Shown here piece by piece: positions 1 to 64,000 of a stretch of 64,000 nt of DNA. The notes below the pieces were generated by a model, which did not search any database, was not told where the DNA came from, and saw only the letters and a program-made list of their open reading frames with translations. The translations under genes and the position numbers were made by a program. This DNA is from Siphonodentalium dalli (Eukaryota; Mollusca; Scaphopoda; Gadilida; Siphonodentaliidae): positions 174,801,692 to 174,865,691 of the forward strand of contig CP136061.1 in assembly GCA_032622095.1 (NCBI GenBank), written 5' to 3'. The number at the start of each line of letters is the position of its first letter. The first letter of the stretch is position 1.

Positions 1-1013
1 ATTGTATTGACATGTAGATGGGAACGAGGCAAGGTTTTCATTTTACTTAATGTTTCCGTTTTATTATGCATTAACAAGCAATTGAAATCTGAAGCCTTTA
101 TATCAGCAACTAAATTGTCGTATTCTCTACCAACATAATATTTTAGTTATCATATTCAAATACAAATTGTCATGCTGACAAGTTATTAAAACCGCTAGCC
201 CTGATAATTTGGGGAAACTTCCATGCACAAAATAAAAACCATGCGGTCATGCATGCATGTGTCTGTATTCCTGGTATATTAGTCGGATTCCTTATGTCAA
301 AAAAAATGGTTGCGCGTTTTCGGAATGTTAAAAGCGATATGAGAACAGTTTCTACACCACCAGTGGGTCTAATTCCATAATCTACCTGTTTCCAGCTTGA
401 TATTTTAGTGGAAACAGGTTTGTGTGAGGCTTTTGTTTGTGTAACCCTCTATTTTTTCCCCGTCCAACTGGTAATAAAAACATGCTATTACGCATAGCAA
501 GTTCGGTATTAAAGTGGCTTTCTTTGTTCTTGGAAATCGAAAAACATGGGGAGGTCTTGCCACAAATTACTTAATTACATATTTTAATAAGGAATAGTGT
601 CATAATATCATCAGATGAATTGTATTTATGACTGCATTTTCTATTTTCTTTCCCAAATATTAAGGTATTGTATATTCTTAAAATGAGCTACATCACATAT
701 AGACGAACAAGAACAATCTACAAGGATATCTTGATCATATGCCACAAACAAAACTTCGATACATCGATTTTTGGTAAAGATATCGCAGAAAAGCTAACCC
801 TACCCCCACCCTCGCTGATTTCACAAGTCAGATTCCTTTGGTCGAAAACAATGGTCGCGCCATTTCGGATTGTCTAAGACGACATGCGAACGGTTTATTT
901 ATCAATAGCGTGTCTACTTTCAGAGTTTACCTGTGTCCAGTTGATATTTTATTGGAAAAAAGTTTTTTTGGACTGTTTTAAGAATTTAAAGAGCGTTTGC
1001 TTATTATATATGT

Positions 1014-1169
1014 CATCAACGTCGTTTTTCGGTTGATCTATGAGCGTATAGACCGATCAGTAGACGAATAACATACTGTATAATTCCGCGAAGCGGATTA
1101 TACTAAGTATGTTATTCGTCTACTGATCGGTCTATACGCTCATAGATCAACCGAAAAACGACGTTGATG
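1014..1169. repeat. Perfect 64-bp inverted repeat (hairpin), 28-bp loop
   Basis: Bases 1014-1077 are the exact reverse complement of 1106-1169. The loop itself contains a smaller palindrome around TCCGCGAAGCGGA. The perfect arms within otherwise degenerate repeats suggest recent origin or gene conversion. Confidence 0.95.
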
Positions 1170-2310
1170 GCTTATAATTACAACTATAACACTTTATTTT
1201 CAGCTATCTACTATTAATCCATCTCAGAAAATTAATTGCCAAAACATGATTTTCCGTTGGACGATCTCAAAATTTGGTTGATGGGCCGAAAATAAATTGG
1301 CCGAAATTGTCAACGAGCATCTTCGTCAAGCAAACTTTCAGAAAATAAATATTTACGCTTCAACTTCAATTATCAGCAATAAACAATCCATGATAAAAAG
1401 AATTACTTGTTTGGCTACGATTTACGTTTAAAATGACTCAACAACAACCCACTAATTATCAACACACACAGAGTCGAATCCGCGATCTCCGGTAAAATTA
1501 ACTCCAGACCAGTCCAGACTCCAGTCCGATCACGGCCGATGTAATTTGTAAACAAATGCCCTGATCATATATAATGTGCTCGTGACAAATGTCATGTCAT
1601 TAGCATTGTAATAAGGCTGCAAAATGTTAAAAGGGTTGTAATCGGGTAACACAATTTATTTATTTCCAATAAATTTTGCCATGTTGATCAGCCTGATTTA
1701 TGATAAGTTGTGTTCACCGCAGTAACTATACACGTTGTCATAGACGCTTTTTCGAAAATTGGACAAATCAAAAACGCGGCACGAACTTCGAGTGTTCAAT
1801 CGAGCTTTACAAAAACATGAATACGGCTGAAATGAACAGACATAAGTATAGTATAGTGTATACAAGAAGCAGAGACATGGACTATAGACATAGACTACTT
1901 GTTCAAATGTTTCTAACATTGAGTTTTCGAGTTGTTTTTTCACTGAAATTCTAATGGAATTCTCGTTCCGCGCTTTCGCGTCATGCGGGGACGTCGTGTG
2001 GGGCGACGGTTATAGACTCGCCCAATTTTCTTAAAGTGTCACTACGCGATGTGACTCGTCTACTGCAATGTCTATGCACTGATAGACGCAGGTCACGCGG
2101 TAGCCTCTCGACCAATCAAATACCCGCATTTCGACGAAAACGAAAGAAGTTGTAATTATACAAATATTAATCCTCATAACTAACTTTCTGGTGGACTGTG
2201 CGAGTTGAAATTAACAAAAGTATCAAATATGGCGGTCTACTTTCAGAGTCTACTTGTTTCCAGTCTGACATTTTAGTGGAAACAAATTGTTTGGACGGTT
2301 TAAAAAATTT

Positions 2311-2690
2311 AAAGAGCCGTTTCCTGATTATACAGATATTAACTAACACGATTAGCCTTTTCATGAATTGTGGGAGTTTAAATTATTCACATATGTCAAG
2401 TATGACTCTGAAATGTATTTTTGAGAATGGTGTCGTCAGATAAGTCTCTGCGGGTGCAGTACTACAGTTGCGAACAAAACTAACGTTGAACCCTATAGAG
2501 AGCGTTTCCTGGTTATAAAAAATATAACTAACACGATTGGCCTTATCATGAATTGGGCGAGTTCAAATTATGCACATATATCAAGTATGACTCTGAAATG
2601 TATTTGTGAGAATATTGGTATCGTCAGATAAGTCTCTGCTGGTACAGTACTACAGTTGCGATCAAAATTTAACGTTGAACCATATAGATA
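2311..2690 (+). repeat. Tandem duplication, unit about 188 bp
   Basis: Two diverged copies start at about 2311 and 2499. Both contain CAAGTATGACTCTGAAATGT and CAGATAAGTCTCTGC and end near AACGTTGAACC. The same duplicated unit appears inverted at about 5725-5985. Confidence 0.85.
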
Positions 2691-3199
2691 GTTTGACAAT
2701 TTACTCAAATGTTCACAGTGGTGGAACTTAATGGCTATCATATATGCATGGCTCTTACATGTAATCTATCGTAACTACATGTGATTTTACAAAATTAACT
2801 TGCAATATAGTCAGGCCACCAGATACAGCAGTTGATAAAAAATGTGGTTCACATCAATCATATACATGTACATCACAATCACGTGCTTCAGTGATAATGT
2901 CCACTATTCTACAAATGTAATGTGTATCAAGACTAAAGTTTCAGGATATCGTTGTAAAATTGATTGATGGTGTTTTTTCATCAATTGACAAAATTAATGT
3001 TTATTGCCAGGACGAAGTACCGCATAATACAGAGTTGTGTGCTAACAAATCTGCGAGTCATATTTATGTAAGTGTCAATCAAAACTTTTAGAACATGGGA
3101 ATATTTTTTTTATTTCGTGACCACGAAATAACTTATTCGTGGCAACGAAATAAATAATCCGTGGCCACGAAATAACTAATTGTGATATACGATCGCCAG

Positions 3200-3920
3200 T
3201 CCCATTGTTGTAATGGAAGCGGATAGAGATGATCTGGTTGTAGTTGTCCACCATCTTGGCATGAGCCACGGCGATTTGAGATAAAGGGTGTTGTAGGGTG
3301 GCCCGTAAAACAAATTAAGTAATCATCCCTTTCACCAACCCGATCCAAAGTTGCCGCTGTCCTGTGGGGGTGGGTTAAATAGGCACCCACGACATTCAGT
3401 ATATCTTGGGGCCACCCTACAGCACCAATTTATACCACATCAAACGGATAAGGGGCCGAGAAATTGTATAGGTGCCATATTTGAACCCATCTGGGGTGGC
3501 CATTTTGGATCGGGGATGGTGAAAGCGGGTGAATATTTAGTTTGTCTCAGGGGTCACCCTACAACACACTGTACCATATATGGACCCCTCTGGTCAGTTA
3601 TCATTTTCGCTAGAGTGCATGGGCTGAAGGTGTGAAAATTTAGCTTGCTTTGCGAGCCACGGTACAACACCCTTTATTTGATCTATATCGTTCAAGTGAC
3701 CGATAAATAATGTGTACCTCTTTGACCCCTTCTGAGCGGCGACCATTTTGGATCGGGTATGGTTGAAAGGGGTGAAATTTATAAGTTTGTTTTGGGCCCA
3801 CCCTACTAAACCCCTTATTTGACTTAAATTGGCCAATATGCCGAGAGAAATGTCATTCCCATTCGATCCCTTGTGGTAAAAACTAATGAATATTCAGTTT
3901 GTCTTGGAGCCACCTGACCC
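3200..3920. repeat. Degenerate tandem repeat, unit about 120 bp
   Basis: Successive degenerate units carry words such as GGCCATTTTGGATCGGG, GGGTGAAA and CACCCTACAACACC. A solitary related copy occurs at about 58070-58190. No coding capacity is credible here. Confidence 0.65.
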
Positions 3921-4062
3921 GTGTTTCTCCATTCTCTCTGGGCTAGTTTACATCGGACGTTCCTATCCCCATAGAGCCCGGGTCCCACGCCATAAGGTTG
4001 TTTGTAGTAGCTTCTTTGCGATCGTATGCATTGTTTCTAAAACATCAACTTAGTGTAACCAT

Positions 4063-4318
4063 ACAAGCCTTGAAATAGGGTGTCTGTCATTTGCAAAATG
4101 AGATCCCCAGAGGGTGAATTTAGTGATGCTACCCCACATAGCAGGCTAGTATCACCAAATTCACCCTCTGGGAACCTCATTCTGCTGAGGTGTAAGCAGA
4201 ATGAGATCCCCAGAGGGTGAATTTGGTGATGCTAGCCCGCTATGCAGGGTAGCATCACTAAATTCACCCTCTGGGGACCTCATTCTGCAAATGACAGACA
4301 CCCTATTTCAAGGCTTGT
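4063..4318. repeat. 256-bp palindrome made of two smaller hairpins (MITE-like)
   Basis: The outer arms are inverted copies (ACAAGCCTTGAAATAGGG at 4063, reversed and ending at 4318). Each half is itself a hairpin with stem words CCCCAGAGGGTGAATT and AATTCACCCTCTGGG. Diverged copies of the same half-units occur at 8.2-9.8 kb and 16.7-17.6 kb. Confidence 0.9.
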
Positions 4319-4469
4319 AACCATACCGTAAATATATCTGGATATATGCAAAGGCCACGAATTAGTATTTCGTGGCCACGAATTAGTAATTTCGTGGCCA
4401 CGAATTAGTTATTTCGTGGCCACAAAATAGTTATTTTATTTAAAAATTCCCATGTCCTAAACCAGCCAC

Positions 4470-5690
4470 CGTAGCTTATGGATCATTCTGTTTTAGTATT
4501 AAATTTGGAGAAACCCGACCAGCATCCATGTAACAACAACAACAACAACTCATCTATGCCAATGATATGTTTAGCCATATACCTGTGGATAGGGTGGTAT
4601 TGTTTAAAAATGTTAAACAATGTTATCATGTCCATATGTATTGCTAAATATTGCTGGGCTTATATAGATGGTTGTTCTATAATTCCTGGTCGGGTTTATC
4701 CGATGCAGTTAATACTCAAATGTGAAATTTGAGATATACCTGGTCTCGTCAAAGTGAACCAGATGTCTTATTTAAGGCTACCAACGGTTGCTAATCAAAT
4801 ACCACAATGGTGTACTAATCAGTCATTGGTATTGCCTTAATTTAGTCAGTGTCTAATCACATGGTGCTGGTTTTGTTCAAAGTTGGGCACATGCATGTCT
4901 AAAAATATGCAACCATGTTCTGCATAGGCCACTGATCATTATAAGATCGGGAGACTTTGCCACCGGTCCCGATAGCTCCTTAGTAACGGTTACTAAGCAC
5001 CTACTCGGAATTTGCAGGAAAATGCAACTATGGTTGATATTTATTTCACTCATTAAGCTCTACTTTATTGGAAATTCGAATTTACTTGATTTTCACAACT
5101 ATACACCAAGCGTGGAGATTAACTGTGGTCAGGATATTGATGGTGAATGTTGGGTTTCAGTCACTGTACTGAAGTTGGCCAAAAGTAACTGGCGTGGGAA
5201 GTGTGAAAGCAAAGCCTATACTGCTATAGTAAAGATCTCAGCTGCACCGAGATGTCCATTTATCAGTAGCACAAATCCTGCAAAAACACATATTCTCTCA
5301 GTGCATGTGGGATAAACTCCGATGACAACGATTGAGTTAATGACAACGAACAACTACCATCTATACATGTGTATTTGTGACACTACATCCCGTTATGATC
5401 AACGATGTGGTTTTAAAACTAGTCAGTGGACAACAGGACAGAAAAGTATAAAATAAAACAATAATATATTAATAATATGTAATCACATCGTGAACAGTCT
5501 TGTTGTGAATATTTTCATTTGATTCAACAGGCTACATCTTGTCAAAATTAAAAAACCAGTCAACACTTACTTTTGCCAATTACTGTATCTTGAGGCATAA
5601 CTATATCTTATCTTGCTACTATTAAATCACGGATAGTTACTGTGGGTCAAACACGAGTGTTAAACTTCATATATAGTTGTGCACGATTGC
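4470..5690. other. Stretch without recognised gene
   Basis: A weak open frame at 5022-5315 has no recognisable domain and no splice-site support. I see no repeats with partners elsewhere in the window. Confidence 0.4.
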
Positions 5691-6549
5691 CAATAAGTGA
5701 TATTACAATCAACATTTGAGCATAACACGAAATTCTCCATAGGGTTAAGTGTTAAATTTTGATCGCAACTGTAGCCAGCAAGAATCATCTGATCACATCC
5801 ATTCTTTTTAAAACTAAGTCTGTGTTTCATACTTAGTATTTTTTAGGAATATCAGTACATGTACGCGCATATCATCATATGCAAAGTTGCGCCATTTATT
5901 CAAAGTACTAGAATCTCCATAGGGCTCAGTGTTAAATTTTGATCACAACTGTAGCCAACAAGAATTAACCGATCACATAAAAAATTTCCAAAATACATAT
6001 AACGGTCATATCTAGTAGTTTGGAGAAGTTTCAAATCGCACCGATCACCATACGCCAGATGGCACCATCTATCGTTTTATGTAAATACGAAACGCTCTCT
6101 AAATTATGTTGACCCCGATTTAGGCCGACCCGCCAAAATTCAAGAATGGAAACAAGTCAATCCTGAAAACACACCTACTAGGCATACAGAATCCGTTTTC
6201 AGATCGCTTTTAACAAACCAAAATTGCAAAATGACATAAGGAATCCGACTATATAATGCATGTAGGAATCTGAATTTTAAAAACACGAACAACGATGACA
6301 TTATATATTGACAAGTATAGTATCTCAACAGACATGTTTACTGTTTAAAGAACTTCACCCAAGGGTTAATGAGACAGAGTTTCCGTTAAGGAATAAACCT
6401 TAGAATACACAGCACCACCGTGTTTATTAAGGCATATGTTCGGCCATCATTGTTAGAAAATTAACTCTGCAGTATATATGCCAATATCAAAATCGGAGAA
6501 CCACTCCACGTGCTTGCATTCTGAAACACAAAAATAAATATTCATACAG

Positions 6550-7080
6550 TACTGTTACGTAAACTGCCACAAAAAAGTTAATAAAAACCTTATTATCACC
6601 GTTATTTTTGCGCGCATCTGTATCTCTCAAAATGCCAGGTGCACGCAAATTACGTCAGCATTGTTGAGAAATTGGGGCACGAGGATGTCTGATGCATCAC
6701 GGATCATTTTTACTATTGTCACCACTGACATCACCAGAAATATTGTATTTTTCTCTCACAATCTTGACATAAATATCGGCAAAAATTCACTTTTCAGGGT
6801 TCGACCATTTGTTCAAGTAAAATGCAACTATCTTTGGTATCAAAGGTCTTTATTGTTTTGGTCTATCTTAAATGTGGCACAATACGGTGTTTATAGCGTA
6901 AATTGCTCAAGATAGCTTCCAAAACGGCAACCAAATTTGTTAAAAGTTAACATATCCCGAACATTATTCTCTGCGTTATCCGAAAAAGGTAGGAAATTGT
7001 GACTCACTTGGTTATTGTATGTGTTAGTTAATTAACTGACAACTATGTTCTATTACGTTTGTCCCAGTTCCGTGTGGGGC
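6550..7080. repeat. Interspersed repeat, partner inverted at 39270-39370 and 42140-42300
   Basis: Bases 6595-6690 (TTTTTGCGCGCATCTG, CCAGGTGCACGC) reappear reverse-complemented at 39270-39370. Bases 6710-6880 match 42140-42300 inverted. Two older repeats have probably been joined. Confidence 0.7.
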
Positions 7081-7134
7081 ATGACAAATTCATTTTAAAG
7101 TTGCAGTATAGAATTTTGCAGAGAACCTCTTTTT

Positions 7135-7660
7135 AGCTCACCTGAGACGAAGTCTCCGGTGGAGCTATAGTCATCACTCCTCATCCGTCGTCCGTCTGTC
7201 CGTCAACTTTTTAAAAAATATCTTCTCCTCTGAAACCATCATACCGAATTGGTTCATATTTGGTGTGGATGTTCCCTAGGTGACTCTCATTCAGATTTGT
7301 TCAACTGAGGTCACTGGGTCAAATAGTTGCGAAGCCAGGGCCATAACTCTATTCCTCCATAGTAATTCTTACAACGACTTCTTGTTCAGAACCATTGGGC
7401 CGATTTAGCTAATATTTGGTATGGAGGGTCCTTGGGTCACTGGTGTTCAGATTTGTTCAAATGAGGTCACCCGGTCAATTAGTTGAGAAACCAGGGCCAT
7501 AACTCATAGTAATTCTTACAATGACTTCTTCTAAAAAAATATTTGGCCGATTTAGCTTATATTTTGTACAGAGATACCTTGGGTGACTGGGGTTCAGATT
7601 TTTGTTCAAATGGGGTCACTGGGTCAAATATGGGCAGAGCCAGGGACATATTAAACTTTA
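7135..7660 (+). repeat. AGCTCACCTGAG-family repeat, copy 1
   Basis: The repeat opens with AGCTCACCTGAGACGAAG, then has internal units of roughly 180 bp containing TTCATATTTGGTGTGGATG, TTCAGATTTGTTCAAATGAG and AGCCAGGGCCATAACTC. Six copies occur in the window. Similar repeats are familiar to me from molluscan genomes; no transposase or reverse transcriptase is visible. Confidence 0.85.
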
Positions 7661-7799
7661 AAAACAATAAATTTTATTTTTGCATTTTGACCTTTAATTT
7701 TTGTTTAGGACACATCACAGCCTCATATTTCTTACCTAGATTTTTCTTAGCATGTTTGTCATCTGTATGGATTTTGGTATTGTTTATTTAACCCCTTCC

Positions 7800-7975
7800 A
7801 CTCTTGTTTTGATATAGAATTCATCCAAGACAGGATTACTCAAACATTTTTCATCTGATCAACACCAAATTTGGTATATGAATTTTTGACACTTATATAC
7901 AGATCAAGTTAAAATATGGGTTTGATCCGATATATTTTAACAGAGTTATGGCCCTTTATAATTCAGACCTCTTTG
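7800..7975 (+). repeat. Single copy of the repeat seen in tandem at 30.5-31.4 kb
   Basis: Shares CACCAAATTTGGTATATGA, ATATGGGTTTGATCCGATA and GAGTTATGGCCC with 30600-31440. Confidence 0.8.
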
Positions 7976-8169
7976 CTATGCACTATTAATTTTTAAGAGA
8001 ACACTGAAGCCTGTATTATTGAAAAAGCCAACTTATCATAGTGTGGTCACCCGATACTCTTGCTGAAGACTGCTTGCTTCAGACCAGTTTACCATCTGTC
8101 ATTACAAGACATTACATTAGCTAAACAACTATTCTACCAGAGTCTACAAGGAATAGTCCATTGTTCATT

Positions 8170-9265
8170 TCTCCAAGCCTGGACATAGTGTGTCTGACAT
8201 TTGCAGAATGAAGTCCCCAGATGGTGAATTTAGTGTTGCTACCCCATACAACAGGCTAGCATCACCAAATACACCCTCAATTACCTTATTCTGCTTAGGC
8301 CTCATCTTCTGTGACAATTGTTTTTAAAACATGTTTTAAAATTTGAAGTAAAAAAGTGACACCATTATATATAACATCTGCAGAGTTATGAAACTTTACT
8401 CTTTAATGAAATTATGGAAACATTCCACCCTCCCCCACCCACCCCCTCCCACATGGCCCAGGCCCAACCCTGCCACCAACCAACATCCCTTCCAAGCCAT
8501 ATCACTTCTCAATTTAATACCTCTTCTCACCACAGAGGCATATATATCTGTAAAGGTACAGGTCATTAATTATATAAACTGGCCAGATGACATGTATTAT
8601 TCTAATCTAAACATATATGTAGCAATTTAACAACAAACTGGTGCTTCCATTGTTAGGTGATGACTGACATTCAATGATACTGTGAATGGCTTTGATTTCT
8701 TCAAGTCCGGAAATAGTGTGTCTGACATTTACATAGTGAGGTCCCCAGATGGTGAATTTAGTGTTGCTACCCCATACAGCATGCTAGCATCACCAAATAC
8801 ACCCGCCAGGGACCTAATTCTGCTTAGTCCTCATCTTCTTGGAAGTGTCCTAAGTATCAAATTGACAGTTTGATTTAGTCACTTTTTCCACCTGTTCAGT
8901 TTCAATGTCCCCCTAATTTGCAGAAGATAAAATGCATAATTGAGGTGCTCAATTGGTGTGTATCATCAACTTCAACTGTAGGACTTCATTGATTTAGTCA
9001 CTTTTTTCCACCTGTTCAGTTTCAATGTCCCCCTAATTTGCAGAAGATAAAATGCATAATTGAGGTGCTCAATGGGTGTGTATCACCAACTTCAACTGTA
9101 GGACTTCAATCTGTTCCTTGGTTTTATTGGCCATTGAGGCCTAATCAGATTGAGGATGAATTTGGTGATGCTAGCCTGCCTTACAGAATATTGTCATTAA
9201 ATCCACATTTTTGGGACCTAATTCTGCAAATGTCAGACATACTAAATTCAGGTTTGGCCATTTCA
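8170..9265. mobile_element. MITE-like palindromic element, long version
   Basis: The left end at 8170-8305 (GTGTCTGACATTTGCAGAA) pairs with the inverted right end at 9140-9255 (TTCTGCAAATGTCAGACA). A second left-type end lies at 8715-8830, and a 119-bp tandem duplication fills 8872-9110. Same family as 4063-4318. Confidence 0.7.
8872..9110 (+). repeat. Tandem duplication, unit about 119 bp
   Basis: Two nearly identical copies begin with TTTAGTCACTTTT at about 8873 and 8992. Both contain CCCCCTAATTTGCAGAAG. Confidence 0.9.
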
Positions 9266-9384
9266 TATTATTGTTTTAATCACCACTTATCCAGATGAAA
9301 TCATACGACTAATATTCAAAGAAAAATGGGGGGGGGGGGGGGGGGGGGGTGGTATATATTGGATTAAATTTGTCTTCTATCTGG

Positions 9385-9800
9385 CATTTGCAGAATGAGG
9401 TCCCCAGAGGGTGAATTTAGTTATGCTACCCTCCACAGCAGTCTAGCATCACCAAATACACTAGCCAGGGTCCTCATTCTGCTTAGGCTTCATCTTCTGG
9501 GAAGTATATAGGCACTTAAAATGACATTTTTACTTACTTTAGCCCTTCTGTTTAGTTTCTATATCCCCTAATTTGTGAATATAAAATGCATAATTGAGGT
9601 GCCCAATGGGTGCACATCACCAACTTTAACTGGAGAACTTCAATCTAATGCTATGTCTCCCATAGCAGTTGAGGCCTACACAGAATGAGGTCCCCAGAGG
9701 GTGAATTTGGTGATGCTAGCCCGCATTGCAGGATTGTGTCATTAAATTCACCCTTTGTGTACCTCATTCTGCAAATGTCAGACACTATGTTCAGGCTTGT
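9385..9800. mobile_element. MITE-like palindromic element, short version
   Basis: GCATTTGCAGAATGAGGTCC near 9385 pairs with the inverted CTCATTCTGCAAATGTCAGA near 9765. The right half carries GGTGATGCTAGCCCGC as in the 4.2-kb palindrome. It follows a G run at 9328-9350. Confidence 0.75.
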
Positions 9801-9984
9801 CTGTTCGAATATTATGTTCTTAACCACCAGTATCCAGTTGAACTCATTATACCCTGATTTTGCAAAGAAAACTTGGGGGGTATATTGGATTGAATTTGTC
9901 AGTCTCTATGTCAGACTGTTCTCCCATCCATCCATCTGTCATTATGTCTCTATCCGTCCATCAATTGTTTTCTTCTCCAGATAC

Positions 9985-10870
9985 ATATTAAAGACCAAAT
10001 GGGTTTATATATTTAGGTGTGGATGTCCCCCAGGTGACTCACATTCAGATTTGTTCAAATGAGTTCATCAGGTCAAATAGGTGAGAAGTCAGGGCCATAA
10101 CTCTTTCCTTCCATAGTAATTCTTAAAACAATTTCTTCTCAAGAACCATCTGGACTATTTAGATTATGTTTGGTATGGAGGGTCCTTCGGTGACTGGGGT
10201 TTAGATTTTTTCAGATTTGGGGTCATTTTAGGAAAATCAGTTCAGTTCAACTCTTAAAATCTAATGTCTGAAATTACCAAATGAATGGATCTCATAGATG
10301 GGGATTCACGTTTGTTCAAATAGGGGCGGAGATAAGAGATTTAATTATCAACCAGCCACCCTACCTGTGCTCCGGCGGAGCTATAGTCATCACTCCTCGT
10401 CCATCGTCTGTCCGTCCATCCGTCCGACAACAATTATTTGGACATCTTCTCCTCTGGAACCATAAGACCAAATGGGTTCATATTTGGTGTGGATGTTCCC
10501 TTGGTGATTCTCATTCAGATTTGTTCAAATGCGGTCACTGGGTCAAATAGTTGCGAAGCCGGGGCCATAACTCTTTCCCACCATAGTAATTCTTTTAAAC
10601 ATCTTCAGAACAATAAGACCGAATGGTTTCATATTTGGTGTGGATGTTCCCTAGGTGACTCACTTTCAGATTTGTTCAAATGAGTTCACTTGAAATAGTT
10701 GCGAAGCCAGGGCCATAACTCTTTCCCTCCATAGTATTCTTAAAGTGACTTCTTCAGGCTATATGGGTTCATATTTGGTATGAAGGAGCCTTGGGTGACT
10801 GGGGTTCAGATTTGTTCAAATCAGGTCACTGGGTCAAATGTGGGCGGGGCCAGGGACATAACTCCAAATT
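9985..10870 (+). repeat. AGCTCACCTGAG-family repeat, copy 2, rearranged
   Basis: Two truncated pieces sit head to tail. The second starts inside the family head at CGGCGGAGCTATAGTCATC (about 10373). Internal units with TTCAGATTTGTTCAAATG repeat several times. The open frames at 10281-10683 are translations of this repeat. Confidence 0.8.
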
Positions 10871-10904
10871 TTTTGTTTTAGATTTAACTCTTTAGATATC
10901 TACT

Positions 10905-11060
10905 TCTTTTAAAGTGATTATGAAAAGTTCTGACTGTTGTGGTCTCCAGAGTCCCAGTCTTTGCAGTCTGGTGAGCGACCCCACAGTCATTGACTGTCTT
11001 GTATGATTCTGACCATATTATTGAAAGGAAATGGGCAGAACTTTGAGACGAAACTGAGAT
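10905..11060 (+). repeat. Short dispersed repeat also at 25.6 and 60.75 kb
   Basis: GAAAAGTTCTGACTGTTGTG, TCTCCAGAGTCCCAGTC and CAGTCTGGTGAGCGACCCC recur at 25605-25680 and 60755-60840, each time upstream of a satellite segment. Confidence 0.8.
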
Positions 11061-11124
11061 GAACCATGACATGTGGGTATTCTGGCCCATTATGGTAAAA
11101 ATTTATCAACTGGATACAGGGTGG

Positions 11125-13520
11125 AAGCCAAGATGGCAGCCAGGGAGTTACTCTATGATCATAGATGAGGATAATTGGTATACATGGAGTTATTGTATGG
11201 TCATGAATGATGTGTGGGTATATAGGGAGTGCCCTGTTGGTAATGGTGGGACGTATATTTATATATGTTGTGGATGTGTTATCATTGGTGGTGTATGGGG
11301 AGTAGATGTATGATCATGGATGGCTTGTATGAGTATGGCATGTATGGAACTTATGAGTGGTCGTATGTGCTGGTATTATTATATCTGGAAGGGCTCACCA
11401 TTGGTGATGTGCATATGTATACCTGGATTGACTCTATGGTCATGGGTATGGCGAATAGGCTGTATGGGCCATGGTGAGGTGAATATGTATACAATGAGTG
11501 ACTGTATGGTCGTGAATGTAGTGAATATGTATACATAGAGTGACTATATGGTCATGTGTCGGGTGTAGGTGTATACCTGGTGTTCATGCATGGTGACCCG
11601 TGGCTGTATCGTCATTTGTGGTATGTACGGGTATAACAAAGTATGGCTGTATTATCAGGTGTACGTGTATAAAGTGGGTAACTATGTTGTCATTTGTGTG
11701 GTGTTTATGTACATATGGAGTGACTGAGGTAATGGGTGTGTTGTACATGTGTACATTGGGTGGCTATCCACAATAACTCAAGGATATGTTAATCAATAGA
11801 GAGGTCATGTCAGAGAGTCATATCACGGAAAGCGATAGCCACCCATTATCACACAGTCATTACATACATACATAAACACCACATACATACCAATATAGTG
11901 ACCCATTGTATACATGTACACCTGACCCATGACCACGGATGACCATACAGCCACGCGTCACAATGCAGGCACACCGGGTATACTCCTAAACATGACCCAT
12001 AACCATATAGTCACTCCTTATATACCCATTCATCTCACCATTGGCCATAAGGTCATCCCCTGTATACATATTCTCCAAACGCGTGTTCAAATAGACAATC
12101 AATATATATATATCAACACCACAACAATGACCATAAAGTCACTTCAATATACATATGCACCTAACCAATTGCCATATAGCCACTCGCTTCATACACATAC
12201 CCTCACCCATGTCACCTGGTATACTCCTTCACCTGACTTATGGCCATATAGCCACCCCGTGTGTACCTATTCAAAACATTCATACATGATCATGGTCAAT
12301 CCATTCATTTTCACCTCAACATTGGCCATGTCACTCCCTGTATCCCTATTTGTCACACCATAGCCGAATAGCCACTCAATATATACTAATACACCCCAGC
12401 CATGTCAGTATAGTCACTCCATGTATGCATATGCACCTCATCCATGGCCATATAGCCACTCTCTATATACACATATCCCTCGCTCATGACAATAAAGCAA
12501 CACATGTGTATACTGGTATAACGTACACATGACCATATCGCTACGAGTCACCAAAGAGGAACACCAGGTATACTCATACGCCTGACACATGACCATGTAG
12601 TCACCCCTGTATAGGTGTTCATTACATTTATGATCATACAGTTACTACTTGTATACCTACATGTACTCATCTCACCATTAACCATACAGTCACTACCTGT
12701 ATACCTATTCGACACACATAGTCATATAACCATTCAATATACATATGCAGCCCACCCTAGACCATAGATTCACTCCAGGTATACATGTAAACCTCACTAA
12801 TGGCCATTCAGCCCTTCCAGATATAAAAAAACCCGCACACACGACCACTCAAACAATCCATACTTGCATATACACCTCACACATGATAATTCAGCATTTC
12901 ACTGTATAATCATACACGCCATCCATGATAATACAGCTGAGCCCTATACACCCACCAGTGATAATACATACACGAGATACATCCCACCCGTTACCACAAG
13001 GACACTCCCTATATACCCACACGCTCGATAATGTCCACCCAGCTTACTCCAGGTATTCATATTCAATCATGACCATACAGTCACTCCACGTATACCTATA
13101 CACATTACCCGTAACCATAAAATCACTCCCTATTTATCCACACACCCCATCCATGATCATAAAGACAACACATTTACATCCCACCATGACCTTACAGTCA
13201 CTCCATATATACATAATCAACACATAGATGACCATGCAGCTATATCCATACACCACACCAATGACCATACAAGCACACCGGGTGCACCCGTACTGGATAT
13301 ACACACTCATACACCATACAGTCACTCCATGCATACCGATTCACCTCACACCTGACCATGACCTCTCCATGTATACTAGATGCATCTTACCATGGACAAC
13401 CCACTCATAACCATATAGTCACTCATTGTATACCTACTCACATCAGTCATGACATACAATAACTCCCTGTATACCTATTCACCTCACATATGATCATAGA
13501 GTAACTCCCTGGCTACGATC
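11125..13520. repeat. Inverted satellite array, unit about 42 bp, 2.4 kb
   Basis: Degenerate units run in one orientation from about 11140 to 11760 (TGACTATATGGTCATG type) and in the opposite orientation from about 11820 to 13510 (CATGACCATATAGTCACTCC type). The centre, near 11790, has inverted TTGGGTGGCTATCC and GATAGCCACCC. The outer edges are also inverted: CCAGGGAGTTACTCTATGAT at 11139 against the reversed form ending near 13513. The open frames 11929-12363 and 12925-13227 are translations of this array, not genes. Confidence 0.9.
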
Positions 13521-14320
13521 TTTTTGACGATGTCAGTGGTGACATTAGTAACAATTAACCATGGTGCATCAGACATGTTAGTATTCAATGTATAGAATGC
13601 AGAATTGCCAATTTTATACATCAACCACAACGTGTAAGCGATTGCAGGACACGCTGGTGTAATATTTACCATTTTCCTTATTATGGCGGCCATATTGGCA
13701 GCCATTTTGAGCCAAAGTAAGAATTTTGGTTCCAGTGATTTGGAATATTCATAGGTAATGATATGCCTCACTTACATTACAAAGTTCTGTTCATTTCTTG
13801 TTGAAATATGTCTAGAATCCCAATTGTGATTTTTGTGTGAAATTTTATACCTCATATTGTAAAATCTAATATTTGAGGGATCGGAAGGGGTTAGGACCCC
13901 AATAATTGCATATTTAATTGCTCCAATGATCAGTTAATATACAAAATACAAAATAAAGTTGCATTACTCAACTAGTTCCAAACAGCATGAATTGATCTAG
14001 AAGATATTTGTGAAAAAATGTCATATTTTCAACTTCCGGCAGCCTTTTTGGCAGCCATCTTGGATGGTGAGTTTCAATATCGGCCCAAAAAAGTTTCAAT
14101 ATGTCTTAGCTTCACGAAAATATATACATTTGTATACAATTTACTAGATTTTCCCGCTATAATTTGCATTAAACTGACTTAGGGTCTGGTCTGAAAAACG
14201 GCGACCATGATGGACGCCATCTTGTCTGGAGTCTAAAAGGCCACTTTTTTTTCTTGTTAACATTGCTTAAAAGTTGAAGGACATAATAAGGAACAAAATG
14301 AGTGAGGTGAAGTTAAGTCC
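13500..14320 (+). repeat. Interspersed repeat, uninterrupted copy of the one at 42140-45680
   Basis: Contains TAACAATTAACCATGG, ATTTACCATTTTCC, GATATGCCTCACTTACATT and CTTCCGGCAGCC in the same order as 42280-42456 plus 45320-45640. It therefore provides an empty-site reference for element C. Confidence 0.85.
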
Positions 14321-14840
14321 CAGGGGGGGGGGGGGGGGTGCAAGGGTACCCCTACTAGCTCCCGGACTATATATTGTAAGCAATTTGATTTAGTATGAAA
14401 CTATGAACTCTCTTGGTTTCAGTATTAAATTAATTTGACGGAGAAAGAATCGGGTGGAGTGCCTGCGAGAAAAGGCTACAGAGAAAACTAAGCGTTTGAA
14501 GAAAATTCAGATGAAATCTCCACCATGTTGTTAGCTATTTCCCTTACCGGAGAGCAGAAAGCAGAGTATAAATTCTCTGATGGAAACTGTTTGATATTTG
14601 GCATAATCCCTAACACCCATGGGCTCATATCCACCAACTGGGTTTATATATGGTCCAGGTAGATTACACCAGGCGAGGCTCAATGCGAAGCTGTCTGGTT
14701 GTCGATCAGACTGATCAAGTTGATTTGACGGCTATCACAATTGTTAATAGCCCTCGAATGTAACAGTATACTTGCTTGGTCCATTTAAATTATCAGCAAC
14801 ATTTTTTTGTGTATTTACGTCCACATTCTTGAACTTACAA
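14320..14840. other. Stretch without recognised gene
   Basis: Opens with a run of 15 or so G bases at 14322-14338. I see no splice-bounded open frame resembling midasin, and no other repeat. Confidence 0.4.
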
Positions 14841-14844
14841 TCCA

Positions 14845-14968
14845 CCAGCCCAACTATATCTTCTACACTCATTTCAGCCCAACTATATCTTCTACACTCA
14901 TTCCAGCCCAACTATATCTTCTACACTCATTCCACCAGCCCAACTATATCTTCTACACTCATTCCGCA
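14845..14968 (+). repeat. Tandem repeat, four copies of about 28-31 bp
   Basis: Four copies of CAGCCCAACTATATCTTCTA followed by CACTCATTCC, separated by 0-4 extra bases. The open frames covering it are simple translations of the repeat. Confidence 0.95.
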
Positions 14969-15268
14969 GAAAGGTTCAATATGAGTCTCCTCCTCTATTT
15001 GCAGATTTTATCAGGTGAGTGTTCACGATTTAGTTGTGAGGTGGTGTCAATTGATAAATGGCAATTATGATAGATTGGGTCAATCACGTCAACGATAGAG
15101 TGTTTTGTAAATGCTATATCGAAGATACCTTGTGGGTTCAGCTGCTACCAAATAAAATATCGGGTTTATAACATTAAACCCAGTTGGTGAATATGAGCCT
15201 AGGATGTTTTGACATCACTTCTATGTTAACCCATTTCATTTAATTCAGATCATTAAATTGTTTTGCAG

Positions 15269-15511
15269 GTAGTTTCACAGATGGAGAGTATGATCAATAT
15301 CATTCAGAATTCTGTTGAAGCAGAATTCAATTTGGAAGATGGACATCAGAGACCACTAATGTACTCCCAGTTGAATGAGCGAAGCAGTTTGTTACTGGAA
15401 CAATATAAAGACATTTTGGAATATATGTTTCTTCAAAAGATCCAAGTTCACAGGTCTACAGCTAAAATCACATCCATTCTGTTAACAATATTCTCAGAAC
15501 TCGTGATGAAG
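15269..15511 (+). CDS. MDN1: Midasin (MDN1) internal exon, end of linker region
   Basis: This is an open 81-codon exon in phase 0 at both ends. It follows TTTTGCAG and is followed by a GTTTGT donor; a second in-frame acceptor lies 12 bases further in, at CACAG. The peptide is helical and non-repetitive, ending HRSTAKITSILLTIFSELVMK just before the next exon's GFCLPAEF. In midasins this is the junction between the long alpha-helical linker and the acidic segment (established knowledge of the family, recalled rather than searched). Midasin is a nuclear AAA+ ATPase that removes assembly factors from pre-60S ribosomes. On its own the exon would be hard to name. The assignment rests on matching phase and on continuity with the next four exons. 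Earlier exons must lie upstream of the window or are unrecognised in it. Confidence 0.8.
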
Positions 15512-15958
15512 GTTTGTATTTCTTAGCTCAAGTTGACATATGCAGTATAAACTATTACCATGACATTGTGTCCGTCATCCGCATGTTTATACATATATTA
15601 GTATATCCATAATTATAACCCCCCCCCCCCAATCCAAAAGATGGAGGGTATACGGGATTACATATGACCGTGCATCCATCCATCTGCTCATATATCTCAA
15701 CCATCAGTTAAATTTATTGGATCTCGGTGAAATTTGGTATGCAGGTTTGGCACAAGGAGGGCTTTCAAAAGAGTGTTCATTGACATTGTTCACATTTTCC
15801 GTTCAACAGTTATCCATTTTTAGCTTGGGGGTGGGGTGTGTTGGGGGTGGTTGTGTGTTGTGTTTTGGGGTCATTCGGAAAAAAAACATGGCCACCAATG
15901 GCAATTTTGGATTTCAAAATGCAATCTATTAGCATGGGCTACAGGCCATACTGTTTTT

Positions 15959-16335
15959 AGCTCACCTGAGACGAAGTCTCCGGTGGAGCTATAGTCATCA
16001 CTCCTCGTCCGTCCATCGTCCATCCGTCAACAATTCTTTGATCATCTTCTCCTCTGGAACCATAAAACCGAATGCGTTCATATTTGGTGTTGATGTTCCC
16101 TAGGTGGATCTCATTCAGATTTGTTCAAATGAGGACACTGGGTCAAATAGTTGCGAAGCCAGTGCCATAACTCTGTAATTCTTACAACGACTTCTTCTCA
16201 AATTTCAGTGGGCCGAATGGGTTCATATTTGGTACAAAGGGTCCTTGGGGGACTGTTATTCAGATTTGTTCAAATGAGGTCACTGGGTCGAATGTGGGCG
16301 GAGCCAGTGACATAACTCAAAAAAAATTTGGAATT
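15959..16335 (+). repeat. AGCTCACCTGAG-family repeat, copy 3
   Basis: Opens with the family head and contains two internal units (TTCATATTTGGTGTTGATG and TTCATATTTGGTACAAAGG). It follows a C run at 15620-15630 and a short repeat with AATTTGGTATGCAGGTTTGG that also occurs near 26840. Confidence 0.85.
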
Positions 16336-16734
16336 TTGGAATTTTCACCTTACTCAATTTAACAAACAAAACATTTATATTTTAATCATTTTTATAAAAT
16401 TTGAAAAAAGTGACACCATTATAACATCTGCAGAGTTATGAAACATTAATCTTCTGAAATTGCCGAAATATTCCTTTACCCATCCCCCTCCCACATGGCC
16501 CAGACCCACCTCACCCCATCCCCCACCCCCACCCTGCAGTGTACTGCACCCAACCAACATCCCTTCCAAATCTCCAGTTTCCACTTAATACCTGTTCTAT
16601 TAAAGTTGCAGATATATCTTTGTGGATAGACGGAGAGAGACACAGGTCATTAATCTAGATTAGAATAATATGTCATCTAGCAGCTTGTGTAAACATTGTA
16701 ACTGCTAGCAATTTTAAACAAACTCCCTGAATTT

Positions 16735-17150
16735 AGTGTGTCTAATATTTGCAGAATGAGGTCCCCAGAGGGTGAATTTATTGTTGCTACCCTGTACAGC
16801 AGGCTAGCATCACCAAATACACCCTACATGGACTTAATTCTGCTTAGGCATCATCTTCTTGGAAGTATCTTAAGTATCAAATTGAAATTTTGTTTCAGTT
16901 AATTTTTGACTTCTGTTCAGTTTCTATGTCCCCCTAATTTTCAGAAGATAAAATGCATAATTGAGGTGCTCAATGGGTGTGCATTACCAACTTCAATCTG
17001 TTCCTAGGTTTCCCATGGCTGGTGAGGCCTAATCAGACTGAGGATGAATCTGGTGATGCTAGCCCGCCTTGCAGAATATTGTCATTAAATTCACCTTTTG
17101 GGACCTCATTCTGCAAATGTCAGACACACTATATTCAGACTTGGCTGGCA
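16735..17150. mobile_element. MITE-like palindromic element
   Basis: GTGTGTCTAATATTTGCAGA at the left pairs with the inverted TCTGCAAATGTCAGACACAC at the right. Inner halves carry the CCCCAGAGGGTGAATT stem. Same family as 4063-4318; a further half-copy lies at 17545-17650. Confidence 0.8.
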
Positions 17151-17199
17151 TATTATTTTCTTAACCACGCTTGCTCATACCGATGAAATCATACCCTGA

Positions 17200-18205
17200 A
17201 GAAACATTGGGGGGGTGTATATTGGCTTGAATTTGTCTTCTGTCTGTCAGGCGGTCCTTCCACCCGTCTGTCTGTTGGGATGTCTATCCATACATCTATC
17301 AACATTTGTTTTCATCTCCATATTAATGACCAAATATGTTTATATATCTCAGTGTGCATGTTCTCTAGGTGACTCACAATCAGATCTGTTCAAATAAGTT
17401 CATCAGATCAAATAGGTGCAAAGCTAGGGCCATAACTCTTTCCCTCCATAGTAAATCTTAAAATAATTTCTTTTCAAGAACCATTAAGCCTATATTAGCT
17501 TATATTTGGTATTGATAGGCCTTTGGTGACCGGGTTCAGATTTGTAGGAAATGAGGTCCCCAGAGGGTGAATTCGTTGATGATATTCCACCTTGGGGAAT
17601 AGTGTCATGAAATTCACCTTTTGGGGACCTCATTCGGCAAAGATCAGACATATCAAATACATACTTGGCTGTTCCAATATTATTTTCTTAACCACCACTT
17701 ATCCAGGTGAAATCATATCCTATTGAATATGGTTCTAATAGGGGCAGAGCTAAGAGATTTAACTCTCCTCTATCCTCTTTGGTACTGGTATAATAATATT
17801 GATTTCTAGGCAGCCTGGGTGGGGGCATTGTTTGAGGCAATGGGGAAGGAGTGTAGAGGGGTGGTGTTTTGACCCCCTACTTTGATAAAAATTTAAACAG
17901 TTGAAAATTTCATGCCTGATATAACATTTGTTGTAGATTAGATGTTCACATAAAAATAGGTTAGAATTGTTCTCATAGTTTGGTTTTATTTTCCAACATG
18001 AATATTTTTATACCAACAGTCCATATGTTCCTACTTCAGGTTAAACTGTTGAACCAAATTTGCCACAAATTTTAACTTTATGGGGTTAGTAATTTCAAAC
18101 GTTTGAGAGAGAGCTTGAAGTACTGGTACCAGTTGTAAAATTCAACCTAAGAGGGATGTGCAAAATGATTTTTGTGAACTTAGTGGTGTGGTATGGTTGT
18201 CTTCT
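17200..18205. other. Repeat fragments, no gene
   Basis: Truncated AGCTCACCTGAG-family internal units (17335-17540), one MITE half-copy, then about 450 bases (17760-18205) in which I see nothing recognisable. Confidence 0.5.
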
Positions 18206-18209
18206 TTAA

Positions 18210-18298
18210 CTGATTGCACGCCGGCGACGAGATAACTCGTCGCCCGACATCATGACGTTGCACGCCGGCGACAAGATATCTCGTCGCCCGGATTTACG
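18210..18298. repeat. piggyBac left terminal and subterminal inverted repeats
   Basis: Two copies of GCACGCCGGCGAC at 18217 and 18265, each followed by a short hairpin (GACGAGATAACTCGTC and GACAAGATATCTCGTC). These look like the transposase recognition end. Confidence 0.8.
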
Positions 18299-18446
18299 TT
18301 TTGTCCTTTCCGTTTCCCAATGCTCGGTTTACGTTTCATGTACCTCTATATGTCGTCTGCTAATTAAAAAATATTATACAAACGTTCTTCACGATATTAT
18401 CTAGTTCTGATATATTAACCATTCTGATAGTTTTATCATATGATTC

Positions 18447-20259
18447 ATGGTAAGAGGCATGTTGAACGCCGCGTCAGCAACCCGGCCCATGCGTGAAGTG
18501 AGAAGACCGCGTCGATTTACCGTTGACGATGTTATTGAACTATGCTGTAACTCCGATTTGGAAAATCCCTCTTCCGATAATAGCTCCTCATGTGATGATA
18601 GTGATGACGGATTATACGACGACGACCTAAATTTACGGCAGCCCACATCATCCACTTTGCCCAACACTTCAGTATGGAAGGTTGCGAGCAGAACTAAACA
18701 GGCCGCTACACTCCCCACTTTTCAAGGGACACCAGGGATTCAGATAGATATACCAAAGGACGCAACTCCAATAACATACTTCGAGCATTTTATAGGCGAA
18801 TCTATCTACCAACTAATGTCAGTGGAAACAAATACATATGCAAGACAATACCTCAAAAGGGTTACACTGAAACCAGAAAGTCGCCTTCAGAAATGGCATG
18901 ATACCGACCCCAATGAAATGAAGTTGTTCATATTTGTTTGGTATTTTCTATGGGGTTGGTAGACAAGCCTTGGCTTGAAAGTTATTGGAAAACAGAGGGA
19001 TTAATATCAACTCCAAACTTTGCAAGTGCAATGACAAGAAACAGGTTTCAACTTATAATGACATTTCTGCACTTCAATGACAATGACAAAGGAACCAACA
19101 GGCGACAAATTGGTGAAGCTGCAGCCTCTTATTTCACACATGCATACAAAGTTTCCCGAATTATATTATCCGGAGAAAAACTTGTCAATAGACGAAACCT
19201 TAGTACCCTGGACCGGGAGGCTCGGTTTCAAGCAGTACATTCCGATCAAACCCCACAAGTATGGAATTAAATTATTCCAGTTGTGTGAATTGGACTCTGG
19301 CTATTCGCTAAACTTTTCAATATATACAGGCAAAAGTAGTTCAAGTACAGAAGACGGCATGAGCAAGACAGAGACAGTGGTTCTAAAGTTGATGCGACCA
19401 TACCTGGACAAAGGACATTGTTTGTACATGGACAACTTCTACACAAGCATTCCCTTATTTGAAAAGTTACTTGAAAAAGAAACAACAGCGTGTGGAACAA
19501 TAAAAAAATCAAGAAAAGGTGTACCCCATGATGTTGTCAATCTAAATATCAATAAAGGTGAGGTAAATGCTCGAGCAATGGGTGACGTCATGTTCATGAA
19601 ATGGCATGACAAGAAAGATGTTTACATTCTGAGTACGGAACACGGACGAGAGATAGTGGACACATCGAAAATAGACACAACAAGTTGTGAAAAAACCGCT
19701 TGCTATTGTTCAGTGTAACAAACATATGAATGGTGTTGACACTTCGGATAAAAATGTCCAGTACTTTTCAGCCAGACGTAAAAGTGTCAAATGGTACAAA
19801 TGCCTCGCCATGTACCTAATCAACTTGTGCAGGGTGCAGGCATATGTTTTGTACAAGAAGAACACGGATAAGATCCGCCCGCTTCGGCAGTTTGAGTGTA
19901 CATTGAATCTCACGGAAGAATTACACATGAGTAGTACCCCTGCAAATCCATGTAGGAACATTGTAATTCACCGAAATGAGGAAGGTCGTTTGGTGGGGCG
20001 TCATTTTCCTACACCTCTACCACCTACAACCAAGTCTCCATATCCAACTAAAAGATGTACTTGTTGCTGCATTTCTACTGGGGAGAAGCGTACCAAGGGT
20101 GTGTCCACACCCCGCAGACGCGAGAGCCGATATTGGTGCTTCAAATGTGGTGTGGGTTTATGTGTGTACCCATGTTTTGAATTTTACCACACCCACGTTG
20201 ATTACAAAAGGGCTGCTGCTGACTTTTTCAATGAATCTTCTAGTCAAGAGAGCCAATAG
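18447..20259 (+). pseudogene. piggyBac transposase, frameshifted
   Basis: Homology runs through three frame changes (near 18950, 19090 and 19690), so no intact protein is encoded unless these are sequencing errors. The N-terminus is acidic and Ser/Asp rich, followed by the DDE domain. The three catalytic aspartates of the family are all present: in IDETLVPW (codon at 19191), YMDNFYTS (19431) and NGVDTSD (19738). Their spacing of about 80 and 102 codons matches the family (268/346/447 in the moth enzyme). The C-terminus has the Cys/His cluster (CTCCC ... CFKCGVGLC ... PC ... YHTH) typical of the piggyBac zinc-binding tail. The family cuts and pastes DNA at TTAA. Decay appears modest, which suggests a fairly young insertion. 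Confidence 0.93.
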
Positions 20260-20631
20260 GACAATCTTGAGTTGACATTGCGTTGACGTTACTTATTGGA
20301 TGCATGTTTATGTGTCGTGTATGCCTCGGTCATCTTGTTCCGCTGTAAATGGACGTATAATGACTACAAATTGAATTGTCTTTACAAGTATATATTTACA
20401 GTATAATTATCGTCAATTTCAATAGCTGTTTTAATTCGTTATTTACCCCGTCCCTTTCATCTTGTCACATGTGAAAACATGTGAAAGCCGTCCACTATAT
20501 CATGTGTAAATATGGATACATATCACTTCGCCAATAGTCGTTCAGCATGATCAATTAAGGCAGATGTTATTTTAGCCTAGCCTATAACGTTTCATATATT
20601 TGGCACAAAATAACTGACCTCATAACTATTA

Positions 20632-21106
20632 GGGGAGATCCGGGCAAAGCGAATCACGCAAGATTTTCTTGTATAAAATGCAACAGGCAATCAGAAATAT
20701 TAGCAGTCTCAGTTCTATTAAGTATAGGATGCAAATCGGATCACCACATCCGGCAAAGCGGATTGATCAGCAAACGAATCCTTCTGAAAATGTAATAATA
20801 TTATAACTAATCATATGCTTTATAGTTTTATTTTTGACACTTAGGCCTATACATATTTATTGCAAATAATTAAAACGCATAATAATTAATTTGGTGAAAA
20901 TCGTAAAATGCCGACGAAAATGTTTTACTTGGGTACACAATTTTAGTATACTTGGGTACACAATTTATAAAAACTAACACAACACGAAACGACCTTATTT
21001 TAAAATACGAATAGAATCGGAATAATTTGCTCAGCCTAGTATTGAAATACAGATGTAATAAAAGTGATCGGCTTTGCCCGGGCGATCCATTTTGCGCGGT
21101 CTCCCC
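20632..21106. mobile_element. Element H: small inverted-repeat element with GGGCAAAGCG words
   Basis: The left end GGGGAGATCCGGGCAAAGCG is matched by an inverted right end (GGCTTTGCCCGGGCGATCC to GTCTCCCC). Related words CCGGCAAAGCGGAT occur inside. Termini begin GGGGAG like the TAA/TTA elements further on, but the bases flanking it (TTA left, TGC right) do not form a duplication, so the boundary is uncertain. Confidence 0.6.
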
Positions 21107-23997
21107 TGCATATAAATACCAGCATATATAGCTAGTTTGACACCCATGTAAACTACACGTCGAATTATTCCGTAAGTGGATAATCCCTGCAAATCACACG
21201 TGGCTACTAAATCCGTATTATGCGACATTAAATTTTTTCACCAAGAATGTCGGGATCTGAAGAGGTTCTCGCGTGATAGAGTTATCTCTCGTTGGAGATG
21301 ATTGACATGCTGCAGCATCATTTTGGCCTGTTCAATGTTATTGTTTGCGTTTTAGATGGTGTATGTGTGTCCATAATGTACATTATGCGTGTGTTGACTG
21401 TATTGCATGTGTATTTTGCCCAAATAACGCATAAAAAAAGCATTTATAAATTTATAAAGTAACTCCCAAAGCCACACCTTATCACGATGCATATGTGAAT
21501 GAGTACGTACGTCTCCCGTAATGTGAAGAAACGTCGCATTTATTTATTTGAGATTTGTGCAGGTTAGAGTTCATTCTGCGTTATTCTGAGAAACAGAACT
21601 ATCCATATTCATTTGAAAATGGTCTTGATTAAGCCAGAATGAATTGTAATTGGCAAAACGCTGCAATTAAAAATGTAAAATTTAGTTAAGAAAATACACG
21701 TGCCGGCAGAGTTCTGACATCGCTTAGCGAGGTGACTGAACTCTGTTTTGCAGCTTGACACACAAGTAGTGACCACAAGCATTGTATCGCATTGTATCGC
21801 ATAATGTGGTATTCACCGTATTCTACCGCTGAACAAGAACAGATCTTGTTTCATTTTGCCATAACGTGGTCATGCAGTATTGACACCAGGGGGTGGTAGC
21901 ATTTGCACTTTGTTGCAGTACGTCCAACAAATGCAGTCACAATGGTAAGCCGTTTCATTTTTTTTGAGTAATCATTAGGTAACCCAACAATGCCACTATC
22001 GTGGATCAAATATATTTAGTAAACGTGTTTTTAAATTTATTATACATATATTTGAAGAAAAAAAAATTCTAGAACAATAGGCATATAGTGTGTGTCTTAT
22101 TTTCACCAAAACAATACACAAGTTGCCATGTTCTAAAAATAATACAGTATAAAGTAGGCCCAAAATCACATATACGTAAATACGAAATACCTTATATGAT
22201 GACAGCGGATATATATGTATATATATTCTGCATTAATTTGCAGCGTTGACAATTAAAGCATTCAATGTCAAGAGAACCACACGTCTCCCTATAAAAACAT
22301 ACATGTACTGATATGCAATTAATGGATCTCATGAGCAAGAACATCTGTGATGAGTCAGGGTTTCCGCTAGGCCAGCTACGGGTTCGTCCCACGGACCCAT
22401 TCCCCTCGTCGGTCGTTGCATGAATTCCCGCTCATACACAAATAAATGACGTTATTAAAAACTTATTCAGTCTTGTCTGTGTCGACAGGCTATATATCTA
22501 CACTTATTTTCATTAATATTGACAAAATGAAATCGACACAGTCCATCTCCCAAAAAACAATAAGAATAGCACGCAAATACATTGGAGCAAAACATCGAAT
22601 GCGGCAAACATCAAAGGCGGCAAACATCAATGCCATCAGAATAAGCTGAGCAAACTCCGTGCGGTAAGCCGAATTGCTCGAGCTTCATGTGCGTTAGCTG
22701 CAGACTTATTTCGTCAGCAAATCGGTGCCATAAATGGGTCTGTTTTTTGTTTACGTCGCGTTCAGTTCAGCGCAAACTAACCATGAGTCATAAAAAGGAT
22801 ATATAAAAAAGGAAATTACGCCCAGAAGATACGGTCAATAATAGTTTCGTTGTCCCGCCTGGGTCCCCAAGCAAAATCAACGACGCACATGTTCATATTT
22901 CCCGCCAAAACTCAATTATATTTCATAACACGTTGGTGATGAACCAGGATGAACGGGTATTCTCATCCATTGGCCACATAGCAAATACGATATACATGTA
23001 TAGAGCACAACTTCATGTAATCCGGTATTTTGGCATACGACCTTTCACCATCATCTAAACATTTAATTGTTCTGGTATCAGCATCCATAGCCTATATCTT
23101 TCTCTAAAGTTCGCGTCATTGATAAAGGATAAAGCTAGAACAAGTGGATCATGCATGGATAATGAGATTATCAGACTTATAAAAATGAATGAAAACACTG
23201 AATATCGTTTATAACAAACAGTCTCTGATAAGTTGCGTGACTTGGAGCCAGTTATTTTATGATTTTCAGCCATTCAATATCCATGACATGTGCTTATTTC
23301 GAGGCTTGTACAGCCGGCATCTTCGGTAATATGGGTCTATTTCGTAGGTATTTTAAAACTATACTTTATGCTGTGTTATTTTATAGAACATGTTAGTTTG
23401 TGAATTGTTTTACAACATTAGCCACGGCTGTCTTGTTTCATAGAATATTCCATAATAACACAGTATAAACTATAGTTTTGAAAATAGCTTCGAAATACAT
23501 TGGACGAAAAATGGCGACATTGACGGGTTTCAATGGATAAACTTGAGATGGCAAACATGCTTATTATAAGCAATGTTGTACGACACCTGGTAATTCAATG
23601 CACCATTTGAAACTAAAAATGGCGAAAGTCCTCGGGTATTCATGGTTTCGTCAGGGTTTGTCAAGTGATCGAAATGAGATCGTAAAAAATACGTTATTTA
23701 TATAATTGTATTTCTCCAAACCATGATATGTGAATTTTATTCATTTCTATTGACGATTAAAATTACAACCAGTATAAAATAAATAAATAGTATTCAAATA
23801 ATTCAAATTCAATTCCCATTTATATATATAGGCTTACATTGTTTGATATCATAATCTCGGGATGTGAAATCACTGGCAAGTCAACCGATCATCCATGCGT
23901 ATCGCTTATTTTGGGTACTTGTTGCAGTGAAGATGGTCCAATGAATGTTTTAAATGAGCACGCAGATCAGAACTTTTTTATGTTAAATATTACACAC
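21107..23997. other. Unexplained interior of the piggyBac element
   Basis: No open frame longer than about 70 codons and no known domain. An imperfect inverted repeat lies at about 23335-23500 (arms containing ATTTTAAAACTATA and TATAGTTTTGAAAAT). It may be extra cargo or the remains of a further insertion. Confidence 0.4.
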
Positions 23998-24003
23998 GAT
24001 GTG

Positions 24004-25350
24004 TATGGCAAGCCAAACCGCTATTTAATATTAATTTTACTTAAGTAAAATAAAATGACACTTTATTTTACTTAAGTAAAATAAAATGACATTTTATTTT
24101 ACTTAAGTAAAATTAAAACGCACACTAATTTTACTTAAGTGAAATAAAATTACCATTATGTTACGCCCTTTTTTTATTTTACTTAAGTAAAAAAGAATTT
24201 TACTTAAGTGAAATAAAACACAGTTTTTATTTAACTTAAGTAAAATTCTTTTTTACTTAAGTAAAATAAATGAACATTTGGGTTTATTTCACTTAAGTGA
24301 AATAAACGCCATCTACCGGTCATCGATAGATGTCATTTATTTTACTTAAGTAAAATAAAATGCAACCAGGTGTTAAGAGTTATTAATGATTTCCCCCCAG
24401 TCAGTTTAGAGACCAACGCCAAATCCCACCAAACCACGTGTGACCTTGTTATAAGGACAGCGAGTGTTTTATGATATTATAGATGACAGAATGAGATTAG
24501 CACCAACCTCATGCAATAAAATTGAGAACATTCCACGTACACCCCCTGCCATTACCGCAATAATCAGAGAAAACTGCTAAAATGTGTGATGCGTTTGTGT
24601 TTGATGCGTTTGTGCTGAGAACGAGATATAATCACTTATCATACTCTTTTAAATATCAGATTTATTGAGGCATGGACCTAGTACGAGTGTTAATTGCTTC
24701 AAATGTGCTTGCTGCAGCGAGCGAGACCATTGGTGAATTGATATAGCAACATAATGCAAACATTATGCCGACATTCCAAGTTCGGAGTTGCGGTACAATA
24801 GTTAGTGACCACCAGCTGTGGCCGGCTGCAGCTTTCTGTCAAACTCCATAGTTTGGCTTTCTGTAGCTTTCTACTGCGCATGCCTAGCCGGCTACGACTG
24901 TAGTAATACACAACGGGAGATAACTTTCTCACGAACATGAACAGCACTCCAGGCGCACGTGCCAAGGGAGCAATTATTAGTTTGCAAGATAACTCCCATA
25001 GTGGGCGCTTTATTTCAAGTGAAATAAACGCCATCTACCGGTCATCGATAGATGTCATTTATTTTACTTAAGTAAAATTAACGCATTATTTTACTTAAGT
25101 AGAATTCTTTTTTACTTAAGTAAAATAAAGGTCATTTTTTATTTTACTTAAGTAAAAAAGAATTCTACTTAAGTTAAAACATGGTTAATTTTACTTAAGT
25201 AAAATTCTTTTTTACTTAAGTAAAATAAAAAATGACCGTTATTTCACTTAAGTGAAATAAAATGACATTTTATTTCACTTAAGTAAAATAAAGTGTAATT
25301 TTATTTTACTTAAGTAAAATTAATATTAAATAACGGTTTGGCTTGCCATA
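24004..25350. mobile_element. Element A: DNA transposon with ACTTAAGT palindrome arrays, 6-bp target duplication
   Basis: It starts TATGGCAAGCCAAACCG and ends with the inverse, CGGTTTGGCTTGCCATA, flanked by GATGTG at 23998-24003 and 25351-25356. Terminal inverted repeats extend over 110 bases at about 93% identity. I count about 20 copies of ACTTAAGT, ten in each arm, mostly within the larger palindrome TTTTACTTAAGTAAAA. The central 650 bases are not repeated, and no transposase is encoded. Six-base duplications with TAT...ATA ends agree with what I recall for the IS3EU superfamily (TAY...RTA). It is nested in the piggyBac element. Confidence 0.88.
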
Positions 25351-25599
25351 GATGTGTTAGCGATAATGGAGCAACACACATCAAAGTTTGATGTGACATG
25401 CGTCATGACGTCGCCCAGGGGGGGCTGGCCGCGGGCGACGTAATCCACCGGGAGGCTGGCGTTCAATCAGTTAAAAGGTAAGAGGTTGGAGATTTGTCAG
25501 TGGTGTGCAATTAGAAATTTCAAGTCGAAGAGCCCTGCTCAACAGAGAACCTCCAGCTATGTCCATGTTTAGAACTAATTGTCTTAAGTGATATTGTCA

Positions 25600-26940
25600 C
25601 ATACTGACTCTTGTAGTCTTCAGAGTCCCAGTCTTTTCAGTCTTTACAGTCTGGTGAGCAACCCACAGTCATTGACTGTCTTGTTCTGATCATCATAACA
25701 TTGACATGAAGATGGGAACGAGTCATTTTGGGTTCATTTGGCCAAAAAACATGGCCACCGGCAGCAATCTTGGATTTTACTCTTTGCATGACTAAATCCT
25801 TTGGCATGGTCTACAGGTCGTACCTTTCGTTGGATCATCATGAAATTTGTCATGGATGTTAACATTGTCATGTAGATGGGAATGAGTCATTTTGGGGTCA
25901 TTTGGCCATAAAACATGGCTGCCAGCATCCATCTTGGAATTCAAAATTCAATCCATTAGCACATGCTCTTGTTCAACAAATTTCATAATGATCTGACGAA
26001 CACTCCGGCCTGTAGGCCAGAGTGTTCGTCTGATCATTATTAAATTTGTTGTGGATGTTAATATTGACATGTAGATGGATGCAATCCATTAGCACGGCCT
26101 ACAGGCCGTACTGTTTGTCTGGTCTGAACATCATGAAATTTGTCATGGATGTTAATATTGACGTGTTGCTGGGAGTCATTATTGGGTCATTCGGCCAAAA
26201 AACATGGCCACTGGCAGCCATCTTGGATTTTACTCTTTGCATGACTAAATCCTTTGGCATGGGCTACAGGTCATAGCTTTGGTCTGATCATCATGAAATT
26301 TGTCATGGGTGTTAATATTGACGTGTTGCTGGGAGTCATTTTGGGGTAATTCTGCCATAAAACATGGATTTCAAAATTAAATCCATCAGCACGGGCTACA
26401 GATCAGAGTGTTCGTTCGTCTGATCTTAATGAAATTTGTCGTGCATATCAATTCTGACATATAGATGGGAACGAGTCAATTTGGGGTCATTCTGCCATAA
26501 AACATGGCTTCCGGCAGCCATCTTGGATTTTACTCTTTGCATGACTAAATTCTTTGGCACGGGCTACAGGTCGTACCTTTGTAATTTGTCATGGATGTTA
26601 ACATTGACATGTAGATGGGAACGAGTCATTTTGGGGTTTTTCAGCAGAAAAACATGACCGTGAGCTGCCATCATGAATTTCAGATTTCAATTCATCATTC
26701 CATTTATTGCTCATCACAAAAATTTAACTTCTTCGCAAAATTGAGCTACAGTGTCATGGACACTTACATTTTTTATCTGAAAATGTTGGATTTCCATCCG
26801 TCCGCTCTTATATCTCAAACATGGGTCATTGATCTCAATGAAATTTGGTATGCATATTTGGCATCAGGATGGCTTTCAAAAGAGGGTTCATTGAAGTTCA
26901 CATTTTCCGTTCAAGAGTTTTCCCTCTGGTTCATTTGAAA
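25600..26940 (+). repeat. 175-bp-type tandem satellite, block 1
   Basis: Repeated words are GACATGTAGATGGGAACGAG, GCCAAAAAACATGGCC, AGCCATCTTGGATTTTACTC, TTTGCATGACTAAATCC and CGGGCTACAGGTC. The order is constant but unit lengths vary through deletions. Open frames here are translations of the satellite. Also present at 47190-49110 and 60850-61310. Confidence 0.88.
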
Positions 26941-26944
26941 ATAT

Positions 26945-28440
26945 TGGACTTCAGTCTGTCCGCTCAAATATCTCAACCATGATCAGATCTCGATGAAATT
27001 TGGTACTTTTCTGGAGGACTATTATAATCAGCATGTCTGTCCATTCATCCGTGTTGTCCGATTATAAGTTTAACAGTATTAATCAGAATTTGGTATAAAG
27101 TTGATATTTGAGAAAGTGCAAGTCAAGTTTGAATTTTGAAAGAGTTTAATATGCCTCTTTTTACAACTTAGAAATCGCTCTTTTTTGGTTGTCTGGATGA
27201 TAACTTGAGCAATATTTAACTCTTTCAGTGCCAATTTACGGTCTGTAGATTGCCAGGGCCGATAAAATCGGCCCTAAAAAAATATTAAAAAAAAAAAAAA
27301 AATTTAAGTTTGTTTTTTTTTGGGGAAATTTTGTTTTGGGTATGCTTAAGCATGCTATGGTAGCAGTACACGATTTCACGGGTTGTAGGTCGTCTGAAAA
27401 ATAGAAATATAAGTATCTGGGGGGCATAACGGCCAGTGTAGCCTGTGTTAACTGTGTCATTACTGGTTTGAAGGTTTATTTATTTTACAAAACTGGGAAA
27501 GTTCTCAAAAAAGTGAAATTTGGATACGCAACAGGGTTTCGTATTCAGTGAAGGCCAACTCTGTGTTATTGATTACAGGAAAATAGCCCGATTTCTCTCC
27601 CCTGAATTCTGTCATCTGGGCTCGCAAGACTTTTTTTTCAAATTGATACGATAACTTTTTTTCTATTTCAAATATTTCTCAGCTCTAGCATAGCTCTATC
27701 AGGTGGAAGAATCTTATTTACTGACATTCGCTCTATCATGGTCTGTTTTTGGGTTGAAAATGGCCAATTTGAGTAAAAAAATGGGTAAAATTGAGCGGTT
27801 CGTGTGTGCTAACCAAGGGGCATAACTCAATGACAAACTGTACGAAGAACCAAAAGTACATTTATATGATTACACCTAAAATTTCTGTCGAAATTAAAAC
27901 ATGCTCGATTGGATATATGCCAACGATAATGGCTTAGCATTGATTTGAAGTACAGTAACCCCTCCCAGGTTGGCAAAATTGCTGGAAATCGTGTATTGCT
28001 ACCTATAGCCAATTTAAAAACAAACTGGATAAATCCGTAGGGGCATGTTATAACTCAAAACTATCACCAAGTATTCATAGTAATAATTTTGATGCCCATG
28101 AAAAACGTAAGATTCCCTGGCACTAAACCTACAAAATAAGCCTGGCACTAAAAGAGTTAACAGAATTTCTTGCTGTTTGGTATGTTGTTCACATTTGAGA
28201 AAACACAGGCCAACTTAATAGTTTGATTTTGCTAATGGTCCGATGATTTTTGATAGTTATGCTCCTTTTACGAGAAATCTTAATTTTTGGGTTGTCTGGA
28301 TGATAACTTGAGCAATATTCAACAGAATATCTCGATGTTCACTATGTGTTTCAAATTTGAGAAGACACAGGTCAAGTTTGATTTGAATTCATTTTTAGAT
28401 GTCCCAATGATAACTTGAAAAATGGTTAACAAAATTTCTT
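26945..28440 (+). repeat. Tandem-like repeat with GTTGTCTGGATGATAACTTG units
   Basis: GGTTGTCTGGATGATAACTT occurs at 27188 and 28290, and a related GATGTCCCAATGATAACTTG occurs near 28400. The first unit is split by the MITE at 27220-28156, the others are intact. Confidence 0.75.
27216..28160. mobile_element. TTAA-flanked MITE, 937 bp, probably piggyBac-type
   Basis: TTAA at 27216-27219 precedes CTCTTTCAGTGCCAATTT; the right end reads CTGGCACTAAAAGAG followed by TTAA at 28157-28160. The neighbouring repeat unit at 28310-28330 reads GAGCAATATTCAACAGAAT, which is the empty site apart from one base (TTAA versus TCAA). No transposase is present, and the termini differ from the piggyBac at 18206, so another family member would have moved it. 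Confidence 0.85.
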
Positions 28441-28655
28441 GATACATGCCCCAATGGCACAGATCAGAAACACAGATCAACTTCGAATTTTATCATGGTC
28501 CAATTATTTATGACAAACTTATGTACCTTTGTTCACATGACTTAGAATTAATGACTGCCATTGAGGCCTGTATAGTTTCCGCCACTTTCTTTATCATATT
28601 TTATGATGAGCTTTATGATAGGGGATATTGTACTGACTGATGACTGCCCTTTCAG

Positions 28656-28790
28656 GGTTTTTGCTTGCCAGCAGAGTTCAGTGAGGAAATTGGTGGACAA
28701 GGAACAGATTTTAAAGATCTAGAATGTGGTGGGATAGGTGAAGGCGATGGTCTGAAGGATGTTAGTGAGCACATTGAGACAGAAGATCAG
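28656..28790 (+). CDS. MDN1: Midasin (MDN1) internal exon, start of acidic segment
   Basis: A 45-codon exon, phase 0 in and out, with acceptor CCCTTTCAG and donor GTAATG. It begins GFCLPAEFSEE and contains GGIGEGDGLKDVSE followed by HIETEDQ. The GGIGEGxGxKDVSxxI(E/G)xE signature is the classic start of the Asp/Glu-rich region of midasins from yeast to human; in human MDN1 the equivalent reads GGIGEGEGMKDVSD. This is the strongest single diagnostic motif in the window. It is an acidic, low-hydrophobicity peptide with no membrane segment. The exon is flanked by repeat-rich introns of about 13.1 kb upstream and 3.9 kb downstream. Reading frame and splice sites are intact, so this looks like a live gene rather than a retrocopy. 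Confidence 0.93.
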
Positions 28791-28954
28791 GTAATGTATC
28801 TTAGAATTCTAATTGTTATAATTAATACGGTTAGATGGATTCATCGATTTTAATCTCAGTTTCATGTTTTCTTACAATTTCGCTCAATCATTCTGAATCA
28901 GTGTCATCATATTATGTAAGTATGCATAGACTTATTACTTTGTGCAGTTTTATT

Positions 28955-29330
28955 AGCTCACCTGAGACGAAGTCTCAGGTGGAGCTATAGTCATCACTTC
29001 TCATCCGTCCATACGTCCTTCAACAATTCTTTGAACATCTTCGTCTTCAGATCTATAGGACTGAATGGGTTCATATTTGGTGTGGATGTTCCCTAAATGA
29101 CTCACATTCAGATTTGTTCAAATAAAGTCACCCGGTCAAATAGTTGCGAAGCTAGGACCATATCTCTTTCCCACCATATTAATTTTTAAAATGACTTCTT
29201 CTCAAATTCCATTGGGCCGAAGGGGTTCATATTTGGTATGAATGGTCCTTGGGTGACTGGTGTTCAGATTTGTTCGAATGAGGTCACTGGGTCAAATGTG
29301 GGCGGAGCCAGGGACATAACTAAACAAAAA
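28955..29330 (+). repeat. AGCTCACCTGAG-family repeat, copy 4
   Basis: Opens with the family head at 28955 and has two internal units with TTCATATTTGGTGTGGATG and TTCATATTTGGTATGAATG. It begins about 165 bases after an MDN1 donor site. Confidence 0.85.
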
Positions 29331-29339
29331 AATTCAGAT

Positions 29340-30455
29340 TGAACCCATTGCTCAATTAAAAAAAAAACATACCAACTTTGGATCAGATAAAATATTCCAA
29401 ACTAGAGTTATCAATCAGAAATCAAAAATGTTAACAGATGGACAGACTGATTACATAATACGACCTTTTTTCCAAAAGGGTGTATAAAAACTGTTAAGAG
29501 GCTACATACCAATGAGATCTGTGTTTCTCAACAATGGATACATCTAAATGTTCTATTTCAACAAATCCATGGTGGTGACATCTGACAGCAATTTTATCTG
29601 GAACACAGTATGTTCATTTAAGCGATAAACAAAATAGTAGAGTGATATTATGTTACATACAATAATACTCTCAGCTGGCTGCTACCTAATGATTGTGATG
29701 GCCTAATAATACATGTACATGTGATGGTACCCTCAAATGATGTCATATTATTTTACATACAAGGGTACTAAACATTTATTTAATAACATCAACAAATTTG
29801 AAAAATAAAAAATAGTTTGGCTTCGGCAATCTGATACAGCAACCGTTTGCTGTGGCCCAGTTTGCTTCAACAAATGGCTTTGGCTAATAGCAAATTTTCA
29901 CATTTTGTCGGCCATCTTGTTCTTGTTAACAACCGAAAAAAATTAGAGGAGACATTAAGAAATAAAATTAATGGGGTGAAGTTGAGTCCTGGGGAGGGTG
30001 CAGAGGTCTACCAATATTTCCTGGACTATCAGGGTTGATTCAGGGTTGATTAAACTGGTACTTTATATTGGTTCCTGTTCTTCTGCTGTAGAAACATGGT
30101 GTGGAACCAGGAAGTACAAGATCTAGTGGTTGGATCCTGACAGGTCCCAGTATAAACAGGAACATTTTAGATTTAACTGTTTAAATTATGGAATAAAGCA
30201 CCAAAAAGTTTAAATTTTCTCGAAGACATTGTAACTTTTATATCTAAGGCAAAAGAACATCTCTTTGAGCCACTAGCTGACAAAAAGCTTCAGACTTTTT
30301 CTATTTCTAAATTGACATTTACTCAAAGAATGAAAGCTTATCAACCAATAGTTTTATTTCTGAGAGGTCCATTGGGTTCCAATTTGGAGGAAATTAGCAC
30401 AACAAGTGATAAGCTCTCACCACTCAAAATCCATTCAAACAATAACATACAGGGA
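29340..30455. other. Intronic stretch, nothing recognised
   Basis: A short run (29900-30010) shares GAAGTTGAGTCC-like words with the repeat at 14270-14330. No gene is supported. Confidence 0.4.
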
Positions 30456-30464
30456 CATACTTTT

Positions 30465-31450
30465 TATGTTTACCCATACCATAGTATGGTAAACATAATG
30501 TCGACGTCCGGATTGACCACTCGTCGTGTGTCTGTCTGTCTGTCCGTGGACACTTTACGCATGGTGCGATAACTCAAAAAATTTCTATCCGATCGGAACC
30601 AAATTTTGTATATGAGTTTCTCAGACCAAAATACAGATCGAGTTCAAATATGGGTTTGATCCGAATTTTTTTTACGGAGTTATGGCCCTTATTCGACCTC
30701 GAATTCACGCATGCTGTCATAACTCGAACAATTTTTATCTGATCGGAACCAAATTTGGTATGCGAGTTTCAGAGCCCAAAATACAGATCGAGTTCGAATA
30801 TGGGTTTGATCCGAATTTTTTTTACGGAGTTATGGCCCTTATTCGACCTCGAATTCACGCATGCTGTCATAACTCGAACAATTTTTATCTGATCGGAACC
30901 AAATTTGGTATGCGAGTTTCAGAGCCCAAAATACAGATCGAGTTCGAATATGGGTTTGATCCGATTTATTTTAAAGGAGTTATGACCCTTTTTTCAAAAA
31001 TAAAATTAAAAAAACAAAAATTCGATGCTAAAACTGAAGTATATTTTGTCTGATTGTGTTCATATTTGATATGTAGGTTTATGATGACATGCCCCTCATC
31101 TGTATAGTTTTTGGTATTGATTGGTTGATCAGTTTAGAAAATAATTAACCCTTTACACACATGCTATCCAATGCAATAAGTTGAACATATTTCTTCTGAT
31201 CTGCCTCATATTTCTTACCTAGCTTTTTCTTAGCATGTTCTTCGTCTGTATGGTTTTTGGTATTGTTTAATTAACCCTTTTCACTCTTATGTTTACTTAG
31301 AATTCACCCAAGCTGCTATGACTCAAAACATTTTTCATCTGATCAGCACCAAATTTGGTATATGAATTTATCACCCCTAAATACAGATCGAGTTCGAATA
31401 TGGGTTTGATCCGATATATTTTATGAGTTATGACCCTTTATAATTCAAGT
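30465..31450 (+). repeat. Tandem repeat, 150-bp unit, with flanking palindrome
   Basis: Starts with the palindromic CCATACCATAGTATGG near 30475. Units beginning at 30682 and 30832 are almost identical over 150 bases and, because 150 is a multiple of three, give a repeated 50-residue open frame (30682-31053). Diverged copies continue to 31440. I read it as a non-coding repeat. Confidence 0.88.
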
Positions 31451-31454
31451 AATT

Positions 31455-32670
31455 ACTGCTGGGAATTTTAAGAGAACATATCTCGCAGACCATGTGTGTA
31501 ATTGAAATGAGTTATCACTAGGGGCATGCTATAAAGCCTGATAGTGGTACTGTTGGCTGGCAGGATTTGTTATCATATTAATGTCAAATTGATTGATGGC
31601 TATCTGGTGGAGTTCTGTTTTCTGTGCAATATTAAGTTAACCCCTTTACTGAAACAGGTTCATTACTAAAGTTTATGTAAACACTATAGGACACCTATTC
31701 TAAAATATTAAATTGGAATAGTCCATTGTTACTTTGTAGGGATGTTTTACAGACATTGTTGTCTACATACACTGTTGTCTTATCTTAGACAAAAATTAAT
31801 CCACACATTCCCAGTTCCATGATATGATGTCATTGCAAATGATTAAACCTCTCCACACATCATATGGTTTTGATGCTTTTCATTTGATCATTATCCTATA
31901 TTATGTCCAGGTTGATGGTGATCCACTTTTGATTTGCATGGATTTGGGATTAAAATATACTATTATCCATTTCACTTTGATCCAGGTTCAGTAAGGGTTT
32001 CAATAAATCACCAATTATATATTCATCATTAGAGGAAATGTCTTATTTTGAAATTCCCTCAATTGCATTTGGGCTCCAGGGTAATATTAATGGTGCTGTT
32101 ATTGTATGGGTTTCTAAATCCAATGACATGCTTTGTATAGACTATTTTCTGTTTATCAGTTCATTAGTTTGGGTAAGATTAACCCTATTCTATCCGATTT
32201 GATAACTCAAATATTTCCATTGATTATGTTTATACATGTAGTTCTTGGCATAGTTGACAAGAACACACCCCTAACCTGCATAGTGAGGGTCATTTGGTTT
32301 ATTTGCTTAAAAATATTAACATCCTCCGCCAATCCTGTTGACACAATGTGATAACTAAATATTTTTCACATGATCACTATATTAAGTGTGAATTGTTGAA
32401 ACTTTAGCACTCATGAAAAGGTTGATGTAAGGATTTATAAAATTTATAAAAATAGCTAATCGCTATTGCCAAGGTATGGGTTAAACATCTGCCGATCGTG
32501 ATCGGCCTCTCGTTAACTAATGGAATTATTTAGTGGGCATTAAAAATGTTATTACTAGTCATGTAAAATTAAATATATATCACTTAATACTTCAACATGC
32601 TTTAATAAGAAAAAAGTTATTGTGATATGATGGCTTACAAATTTTTGTCTTCAATGATGTCTATATTTTT
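31455..32670. other. Intronic stretch, nothing recognised
   Basis: AT-rich sequence with no open frame of interest and no repeat partner that I could find in the window. Confidence 0.4.
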
Positions 32671-32678
32671 TCTGTCAG

Positions 32679-32796
32679 CTGAAGGAAACGGGAACAGGTG
32701 AAGAACAAGCACAGGAATCTGATATCAAGCCTGAGGATAATGCCATTGAAATGAGTGACGACTTTGAAGGAAAAATGCAGGACAAGGAAGAGGAAG
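32679..32796 (+). CDS. MDN1: Midasin (MDN1) internal exon, acidic segment
   Basis: A 118-base exon entering in phase 0 after TCTGTCAG and leaving after one base of a Gly codon at GAGGAAG/GTGGCC. It encodes LKETGTGEEQAQESDIKPED then NAIEMSDDFEGKMQDKEEE. The core DIKxEDNAIEMSxDFxGKM is nearly identical to human midasin in my recollection of that family, and directly follows the GGIGEG block there too, so no exon appears to be missing. The donor +3 to +6 bases (GTGGCC) are weak compared with GTAAGT. The next exon starts in the matching phase, which supports this donor. The peptide is predicted disordered and acidic. Confidence 0.93.
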
Positions 32797-32799
32797 GTG

Positions 32800-33505
32800 G
32801 CCATATTATAATTATCCCAACTTTTACATACCAATATGCAAATAGTAAACAACCTTTTAAACCCTTTTCCCAATAGCACCTGTATTGAACCATGTCATAT
32901 AGCCAACAATACCAGGTATGAAGGTATAATTACATTAGCCAATAGGTATTAGCTAACGTTATAATATAAGTGGGTGATTCCCACACTGGCCACATGTATG
33001 TACCATGTGTATCATCAGATATACAACAACAAACATGCTCTCACTTAAAGTGTCATCTGTGAATAGTTTGTTGGTATAATGAAAATATAAGCCAGTAGAC
33101 GAACTAAATATGTGCCCATGAACAACTGTTTATCTTTATCACACATGCAAGTCAAAACATGACTTGCAATTCCACCGCGTCAGTTTATGCCAAGTTATGG
33201 TAGAGGTTGTTTACCTGTGGACTCCTGCTTGAAAAAAATAAAATAATTAAACCAAAATCTTTATATTTGATGTGAATGAATCATATAAACCATGATTTGA
33301 CAAAAGTCGTAAAAAGACTTTCGATAAAAACGCAAATTATTAGCAATTACGTCATGTTGCTTTGTGAAAGTTTGTCAATTTTCATGCAAAACCACATGTT
33401 CAATGGTCTCTTTTTGTTGATTCTATGAAATATTTTCATTGACAACCAATGAAATCAATGATTAGAACCATTCATTAAGTGTTAACTAATTTCATTGGCT
33501 CAAGA
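32800..33505. other. Intronic stretch, nothing recognised
   Basis: No gene or clear repeat. Confidence 0.4.
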
Positions 33506-33508
33506 TTA

Positions 33509-33795
33509 GGGAGCGTCTCAAAAGTCTTTGCGGAATCCGCAAATATTTTCTGAAACGGTCGAGATTTCCGCAACGCTATCGTCTGAATTTTTCCGCAAAT
33601 GTTCCGAAAAACGCCACGAGTTTTCCACAAAATTACCGAAACGTTACATAAAGATTTCCGCAAACGCCATGAGTTTTCCGCAAAAATTACCGAAATGTTA
33701 AATAAGATTTCCGCAAACATTCCGCTATTTTCCGCAAAGTCCGTAACGTCGACATTGCGGAAAGTAATTTTCCGAAAATGTTGAAAATTCATGAT
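33509..33795. mobile_element. Left end of a TTA-flanked element with TCCGCAA words
   Basis: Begins after TTA with GGGAGCGTCTCAAAAGTC, close to the ends of elements C and D. TCCGCAA then occurs about seven times in 200 bases, with CCGAAA variants between. The matching right end is not found; the sequence changes to a different word array at about 33796. Confidence 0.65.
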
Positions 33796-34640
33796 GGGGG
33801 ACTGGACTCCTCGCCGGAAGTAAATTTCGCCGGAATGGACATTTCGCCGAAAGTCATTTTCGACAGAGTGATAGTTCGCCGGAATATTATAATCACGTAA
33901 TTAGTCATTAGTGAAGACTGATTGACATAGGTATTATAATCCTGCGAACTGCTAATTAGTCATTAGTGAAGACTGTTTGACATAGGTACTATGAAAACAA
34001 ACTTCGGGCTTCCTTCCTGGCACGTGTGATTATTACCATCATTTGTGTTTTACCGACAATACTGTTACCTGAGGTGTGTTCATATTACATATTACAATTC
34101 ACCCGAAGCCATTCTTCCTTCCTCGCGCATGTGATTATTACCATCATTTGTGTTTTACCGACAATACTGTTACCTGAGGTGTGTTCATATTACATATTAC
34201 AATTCACCCGAAGCCATTGGTGATCCGTAGTAAGTATGTTGTTTTAGCGGTGGTGATCCGTAGTAACTAGGTTTCATATGGTATATATATCACTGGCTTT
34301 ACAACATTTACCATATCATCCAAAATGGATAGAACTACGAATGTTGAGTTGTGTATTGCTTGTCATAAAACTGTGTATGCGCACAATAATGCAATAACTT
34401 GCGATAAATGTCATAAATTTTCAATTGTCCCACAATACACCTCCATATAAGTAAATTTATTTCGGCGAACAGTTGTCTATTCCGGCGAAAAGTCGTATAT
34501 CTCGGGGGAAATGTCTTAAATTACGGCGAATAGTCCCGACATTCGGCGAAGTTGTCGTCGGTTCCGGCGAACTGTCCCAAATCTCGGCGAAGTGTCCGGA
34601 AAATTGGTCCGGCGAAATATACTTCCGCAAATCGTGACGA
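33796..34640. mobile_element. Element with CGGCGAA word arrays at both ends
   Basis: The left part (33805-33880) repeats TTCGCCGG or TTTCGCCG; the right part (34455-34620) repeats CGGCGAA in the opposite sense, at least seven times. The centre holds a 105-bp tandem duplication. The inverted arrangement of one short word matches the style of elements A, C and F. Termini are not defined. Confidence 0.6.
34010..34218 (+). repeat. Tandem duplication, 105-bp unit
   Basis: GTGATTATTACCATCATTTG starts at 34026 and again at 34131, with 88 or more identical bases in each copy. Confidence 0.95.
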
Positions 34641-35397
34641 TAACGTCGCAATAAATCTCAAGACAAGACGCATCACAAACGCGCACCTGACACACAAGGC
34701 ATTAAAGGGATTGTTAATCAGCACTGTAAATATAATTGCTCGAATCAACAAACAAACGTGCTATATTTTAATATGATCATTCAATACACTGTAGGCCTAT
34801 CCACAGTTATAAACTCTTCTATCATTACGATAGTTTTATCAGAATAGTTTTACTATTATCGTTTTATATACCCAATATACTGGGGTGCTTCTCACCTAAA
34901 TGAGGGATTTCCATAACAAGCAATTAGCAAGTGTCCACTTAAACCGCGGTGCGGTTTGTGTTTCCACCGCGGCCGAACTGCAACAACATCACGGCCACAC
35001 CGGCTAACTGCAATTGGTATACTTGCCTTTCGGCCGTGGTGTACTTGCCGTTTTTAGAATGATGTTGAAAAACACAAAGAGGGCACTATAAATGTGGTTT
35101 GATTGAGCCCATTGTTTAGCCAGACGATCTATTCAGTGTGTTGGAGATCTGATACGTCAGGCGACAAGGTGTGATAATCTAGTATATCTGTATATAGTCG
35201 ACGTCCTACCGGTATACTAAATTAAATTACACTAATTTAAACTATAATTATTTGGTTTGAAATTACATTGACTACATCCGTCCATGTGGGCCTCCTTTTG
35301 GAATTTACTGCCGGCCAGAATTTTCTTCACAATAAAAAATAAAGAGCGTTTGTGCGTGGTAAGGTATGTTTCGCCCGCGAACATTTTATGAACCTAA

Positions 35398-36345
35398 GGG
35401 GCTTGTTACATGAGCCGGGACAACTCGGACTGCCAGGACAACTCGGTCGCGCTGTTAAATGAGTCGAGACAACTCGGTCAACCGGGACTACTCGGTTGAC
35501 GTGCACAAAACTAGCTGTCAATCACCGAGTCACGGCGTAATGTGGGTGGTCACAGGCCTTAATATTCCCCACAACTCACAGCGTTTACCGATGTCCCCAA
35601 ATTATAGAAATGTCCTCAAATTAGAAGGCACATTTGACAAAATGTCACCGCAAAATCACCCTTTTTATGACCTGTTTGTGTGTGTATATTGCTTCATTTG
35701 ACCACAACAAATCAACTTTCTAACTTTTTTCAGGTTCACATATACATGTACATGTAGTTAGATTAAATTATTTAATTGGAAATACCCATGAACAGTGTGT
35801 TGGTGGACTGCTTGGTGAACTTTCAAGCACCATACATCTATAAAATGGCTTTGTTGATGTCAAATGATCCAATATTCCCAATATTCAATAAATTGTGACC
35901 TACAAAACTTGAAAATGTAAGGGTAATATAACTTGCTGAATGCTGAAACAAGCCCAAGTTGCCAGGAAATGATATGGGGGCCATTGGTTCATTTCTTTCA
36001 CCTTTCATATGCTTCATAAACAACCAGACAGCCCCCATTTTAGGCTCACTTTAAAAAAAAATTCTCCCCGGGGAAAACCCCGTACCCCCAATAGTCACTA
36101 GGGGGTACACCCCACCCTCGCAAACCCACCACCTCGGTCCCCCAAAATGTCCCCAAATTAGCCTAATCTAAAGGCCTGGTGGTCATTAGACGTTATTCAC
36201 ATGATGCGAACATTCTATTGGCTGACGTCATGAAAGTCACAACGAATCGTGTAACGTTCCATGTCTAGCCGGGATGACTCGCTGTTAGCATAGACTAAAA
36301 ATCCTTCCTTCATGTATGCTGTTACATGGACCAAGTTGTCCCGGC
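35398..36345. mobile_element. Element G: TAA-preceded element with GACAACTCGG words
   Basis: Begins after TAA with GGGGCTTGTTACATGAGCC, then repeats GGGACAACTCGG, GGACAACTCGGTCG, GAGACAACTCGGTC and GGGACTACTCGGTTG. Near its right limit AGTTGTCCCGGCTA is the inverted word. The right terminus appears to be cut off by the LINE 3' end at 36345. The interior (35930-36180) is C-rich non-coding sequence. Confidence 0.6.
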
Positions 36346-38985
36346 TATTCAATTCAACTCAATTAAGTTTATTCTGGTCGTCAATTATAGACATTACAGA
36401 AGAGTTGTATACATAAATACAATATTGGAGTTAAATAGAGCGGCTAATTTATAAGTGTTTGGTCTCTGATAGAAGTAGGGTTTCAGATATTTTATTCTTA
36501 GTTTGCTAAGGGAGCATGTCAAAACCTCTTTCGCATATGCGAAAATATTGTCGAAAAAGTTTTGACGTAAATGTGCAAAAACGAAATGTTGGAAATGACG
36601 AAAAATAATGCGATAACATCGAAAGCGACTGGCCATAAAAGTGCGATAACGTCGAAACCACAACAGACCAAAATTTATGTAAAATGTCGAAACGTTCGAC
36701 AACTCAAAAGTCGCGACGTCGAACCATTGATCGATATTCGCAAACGACGAAAAGTTAAAACATCGATACGATGTTGTCGCACTTCATAAATTCGCGCATT
36801 TATTTTTGCCTTCTGCGTAATCAGATGCCAGCTGAATTTTTATTGGCTGAATTATGAGAAGGAAAATAAAGTACAGCCAAAGGCCATACAAACAACTCTA
36901 TGCGGTTAACACACAAGTACAACGACTTGACAGTTCGACTGTTTTGATAGCTATGAGTTCGCACGAGTCCTAATTGAACAATATAGTCAACCCATTCCAA
37001 ATGTGTGAAGGGGTGACATTTAGCAAAAGGCTATACAAACATATAGGCCTACTGACATATAATGACGTATGCCGGTCCTCACAACTATGCGTGGACTGTG
37101 CGACAGTTTTGTTGTTGTTGTTGTCGTGATGTCTTCTCAATTAGTGAACAATGGTTTAACTCGTTGGACAAAACCAACACATCTGATATATGAAATTCCA
37201 AAATGAAGCGATTTGATGTCATAATATCAGTTCGATCATGGCTAGAAACAGTGATGAAATCGTTAGCGGACATATGCGCAGTTGGGAAAATATTAGACCA
37301 GCAGTTTACACAGGTCGACAGTACGAAGAAGTTATGGTTTTCACAACCCCAGGTATCACACATCTAACAGAAAAAAGATGAAATCACACAGAAATTTGAA
37401 ACCAGCTGCACCCACCCACAACGGGAACGACAACCGTCCATCCAGCATTTGAAGCAATAGGCCCGATATAGAACAAGCCCTCATCACGTTGTATCAACGC
37501 CAGACAAATATGTATAGAGAGAGAGCCATACCCCATAAGTTCATTGTTTTATAATGGTATGTATATCATTATCCATGTTTTTATTATTCATTCAATAAAG
37601 AATCGAGAAAAACATAACACTCAACTCCTCTGCCAGTCAATGCTACCCACAGACGAAACTAGGGTTGGCCTGGGAAATTACAGTGCTAAATATAGCACAA
37701 CATAACACGTGCAATTCGTGGAAATTTCAAACTATTCTATATGTTTTATATTAACTTAACTTTGTCGCATCTGATCGCTGATATATATCGAATAAAATGT
37801 GTAGATTTGAAATAAAAGTCGCCGACGAATTAATCATGATAACGCTGCGCTCCGATATCTATCTAACAATGATTTCATACTTAAATTGCGAAAATGGATG
37901 CATTGTTTACAACAAAACCACCACCGGGTTTACGGTACTTTCAGAATGCCATAGACTAAAACGAGAATGCCACGATGCCGTAAACATTAATATATGTGTC
38001 CACATTAAAATATGTGTCTGGTCTAGAAAGACAGATTGAAACTGTAGAAATTAACTCTACGTGGCATACGGAAAGTATACTATAAATCGGGGTTGTGGAA
38101 TAATTTATTGTCGTCCTCGGCTGTATTCTTTTATTCATAATAGTTCGCACAATTAAATGGTGACGGTTTACCCAAAATGAAGACAAGTTACATAATCACA
38201 CACAAAAACGATTTTCGAAATCAAAATTTGCATTGTTTACGATACCACTCTGCAGTATTAATGCGACGGTGTAGCAATTATTGCACGAGATAAACCAGTG
38301 ATACAATATCACTGCTGTAAACCCACAGATTTGCGGCCACCGTTTGACATCAAAACGTAGGAAATGATTGTGTAGGCCTATCCTATTATATAAATTGGGT
38401 CTGGGAATCATTTATTTGGGACTTTAATCTTCTATTAATAATAGTGACTATGACTATGGAGTATTTATTGAACACAAACTGTCCTGCCAATCATATCGAC
38501 ACAACAGCAATATTGACGAAAATAATGCTGCGATCTTGACGAAAACAAACACTGCGAAAATATGTCGAAACAGAACAACGAACATTTGAGCAAAACTGCG
38601 ACAATTGCGAAAACATTGAACCAAGACAGCGAAAATGACGAAAACGTACAACGTTACGGCGTGCGATAATGACGAAAAACTCTGATAATGTCGGAAAAAA
38701 CAACGTCAATGACGCCACATTTTTCGCAGTTTTATCGCATTTTTTTCGCATATGCTCCCTAAGTTCCCTACAATTCAGTACCATGTGGTATTCATCGCCG
38801 ATTTCGAGATTACAGAGAGTGCAGATTCTTTCCGAACAATCCGTAGGCCTGTTCGTCCAAGCGCCGAGATCTTTTGGGAGTTTGTGGTTTCTAGTGCGGA
38901 AAGCTAAATTATTGTGAACTGCTCTATTATCATCAGGGGATATAGGTAATTCTCTCGTTCAAATTTGACTTTATAATCCTGCAAA
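36345..38985 (-). mobile_element. LINE 3' remnant (reverse transcriptase protein C-terminus), interrupted by element D
   Basis: On the minus strand, 38985-38763 encodes FRTRNHKLPKDLGAWTNRP and RICTLCNLEIGDEYHMVLNC, the Cys-rich C-terminal pattern common in LINE ORF2 proteins. The frame then resumes at 36509 with SKLRIKYLKPYFYQRPNTYK and ends near 36394. The 3' end is ACTTAATTGAGTTGAATTGA. Between the two parts sits element D (36510-38759). No RT catalytic motif remains. The clade cannot be fixed from this part. Confidence 0.82.
36510..38759. mobile_element. Element D: DNA transposon, TAA duplication, GTCGAAA-like words
   Basis: TAA at 36507-36509 precedes GGGAGCATGTCAAAAC, and GCATATGCTCCC is followed by TAA at 38760-38762. 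Both ends share GCATATGCGAAAA; the right end lacks a few bases present at the left. Words such as GTCGAAA, TGACGAAAA and GCGATAA recur through both ends (36545-36780 and 38495-38735). Removing the element and one TAA restores the LINE frame on both sides. A three-base TWA duplication points to PIF/Harbinger, though no transposase or Myb-like protein is encoded here. A second copy of the family lies at 46295-46811. Confidence 0.82.
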
Positions 38986-38989
38986 ATGC

Positions 38990-40140
38990 GAATCTGCTTG
39001 TACAGCGTAAACCGGAACCACCCAGCGTGCGGTGTATTATGGGAATTGGTGAAATCGAGCATTGTTGACCACCATTCTTGAATGTATATTCAAATCTTTT
39101 CAATAGTTACTATAAAGACAAAGTCGCGGGGGCATCGTGCCAGTGGACTTTTGATTAAACTTGAAAGAGAATATCGCCGAGAAAGTGACATACAATCATG
39201 TTCAAACAACGGTATACGATGTAGCAAACCATGTTCATTGCTACACAGCAAACCATGTTCATTGCTACACAGTCCTCGTGCCAAATTTCTGAATAATTAA
39301 TGCTGACGTAATTCGCGTGCACCTGGCTTTTGAGAGATACAGATGCGCGCAAAAATAACGGTGATTAACAAGTTCCCAATCAGGGGTTTTATTGGCTTGT
39401 CAAAGTTACCCAAGTGTGTCAGTGTATTACCGGCTTATACTGAGATTTGTACTCAATTTCTACCCATGCCGTTGCTGACGGAATTATTAATTGAAGGTCA
39501 CATTAATTTTCGCAGTTGAATTCACACAACATGTCCAGAAAAAAGTGGTCGGATTAATTTTAATGGACATGTCTTCCAATGCAAATCGCCTGAGTAAATG
39601 TTACAGTTGCAAATATAGTTGGGTGTGACTTAATAATGCAGTATTGGGAACAATACGTATTTATCTGCCTGAAGATACATAATAGAATGTTGGTCTATTT
39701 TTCAATTTAAAAAAAATCAAGTGTAGCCGTATTAAAGAAAACAATATTCATTTACAGTAGGCCTACTTATAACTAGTAGCCCATATATGCACGTGTACAC
39801 TTGTCAGTTAAATATGACTGCTTCGCGTATAACCTTTGCACAGGAGATTTGTATCAAAATTTCCTGCGCTCTTTAGTTTTTACCATCCATCAGGATTCAT
39901 GAAAAAACTACGAAACGCTCTTTATTAAATTGTTAGGAGTAAAGCCAAATTAATGCCGGGACCTAATGTATCTAAAATGTAATATGCAAATAAGTGTTTC
40001 GGAAGATAAAAAATATGTCATTCTATGGCGATAACTAGATTTGAAAATTGTCAGTATTATATACTATTACGACTGTATTAGGTTCCCCTACTTGCGAAAA
40101 GGTGGGGGGGGGGTCCACAATAGGCAACATATATCATATA
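38990..40140. other. Intronic stretch with small repeats
   Basis: Holds a 24-bp direct duplication at about 39223-39272 (AGCAAACCATGTTCATTGCT) and, at 39270-39370, an inverted copy of 6595-6690. Nothing else is recognised. Confidence 0.5.
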
Positions 40141-42163
40141 CTTTAAGTGAAATATAAAGGAACACTACCAGTCGAAGCGCAGATTGACATGAAAACACTA
40201 ACATTCTATTATAATATCTGCCTACAAGAAAACAAATACATAGAAAAACAATTAACCTATCAACAACTACTGATGAAAGATATAAACAGTTGGTTCGTCG
40301 ATGTCAAGAAGATATTGTTCAAGTATCAACTCTCAGCTCCACTTGACCTCCTAAATCAACCATATACAGGACCTGTATGGAAAAAGATGATGAAGAAAAC
40401 CATCACACAGTACAGGAAGCTCTATCTCAACCAACGCAAAGACAGCCAAGAGTCTTCTTTACCTCAACACTGACTCATATAATAATAATAATAATAGAGA
40501 ACATTTATATAGCGCTTTTCCCAAAAGGCCCAAAGCGCTCGGCCACAACACAAGTTCACGCACAAATATGCAATATACAAGTGGGTCACGTAATAAACAT
40601 ATGCAGAACTAAGAGGCATCACTCTCAGGGACGACGTTTCCATAGTAGAATTCGAAAAGTTCCGATTTAAGTAATGTTTTAAAAGTGTCCATGGTATCGG
40701 CTTTCTTTGTGTCGGCCTGTAGCCCATTCCAGACGGACGGAGCATGATATTCAAATGATCGTCTTCCGTAGTTTTCCGAGTCACGTCTAGGAACAGCCAT
40801 CAGATTTAGATCTTCTGATCGCAATTCGCGCGGCGGAGAATACATATTGAGAATAGAGTCAATATAAACCGGCAAAGGCTTTGTGATGTCATTTGAGAAT
40901 TTCTTATAACAAAAAGTGGCACATTTATAATCAATTCGAGCTTCAATTGGAAGATAGTGTAGTTTCGCGAGAAGAGGTGTGACATGGTCAAATTTATGTT
41001 TTCGTAGAGCAATGCGAGCCGAAATGTTAATTATTCTCTGCAGCTTTGCCAATTGATCTTGTGGCAGACCAGCGAATAGAGCATTGCAATAATCCAGTCG
41101 TGAAAATACAAATGAAGAGATCAAAGTCTTCGTGGATTGTACCGACAGATGTGATCACATATGAGAAATACGCCGAAGTTCCAGAAATAAGGACTTGCAC
41201 AGTGTGTTTATATGGGACTTCATGGACAGTCCTTTGTCTAAAATCACTCCTAAATTTTTGTCGTTATCTGAGAATTCGATGTCGGCGCTGCCAATGCGTA
41301 GGGAGGTAACCTTGATAGCTTTTTGATAAGTTTGTTCACCTCCATCCACTGTTTGACTTGCATCACCCCTGACTGCAAATGTGCGAGTTTTAAGTCTATA
41401 TCGCACTGCTTAAAAGAAATGAACATCTGGGTATCATCAGCATACATGTGGTAGCTGATACCGTTACCAGCTATTATGCTTCCGAGAGGTTGTGTGTATG
41501 CCGAATATAAAACGGGTCCCAGAACTGACCCCTGTGGAACACTGTATCGAATAGATTGCGATTTCGAACACGCGTCACCAATCACCACAGTTTGCATCCG
41601 ACCAGTTAGATAAGAAGTGAACCAGGAGAGGACTGTGCCAGAAACTCACAATATCAACCTGGTACACCTCATAAAACTTAAATATCAAAAGAACATCGAC
41701 AGTCGAACTACAGAAGACCATACTGAAGCTGAAATTGGTCACCGATACATATATGCTCCAATACCATAGGCATAAATTTCGCATACAAAACTCCAATGGT
41801 ATCTGCCAATTATGTGACGAAGATGATATTGAAACCAGGGCACATTTCTTGCTACACTGCCCAATATTAGAACCGATAAGATCCAAATTCATACCATCAC
41901 TAGCAGAGGCAACATCTCAACTACTGAATACCAACTTCCACAACCTGTCAGAACCAAATTCAAATTATCATCAATTCCAGTGGTTTTATATCTACTGAAG
42001 AATTCTGCACAGCAGCTGAAGCAATATCCAAGAAGATGATATACTGTCTACACAATGCAAGACACAGAATCCTGAATTGCAATTTTGCAAGCAATCTTGA
42101 GAAATTTTGTCTAGAAACACATCAGTGTGACACACAGACAGATCAAAACAATAAAAACCTTTG
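40141..42163 (+). mobile_element. LINE 3' remnant on plus strand, interrupted by a second LINE
   Basis: 40147-40473 encodes LPVEAQIDMKTLTFYYNIC and further sequence typical of the region beyond the RT domain. After the insertion at about 40480-41640 the homology resumes: NGICQLCDEDDIETRAHFLL then HCPILEPIRSKF (41800-41895), and YCLHNARHRIL (42035-42070), ending at a stop near 42163. The C..C...E..HFLLHCP pattern is standard for LINE ORF2 C-termini. Frameshifts are present, so it is dead. Confidence 0.82.
40480..41640 (-). mobile_element. 5'-truncated LINE of the L2/CR1 type, nested in another LINE
   Basis: Read from 41640 down to 40480: TVLSWFTSYLTGRMQTVVIG, then VPQGSVLGPVLYS and YADDTQMF (RT motifs), then SRLDYCNALFAGLP, RRSFEYHAPSVWNGL and a 3' tail with AAAGCGCTATATAAATGTTC followed by ATT repeats. 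This tail and the SRLDYCNALL signature are typical of the L2/CR1 group. Several frameshifts and the missing 5' half make it non-functional. At most a five-base duplication (ACTCA) is visible at the junctions. Confidence 0.88.
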
Positions 42164-42456
42164 ATACCAAAGATATTTCCATTTTACTTGAAAAAATGGT
42201 TTAAACCTGAAAAGTTAATTTTTGCTGATTTTGTGATAGAAAAATCCAATATTTCTGGTAATGTCTGTGGTAAGAATAGTAACAATTAACCATGGTAGAT
42301 CAGAAATGTTAGATTCAATGTATGCAGGACAGAAAGACCTACTTAGTTCATCAGCCACAACTCGTCGGCAATTGCATGGCACTCTGGGGGAATATTTAAT
42401 TACCATTTTCCATATTTTGGCTGTCATTTTGGTTTCATTGGAATGTTAGTAAGTAA

Positions 42457-45318
42457 GGGACCTTGTCAAATTGCAAGCGGTAAATCCGCCGGAGAACGGA
42501 GTATTTTTCTCCGCTCTCCGCTAAAAACTCCGCTTTCCGGTCAGGTAAATAGCGTAAAACACGGCGGAGTTTATCGTGACGTTGAGCGGGTTATAACGGA
42601 GTTTCCAATGGGAGTTTTTATTACGTTCATCGAGTTTTTGGCGGAGTTTCAAGCGGACTTTTCTTCCGATGTATCCGCTCATGTTTGAGTTTTCCCTAAA
42701 ACTCCGCTTAAGGGGTCATCTCAAAACTCCAATCGGTACCGATTGCCATTTACCGATTGTATTCAAGCCTTTTGAATCGGAAAATAATCGGTAAAGTCAG
42801 ACAGCGTAATCACGTTAGTAGCGTCATTAACGGTAAAACCGATTTTACCGATCAATATCCATGAGTGAACGCATTACGTCGCAGTCGGTAAGTCAATCGG
42901 TGAAATCGGTACCGATTTATTGAAACATTTAACGTTCGATTTGTTGTTGTACATGTATGAAAAAGTTAACGCCGTAGTTGCAAAAACACTCGGTGAAATC
43001 GGTACCGATTGAGACGTTTTATGTTCGATTTTTGTTATAGGCCTACATAGATCTAGGGTCCAGATGGTCGTGGATTTTCCATCGAAAAAAAAATCAGAGT
43101 GGTTTATTTGCATTCTTTTAGGTAATAGGTATTATTAGATTAATTGGCAGTAACAATTATTCTCATCGGAAATATTTTTTTCGTTTCCGAATCCGTACTT
43201 TACATATGCACATAAATTGATAAATTGTATGATTTTCACTCCACTTTCATCTCATATCAATTACCATTTTAGCATAATCTGCATACTCATTCAATTATTA
43301 CTAATTGTTTAACATATTAACGTATTTTATCTGCAATGTATCAGAATGTATTGTGATATTTTCTTCACTGTTTATCTATTCGTTGCGTGATTGGCTGAAT
43401 CCCGTAAAGCTCCGCCCATCGCATGTCGCTCATGTTTACCCGGCAGATTCAAACGTTTTCCTGGTGTGTGTCGCGTTTCTATAATCTTCATGTATCGACA
43501 TATCTAATGTTAATCTCCCCAAATTAATCGCATATATGAATCCAAGTTGCCATTCTATTCCTATGCGAATGGGTCTCCAGACAGGCTGGGGTGGGTTTTT
43601 AATTTGGTTTTTGCTAGATGATCGCGATCTCTCGTCGAGGTTTGGGGAGGGGGGGGGGGCAAAGGTAGTCTATGCATCCATGCTACCGGGCCAGACTGGA
43701 GTAGACTCTTTTTTTTTACGAGATCAATATTGTTACCCATTATATATGGGGTGCTCCTCGTGCAAAGGAGGGACTACAAGAACAGAACACTCTCAGAACA
43801 GAAGGTACACATGCCGTGTGCGGGATCTTGTAATACAGACACTCGAAAGCATGTGTTTGTCAAAACGTAAACAGATTCGTGGTACCTGGCAAGCGCACTG
43901 AGTAGGTATCCGTTTTCAGAGAACCCCGTCATTTTCTTAAAAATTGTTCCGGTGACTCGCTTAAATTGAACATTTTATTCTTTTGAATCACTAATTATGT
44001 TTTAGTTTGGGTAAGGATATCTTTTCTCTATTTGATTTCTTTACAAATCACCAGTGCATGGATCTATTTTTTATCCCAACTAAAACGTGAGTGAGTTGGC
44101 TCTACGACAATTAGTTAAAACTTCAAAGGCGCCAACAATTTAGAGCCTGAAAACTCTCGAAGTCCTACTAGAAGATGCATTTTCAGACTCCCATTCCCAT
44201 GAACAAGGACTCGATAATTGATAATGTTCATAAATAATAACGGTTATTACAGGTTATTAGGTTATGCTTAAATATGACGTAGTCCCCGTGCAGCAGGTGA
44301 CTGATCATGCATGTTCGGTTTGTTTATCTTTGAGCACGTGGTCTTCACACAGCGCGCGAGACTGAAAGCTCACTACGTCACACCGCGTGCATACAGACCT
44401 GTGCGAAGTGTACTGTTGAATTGGGCTGGGGTTATTAATTCGGGGCTGTATATATAATGTTATGATTTGCTCAGCTCAGCTTCATGGGGTGAAGGGGAAG
44501 ATCTCTCGATCTTTTCGACCATCCGAAGCGCCCTTCTACTCTATTGCGAGTCAGCTCAGCCTCATCAACGTGTCGATCGCAAGCAATGGAACGCAGATCG
44601 CTTACTTTACATTAAAATTACAATTACTCATGATCTTTTATCAAGATTTCAAAGTACGTTACAATGTTAAAAATCGCAGTTTCAATATGTTGAATTTATA
44701 TGAGTTAAGTTCACATTGAAATACCGCCCACCACTACAAATTTTTAAGTCCGCTTGTACATTTTGATGATATTCCAGATAATATTATTTTGAGAACTGAT
44801 CTTGTGATATAGTATTCACTTGCCCCAGATATATATAGGCCATGAATCCTGACTGGGTTTTACTATATTTTACTATATCATATAACGATAAGCCAATCTG
44901 TGGACTTTATTTTATACCTAGAGTTTCTCCAGTAGGTTTAAACTAGCGGAGTTTTATACCAGAGTGGCCTTTCAGCTCTGAACCTCATCACTCTCGTCGG
45001 AACGGAGTTTTGTTCTGCAATATTAAACAGCCAGACAGCGGAGTTTACCGCTCCTCTTTCAGCATTGGGCTCATCGGAGATTCTGCTCTCTCCCAGCGGA
45101 GTTTTTATCTAATGACAGCGGAGTTTACCGCTGACGTCGCAGCGGAGTTTTTCACTGTTTTTGCAAATTTTGACGTAATGACCACCGGAGTTTACAGGGG
45201 AGAAAACACTCCGATGTGCGTTGCAATTTCACAAGCGGAGACGGGAGTTTTTAGCGGAGAGCGGAGAAAAATACTCCGTTCTCCGGCGGATTTACCGCTT
45301 GCAATTTGACAAGGTCCC
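42457..45318. mobile_element. Element C: DNA transposon, TAA duplication, GCGGAGTTT word arrays
   Basis: Ends are GGGACCTTGTCAAATTGC and the exact inverse GCAATTTGACAAGGTCCC, flanked by TAA at 42454-42456 and 45319-45321. The terminal inverted repeat extends about 85 bases through CGGTAAATCCGCCGGAGAAC. GCGGAGTTT and variants then recur, about five times on the left (both strands counted) and seven on the right (44945-45190). The interior contains a probable further insertion (42712) and no recognisable transposase. Duplication size and GGG ends suggest PIF/Harbinger. Confidence 0.9.
42712..43060. mobile_element. Left end of a nested GGGG element with TCGGTACCGAT words
   Basis: After TTA/TAA it reads GGGGTCATCTCAAAACTCC, then ATCGGTACCGATT, TTACCGATTG, AATCGGTAAAG and more, over about 300 bases. 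No right end is identified. The following 1.8 kb of element C's interior, including the open frame 43536-43901, shows no known domain. Confidence 0.55.
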
Positions 45319-45763
45319 TAATGGTATGCCTCACTGACATTGCGCAGTTCTGCTCATTTCTTTTTTAAATATGACTAGAATTCCAATGGTCATTTTTTAG
45401 TGAAATCTGACACCACTTTATGTAAAATCAGAATTTTCAGGGACCATAAGGGCTAGGACCCCATGAATGGTGTATTTCATTGCTTCAATTGTCAATTAAT
45501 ATGAACAATAAAAAATAAAGTCACAATTCTCAACCAGTTCCATAGAGCAGAAACAGATCTAGAAGATATTAGTGAAAAAACATCAAATATTCCACTTCCG
45601 GCTGCAATTTTGGCGGCCATCTTGGATGGGGAGTTCCAATATATTGTACTTACAACTGGAAAATATTGACAATCGACACACTGATGTCAATGCTGTCATA
45701 ATTAGTGTATTGTGAGTATCAAATAGTAAGGGGATGTATTTTTATCTTAATTGTTTTCCAAAG

Positions 45764-45903
45764 GCGATGGTCAGTTAGGGGATGACAGTGGTGAAGATGA
45801 GGATCCACTCGAGAAAAAAATGGGTGATGTAGATGCTGATGACTCTGAGAAACTAGATGATAACATGTGGGGAAGCGATGACGAAAATGAAGAAACTGGC
45901 CAG
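45764..45903 (+). CDS. MDN1: Midasin (MDN1) internal exon, acidic segment
   Basis: A 140-base exon that begins with the last two bases of a split Gly codon (acceptor TTTTCCAAAG) and ends in phase 0 at CAG/GTGAGT, a strong donor. It encodes DGQLGDDSGEDEDPLEKKMG, then DVDADDSEKLDDNMWGSDDE and NEETGQ. The pattern L(D/E)KxMGD followed by KLDxxxWGxDDE is a conserved block of midasin's Asp/Glu-rich segment. Aspartate and glutamate make up about 40% of the exon. It lies just downstream of element C (42457-45318) and just upstream of several other transposon ends, yet the frame is undamaged. Confidence 0.93.
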
Positions 45904-45990
45904 GTGAGTCAAAGTATCTTGTGATTCAGCATTCTCCTTATCACTAAAGCTAGAAGTTCACTCCAGTTTCAGTTCAAATGACCTTCTTAA

Positions 45991-46186
45991 GGTATCATGT
46001 CAAAACTAGATTGGTAATTCCACCGGTATTACCTCTAGGGCCGGTATTACTGTCGGTAAAATAATGCCCAAATCCTTAAACTTATCGGTAATTTCACCCT
46101 TTCTTATGGGTAATTTATTGTCCTGCCATCGGTAATTCTATCGGTAATTTCCCCAGTATTTACACCATTTACTATTGGTAATTTTT
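45991..46186. mobile_element. Left end of an element with CGGTAATT words
   Basis: Begins after TTAA with GGTATCATGTCAAAAC. CGGTAATT, CGGTATTAC and related words occur about nine times in 170 bases before the next repeat starts at 46187. It lies 87 bases after the exon 45764-45903 donor. Confidence 0.55.
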
Positions 46187-46294
46187 AGCTCAACTTTTCT
46201 TGTAATGTTTGAGCTATTGCCATGGCTTGGTATCCATCGTCCGTGTGTGCATCATGCGAGTTTGTGTGGAGACATTCGTCAACAATGTCCATTA

Positions 46295-46811
46295 GGGAGC
46301 ATGTCAAAACCATTTTCACATATGAAAAAATATTGTCCATAATGTCGAAAATGCTAAAGTGCTAAAATGACCCAAAAAAATGCAATGATGTTAAAAGCGA
46401 CTGGTCATAAAAGCTCGTTAACGTTGAAACCACAACAGACTAAACATTTTAGTAAATTATCGAAACTTTCGACGAAGCGTAATTGAAACATTGATCGATA
46501 TTGCGCTAACGACGAAAAGTCCAAACATCGCTGCGATGTTGTTACGCATATATATATGCCTTCTGAAAAATCAGATGTCAGCTGAATTCCGATTGGCTGA
46601 ACTGTGTGAAGGAAAATAAAGGCCATACAAACGACTCTATGCGTTAACACCCAAGTACAATGACTTGACAGTTTTGATAGCTATGAGTTCACATTAGGCC
46701 TAATTAAACAATAGTCAACTTATTCCAAATGTGTGAAGGGGTGACATTTTGCAAAAGGCAATACAAACCTATAATGTATACTGGTCTTTCACAACTATGA
46801 ATGAACAGTCC
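46295..46811. mobile_element. Second copy of the element D family, left part
   Basis: Follows TTA (46292-46294) with GGGAGCATGTCAAAACC and matches D at 36510-36780 and 36870-37095. The repeat it interrupts has an uninterrupted relative at about 60905-60930 (CAACAATTTCCATTAGCA), confirming the left boundary. It is itself cut by element B, and its last bases may continue at 58761. Confidence 0.75.
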
Positions 46812-46869
46812 TATGGCAAGCCGTTTTCACATTTTTGATTTATTTAGACTTAAGTCCAATTCATCTTGT

Positions 46870-47185
46870 TTAAAACGATAGTCCCCTTCTTTGTAATGGT
46901 ATATTCCTCAAGTCTTGATTGACAGTCAAACTCCATACAATTGCGTCCCTTTTGCCACGCGGCTTGTTTTCGGCATCATTGAAAATGGTTCGAACCCGAA
47001 TTGGCATCTTAATAAATGCTAACTGCATGCATGAATGAAGTAGCATTAATTCATGATTTGATTCAATTGTTATTTGACAACATATAGACTACAAGCAGTT
47101 TCGTTTATTGTGTTTACAAGAATTTCTCCCAGCAAGTGTGTTTTTTTTTTGTCAGCCTTTATTAGTTGAGAGAATATTTTATGGG
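46870..47185. other. Left interior of element B, nothing recognised
   Basis: AT-rich, with no gene. It may be the non-repetitive part of the original transposon. Confidence 0.4.
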
Positions 47186-47189
47186 TTTG

Positions 47190-49110
47190 TTAGCTCAACT
47201 TTACTTTGTTAAGTTTGAGCTATTGCCATGGCTTTGTCGTCCGTGTGTACGTGATGCGTCAACAATACAGGCTACAGGTCGTACCAGCGGCCATCTTGGA
47301 TTTCAAAATCAATCCATTAGCACGGGCTACAGGTCGTACTGTTCGTCCTATCATCATGAAATTTGTCATGGATGTTAACAATGACATGTAGATGGGATCG
47401 AGTCATTTTGGGTTCTTTTGGCCAAAAAACATGACCCCTAGCAGCCATCTTGTGTTTTACTCTTTGGATGACTAAATTCTTTGGCACGGGCTACAGGTCG
47501 TAGCTTTTGTCAGATCATCATGAAATTTGGCATGGATGTTAACAATGACATGTGGATGGCAATCGAGTCATTTTGGGGTAATTCGGCAAAAAAACATGAC
47601 CCCTAGCAGCCATCTTGGATTTCACTCTTTGTATTACTAAATCCTTTGGCACGGGCTACAGGTCCTAACTTTGGTCAGATCATTATGAGTTTTTTTGGGG
47701 TTATTCGGCAAAAAAACGTGGCCGCCAGCAGCCATCTTAGATTTTACTGTGTGTGTGACTAAATCCTTTACTGCTCATTTTTAGCTCAACTTTACTTTGT
47801 AAAGTTTGAACTATTGCCATGACTTTGTCGTCCGTCGTCTGTGTGTGCGTGTGTGTGTGCGTGATTCGTCAACAATTTCCTTTAGCACGGGCTACAGGTT
47901 ATACCTTTGGTCGGATCATTATGAAATAAAAAATCATGGCCACCAGCGGCCATCTTGGTTTTCAAAATTCAATCCCTTAGCACGGGCTACAGGTTGTACT
48001 GTTCGTGTGATCATCATGAAATTCGTCATGGATGTTAATATTGACATGTAGATGGGAACGAGTCATTTTGGGGTCATTCGGCAAAAAAACATGGCCGCCA
48101 GCAGCCATCTTGGATTTTACTCTTTGCATGACTAAATCCTTTGGCACAGGCTACAGGTCGAAGCTTCGGTCATATCATTATGAAATTTGTCATGGCTGTT
48201 GACATTAACATGTAGATGGGAACGAGTCATTTTGTGGTCGTTCGGCCAAAAAACATGGCCACCAGCAGCAATCTTGGATTTTACTCTTTGCATGACTAAA
48301 TCCTTTGGCACGGGCCACAGGTCGTAATTTTGGTCAGGTCTTCATGAAATTTTTATTGGATGTTAACAATGACTTTTAGATGGGAACGAGTCATTTTGGG
48401 GTCATTCTGCAGAAAAACATGGCCGCCAGGGCCGCCAGCAGCCATCTTGGATTTTACTCTTTGCATGACTAAATCCTTTGGGCACAGGCTACAGGTCGAA
48501 GCTTTGGTCATATCATTATGAAATTTGTCATGGCTGTTGACATTGACATGTAGATGGGAATGAGTCATTTTGGGGTCATTCGGCAAAAAAACATGGTCAC
48601 CAGTGGCCATCTTGGATTTCAAAATTCAATCCATTAGCACGGGCTACAGGTCGTACTGTTCGTCCTATCATCATGAAATTTGTCATGGATGTTAATATTG
48701 ACATGTAGATGGGAACGGGTCATTTTGGGGTCGTTCGGCCAAAAAACATGGTCACCAGCAGCCATCTTGGATTTTACTCTTTGCATGACTAAATCCTTTG
48801 GCACGGTCTACAGGTCGTAATTTTTGTCAGATCTTCATGAAATTTGTCATGGATGTTAACAATGACATGTGGATGGGAACGAGTCATTTTGGGGTCTTTT
48901 GGCCAAAAAACATGACCCCTAGCAGCCATCTTGGGTTTTACTCTTTGGATGACTAAATTATTTGGCACGGGCTACAGGTCCTAACTTTGGTCAGATCATT
49001 ATGAGTTTTTTTTGGGGTTATTCGGCAAAAAAATGTGGCTGCCAGTGGCCGTCTTAGATTTTACTCTGCATAACTAGGCCTTTTAACTTTTCACGTTCCT
49101 ACTCACTCCA
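47190..49110 (+). repeat. 175-bp-type tandem satellite, block 2
   Basis: About ten units containing AGCCATCTTGGATTTTACTC, TTGCATGACTAAATCC, CACGGGCTACAGGTCG and GACATGTAGATGGGAACGAG. Spacing measured at 47455 and 47630 gives about 175 bases. Heads reading TTAGCTCAACTTTACTTTG occur at 47190 and 47781. Confidence 0.9.
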
Positions 49111-52100
49111 TTGACTGTAACACATGAAATTATTCCCTTTCCATGTTGAGCTACCATGTCATTGACACTTTCATTTACACTCTTTTTAATCTCTCTATTC
49201 ATTGCTCATCACAAAAATATTACCTTCTTTACAAAGTTGAGATACAGTGTCATTGGCACTTTCATTTCGTTATTTTAGAGCCTGCATGTGCAACAGAACC
49301 TGTTCAATTAACAAACGGAGAAAATTGCATGCTGAAACCTGAAATAAGGGTTCAGGCCCCTATCTGTATAGTAGAGACTAAACCTAATTATGAAAGTTTT
49401 GTATTCATACGACTGCACCGCGAAATAGTCCACTTTATATTATAACTAGCAGGTTAGCCCGCCACTGGCGGCTTTCATCCCATGACTTTGTTCGAAAAAG
49501 CAATTGCAACAGCTTTCGAGACACTTGTGCTGCATTTGCACCAAATTTCATCGAAATCAGCAAGTTTTACCCAATTTTACCTTGAATTGACCATTTTGTA
49601 GGTCAAGGTCAGGTCCTGGTAATGATTTGACCCGTCCAAAACACTCCCCGGACAAAAGTACAGAAATCCGCCAGTTTTACCCCATTTGACCTTGAATTGA
49701 CCAGTTTGAAGTTCAATGTCACATCGGCGTCCGATTTGACCCGTCTGTGACACTTTCGGGACAAAAGTACCCATAGGTAGCAAGTTTGGGCTCAATCGGT
49801 TGAGCCGTTTTCGAGTCTATAAACCCCTCCCGAGTTGACCATTTTGCTTCCATAGAATTTTAAACAGGGTATCGAAAATAATATTTAAATTTTAACATAG
49901 GACTTCCCATTAAAATCGATTTATGTCGATAAAACTCTTATTTTCCAAATTTCAAGCTGAGACTTCGTGTGTTTGCGTGTAATACTTATATATTCTTAAA
50001 ATGACACAGTCCAACACGTAATTATGTTTTAGATGGAAGAAATTAAATTTTTTCCATGCTAAATTTTAACATAGGATTTCCCCATTCAAATTGATTTATG
50101 TCGATAACACTCTAATTTTTCAAAATTTTAAGCTGAGACTTGGTGTGTCTGTTGTAATACTTATATATTCTTAAAATGACAGAGTCCAACACTTAATTAT
50201 GTTTTTGATGAAAGAAATTAAATTTTTTCGATGCTAAATTTCGAGCGATAACGTTGCGTTGAATTGTAAACAAACGCTCTTTTATAGCGACGCGTCATAT
50301 ACAAACGCTCATTAAATTATCACTTGATTAACCACTGCTGTGCTGTTTTTTGTGACTGAGAGTGGAGAACGGGTGCTCTGAGCTTCTCTATAACGCGACG
50401 CCGACGGTGTCCGTGGGATTTAGCCCTTAGATAGGAAGTTTGAGCTCAATCCGCGCTGCCGTTTTAGATTCTATGAAGTACCCACATATATACGGAAGTC
50501 TCAAAATATATAGTACTAGCAGGTTAGCCCGCCACTGGCGGCATTCGTCCCATGGCTTTGTTTCAGAAACATGACATTTTTGAATATGAATTTAATGTTT
50601 TTTAAATTTAATATATTTTGTTTCTGAATTGTTTTTTTATTGTTAATTTTTTTTAATTTTAAATTGTTTTAATTAAATTGTAAATTGTTTTAATTAATTT
50701 TTTTGTTTCTGGCGGAAAAATTTACCCGTAGAAATCCCCCCTTCCTAGGAACGACAGACAACGCATTCTTTGTTTCGTGAAATCTCTCTACAATAACATT
50801 GCATTGAATTTAAAACAAACGCTTCCCGTCGGGAAATCTGTCTGCATAATATTTTGAGTCTGCCGTACCCGTCGTAATGTCGTGAAATCTCTCTGCATAA
50901 TAGATAACATTGCATTGAATCTGTTGTTGGCATTCAGGGCTTCGGGTCGTTGTTGTTGGCATCACGGCTCCCCGAAAACTCTCACATTGCCGAAAACGTG
51001 TATTTAGTAATATCGTTGTTGTTGATATTTACGGCTTGGGGGCTATTTTCTTATTTAGCAAGTTTGAGCTCAATCGGTTAGAGTCTATAAAGGACACACT
51101 CATATATATGACACTTCCCGTGGGTAGCAAGTTTGAGCTCAATCGGCATTCCCAGGAATTTCCCGTAGATTGGAAGATTCCAGTAGCTTTATAACGGTAT
51201 ATCTGGGGAGAAATCTGATGCTATATTCGTGATTATCTGGGATGATTTCGGTATATAACTATATACTGTAAAAACAAAGCGCGCCATCCGTGCTCGCAGG
51301 GTTGGTCAGAAACAAATGTTTTTTAAATTTAATGTATGTTCCGTATATCTCTCTGCAGATGCAAATAACGTTGAATGGCAAACAGACGCTCTTTATAGAG
51401 ATGCGTCAAAAACAAATGCTCATTAAATAATCACTTGATTAACCCACGCCGTGCCTTTGCGGTGATTTGAGATTGGAGAACGGGTGCTCTGAGCTTCTCT
51501 AAACCGCGACCACGGTCGTGTCGGTGGGATTTGACACTTACATAGGAAGTTTGAGCTCAATCTGTACACGCGTCTTGGATTCTATGAAGTACATACATAT
51601 ATATATATATATGAAGTCTCAAAATATATAGTATAGACTAGCAGGTTAGCCCGCCACTGGCGGCATTCGTCCCATGGCTTTATTCAAAAAAGCAATTGCC
51701 ACAGGTTCCGAGACACTTGTGCTGCATTTGCAGCAAATTTCGGCAATAGTCAGAAACATGACAATTTTAATTTAATTTTTTGTTTTTCAATGAGTTAATT
51801 ATTTTGTTTTTCAATGAGTTAATTGTGCCTTTTTAATGTTGTTTTTCAATTTTACCCGATTTTGTTTTGTTTTTCAATGAACCCGTCCATGACACTTCCC
51901 GTATTTAGCAAGTTTGAGCTCAATCGGTTCGAGTCTTTAAAGGACACACACATATATATGACACTTCCCGTAGGTAGCAAGTTTGAGCTCAATCGGCATT
52001 CCCTGGAATTTCCCAGTAAATATTTAGCAAGTTTGAGCTCAATCGGTTCAAGTCTATAAAGGACACACTCATATATATGACATTTCCTGTAGGTAGCAAG

Positions 52101-52329
52101 TTTGAGCTCAATCGGCATTCCGTGGAATTTCCCAGTCACCAACATGGCGTAATTTTGGTACATATATATAGAGACCAATTGTCCATCGGCTGTCATGTGT
52201 AGTAAAGATGTCTTATAAGCCGACATTGCCGTGGGGATGCCCGTTCCTACACGCGTTTTCGATTCTATGAAGTACCCACATATATACACACATACATATA
52301 TATATATATACTAGAAGGTGACCCGACTT

Positions 52330-52640
52330 CGTCCGGGCTATTCAAAAACCAAATTTCAAGTCGATTGCTCCACCCGTTTCCTAGATCTGGTCTGCGCATG
52401 CGCGAAGCTGGTGTCGCACGTGCTCGGCGACCCGATAAAATTTGTATCCGGGGCAAGATACATTCACATACCAAATTTAAAGTCAATATCTCAACCCGTT
52501 TCCGAGATCTCGTCTGCGCATGCGCGAAGCTGGCGTCGCACGTGCTCGGCGACCCGATAAAATTCGTATCCGGGGCAAGATACATTCACATACCAAATTT
52601 CAAGTCGATAGCTACACCCGTTTCCGAGATATATAGCCCA
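52330..52640 (+). repeat. Tandem repeat, unit about 126 bp
   Basis: Three partial units with GTCTGCGCATGCGCGAAGCT, CTCGGCGACCCGATAAAAT and GCAAGATACATTCACATACC. Related units occur at 53920-54180. The open frames at 52318-52715 are artefacts of this repeat. Confidence 0.88.
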
Positions 52641-54230
52641 ATGTCATTTGCGGATACCTCGGCCGGTGATGAGTTAACGCGACACAGTCAAATGCATCGG
52701 CAGGGTGAGAGTTAACGTAATCTAACTTTATGACCTCTGACGACGTCATAGAAATTACGCATTGATTTTATCCTGATAAAAGCATCGTACCACTTGTACC
52801 TAATAATTGAGGCAGATAAATAAAACGGATACATACATATTATATATCGTTGGAACGATGAAGCCACACAGATTCTAACCGTGCAAATTATATGACTGGC
52901 AATTTATTATTCGCGCTATATCGAATCGATTTGTGAGCACCGAACTGAAATATATTAGCGCAAAAACGGCGTAAAAATAGATTTGACCTCCGCACGTGAA
53001 AAGTTGACCTCGCACGGACAAATAAATATGCCTATGTTCGTCTCCGGCCGAAAACACATCCAAATACCAAGTTTCATCGAAATTGGCTTAGTCGTTTTCG
53101 AGTCCATCGATTTCAAACACACACACACACACACAAACACATACACACACAGATCTTTCAAAATATATAATAGATATACGGAAGTCTCAAATTATATAGT
53201 AGATTGGCAGATTCCAGTAGCTTTATAACGGTATATCTGGGGAGAAATCTGATGCTATATTCAAAATTATCTGGGATGATTTCGGTATATACCGAAGTAA
53301 AAACAACGCGCGCCATCCGTGCTCGCAGGGAATAAATTTCGAGCGATAACATTTGCGTAAATACGAAATTGTGAGTGTTGGTTTGTAACCGGGATTTCTG
53401 AGAAGCATTATGCCTATAACTACCCCCACCTAAGCCCTGACCTAAGTGTCATACATACTATAACAATGATGTTGTAAGAGCTCCAATAAATCTCCCCGCA
53501 TAGGCAAGCACTCAATGCGTATAACTCTGTAGATGCTAATAACGTTGAATGGGAAACAGACGCTCTTTATAGAGATGCGTCAAAAACAAACGCTCATTAA
53601 ATAATCACTTGATTAACCCACGCCGTGCCTTTGCAGTGATTTGAGATTGGAGAACGGGTGCTCTGAGCTTCTCTAAACCGCGACCACGGTCGTGTTGGTG
53701 GGATTTGACACTTACATAGGAAGTTTGAGTTCAATATGTACACGCATTTTGGATTCTATGAAGTACACACATATATACACACATATATATATACGAAGTC
53801 TCAAAATATATAGTACTAGCAGGTTAGCCCGCCACCGGCGGCTTGTCCGAAACATTGTTTATATTTGTTTTTAATTTTTAGCTCCACGCGTTTCAATAAG
53901 AAAAAATTGTACCCGGTAGCTCCACCCGTTTCCGAGATATGGTCTGCGCATGCGCGAAGCTGGCTTCGCACGGGCTCGGCGACCCGATCAAATTTGTACC
54001 CGGCCCAAGATACATTCACATAGCAAATTTCAAGTCGATAGCTCCACCCGTTTCCGATATCTCGTCTGCGCATGCGCTGCACGGGCGTCGCATGGGCTCG
54101 GCGACCCGATAAAATTTGTACCCGGCGCAAGATACATTCACATTGCAATTTTCAAGTCGATAGCTCCACCCGTTTCCGAGATCTGCCTTTTTAATCGAGA
54201 TAAATGCATTTCGTACCCGTCCTAATGTAC

Positions 54231-54895
54231 TATTTCGAGCGATAACAATTGTCAGACTCCCATCGTGAACCTCAACACGAAGTAAACACGTGTTTCGAGC
54301 GATAACATTGCATTGAAGTCAGACTCCCATCGTGGACCCCCAAGACGACGTAAACACGTGTTTGTTCCCGTATAACTCTGGAGACTCTGACTTCATATAT
54401 ATATATAATGACGTTATTAACCGCGGCTGTGCCGTTTGAGCTGATTTTAATGACTGGGAGTGGAGTACGGGTGCTCGGAGCTTCTGGAAAACGCGTGGAC
54501 GACATCGTACGTGTATTTTACCTCTAGATGGGAAGTTTGAGCTCAATCTGTCCAGCCGTTGTACTATTTCGAGCGATAACAATTGTCAGACTCCCATCGT
54601 GAACCTCAACACGAAGTAAACACGTGTTTCGAGCGATAACATTGCATTGAAGTCAGACTCCCATCGTGGACCCCCAAGACGACGTAAACACGTGTTTGTT
54701 CCGGTATAACTCTGGAGACTCTGACTTCATATATATATATAATGACGTTATTAACCCCGGCCGTGCCGTTTGAGCTGATTTTGATGAATGGGAGTGGAGA
54801 ACGGGTGCTCTGAGCTTTTCTAAACCGCGACCACGGTCGTGTCGGTGGGATTTGACACTTACATAGGAAGTTTGAGCTCAATCTTTACACGCGTT
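54231..54895 (+). repeat. Tandem duplication, unit about 334 bp
   Basis: TATTTCGAGCGATAACAATT starts at 54231 and again at 54565. Both copies continue through TCAGACTCCCATCGTGAACC and GACGTAAACACGTGTTTG. The minus-strand open frames at 54272-54505 and 54606-54881 are near-identical because of this duplication. Confidence 0.92.
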
Positions 54896-57539
54896 TTGGA
54901 TTCTATGAAGTACACACACACATACACACATATATACGAAGTCTCAAAATATATAGTATAGATAGACTAGCAGGTTAGCCCACCACTGGCATGCTTGGTC
55001 AGAAACATGTCTATGTTTTATGTTTTGTTTGTGTTTTTCAATGAGTTAATATTGGGTTTTTCAATATTTTACCCGATTTGACCTTGAATTGATCATTTTC
55101 AAGGTCAAGGTCATGTCGGGGTCACAATATATAATTTGTGGGTACCCGTTTGAAGGTTAAGACTGACCCGATGAAAAATTCCCCTGTTCCTAGGAATGAC
55201 AGACATAAGAATGTTTCACACAATGCGACGTCGACGATCCCCGTGTGTTTTTACACTTATATACGAAGTTTGAGCTCACCTAGGGCGGAAAAACTTACCC
55301 GATCCGCGTTCTTAGGAACACAACACGCTCATGTCTATACACGCCCAGACCCAGAAGAGGTATGATTTTTTTTAACCTGCCCGTGGCCATTGAGCAGCCC
55401 CTGACAGAGTTGTCCACCCTTACTAGATGGTCAATAGTCCCCGCAAACTTAATCCCGTCGTGAACCCCATCCTCGCATAGAACAGACAGTCAATTAATCC
55501 CGTCGTGAACCCCATCACCGCGACGTAATTTTGTTTGGTATCATGTGTTGCGTTCTAAAAATAGGAAAGCACTTGTTCCCGTATATCTCTCTGCACGTTG
55601 CGTTTGCGTAAATACGAAATTGTGAGTGTTGGTTTGTAACCGGGATTTCTGAGAAGCATTATGCCTATATCCACACTAACTACCCCCCCCCCCTAAGCCC
55701 TGACCTAAGTGTCATACATACTATAACAATGATGTTGTAAGAGTACTATGGCTTCCAATAAATCTCCCCGCATAGGAAACCACTCAAAATTATTGTTCCC
55801 GTTTATCTCTCTGCAGATGCTAATAACGTTGAATGGTAAACAGACGCTCTTTATAGCGATGCGTCAAAAACAAACGCTCATTAAATTATGACTTGATTAA
55901 CCACCGCGGTGCCGATTGCGGTGATTTGGGAAGGGAGAAACGGTGCTCTGAGCTTCTCCAAAACGCGACAACTACGGTGTTCGTGGGTTTTTACCCTTAG
56001 GTGGGAAGTTTGAACTCAATCGAGCCAGCCGTTTCGATTCTATAAAGTATATGTATATATATATATATACGGAAGTCTCAAAATATATAGTACTAGAAGG
56101 TGACCCGACTTCGTCCGGGCTTTGACCTTGAATTGTCCATTTTGAAGGCCAAGGTCAGGTGGGGTCACGATTTGACCCGTCCAAAACACTGCCCGAACAA
56201 AAGTACCCGTCGAAATCCATCCGGTTTTACCCGATTTGACCTCGAATTGATAATTTTGAAGGTCAGGTCGGGTCACGACTCGACCCGCCCAAAACACTCA
56301 GTGGACAAAAGTAACCCCACGTATCAAATTACGTCAAAATCCCATCAAAATTCGCGATTTGACCTGGAATTGACCCGATGTCAAGGTCACGTCGCACGGG
56401 CGTTTGACCTTGAAATGACCCAATTTTAAGGTCAAGGTCCCGTCGCACAGGCAAATTAATAGGTTTATGCCACTCCCTGGCCGAAAATACCCCCACATAC
56501 CAAGTTTCATCGAAATCGGCTCGGTCGTTTTCGAGTCCATCGATTACAGACACACACACACAGACAGATCTTCCAAAATATATAATAGATAGACTAGCAG
56601 GTTAGCCCGCCACTGGCGTGGTTGGTCAGAAACCATTTTTTTTTTTTTTTTATTTTTTTTTTTTTTTGGTTTTTCAATATTTTACCCGATTTGACCTTTA
56701 ATTGATCATTTTCAAGGTCAAGGTCAGGTCGGGGTCACAATTTAACCCGTTCATGACACTTCCCGTAGGTAGCAAGTGTGAGCGCAATCGGTTCGAGTCT
56801 ATAAAGGACACATGCACACATATATATATAATTTGTGGGTACCCGTTTCGAGGTGAAAATCACCTAGGGCGGAAAAACTGACCCGATCCGCGTTCATAGG
56901 AACCCCATAGTACGTAAGAATCACACAACATGCATATATATAATTTGTGGGTACCTGTTTCAAGGTGAACATCACCTAGGGCGGAAAAACTGACCCGATC
57001 CGCGTTCCTAGGAAGCCCTGAGTATGTAAGAATCACACAACACGATCATGTCTGTATAATGACGCAATGTAGACAGTGCCGTTCGCGGTGATTTTGATGA
57101 TTGGGAGTGGAGAAAGGGTGCTCAGAGCTTCTCCAAAATGTGACAACTACGGTGTCCGTGGGATTTTACCCTTAGATAGGAAGTTTGAACTCAATCGAGC
57201 ATGCGGAGAGCACTCAAAATATTGTTCCCGTATATCTCTGCGTTGCGTTGAATTGCAAACAAACACTCTTTTTATAGCGACGCGTCATATACAACGCTCA
57301 TTAAATTATCACTTGATTAACCACTGCAGTGCCGTTCGCGGTGATTTTGATTATTGGGAGTGGAGAAAGGGTGCTCAGAGCTTCTCCAAAACGCGACAAC
57401 TACGTTGTCTGTGGGATTTTACCCGTATATACGAAATTTTAGCTCGATCCAACCAGCCTTTTTCGATTCTATGAAGTACACATATACACACACACATATA
57501 TATATACGGAAGTCTCAAAATATATAGGAGATTATATTT

Positions 57540-58335
57540 CTAAATTGTGCAGGAAAAATATTATAGCATGGTGTGATTTCAAATAAAATCTTATGATTCG
57601 CGTAAAGCTCTAAATAAAAAAACTGAATTGTACGAGTATATATAGCAGTCATGTGAATTTGGTTGTTTATGAATGAAAGTCGGAACTTGAAGTTGAGCAG
57701 TAGCACTAGCACCGATATCGATTATCGGTAGTGCAAATTCACCAGCTCACGGAAGGAAGAATATTGTATATTTTATAGTAACAAGCTTCCAGTTGCTTAA
57801 TCAAGTTACAGACTTCACAAACTGAACATTAAACAATTCTATTTGAGTGCGCATCATTTGATGTTTTAGAAAGAGGTCGCCACCGATTGCACGAAAATAC
57901 GTTGGGTATGTTGACGTTTCTAAGGACGCTGTCGCTAACAACGGAAACCAGCTGGGTGCATTTTATTGATGCTCCATAACGTGGTTACCATCAAGTGACG
58001 TCACTCACGAACTGCTGGAGGTCAAGTTGTGCTCGTATAACGCCATTTGTGTAACCTAAATCGGTCAAGGGGCTGAGAAATGGCATGAGTTCCCTATTTG
58101 AACCCATCTGGACAGTGACAATTTTTGGATCGGGTGTATGTAAAGAGTGCCTTGGTTGCCACCCTACAATTAACACCCTTTGTTTCACATAAATATAAAT
58201 ATTTATGAATAAGGAATGGATTGGGGAGGGGAAGGTCACCGAAACTGATAGTGATACAAATATGTTTAGCATTAGTTTCCACCAAATTCATACATACGTT
58301 CTTCATCAATGATACGATGAATCAAATAATTGGTT
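57540..58335. other. Right interior of element B, mostly unrecognised
   Basis: Contains one copy of the GGCCATTTTGGATCGG-type unit at about 58070-58190 and otherwise no gene or repeat that I can place. Confidence 0.45.
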
Positions 58336-58769
58336 CTCAGTCTTAAATAGATAAAAGTCCAAATATTTGGACTGAAGTCCAAATATTCATTCAATTCTGA
58401 CATGACTGAATTACATGGCCATTATCCCACAACTCCGCCCTATGAGCAAAACCAGACCTGCTTAATATCTGATGGGGGTGTTTCTTATACAGTTGAATTT
58501 CACTTAAGTGCAAATGAATTGTACTTAAGTCCAAATACCACATAATTGTGAATTCGGCGAGAAATTGGACTTAAGTCCAAATAGATGAAAATATCAGTAT
58601 TTACACTTAAGTATAATTCATTTGCACTTAAGTACAATTCCTCGCCAAATCACAATTATGTGGTATTTGGACTTAAGTCTAATTATTTGGACTTAAGTCC
58701 AATTATTTGGACTTAAGTCCAAATAAATTGAAAATGTGAAAACGGCTTGCCATACAGTCCAACAGTTTT

Positions 58770-59280
58770 AGCTCACCTGAGACGAAGTCTCCGGTGGAGC
58801 TATAGTCATCACTCCTCGTCCGTCATCCGTCCATCCGTCAACAATTCTTTGAACATTTTCTCCTCTGGAACCGTAAGACCGAATTGGTTCATATTTGGTG
58901 TGGATGTTCCCTAGGTGACTCTCATTCAGATTTGTTCAAATGAGGTCACTGGTTCAAATAGATGCGAAACCAGGGCCATAACTCTATTCCTCCTTAGTAA
59001 TTCTTGTCCAGAACCATTGGACCGATTTAGCTAATATTTGGTATGGAGGGTCCTTGGGTGACTGGTGTTCAGAATTGTTCAAATGAGGTCACCCGGTCAA
59101 TTAGTTGAGAAACCAGGGCCATAACTCAGTAATTCTTAGAATGACTTCTAAAAAAATATTGGGCCGATTTATCTTATATTTGGTACGGAGGGACCTTGGG
59201 TGACTGGGGTTCAGATTTGTTCAAATGGGGTCACTGGGTCAAATAGGGGCAGAGCCAGGGACATAACTCTGAATTTTTTT
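58770..59280 (+). repeat. AGCTCACCTGAG-family repeat, copy 5
   Basis: Full head plus three internal units, very close in layout to copy 1. It starts ten bases after the CAGTCC duplication of element B. Confidence 0.88.
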
Positions 59281-59715
59281 TTACATTTTTGCATTTTGAC
59301 CTTTGATTTTTTTTAGACACATCACAGCTACCCCACCCCACCCTTCCCCACCCCACCTCCTGTCCCACCACGCTGTACCATACCATATTATCTCTGCCTA
59401 TTTCACCCCATTAAAATCCTTGTTTTGATTGCAGCTGTAGGAGTAACACAAAGCTGTTTGTGCAGTCGTTAAAACCTAATTATCTAAATGTCAACACCTC
59501 TCCTCAAGACATACTGGTAGCTGATAGTGGTTTCATGAATGGAATTTAATCCCAGAGAATGTACTGGCTTTCAAGGTCATGGGAATTTTGTTAAGCTAAT
59601 GTAGTCAGGCATTCAAATAAATCATGTATGTCATATTCTCGCAGGGATGTCCCCACAGTGTTGGGGGGGGGGGGGGGGGTGATTGACAGATCTGTTCAAT
59701 GAAATGTAATTTTGA

Positions 59716-60200
59716 AGCTCACCTGAGATGAGGCTATAGTCATCACTTCTCATCTGTCACCTGTTCATCTGTCTGTCCTGTCCGTCCATCCATTTGTCAA
59801 CAATTCTTTGAACATCTTCTCTAGATCATAAGACTGAATGGGTTCATATTTGGTGTGGATGTTCCCTAGGTGACTCACATTCAGATTTGTTCAAATGAGG
59901 TCACTCTGTCAAATTGTTGTGAAGCCAGGGCCATAACTCTTGCCCTCCATAGTAATTCTTAAAAACGACTTCTCGTGTACCATCAGGTTGAATGGGTTCA
60001 TATTTGGTATGAAGGGTCCTTTGGTGACTAGTTCAGATTTGTTCAAAAGGGGTCACCTGGTCAAATAGGGCCCAAGCAAAGGACAGTTTTCCTCTTAATA
60101 TGCTTCCTTCACACGGACCATCAGGTTTATTTTACTGATATTTAGTATGAAGGGTTCTTTGGTGTCTGGGATTCAAATTTATTCAGATGGGGTCACCAGG
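59716..60200 (+). repeat. AGCTCACCTGAG-family repeat, copy 6
   Basis: Head partly deleted (AGCTCACCTGAGATGAGGC), then units with TTCATATTTGGTGTGGATG and TTCATATTTGGTATGAAGG. It follows a long G run at 59662-59681. Confidence 0.85.
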
Positions 60201-60617
60201 TTAAATAACTATGTCTCTATAGTAATACTTCAAATGTCTTCTCAAGAGAGGTTGGACTATTTAGCTTACATAAAGTATGGAGGATCCTTTAGTGACTGCA
60301 TGAGATTCAGATTTTTTAACCCGTTAAGAAATGACAGGGGCTATGGGGACTTAAGACTTTTGTGTCTAATAAAATCATTAAAATACAAAATTCATTAAAA
60401 CATCTACCTTGGAACTACCTGACTGATTAATCTGACATACATATAGTGTTTTTGGATCCATGGATAATTGGGCTTTAAACATGTCTAAATGGTTTTATAA
60501 AAAGGCGCTTGTGAGATTGGAAATTTCCAACAAATTGAGAAAGTTTGAGATGTTGTTTGTGAAATTCCAACCTAAGACTTGGGAGTCTGGAGCCCGGTTG
60601 GGAGGGGACATGTTGAG

Positions 60618-60648
60618 CTGGGGGGGGGGGGGGGGGGGGGGGGGGTGA
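60618..60648 (+). repeat. Poly-G run of about 26-27 bases
   Basis: The longest of several G or C runs (also 9328-9350, 14322-14338, 43650-43660, 59662-59681). Its length is likely uncertain in the assembly. Confidence 0.9.
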
Positions 60649-60754
60649 TCAGTAGTGTACAGTTGGTAATTTAAAGGTAGATATTCACTGACAACATACA
60701 TGAAGCCTCTCTAGCCACATATCCTGTTTAGATCTAACTCTTTTAAAGTGATTA

Positions 60755-61310
60755 TGAAAAGTTCTGACTGTTGTGGTCTCCAGAGTTCCAGTCTTATCAG
60801 TCTTTGCAGTCTGGTGAGCGACCCCACAGTCTTTGACTTCTTCTTAAGTAATGTTGGAGCTATTGCCATGGCTTGTTGTCCGTGTGTGTGTGCGTGGAGA
60901 TGTCCATCAACAATTTCCATTAGCATGAGCTCATTTTGGGGTCATAGGGCCAGAAAACATGGCCGCCGATGGCCATTTTGGATTTCAAAATGCAATCCAT
61001 TAGCACGGGCTGCATGCCGAACTGTTTGTTTCATCATCATGAAATTTGTCATGGATGTTAATATTGACATGTAGATGGGGACGAGTCATTTTGGGGTCAT
61101 TCAGCCATAAAATATGGTCACCGGAAGCCATCTTGGATTTTACTCTTTCCAATACTAAATCCTTGGGCACAACCTACAGACCACATCCCTCATATGATCA
61201 TCTCCATCCTTCATATGGATCATCGGAGTGACCTCTAGATGGGAGCTATAAAATGTTTTGAATTTCATTGGAAAAAATTGTCACCAGCAGCCATCTTGGA
61301 TTTTACTTTA
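60755..61310 (+). repeat. 175-bp-type satellite, block 3, with upstream dispersed repeat
   Basis: 60755-60840 matches the short repeat at 10.9 and 25.6 kb. It is followed by GTTGGAGCTATTGCCATGG and satellite units (GCCATCTTGGATTTTACTC, GACATGTAGATGGGGACGAG). Confidence 0.85.
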
Positions 61311-61319
61311 TATATATAT

Positions 61320-62030
61320 CTTTTTTTTTATATATTGACTTGATTCTAGTATTACTTAAACATGCTGTGGAACATGATTGCAGGACGTTGGTTGGTTGAA
61401 ATTATGTCACTTGAGATCACACTCGGACCCTACTTGCTTTCATTAGTGGAAGGTGTCTAATATTGCACCGTACACGGTTTATATACTCTTGAGACATTCA
61501 CTTCGTATTACCTACCTTTCTTATGGTTACTATACTGTGCAGGCAAATTGATGTTTTCCGCATTCCTTACCAATCCATTGGCTGTAATGTATGACATTAT
61601 GTCCTCTTCCAAGTTAAGCTATATGGTGTCATGACACTTTCAATTACTCAATCTTACAAATTTGAAGATATTTTAATGTTGATTTTAATGATGTAAAACA
61701 GTGTAGCACAATTTTATTTTTGGAGATTTTTCTACACAGAGTATGAGAAATGACAATGATAACTTCTTCATTGCTGCATGAACAATGTGTGACGTTATGG
61801 CCATTTTCCAGTGGAATAATATAACAGGAATATCACAAAAACACTAAACCTGACTCCGTTGAAAGGCTATTATCAACAAATCCTGGAACATCATACACTG
61901 GTTGGTGTGTGGAAGTAGATCCGTTCACAGTAAGGACAATACAGCACACAGCATGACATTTGACATCCATAATGTTGATACACAAAAGCGTGCTTTTAAT
62001 AATTTGAGGCTAACAAAACCATCTTTGTTT
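61320..62030. other. Intronic stretch before the last exon
   Basis: No open frame or repeat partner recognised. It ends in the T-rich acceptor region of the exon at 62038. Confidence 0.4.
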
Positions 62031-62037
62031 TACTTAG

Positions 62038-62208
62038 GAAAAAGAAGAGACAACAGGACCAGGTGTTGAATTTCAATCAGAGGCAGAAGTTGTTGCCAAA
62101 GAAGATATTGATGACACAAACAAAGGAAAATATGATAACAAGGAGAACATGAATGAGATAGAGGAGAAAGAAGAACAAAACTCAAAAGATAACATGGCAA
62201 ATGAGGAG
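62038..62208 (+). CDS. MDN1: Midasin (MDN1) internal exon, acidic segment
   Basis: A 57-codon exon, phase 0 in and out, with acceptor TTTACTTAG and donor GTATAA. It starts EKEETTGPGVEF, continues QSEAEVVAKEDIDDTNKGK, and ends EEQNSKDNMANEE. The block TGPG followed by an acidic stretch and (E/L)VAK(D/E)D matches the order seen in midasin after the KLDxxxWG block. Composition is extremely Glu/Lys/Asp/Asn rich and probably disordered. The intron before it is about 16.1 kb, of which 11.9 kb is a single apparent transposon insertion. The rest of the acidic region and the C-terminal MIDAS/VWA domain would lie beyond 64000. Confidence 0.92.
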
Positions 62209-62265
62209 GTATAATAACAACCATTCAATTATTCTATCAAAAATTACAATGCACAATTTATTTTA

Positions 62266-63480
62266 GGGGTCGTGTCTTAATGCAAAACCGATAACCGACC
62301 GATAGCCGATGTATATCGGTTAAACCATCGGGCGACCGACGTGACGTCGTCGTGAAAAACGCCCGATGGTTCGACCAATGGATTGACCGATGGCGACGTT
62401 CACAATAACCGATGCGTCAGTATTTGATCGATGGACTTAAATTACGACGTCATATCGTCATAATTGTAAGCGAGTGCTATGCGTATTACTCTTTGTATCC
62501 AATCCACGAAGGGAACGGGGTGACTGGACCGGAGAAACTCGCCCCGACGATGATTTTGTATTACGTGTTCGGGACGACTTGTCTCATGTGGATGGTCATT
62601 TAATAATTCTTTGTTTGTATGGGTTTTTATGAGTTATTTTATTTGTATATTGAATTATATCTTGACTTTCATTATCACTTCAATTAAATCAATGTGTGCT
62701 GGAATACAAGGATTTCCTTCACGAGACAGACTGTGCATTGCAAAATGTTGTGTAGGCCTAAACACAATCATAACTGTCTGCTAATTACAAAACATTGTAT
62801 AAACACAATTGTAATACGACCCTGCCTAACTATGCTTAAAAGCCATGTCCTGATTGGCCAGTGGCCCGGGTTACCATGGCTATCTCGTTCCAGTTTTGTG
62901 GTACAATTCTACTTTTTTCCAATTGTACCACGAAAAAAATCGGTTTATTCAGATCGCCGCACGCGACTTTTCCCGTCTTTTCTAACTCCGCGCAAACGGA
63001 GCATCAACGGAGTACACCCGCACCCGTAACCCTTTGAATTTTGCTACATCTTGACAATCTTGCGAATTTTCTAGCGATTTGTCGCTTGAAAGTAGTTTGG
63101 TTGCCAATGAATATGGTCCAGATGATGTTATGGTATATTGATATATGTTACGACCAAAGAAAGTTACTTAATAAGTATATTAAATGACAAAATAAATCGG
63201 TAAAATTGTATTTTCCATTGGGCCGATCATATTCGATATTTCGGAATCAAGTTGAAACTGAAAGCGTTTGTTCACCAGAAGGGAAATAAGATTAGTTTAG
63301 TAAACTAGATCATTTTGATCGCTTTGTGTAAGGAAAATGGTCCATAGTCGATGATCATATTCATGTTGCCCCAACAACGGTCAACACAGAAATGACCGCA
63401 ATATAAGTGAGTAGATGGGGCGCGAAACGCCCGGGATGGTCGAAAAGATTGAGTGATCTTCTCCTTCACCCCATAAATGA
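62266..63480. mobile_element. Left part of a GGGG element with CCGAT words
   Basis: Preceded by TTA (62263-62265), it reads GGGGTCGTGTCTTAATGC, then ACCGATAACCGACCGATAGC, ATCGGTTAAACCATCGGGC and further CCGAT/ATCGG words to about 62435. Bases 63425-63480 are a reverse-complement relative of 44485-44535 inside element C (GGGGTGAAGG, TCTTTTCGACCATCC). The right end is not found and may lie outside the window. Confidence 0.55.
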
Positions 63481-63725
63481 CCGCAATCGTGTTTCCTGTA
63501 CAATTTAAATGAAAGGCACGGGCGCCGCTGAAAATACATCCTTTTTTAGCCAATCACAACGATTATTTACGCAAACAAATTACCAGAGTACTCCGTGCAA
63601 AGAAATCGAGTACGCTCATTAAGAATTACACCACAAAATGTTTTCTCAGGTGAGACCGAAAAAGTGCAGTGTTTCGTTGACTATTCAGTCGAATTATGAC
63701 CAGAAACTTTCAGTCGTATTACAAA

Positions 63726-63870
63726 AGAAATAAATACATGGTGTATCGGTGTGTATGGTCAAGTTGTACCACAAAAAACTGATTGTAGGACTCCGCTATG
63801 TGTCGTCCTACAATCTGTTTTTTGTGGTACAACTTTACCATACACACCTCTACACCGTGTATTTATTTCT
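63726..63870. repeat. Near-perfect 65-bp inverted repeat, 15-bp loop
   Basis: 63726-63790 pairs with 63806-63870. Shared words are AAATAAATACA, GTGTGTATGGT and TTGTACCACAAAAAAC on one strand and their complements on the other. A shorter related hairpin (TGTGGTACAATTCTAC and AATTGTACCACG) lies at 62898-62935. Confidence 0.92.
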
Positions 63871-64000
63871 TAATTAATTAACGTCCTATACTGTCATAAA
63901 AATCAAGGTGTCCTAATCCAACCTGATTATAAGAGGTCCCCCTGGTTATTATTAGGTGGCACGGATGTGTGATGACGCTGACAACAAGCTCCCTATAGAT

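Follow-up and report, generated by a model that had tools for sequence, protein, structure and literature searches.

The 64,000-nt stretch of Siphonodentalium dalli DNA analysed here (hereafter the window; GCA_032622095.1, contig CP136061.1, positions 174,801,692-174,865,691 of the forward strand) holds members of one group of transposable elements whose outer ends are conserved and whose families carry arrays of different short words on near-identical TIRs. We consider it probable, at roughly 60%, that these are non-autonomous PIF/Harbinger-like (PHIS) transposons, and that the words are putative binding sites, multimerised, for a DNA-binding partner specific to each family. Genome loci compared with the window are given L-numbers (L043 and L045-L069; L056 is C1:163371531-163376768).

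The end pattern TWAGGGNNCNTSTCAAAA had 1983 matches in the genome (996 on the plus and 987 on the minus strand) versus 6 (3 and 3) for a reversed control. Among 100 matches listed, TAA or TTA duplications agreed in 35 of 35 adjacent facing pairs, where only the agreement of TAA versus TTA within a pair is informative since the pattern itself imposes TWA, and 33 of the 35 pairs had the same 11-nt TIR type at both ends. With TWA not imposed, the 5’ ends of the 42457 family carried TWA in seven of eight copies and TTG in one. TSDs matched at both ends in L045-L048, and flanks and empty sites showed a 3-bp TSD. The TIRs start GGG or GGT, and the elements range from 1.6 to 10 kb. Within the window, a loose TWAGG-TGTCAAA pattern matched, on the plus strand, seven of the eight starts named in a preliminary description, the exception being 35398, as well as the 3’ end of the 42457 element (45318, minus strand); of 20 order-2 Markov simulations of the window, 19 had no match and one had a single match, a comparison that is circular because the pattern was derived from the same heads. 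The genome-wide count and the facing-pair TSDs therefore serve as the independent test, and they bear out the proposal that the elements form one group with conserved outer ends. TTAA elements (piggyBac, Kolobok) were dropped as candidates because the duplications are TAA or TTA, and the empty sites led to the same decision for a single composite tandem repeat.

The eight starts had been presented as resembling one another, at coordinates that proved correct, although the end given for the region, 63480, marks nothing that we found. For five of them (33509, 36510, 42457, 42712 and 46295) full relatives or empty sites support a transposon end, and two (45991 and 62266) are probable ends, judged by the likeness of their heads. 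The eighth, 35398, has no terminus of its own here and is inherited within the 33509 family. The 33509-family element (33509..40161, plus strand; TIR GGGAGCGTCTCAAAAG, word TTTCCGCAAA) matched the full relative L056 by BLAST, in pieces over 33506-40161, which makes 33509 a real terminus; it is interrupted by the insert at 36510-38759, and no 3’ end was found within the window. Its 5’ TIR, the palindrome TTTGCGGAATCCGCAAA and a TCCGCAA array occupy 33509..33775 (plus strand). GGCGAA/TTCGCC arrays at 33811..34620 (plus strand) are internal to the family, their left part being present in L056 too; their candidacy as a separate nested element was dropped because of that shared sequence. At 35398..36345 (plus strand) inspection by eye showed a sequence resembling a head, GGGGCTTGTTACATGA, together with GACAACTCGG words and, at about 36270-36345, an inverted arm; L056 contains the same sequence, reading CAA instead of TAA, and this may be an old nested element.

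A complete 36510-family element lies at 36510..38759 (plus strand; TIR beginning GGGAGCAT; words GTCGAAA, GCGATAA, GCGAAAA and GACGAAA), with TSDs TAA/TAA and an empty site in L056 that reads CAA. A worn and truncated copy of the same family is found at 46295..46773 (plus strand), with 77% identity to L057 over 46365-46773 and 85% over 46285-46351. The complete 42457-family element (42457..45318, plus strand; TIR GGGACCTTGTCAAATT, word GCGGAGTTT; TSDs TAA/TAA) has a longer TIR of 84 nt, 96% identical between its ends. For this family 40 genome copies were scored among 359 candidates, L045-L048 being full copies; the copy numbers of the other families were estimated via the end pattern. Carried within it on the minus strand (42712..44121) is a remnant of a GGGGTCATCTC / ATCGGTACCGAT element whose other end is deleted. 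An empty site in L045 shows that 42712 is a real terminus, and the full relative L058 aligns at 94% (589-2036 to 44121-42709). This insert is inside eight of eight copies of one 42457-family set and is absent from L045, L046 and L049. By likeness, single element ends would be present on the plus strand at 45991..46187 (TIR GGTATCATGTCAAAAC, word CGGTAATT; GGTAATT six times on the plus and never on the minus strand) and at 62266..62465 (TIR GGGGTCGTGTCTTAAT, word CCGAT; six plus, two minus); no other end was found for either.

That words differ between families, as the preliminary description held, is seen most directly where the TIR barely changes. The TIR GGGGTCATCTCAAAAC occurs with ATCGGT or CCCGATA, and the TIR GGGACCTTGTCMAATT with GCGGAGTTT or TCGGAGTTT. 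TIR identity was 16/16 between the ATCGGT elements (42712 and L058) and the CCCGATA elements (L067, L068 and L054-5922), and 15/16 between 42457, with GCGGAGTTT, and L054-1917, with TCGGAGTTT as read by eye; an unbroken stretch of L056 is similar to the site where L054-1917 lies. The comparison of L067 with L068 was left out of the word-change count, as these two end types may belong to opposite ends of a single family, which same-strand words would predict. The 33509 and L067 families have an alignable backbone in common (z 9.9), in which CCGAAA in one corresponds to CCGATA in the other at two or three homologous places. Inner similarity was also low between opposite ends of one family (36510 of the window versus the L057 3’ end, z 3.0). 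As opposite ends may align poorly in this way, low inner similarity alone is no proof of a word switch.

Each start had further been said to be followed by an array of its own word. Six-mer enrichment in the array region exceeded 6.6, the higher value of two simulated windows, in seven of the eight heads (TCCGCA/CCGCAA, ACTCGG, GTCGAA/CGAAAA, CTCCGC/GAGTTT, ACCGAT, ATTACC and CATCGG), and the statement fails for 46295, where no six-mer was above that threshold. About ten other stretches of the window without these heads also exceeded 6.6, several being plain tandem or palindromic repeats. All four families read at both ends had arrays at both ends. In 12 loci, chosen to span TIR types and thus non-random, arrays were not absent from most copies: judged by eye, five were clear (L058, L065-L068), three were worn relics of known families (L061-L063), two were ambiguous (L064, L069) and two had no array (L059, L060).

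The words might carry no function at all, with slippage and tandem duplication near the ends producing family-specific arrays that drift. Such an origin fits the partly tandem make-up of some arrays (e.g., a 53-bp unit at 33609-33718), duplication would preserve orientation within an array, and window repeats without these ends reach similar enrichment. We rate it the most doubtful of the readings weighed here, since palindromes adjoining the TIR (five of eight heads) and CpG enrichment recur across families, and since one word kept on one strand at both ends, as in L056 (19:0), is hard to obtain from two separately drifting ends. For CpG, 21 heads were assembled and 18 compared, the L056 5’ end, L066 and L052-9039 being left out as near copies; the observed/expected ratio was above 1 in 16 of the 18, versus 0.82 for the window.

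The same strand preference was found over both ends of the window 36510 element (15:0) and L057 (18:0), counts in which half of the four 36510 words entered only after a first look. It was weaker in the window 42457 element (19:5; 6:5 at the 5’ end alone) and in L045 (23:5), with nested 42457 words counted twice, and absent in the ATCGGT family (8:10). One-strand words at both ends are thus clear in the 33509 and 36510 families, weaker in the 42457 family and absent in the ATCGGT family. This strandedness would suit words that recruit, as in VANDAL/VANC, an anti-silencing or chromatin factor by which the element stays unmethylated, the word tracking its protein or escaping host recognition; VANC21 motifs are likewise described as dense, of one orientation and evolving as tandem repeats (PMC5735166). 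The high CpG ratio of the heads also favours this account, as does an apparent loss of CpGs in old copies, seen by eye. We nevertheless think it unlikely: the ATCGGT family has no strand bias, no candidate protein was found in the elements read, and the palindrome, where present, directly adjoins the TIR, which better fits a role in transposition.

The PIF/Harbinger superfamily has a TWA duplication. The present elements are like PIF/Harbinger and Tourist-type MITEs (Harbinger3_DR, Ping/mPing) in their 3-bp TAA/TTA duplication and short G-initial TIR; the TSD there is described as 3 bp, usually TAA for mPing (PMC2836001), and the TIRs as usually beginning with A or G and in about 93% of cases under 60 bp (PMC4482050). 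In Harbinger3_DR a Myb-like protein is reported to bind a 9-bp subterminal motif (PMC9710019), and subterminal arrays are present here. Unlike PIF/Harbinger, the elements fall into many families of one genome that differ in their words, are 1.6-10 kb long, in some cases have same-strand arrays, and yielded no transposase or Myb gene in those read. A short shared TIR with repeated CpG-bearing subterminal words recalls maize Ac/Ds (hAT), though that family has one word and many are found here; hAT TSDs are 8 bp long and the ends differ, whereas flanks and empty sites here show 3 bp. In the account of Ac/Ds, CpG-bearing subterminal AAACGG hexamers beside a short TIR bind the transposase, and non-autonomous members retain TIR and hexamers around unrelated filler (PMC3260210). 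Dense arrays of a family-specific short motif are shared with Arabidopsis VANDAL/VANC, one orientation being clear in two of four families here. VANDALs are Mutator-like and have longer TSDs, unlike the 3 bp found here; their motif lies in non-coding parts of the element and VANC proteins are known, and none were seen here. The VANC arrays are described as dense, in one orientation, and changing between relatives (PMC5735166).

Therefore, to call the arrangement unlike any named system was an overstatement, and the principle is already known from Ac/Ds hexamers, the Harbinger3_DR motif and VANDAL/VANC; what appears new is how widely one genome uses it, together with the strand rule. The GGG start of the TIR is shared with NuwaI and a 3-bp duplication fitting TNA with NuwaII; NuwaI TIRs are described as usually beginning GGG but with CWG duplicated, and NuwaII as having a 3-bp TNA duplication and preferring TNA between C and G (PMC4482050), whereas here C precedes the TSD in only some copies, by eye.

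None of the elements read yielded a recognisable transposase. L056 had no ORF longer than 104 aa, and L057 and L045 none longer than 129 aa, those present sitting in word arrays; a 198-aa ORF of L049 had no Pfam match, and neither a transposase nor Myb/SANT was found among nine ORFs selected for a Pfam scan. Autonomous PIF/Harbinger members carry a DDE_Tnp_4 transposase (PF13359) and a second ORF with a Myb/SANT domain. PF13359 is frequent in the genome (150 scored among 910 candidates). By eye, none of 17 listed C1 matches was inside the 35 C1 paired elements, a weak test in which only six of the 17 fell within the stretch covered by listed ends. These ends were not found near PF13359 in 30 loci, nor by a PWM scan in the same 30 loci or in six 8-kb loci, and no match at E 1e-3 was obtained when 34 ORFs of PF13359 loci were compared by tblastn with the window and L045-L055. 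One element, in L043, obtained by TIR pairing around PF13359 loci, was ISL2EU-like and not of this group, and these searches yielded no autonomous member. PF07592 (ISAzo13-like transposase) we take to be linked to Zator. A Zator-like or other superfamily with 3-bp TSDs, rather than PIF/Harbinger, would accord with no PIF transposase having been found within the elements read and with the 3-bp TSDs described there too (PMC10045372), but we judge it distinctly improbable, as the TAA/TTA agreement and the G-initial TIR match PIF/Harbinger descriptions (PMC2836001, PMC4482050).

As PIF/Harbinger-like transposons, the elements would work as follows. They insert into TAA or TTA and duplicate those 3 bp, as observed at their flanks. 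The outer 11-16 bp would be read by closely related transposases and hence hardly change, and the palindrome beside the TIR together with the array would be binding sites for a second, family-specific protein, e.g., a Harbinger Myb/SANT protein, which may load the transposase. A new family would arise when the word changes and the TIR stays, different words being found on near-identical TIRs, and the word's protein would presumably change along with it. The one-strand orientation shared by both ends in two families, and to a lesser degree in a third, is not what a simple mirror-symmetric transpososome leads one to expect, and such arrays call for more than simple transposase docking. A bolder and tentative proposal, which we hold to be rather unlikely, is a modular end code in which a fixed catalytic end is joined to a replaceable, CpG-bearing, strand-oriented array recognised by a DNA-binding or anti-silencing protein that itself changes fast, with families born by in-register word replacement on an old backbone.

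These elements bear on how one transposon family divides into several that have ceased to mobilise one another; with some two thousand ends in strict agreement with the pattern, TIRs that hardly vary and words that do, change in a recognition code becomes directly countable. At least one family looks young. On the minus strand of the window, 14510..14610 probably represents an old 42457-family end; over the roughly 100 bp looked at, the PWM score was 17.3 and the subterminal text was judged similar by eye.

Of the eight starts that the preliminary description had taken for transposon ends, five (33509, 36510, 42457, 42712 and 46295) are supported as such through full relatives or empty sites and two (45991 and 62266) by likeness alone; the start at 35398 is internal. 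The element at 42457-45318 has terminal inverted repeats (TIRs) of 84 nt that are 96% complementary, with TAA at either side. When its head (the TIR and subterminal region) was compared as a 255-bp query with the genome (2.23 Gb, 9 contigs), the best 40 of 359 candidates gave long matches 97-100% identical, an identity that is biased upward because the scored matches are the best candidates. At least this scored subset, which by eye lies mostly mid-contig, appears from its sequence identity to be young. TAA or TTA precedes GGG in seven of eight family copies and TTG in the remaining one, and in four copies (L045-L048) the duplications match between both ends.

Some of these elements are nested. 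The 42712 head is present in all eight copies of the 42457 family checked for duplications. Because it is absent from three longer copies (L045, L046 and L049), and L045 retains an empty site (AACTCCGCTTAA|GTTTATATT, where the window has AACTCCGCTTAA|GGGGTCATCTC), 42712 is an old insertion that some members of the family carry; its body matches a full relative, L058, in reverse at 94%. Similarly, the stretch 36510-38759 sits between TAA and TAA in the window and is an insert within the 33509 element, because a full element of that family (L056) is uninterrupted there, with a single CAA. Comparison with L056 extends the 33509 element in pieces to 40161. The 35398 sequence also lies within L056, preceded by CAA; it has no terminus of its own in the window copy and may be an older nested element. 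At another locus (L054, 1917 and 2125, minus strand), one element of the group is apparently inserted at TAA within the end array of another, and a similar stretch in L056 is uninterrupted.

Genome-wide, the end pattern TWAGGGNNCNTSTCAAAA gave 996 + 987 matches, compared to 3 + 3 for a reversed-pattern control. Pair counts are based on 100 of these matches as listed, all on contig CP136061.1 from 30.9 to 163.8 Mb. Among the matches listed, 35 adjacent pairs face each other within less than 12 kb, and their duplications agree in 35 of 35, where roughly half of all pairs would be expected to agree by chance because the pattern accepts TAA or TTA alone; the 11-nt type is common to both ends in 33 of 35. 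The lengths of the 35 listed elements lie between 1.56 and 10.45 kb and cluster around 2.02, 2.6 and 5.2 kb. Insertion occurs at TAA/TTA with a 3-bp duplication, and the outer ends are inverted. Two loci (L059 and L060) have heads that fit the pattern, with no array of words (short repeated motifs just inside the TIR) by eye.

A word array had been described behind each start. Seven of the eight heads exceed the simulated maximum of word enrichment but 46295 falls below it, and about ten window stretches without these heads also exceed it. Among 12 places fetched to span the TIR types, arrays are not missing from most: by eye, two have none and two are ambiguous. Further heads came from these 12 places, from other loci and from 60 kb of flanking sequence. 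The claim that near-constant outer ends carry different words is borne out for three TIRs. TIR GGGGTCATCTCAAAAC occurs with ATCGGTACCGAT in 42712, L058 and L065, with TATCGGGATCCCGATA-type palindromes and TTTCCCGATA in L052-9039, L066 and L067, and with their reverse form in L068 and L054-5922. TIR GGGACCTTGTCMAATT is followed by GCGGAGTTT in 42457 and, by eye, by TCGGAGTTT and an CCGACGGAATTTCCGTCGG palindrome in L054-1917, and TIR GGGGTCGTGTC (identity 14/16) by CCGAT in 62266 and GGTAATT in L046-287. Four families have arrays at both ends.

Inner alignments (positions 40-240) between ATCGGT and CCCGATA heads, whose TIRs are 16/16 identical, gave z of 0.6 to 2.8, and those between the 42457 ends and L054-1917 gave 2.4 and 6.0; low z by itself is no proof of a word switch, because opposite ends within the 36510 family are equally low (3.0 and 1.9). 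The 33509 and L067 families (TIR 12/16) have a common backbone (z 9.9; 138-148 identities per 185-199 aligned columns in six pairwise alignments), in which CCGAAA sites of the former correspond to CCGATA in the latter at two or three places. This is suggestive of an in-register word change, short of proof because the sites are few and the TTTCCG core common to both arrays aids alignment.

Directly behind the TIR, five of the eight window heads (33509, 36510, 42712, 45991 and 46295) carry a pair of palindromic or near-palindromic words, and by the same measure the other three carry none; an equally good pair occurred in a fraction of 0.018 to 0.09, depending on the head, of 4000 random window stretches. 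CpG o/e exceeds 1 in 16 of 18 measured heads, several from one family (whole window, 0.82), and worn copies appear CpG-depleted by eye. Words also keep to one strand in some families, in counts whose sites are non-independent: TCCGCAA stands 8:0 and 11:0 at the two ends of L056, and four 36510 words, two of them picked after inspection, 6:0 and 9:0 in the window and 10:0 and 8:0 in the family copy L057. Bias is weaker for GGAGTTT-type words, with nested words counted twice (window 42457 element, 6:5 and 13:0; L045, 10:4 and 13:1), and none was seen in the ATCGGT family (3:5 and 5:5).

The outer end would be the cleavage site for a shared or closely related transposase, and palindrome and array may offer a docking place for a family-specific partner. 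In Harbinger3_DR, a Myb-like protein that transposition requires recognises a subterminal motif of 9 bp (PMC9710019; PMC2836001). Partner docking gives no explanation of the same-strand rule. The words may instead serve an anti-silencing role, since same-strand arrays resemble the VANC21 motif arrays as excerpted (PMC5735166).

By its features the group is PIF/Harbinger-like, a likeness that falls short of proving membership. No transposase was recognised in the elements read for ORFs (L056, L057, L045 and L049): none exceeds 104 aa in L056 or 129 aa in L057 and L045, the 198-aa ORF of L049 has no Pfam match, and a Pfam scan of nine selected ORFs gave no transposase. By eye, none of 17 PF13359 matches on CP136061.1, just six of which fall within the listed stretch, lies inside the 35 listed elements, and no group heads were seen in 30 PF13359 loci. 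An element around one PF13359 match (L043, 485-5333; TIR TATAGCCTCTATCGGTAAATGAG) is one that we take to be ISL2EU-like.

The earlier statement that no named system is like this one is too strong. The components are familiar, judging from excerpts on Ac/Ds (TIR and AAACGG hexamers; PMC3260210), PHIS (duplications and TIRs; PMC4482050) and VANDAL (motif turnover; PMC5735166), but searches of the open-licence literature listed no paper whose title or abstract start describes numerous word families sharing one TIR within a single animal genome; as this scope takes in few subscription papers, it is weak evidence of absence.

The window also holds a piggyBac-type transposase (18444-20259, plus strand) in several reading-frame pieces, of which two among those scanned match DDE_Tnp_1_7, and likely non-LTR retrotransposon remains (40609-41645, minus strand; RVT_1 match at 41250-41645). 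These transposase and reverse transcriptase pieces mark the DNA as eukaryotic, probably animal-like. A 164-bp tandem repeat of about 10 copies (47311-49004) has relatives in L046 and in other parts of the window. AT-rich palindromic word arrays, TTACTTAAGTAA and TTGGACTTAAGTCCAA, occur without these ends at 24034-25320 and 58344-58725. Word arrays may extend beyond this transposon group, since small elements or arrays at two other loci (L028, 2466-2800; L036, 990-1310) have palindromic CpG words, ATACCGCGGTAT and CTACGAGATAACTCGTAG, with other ends.
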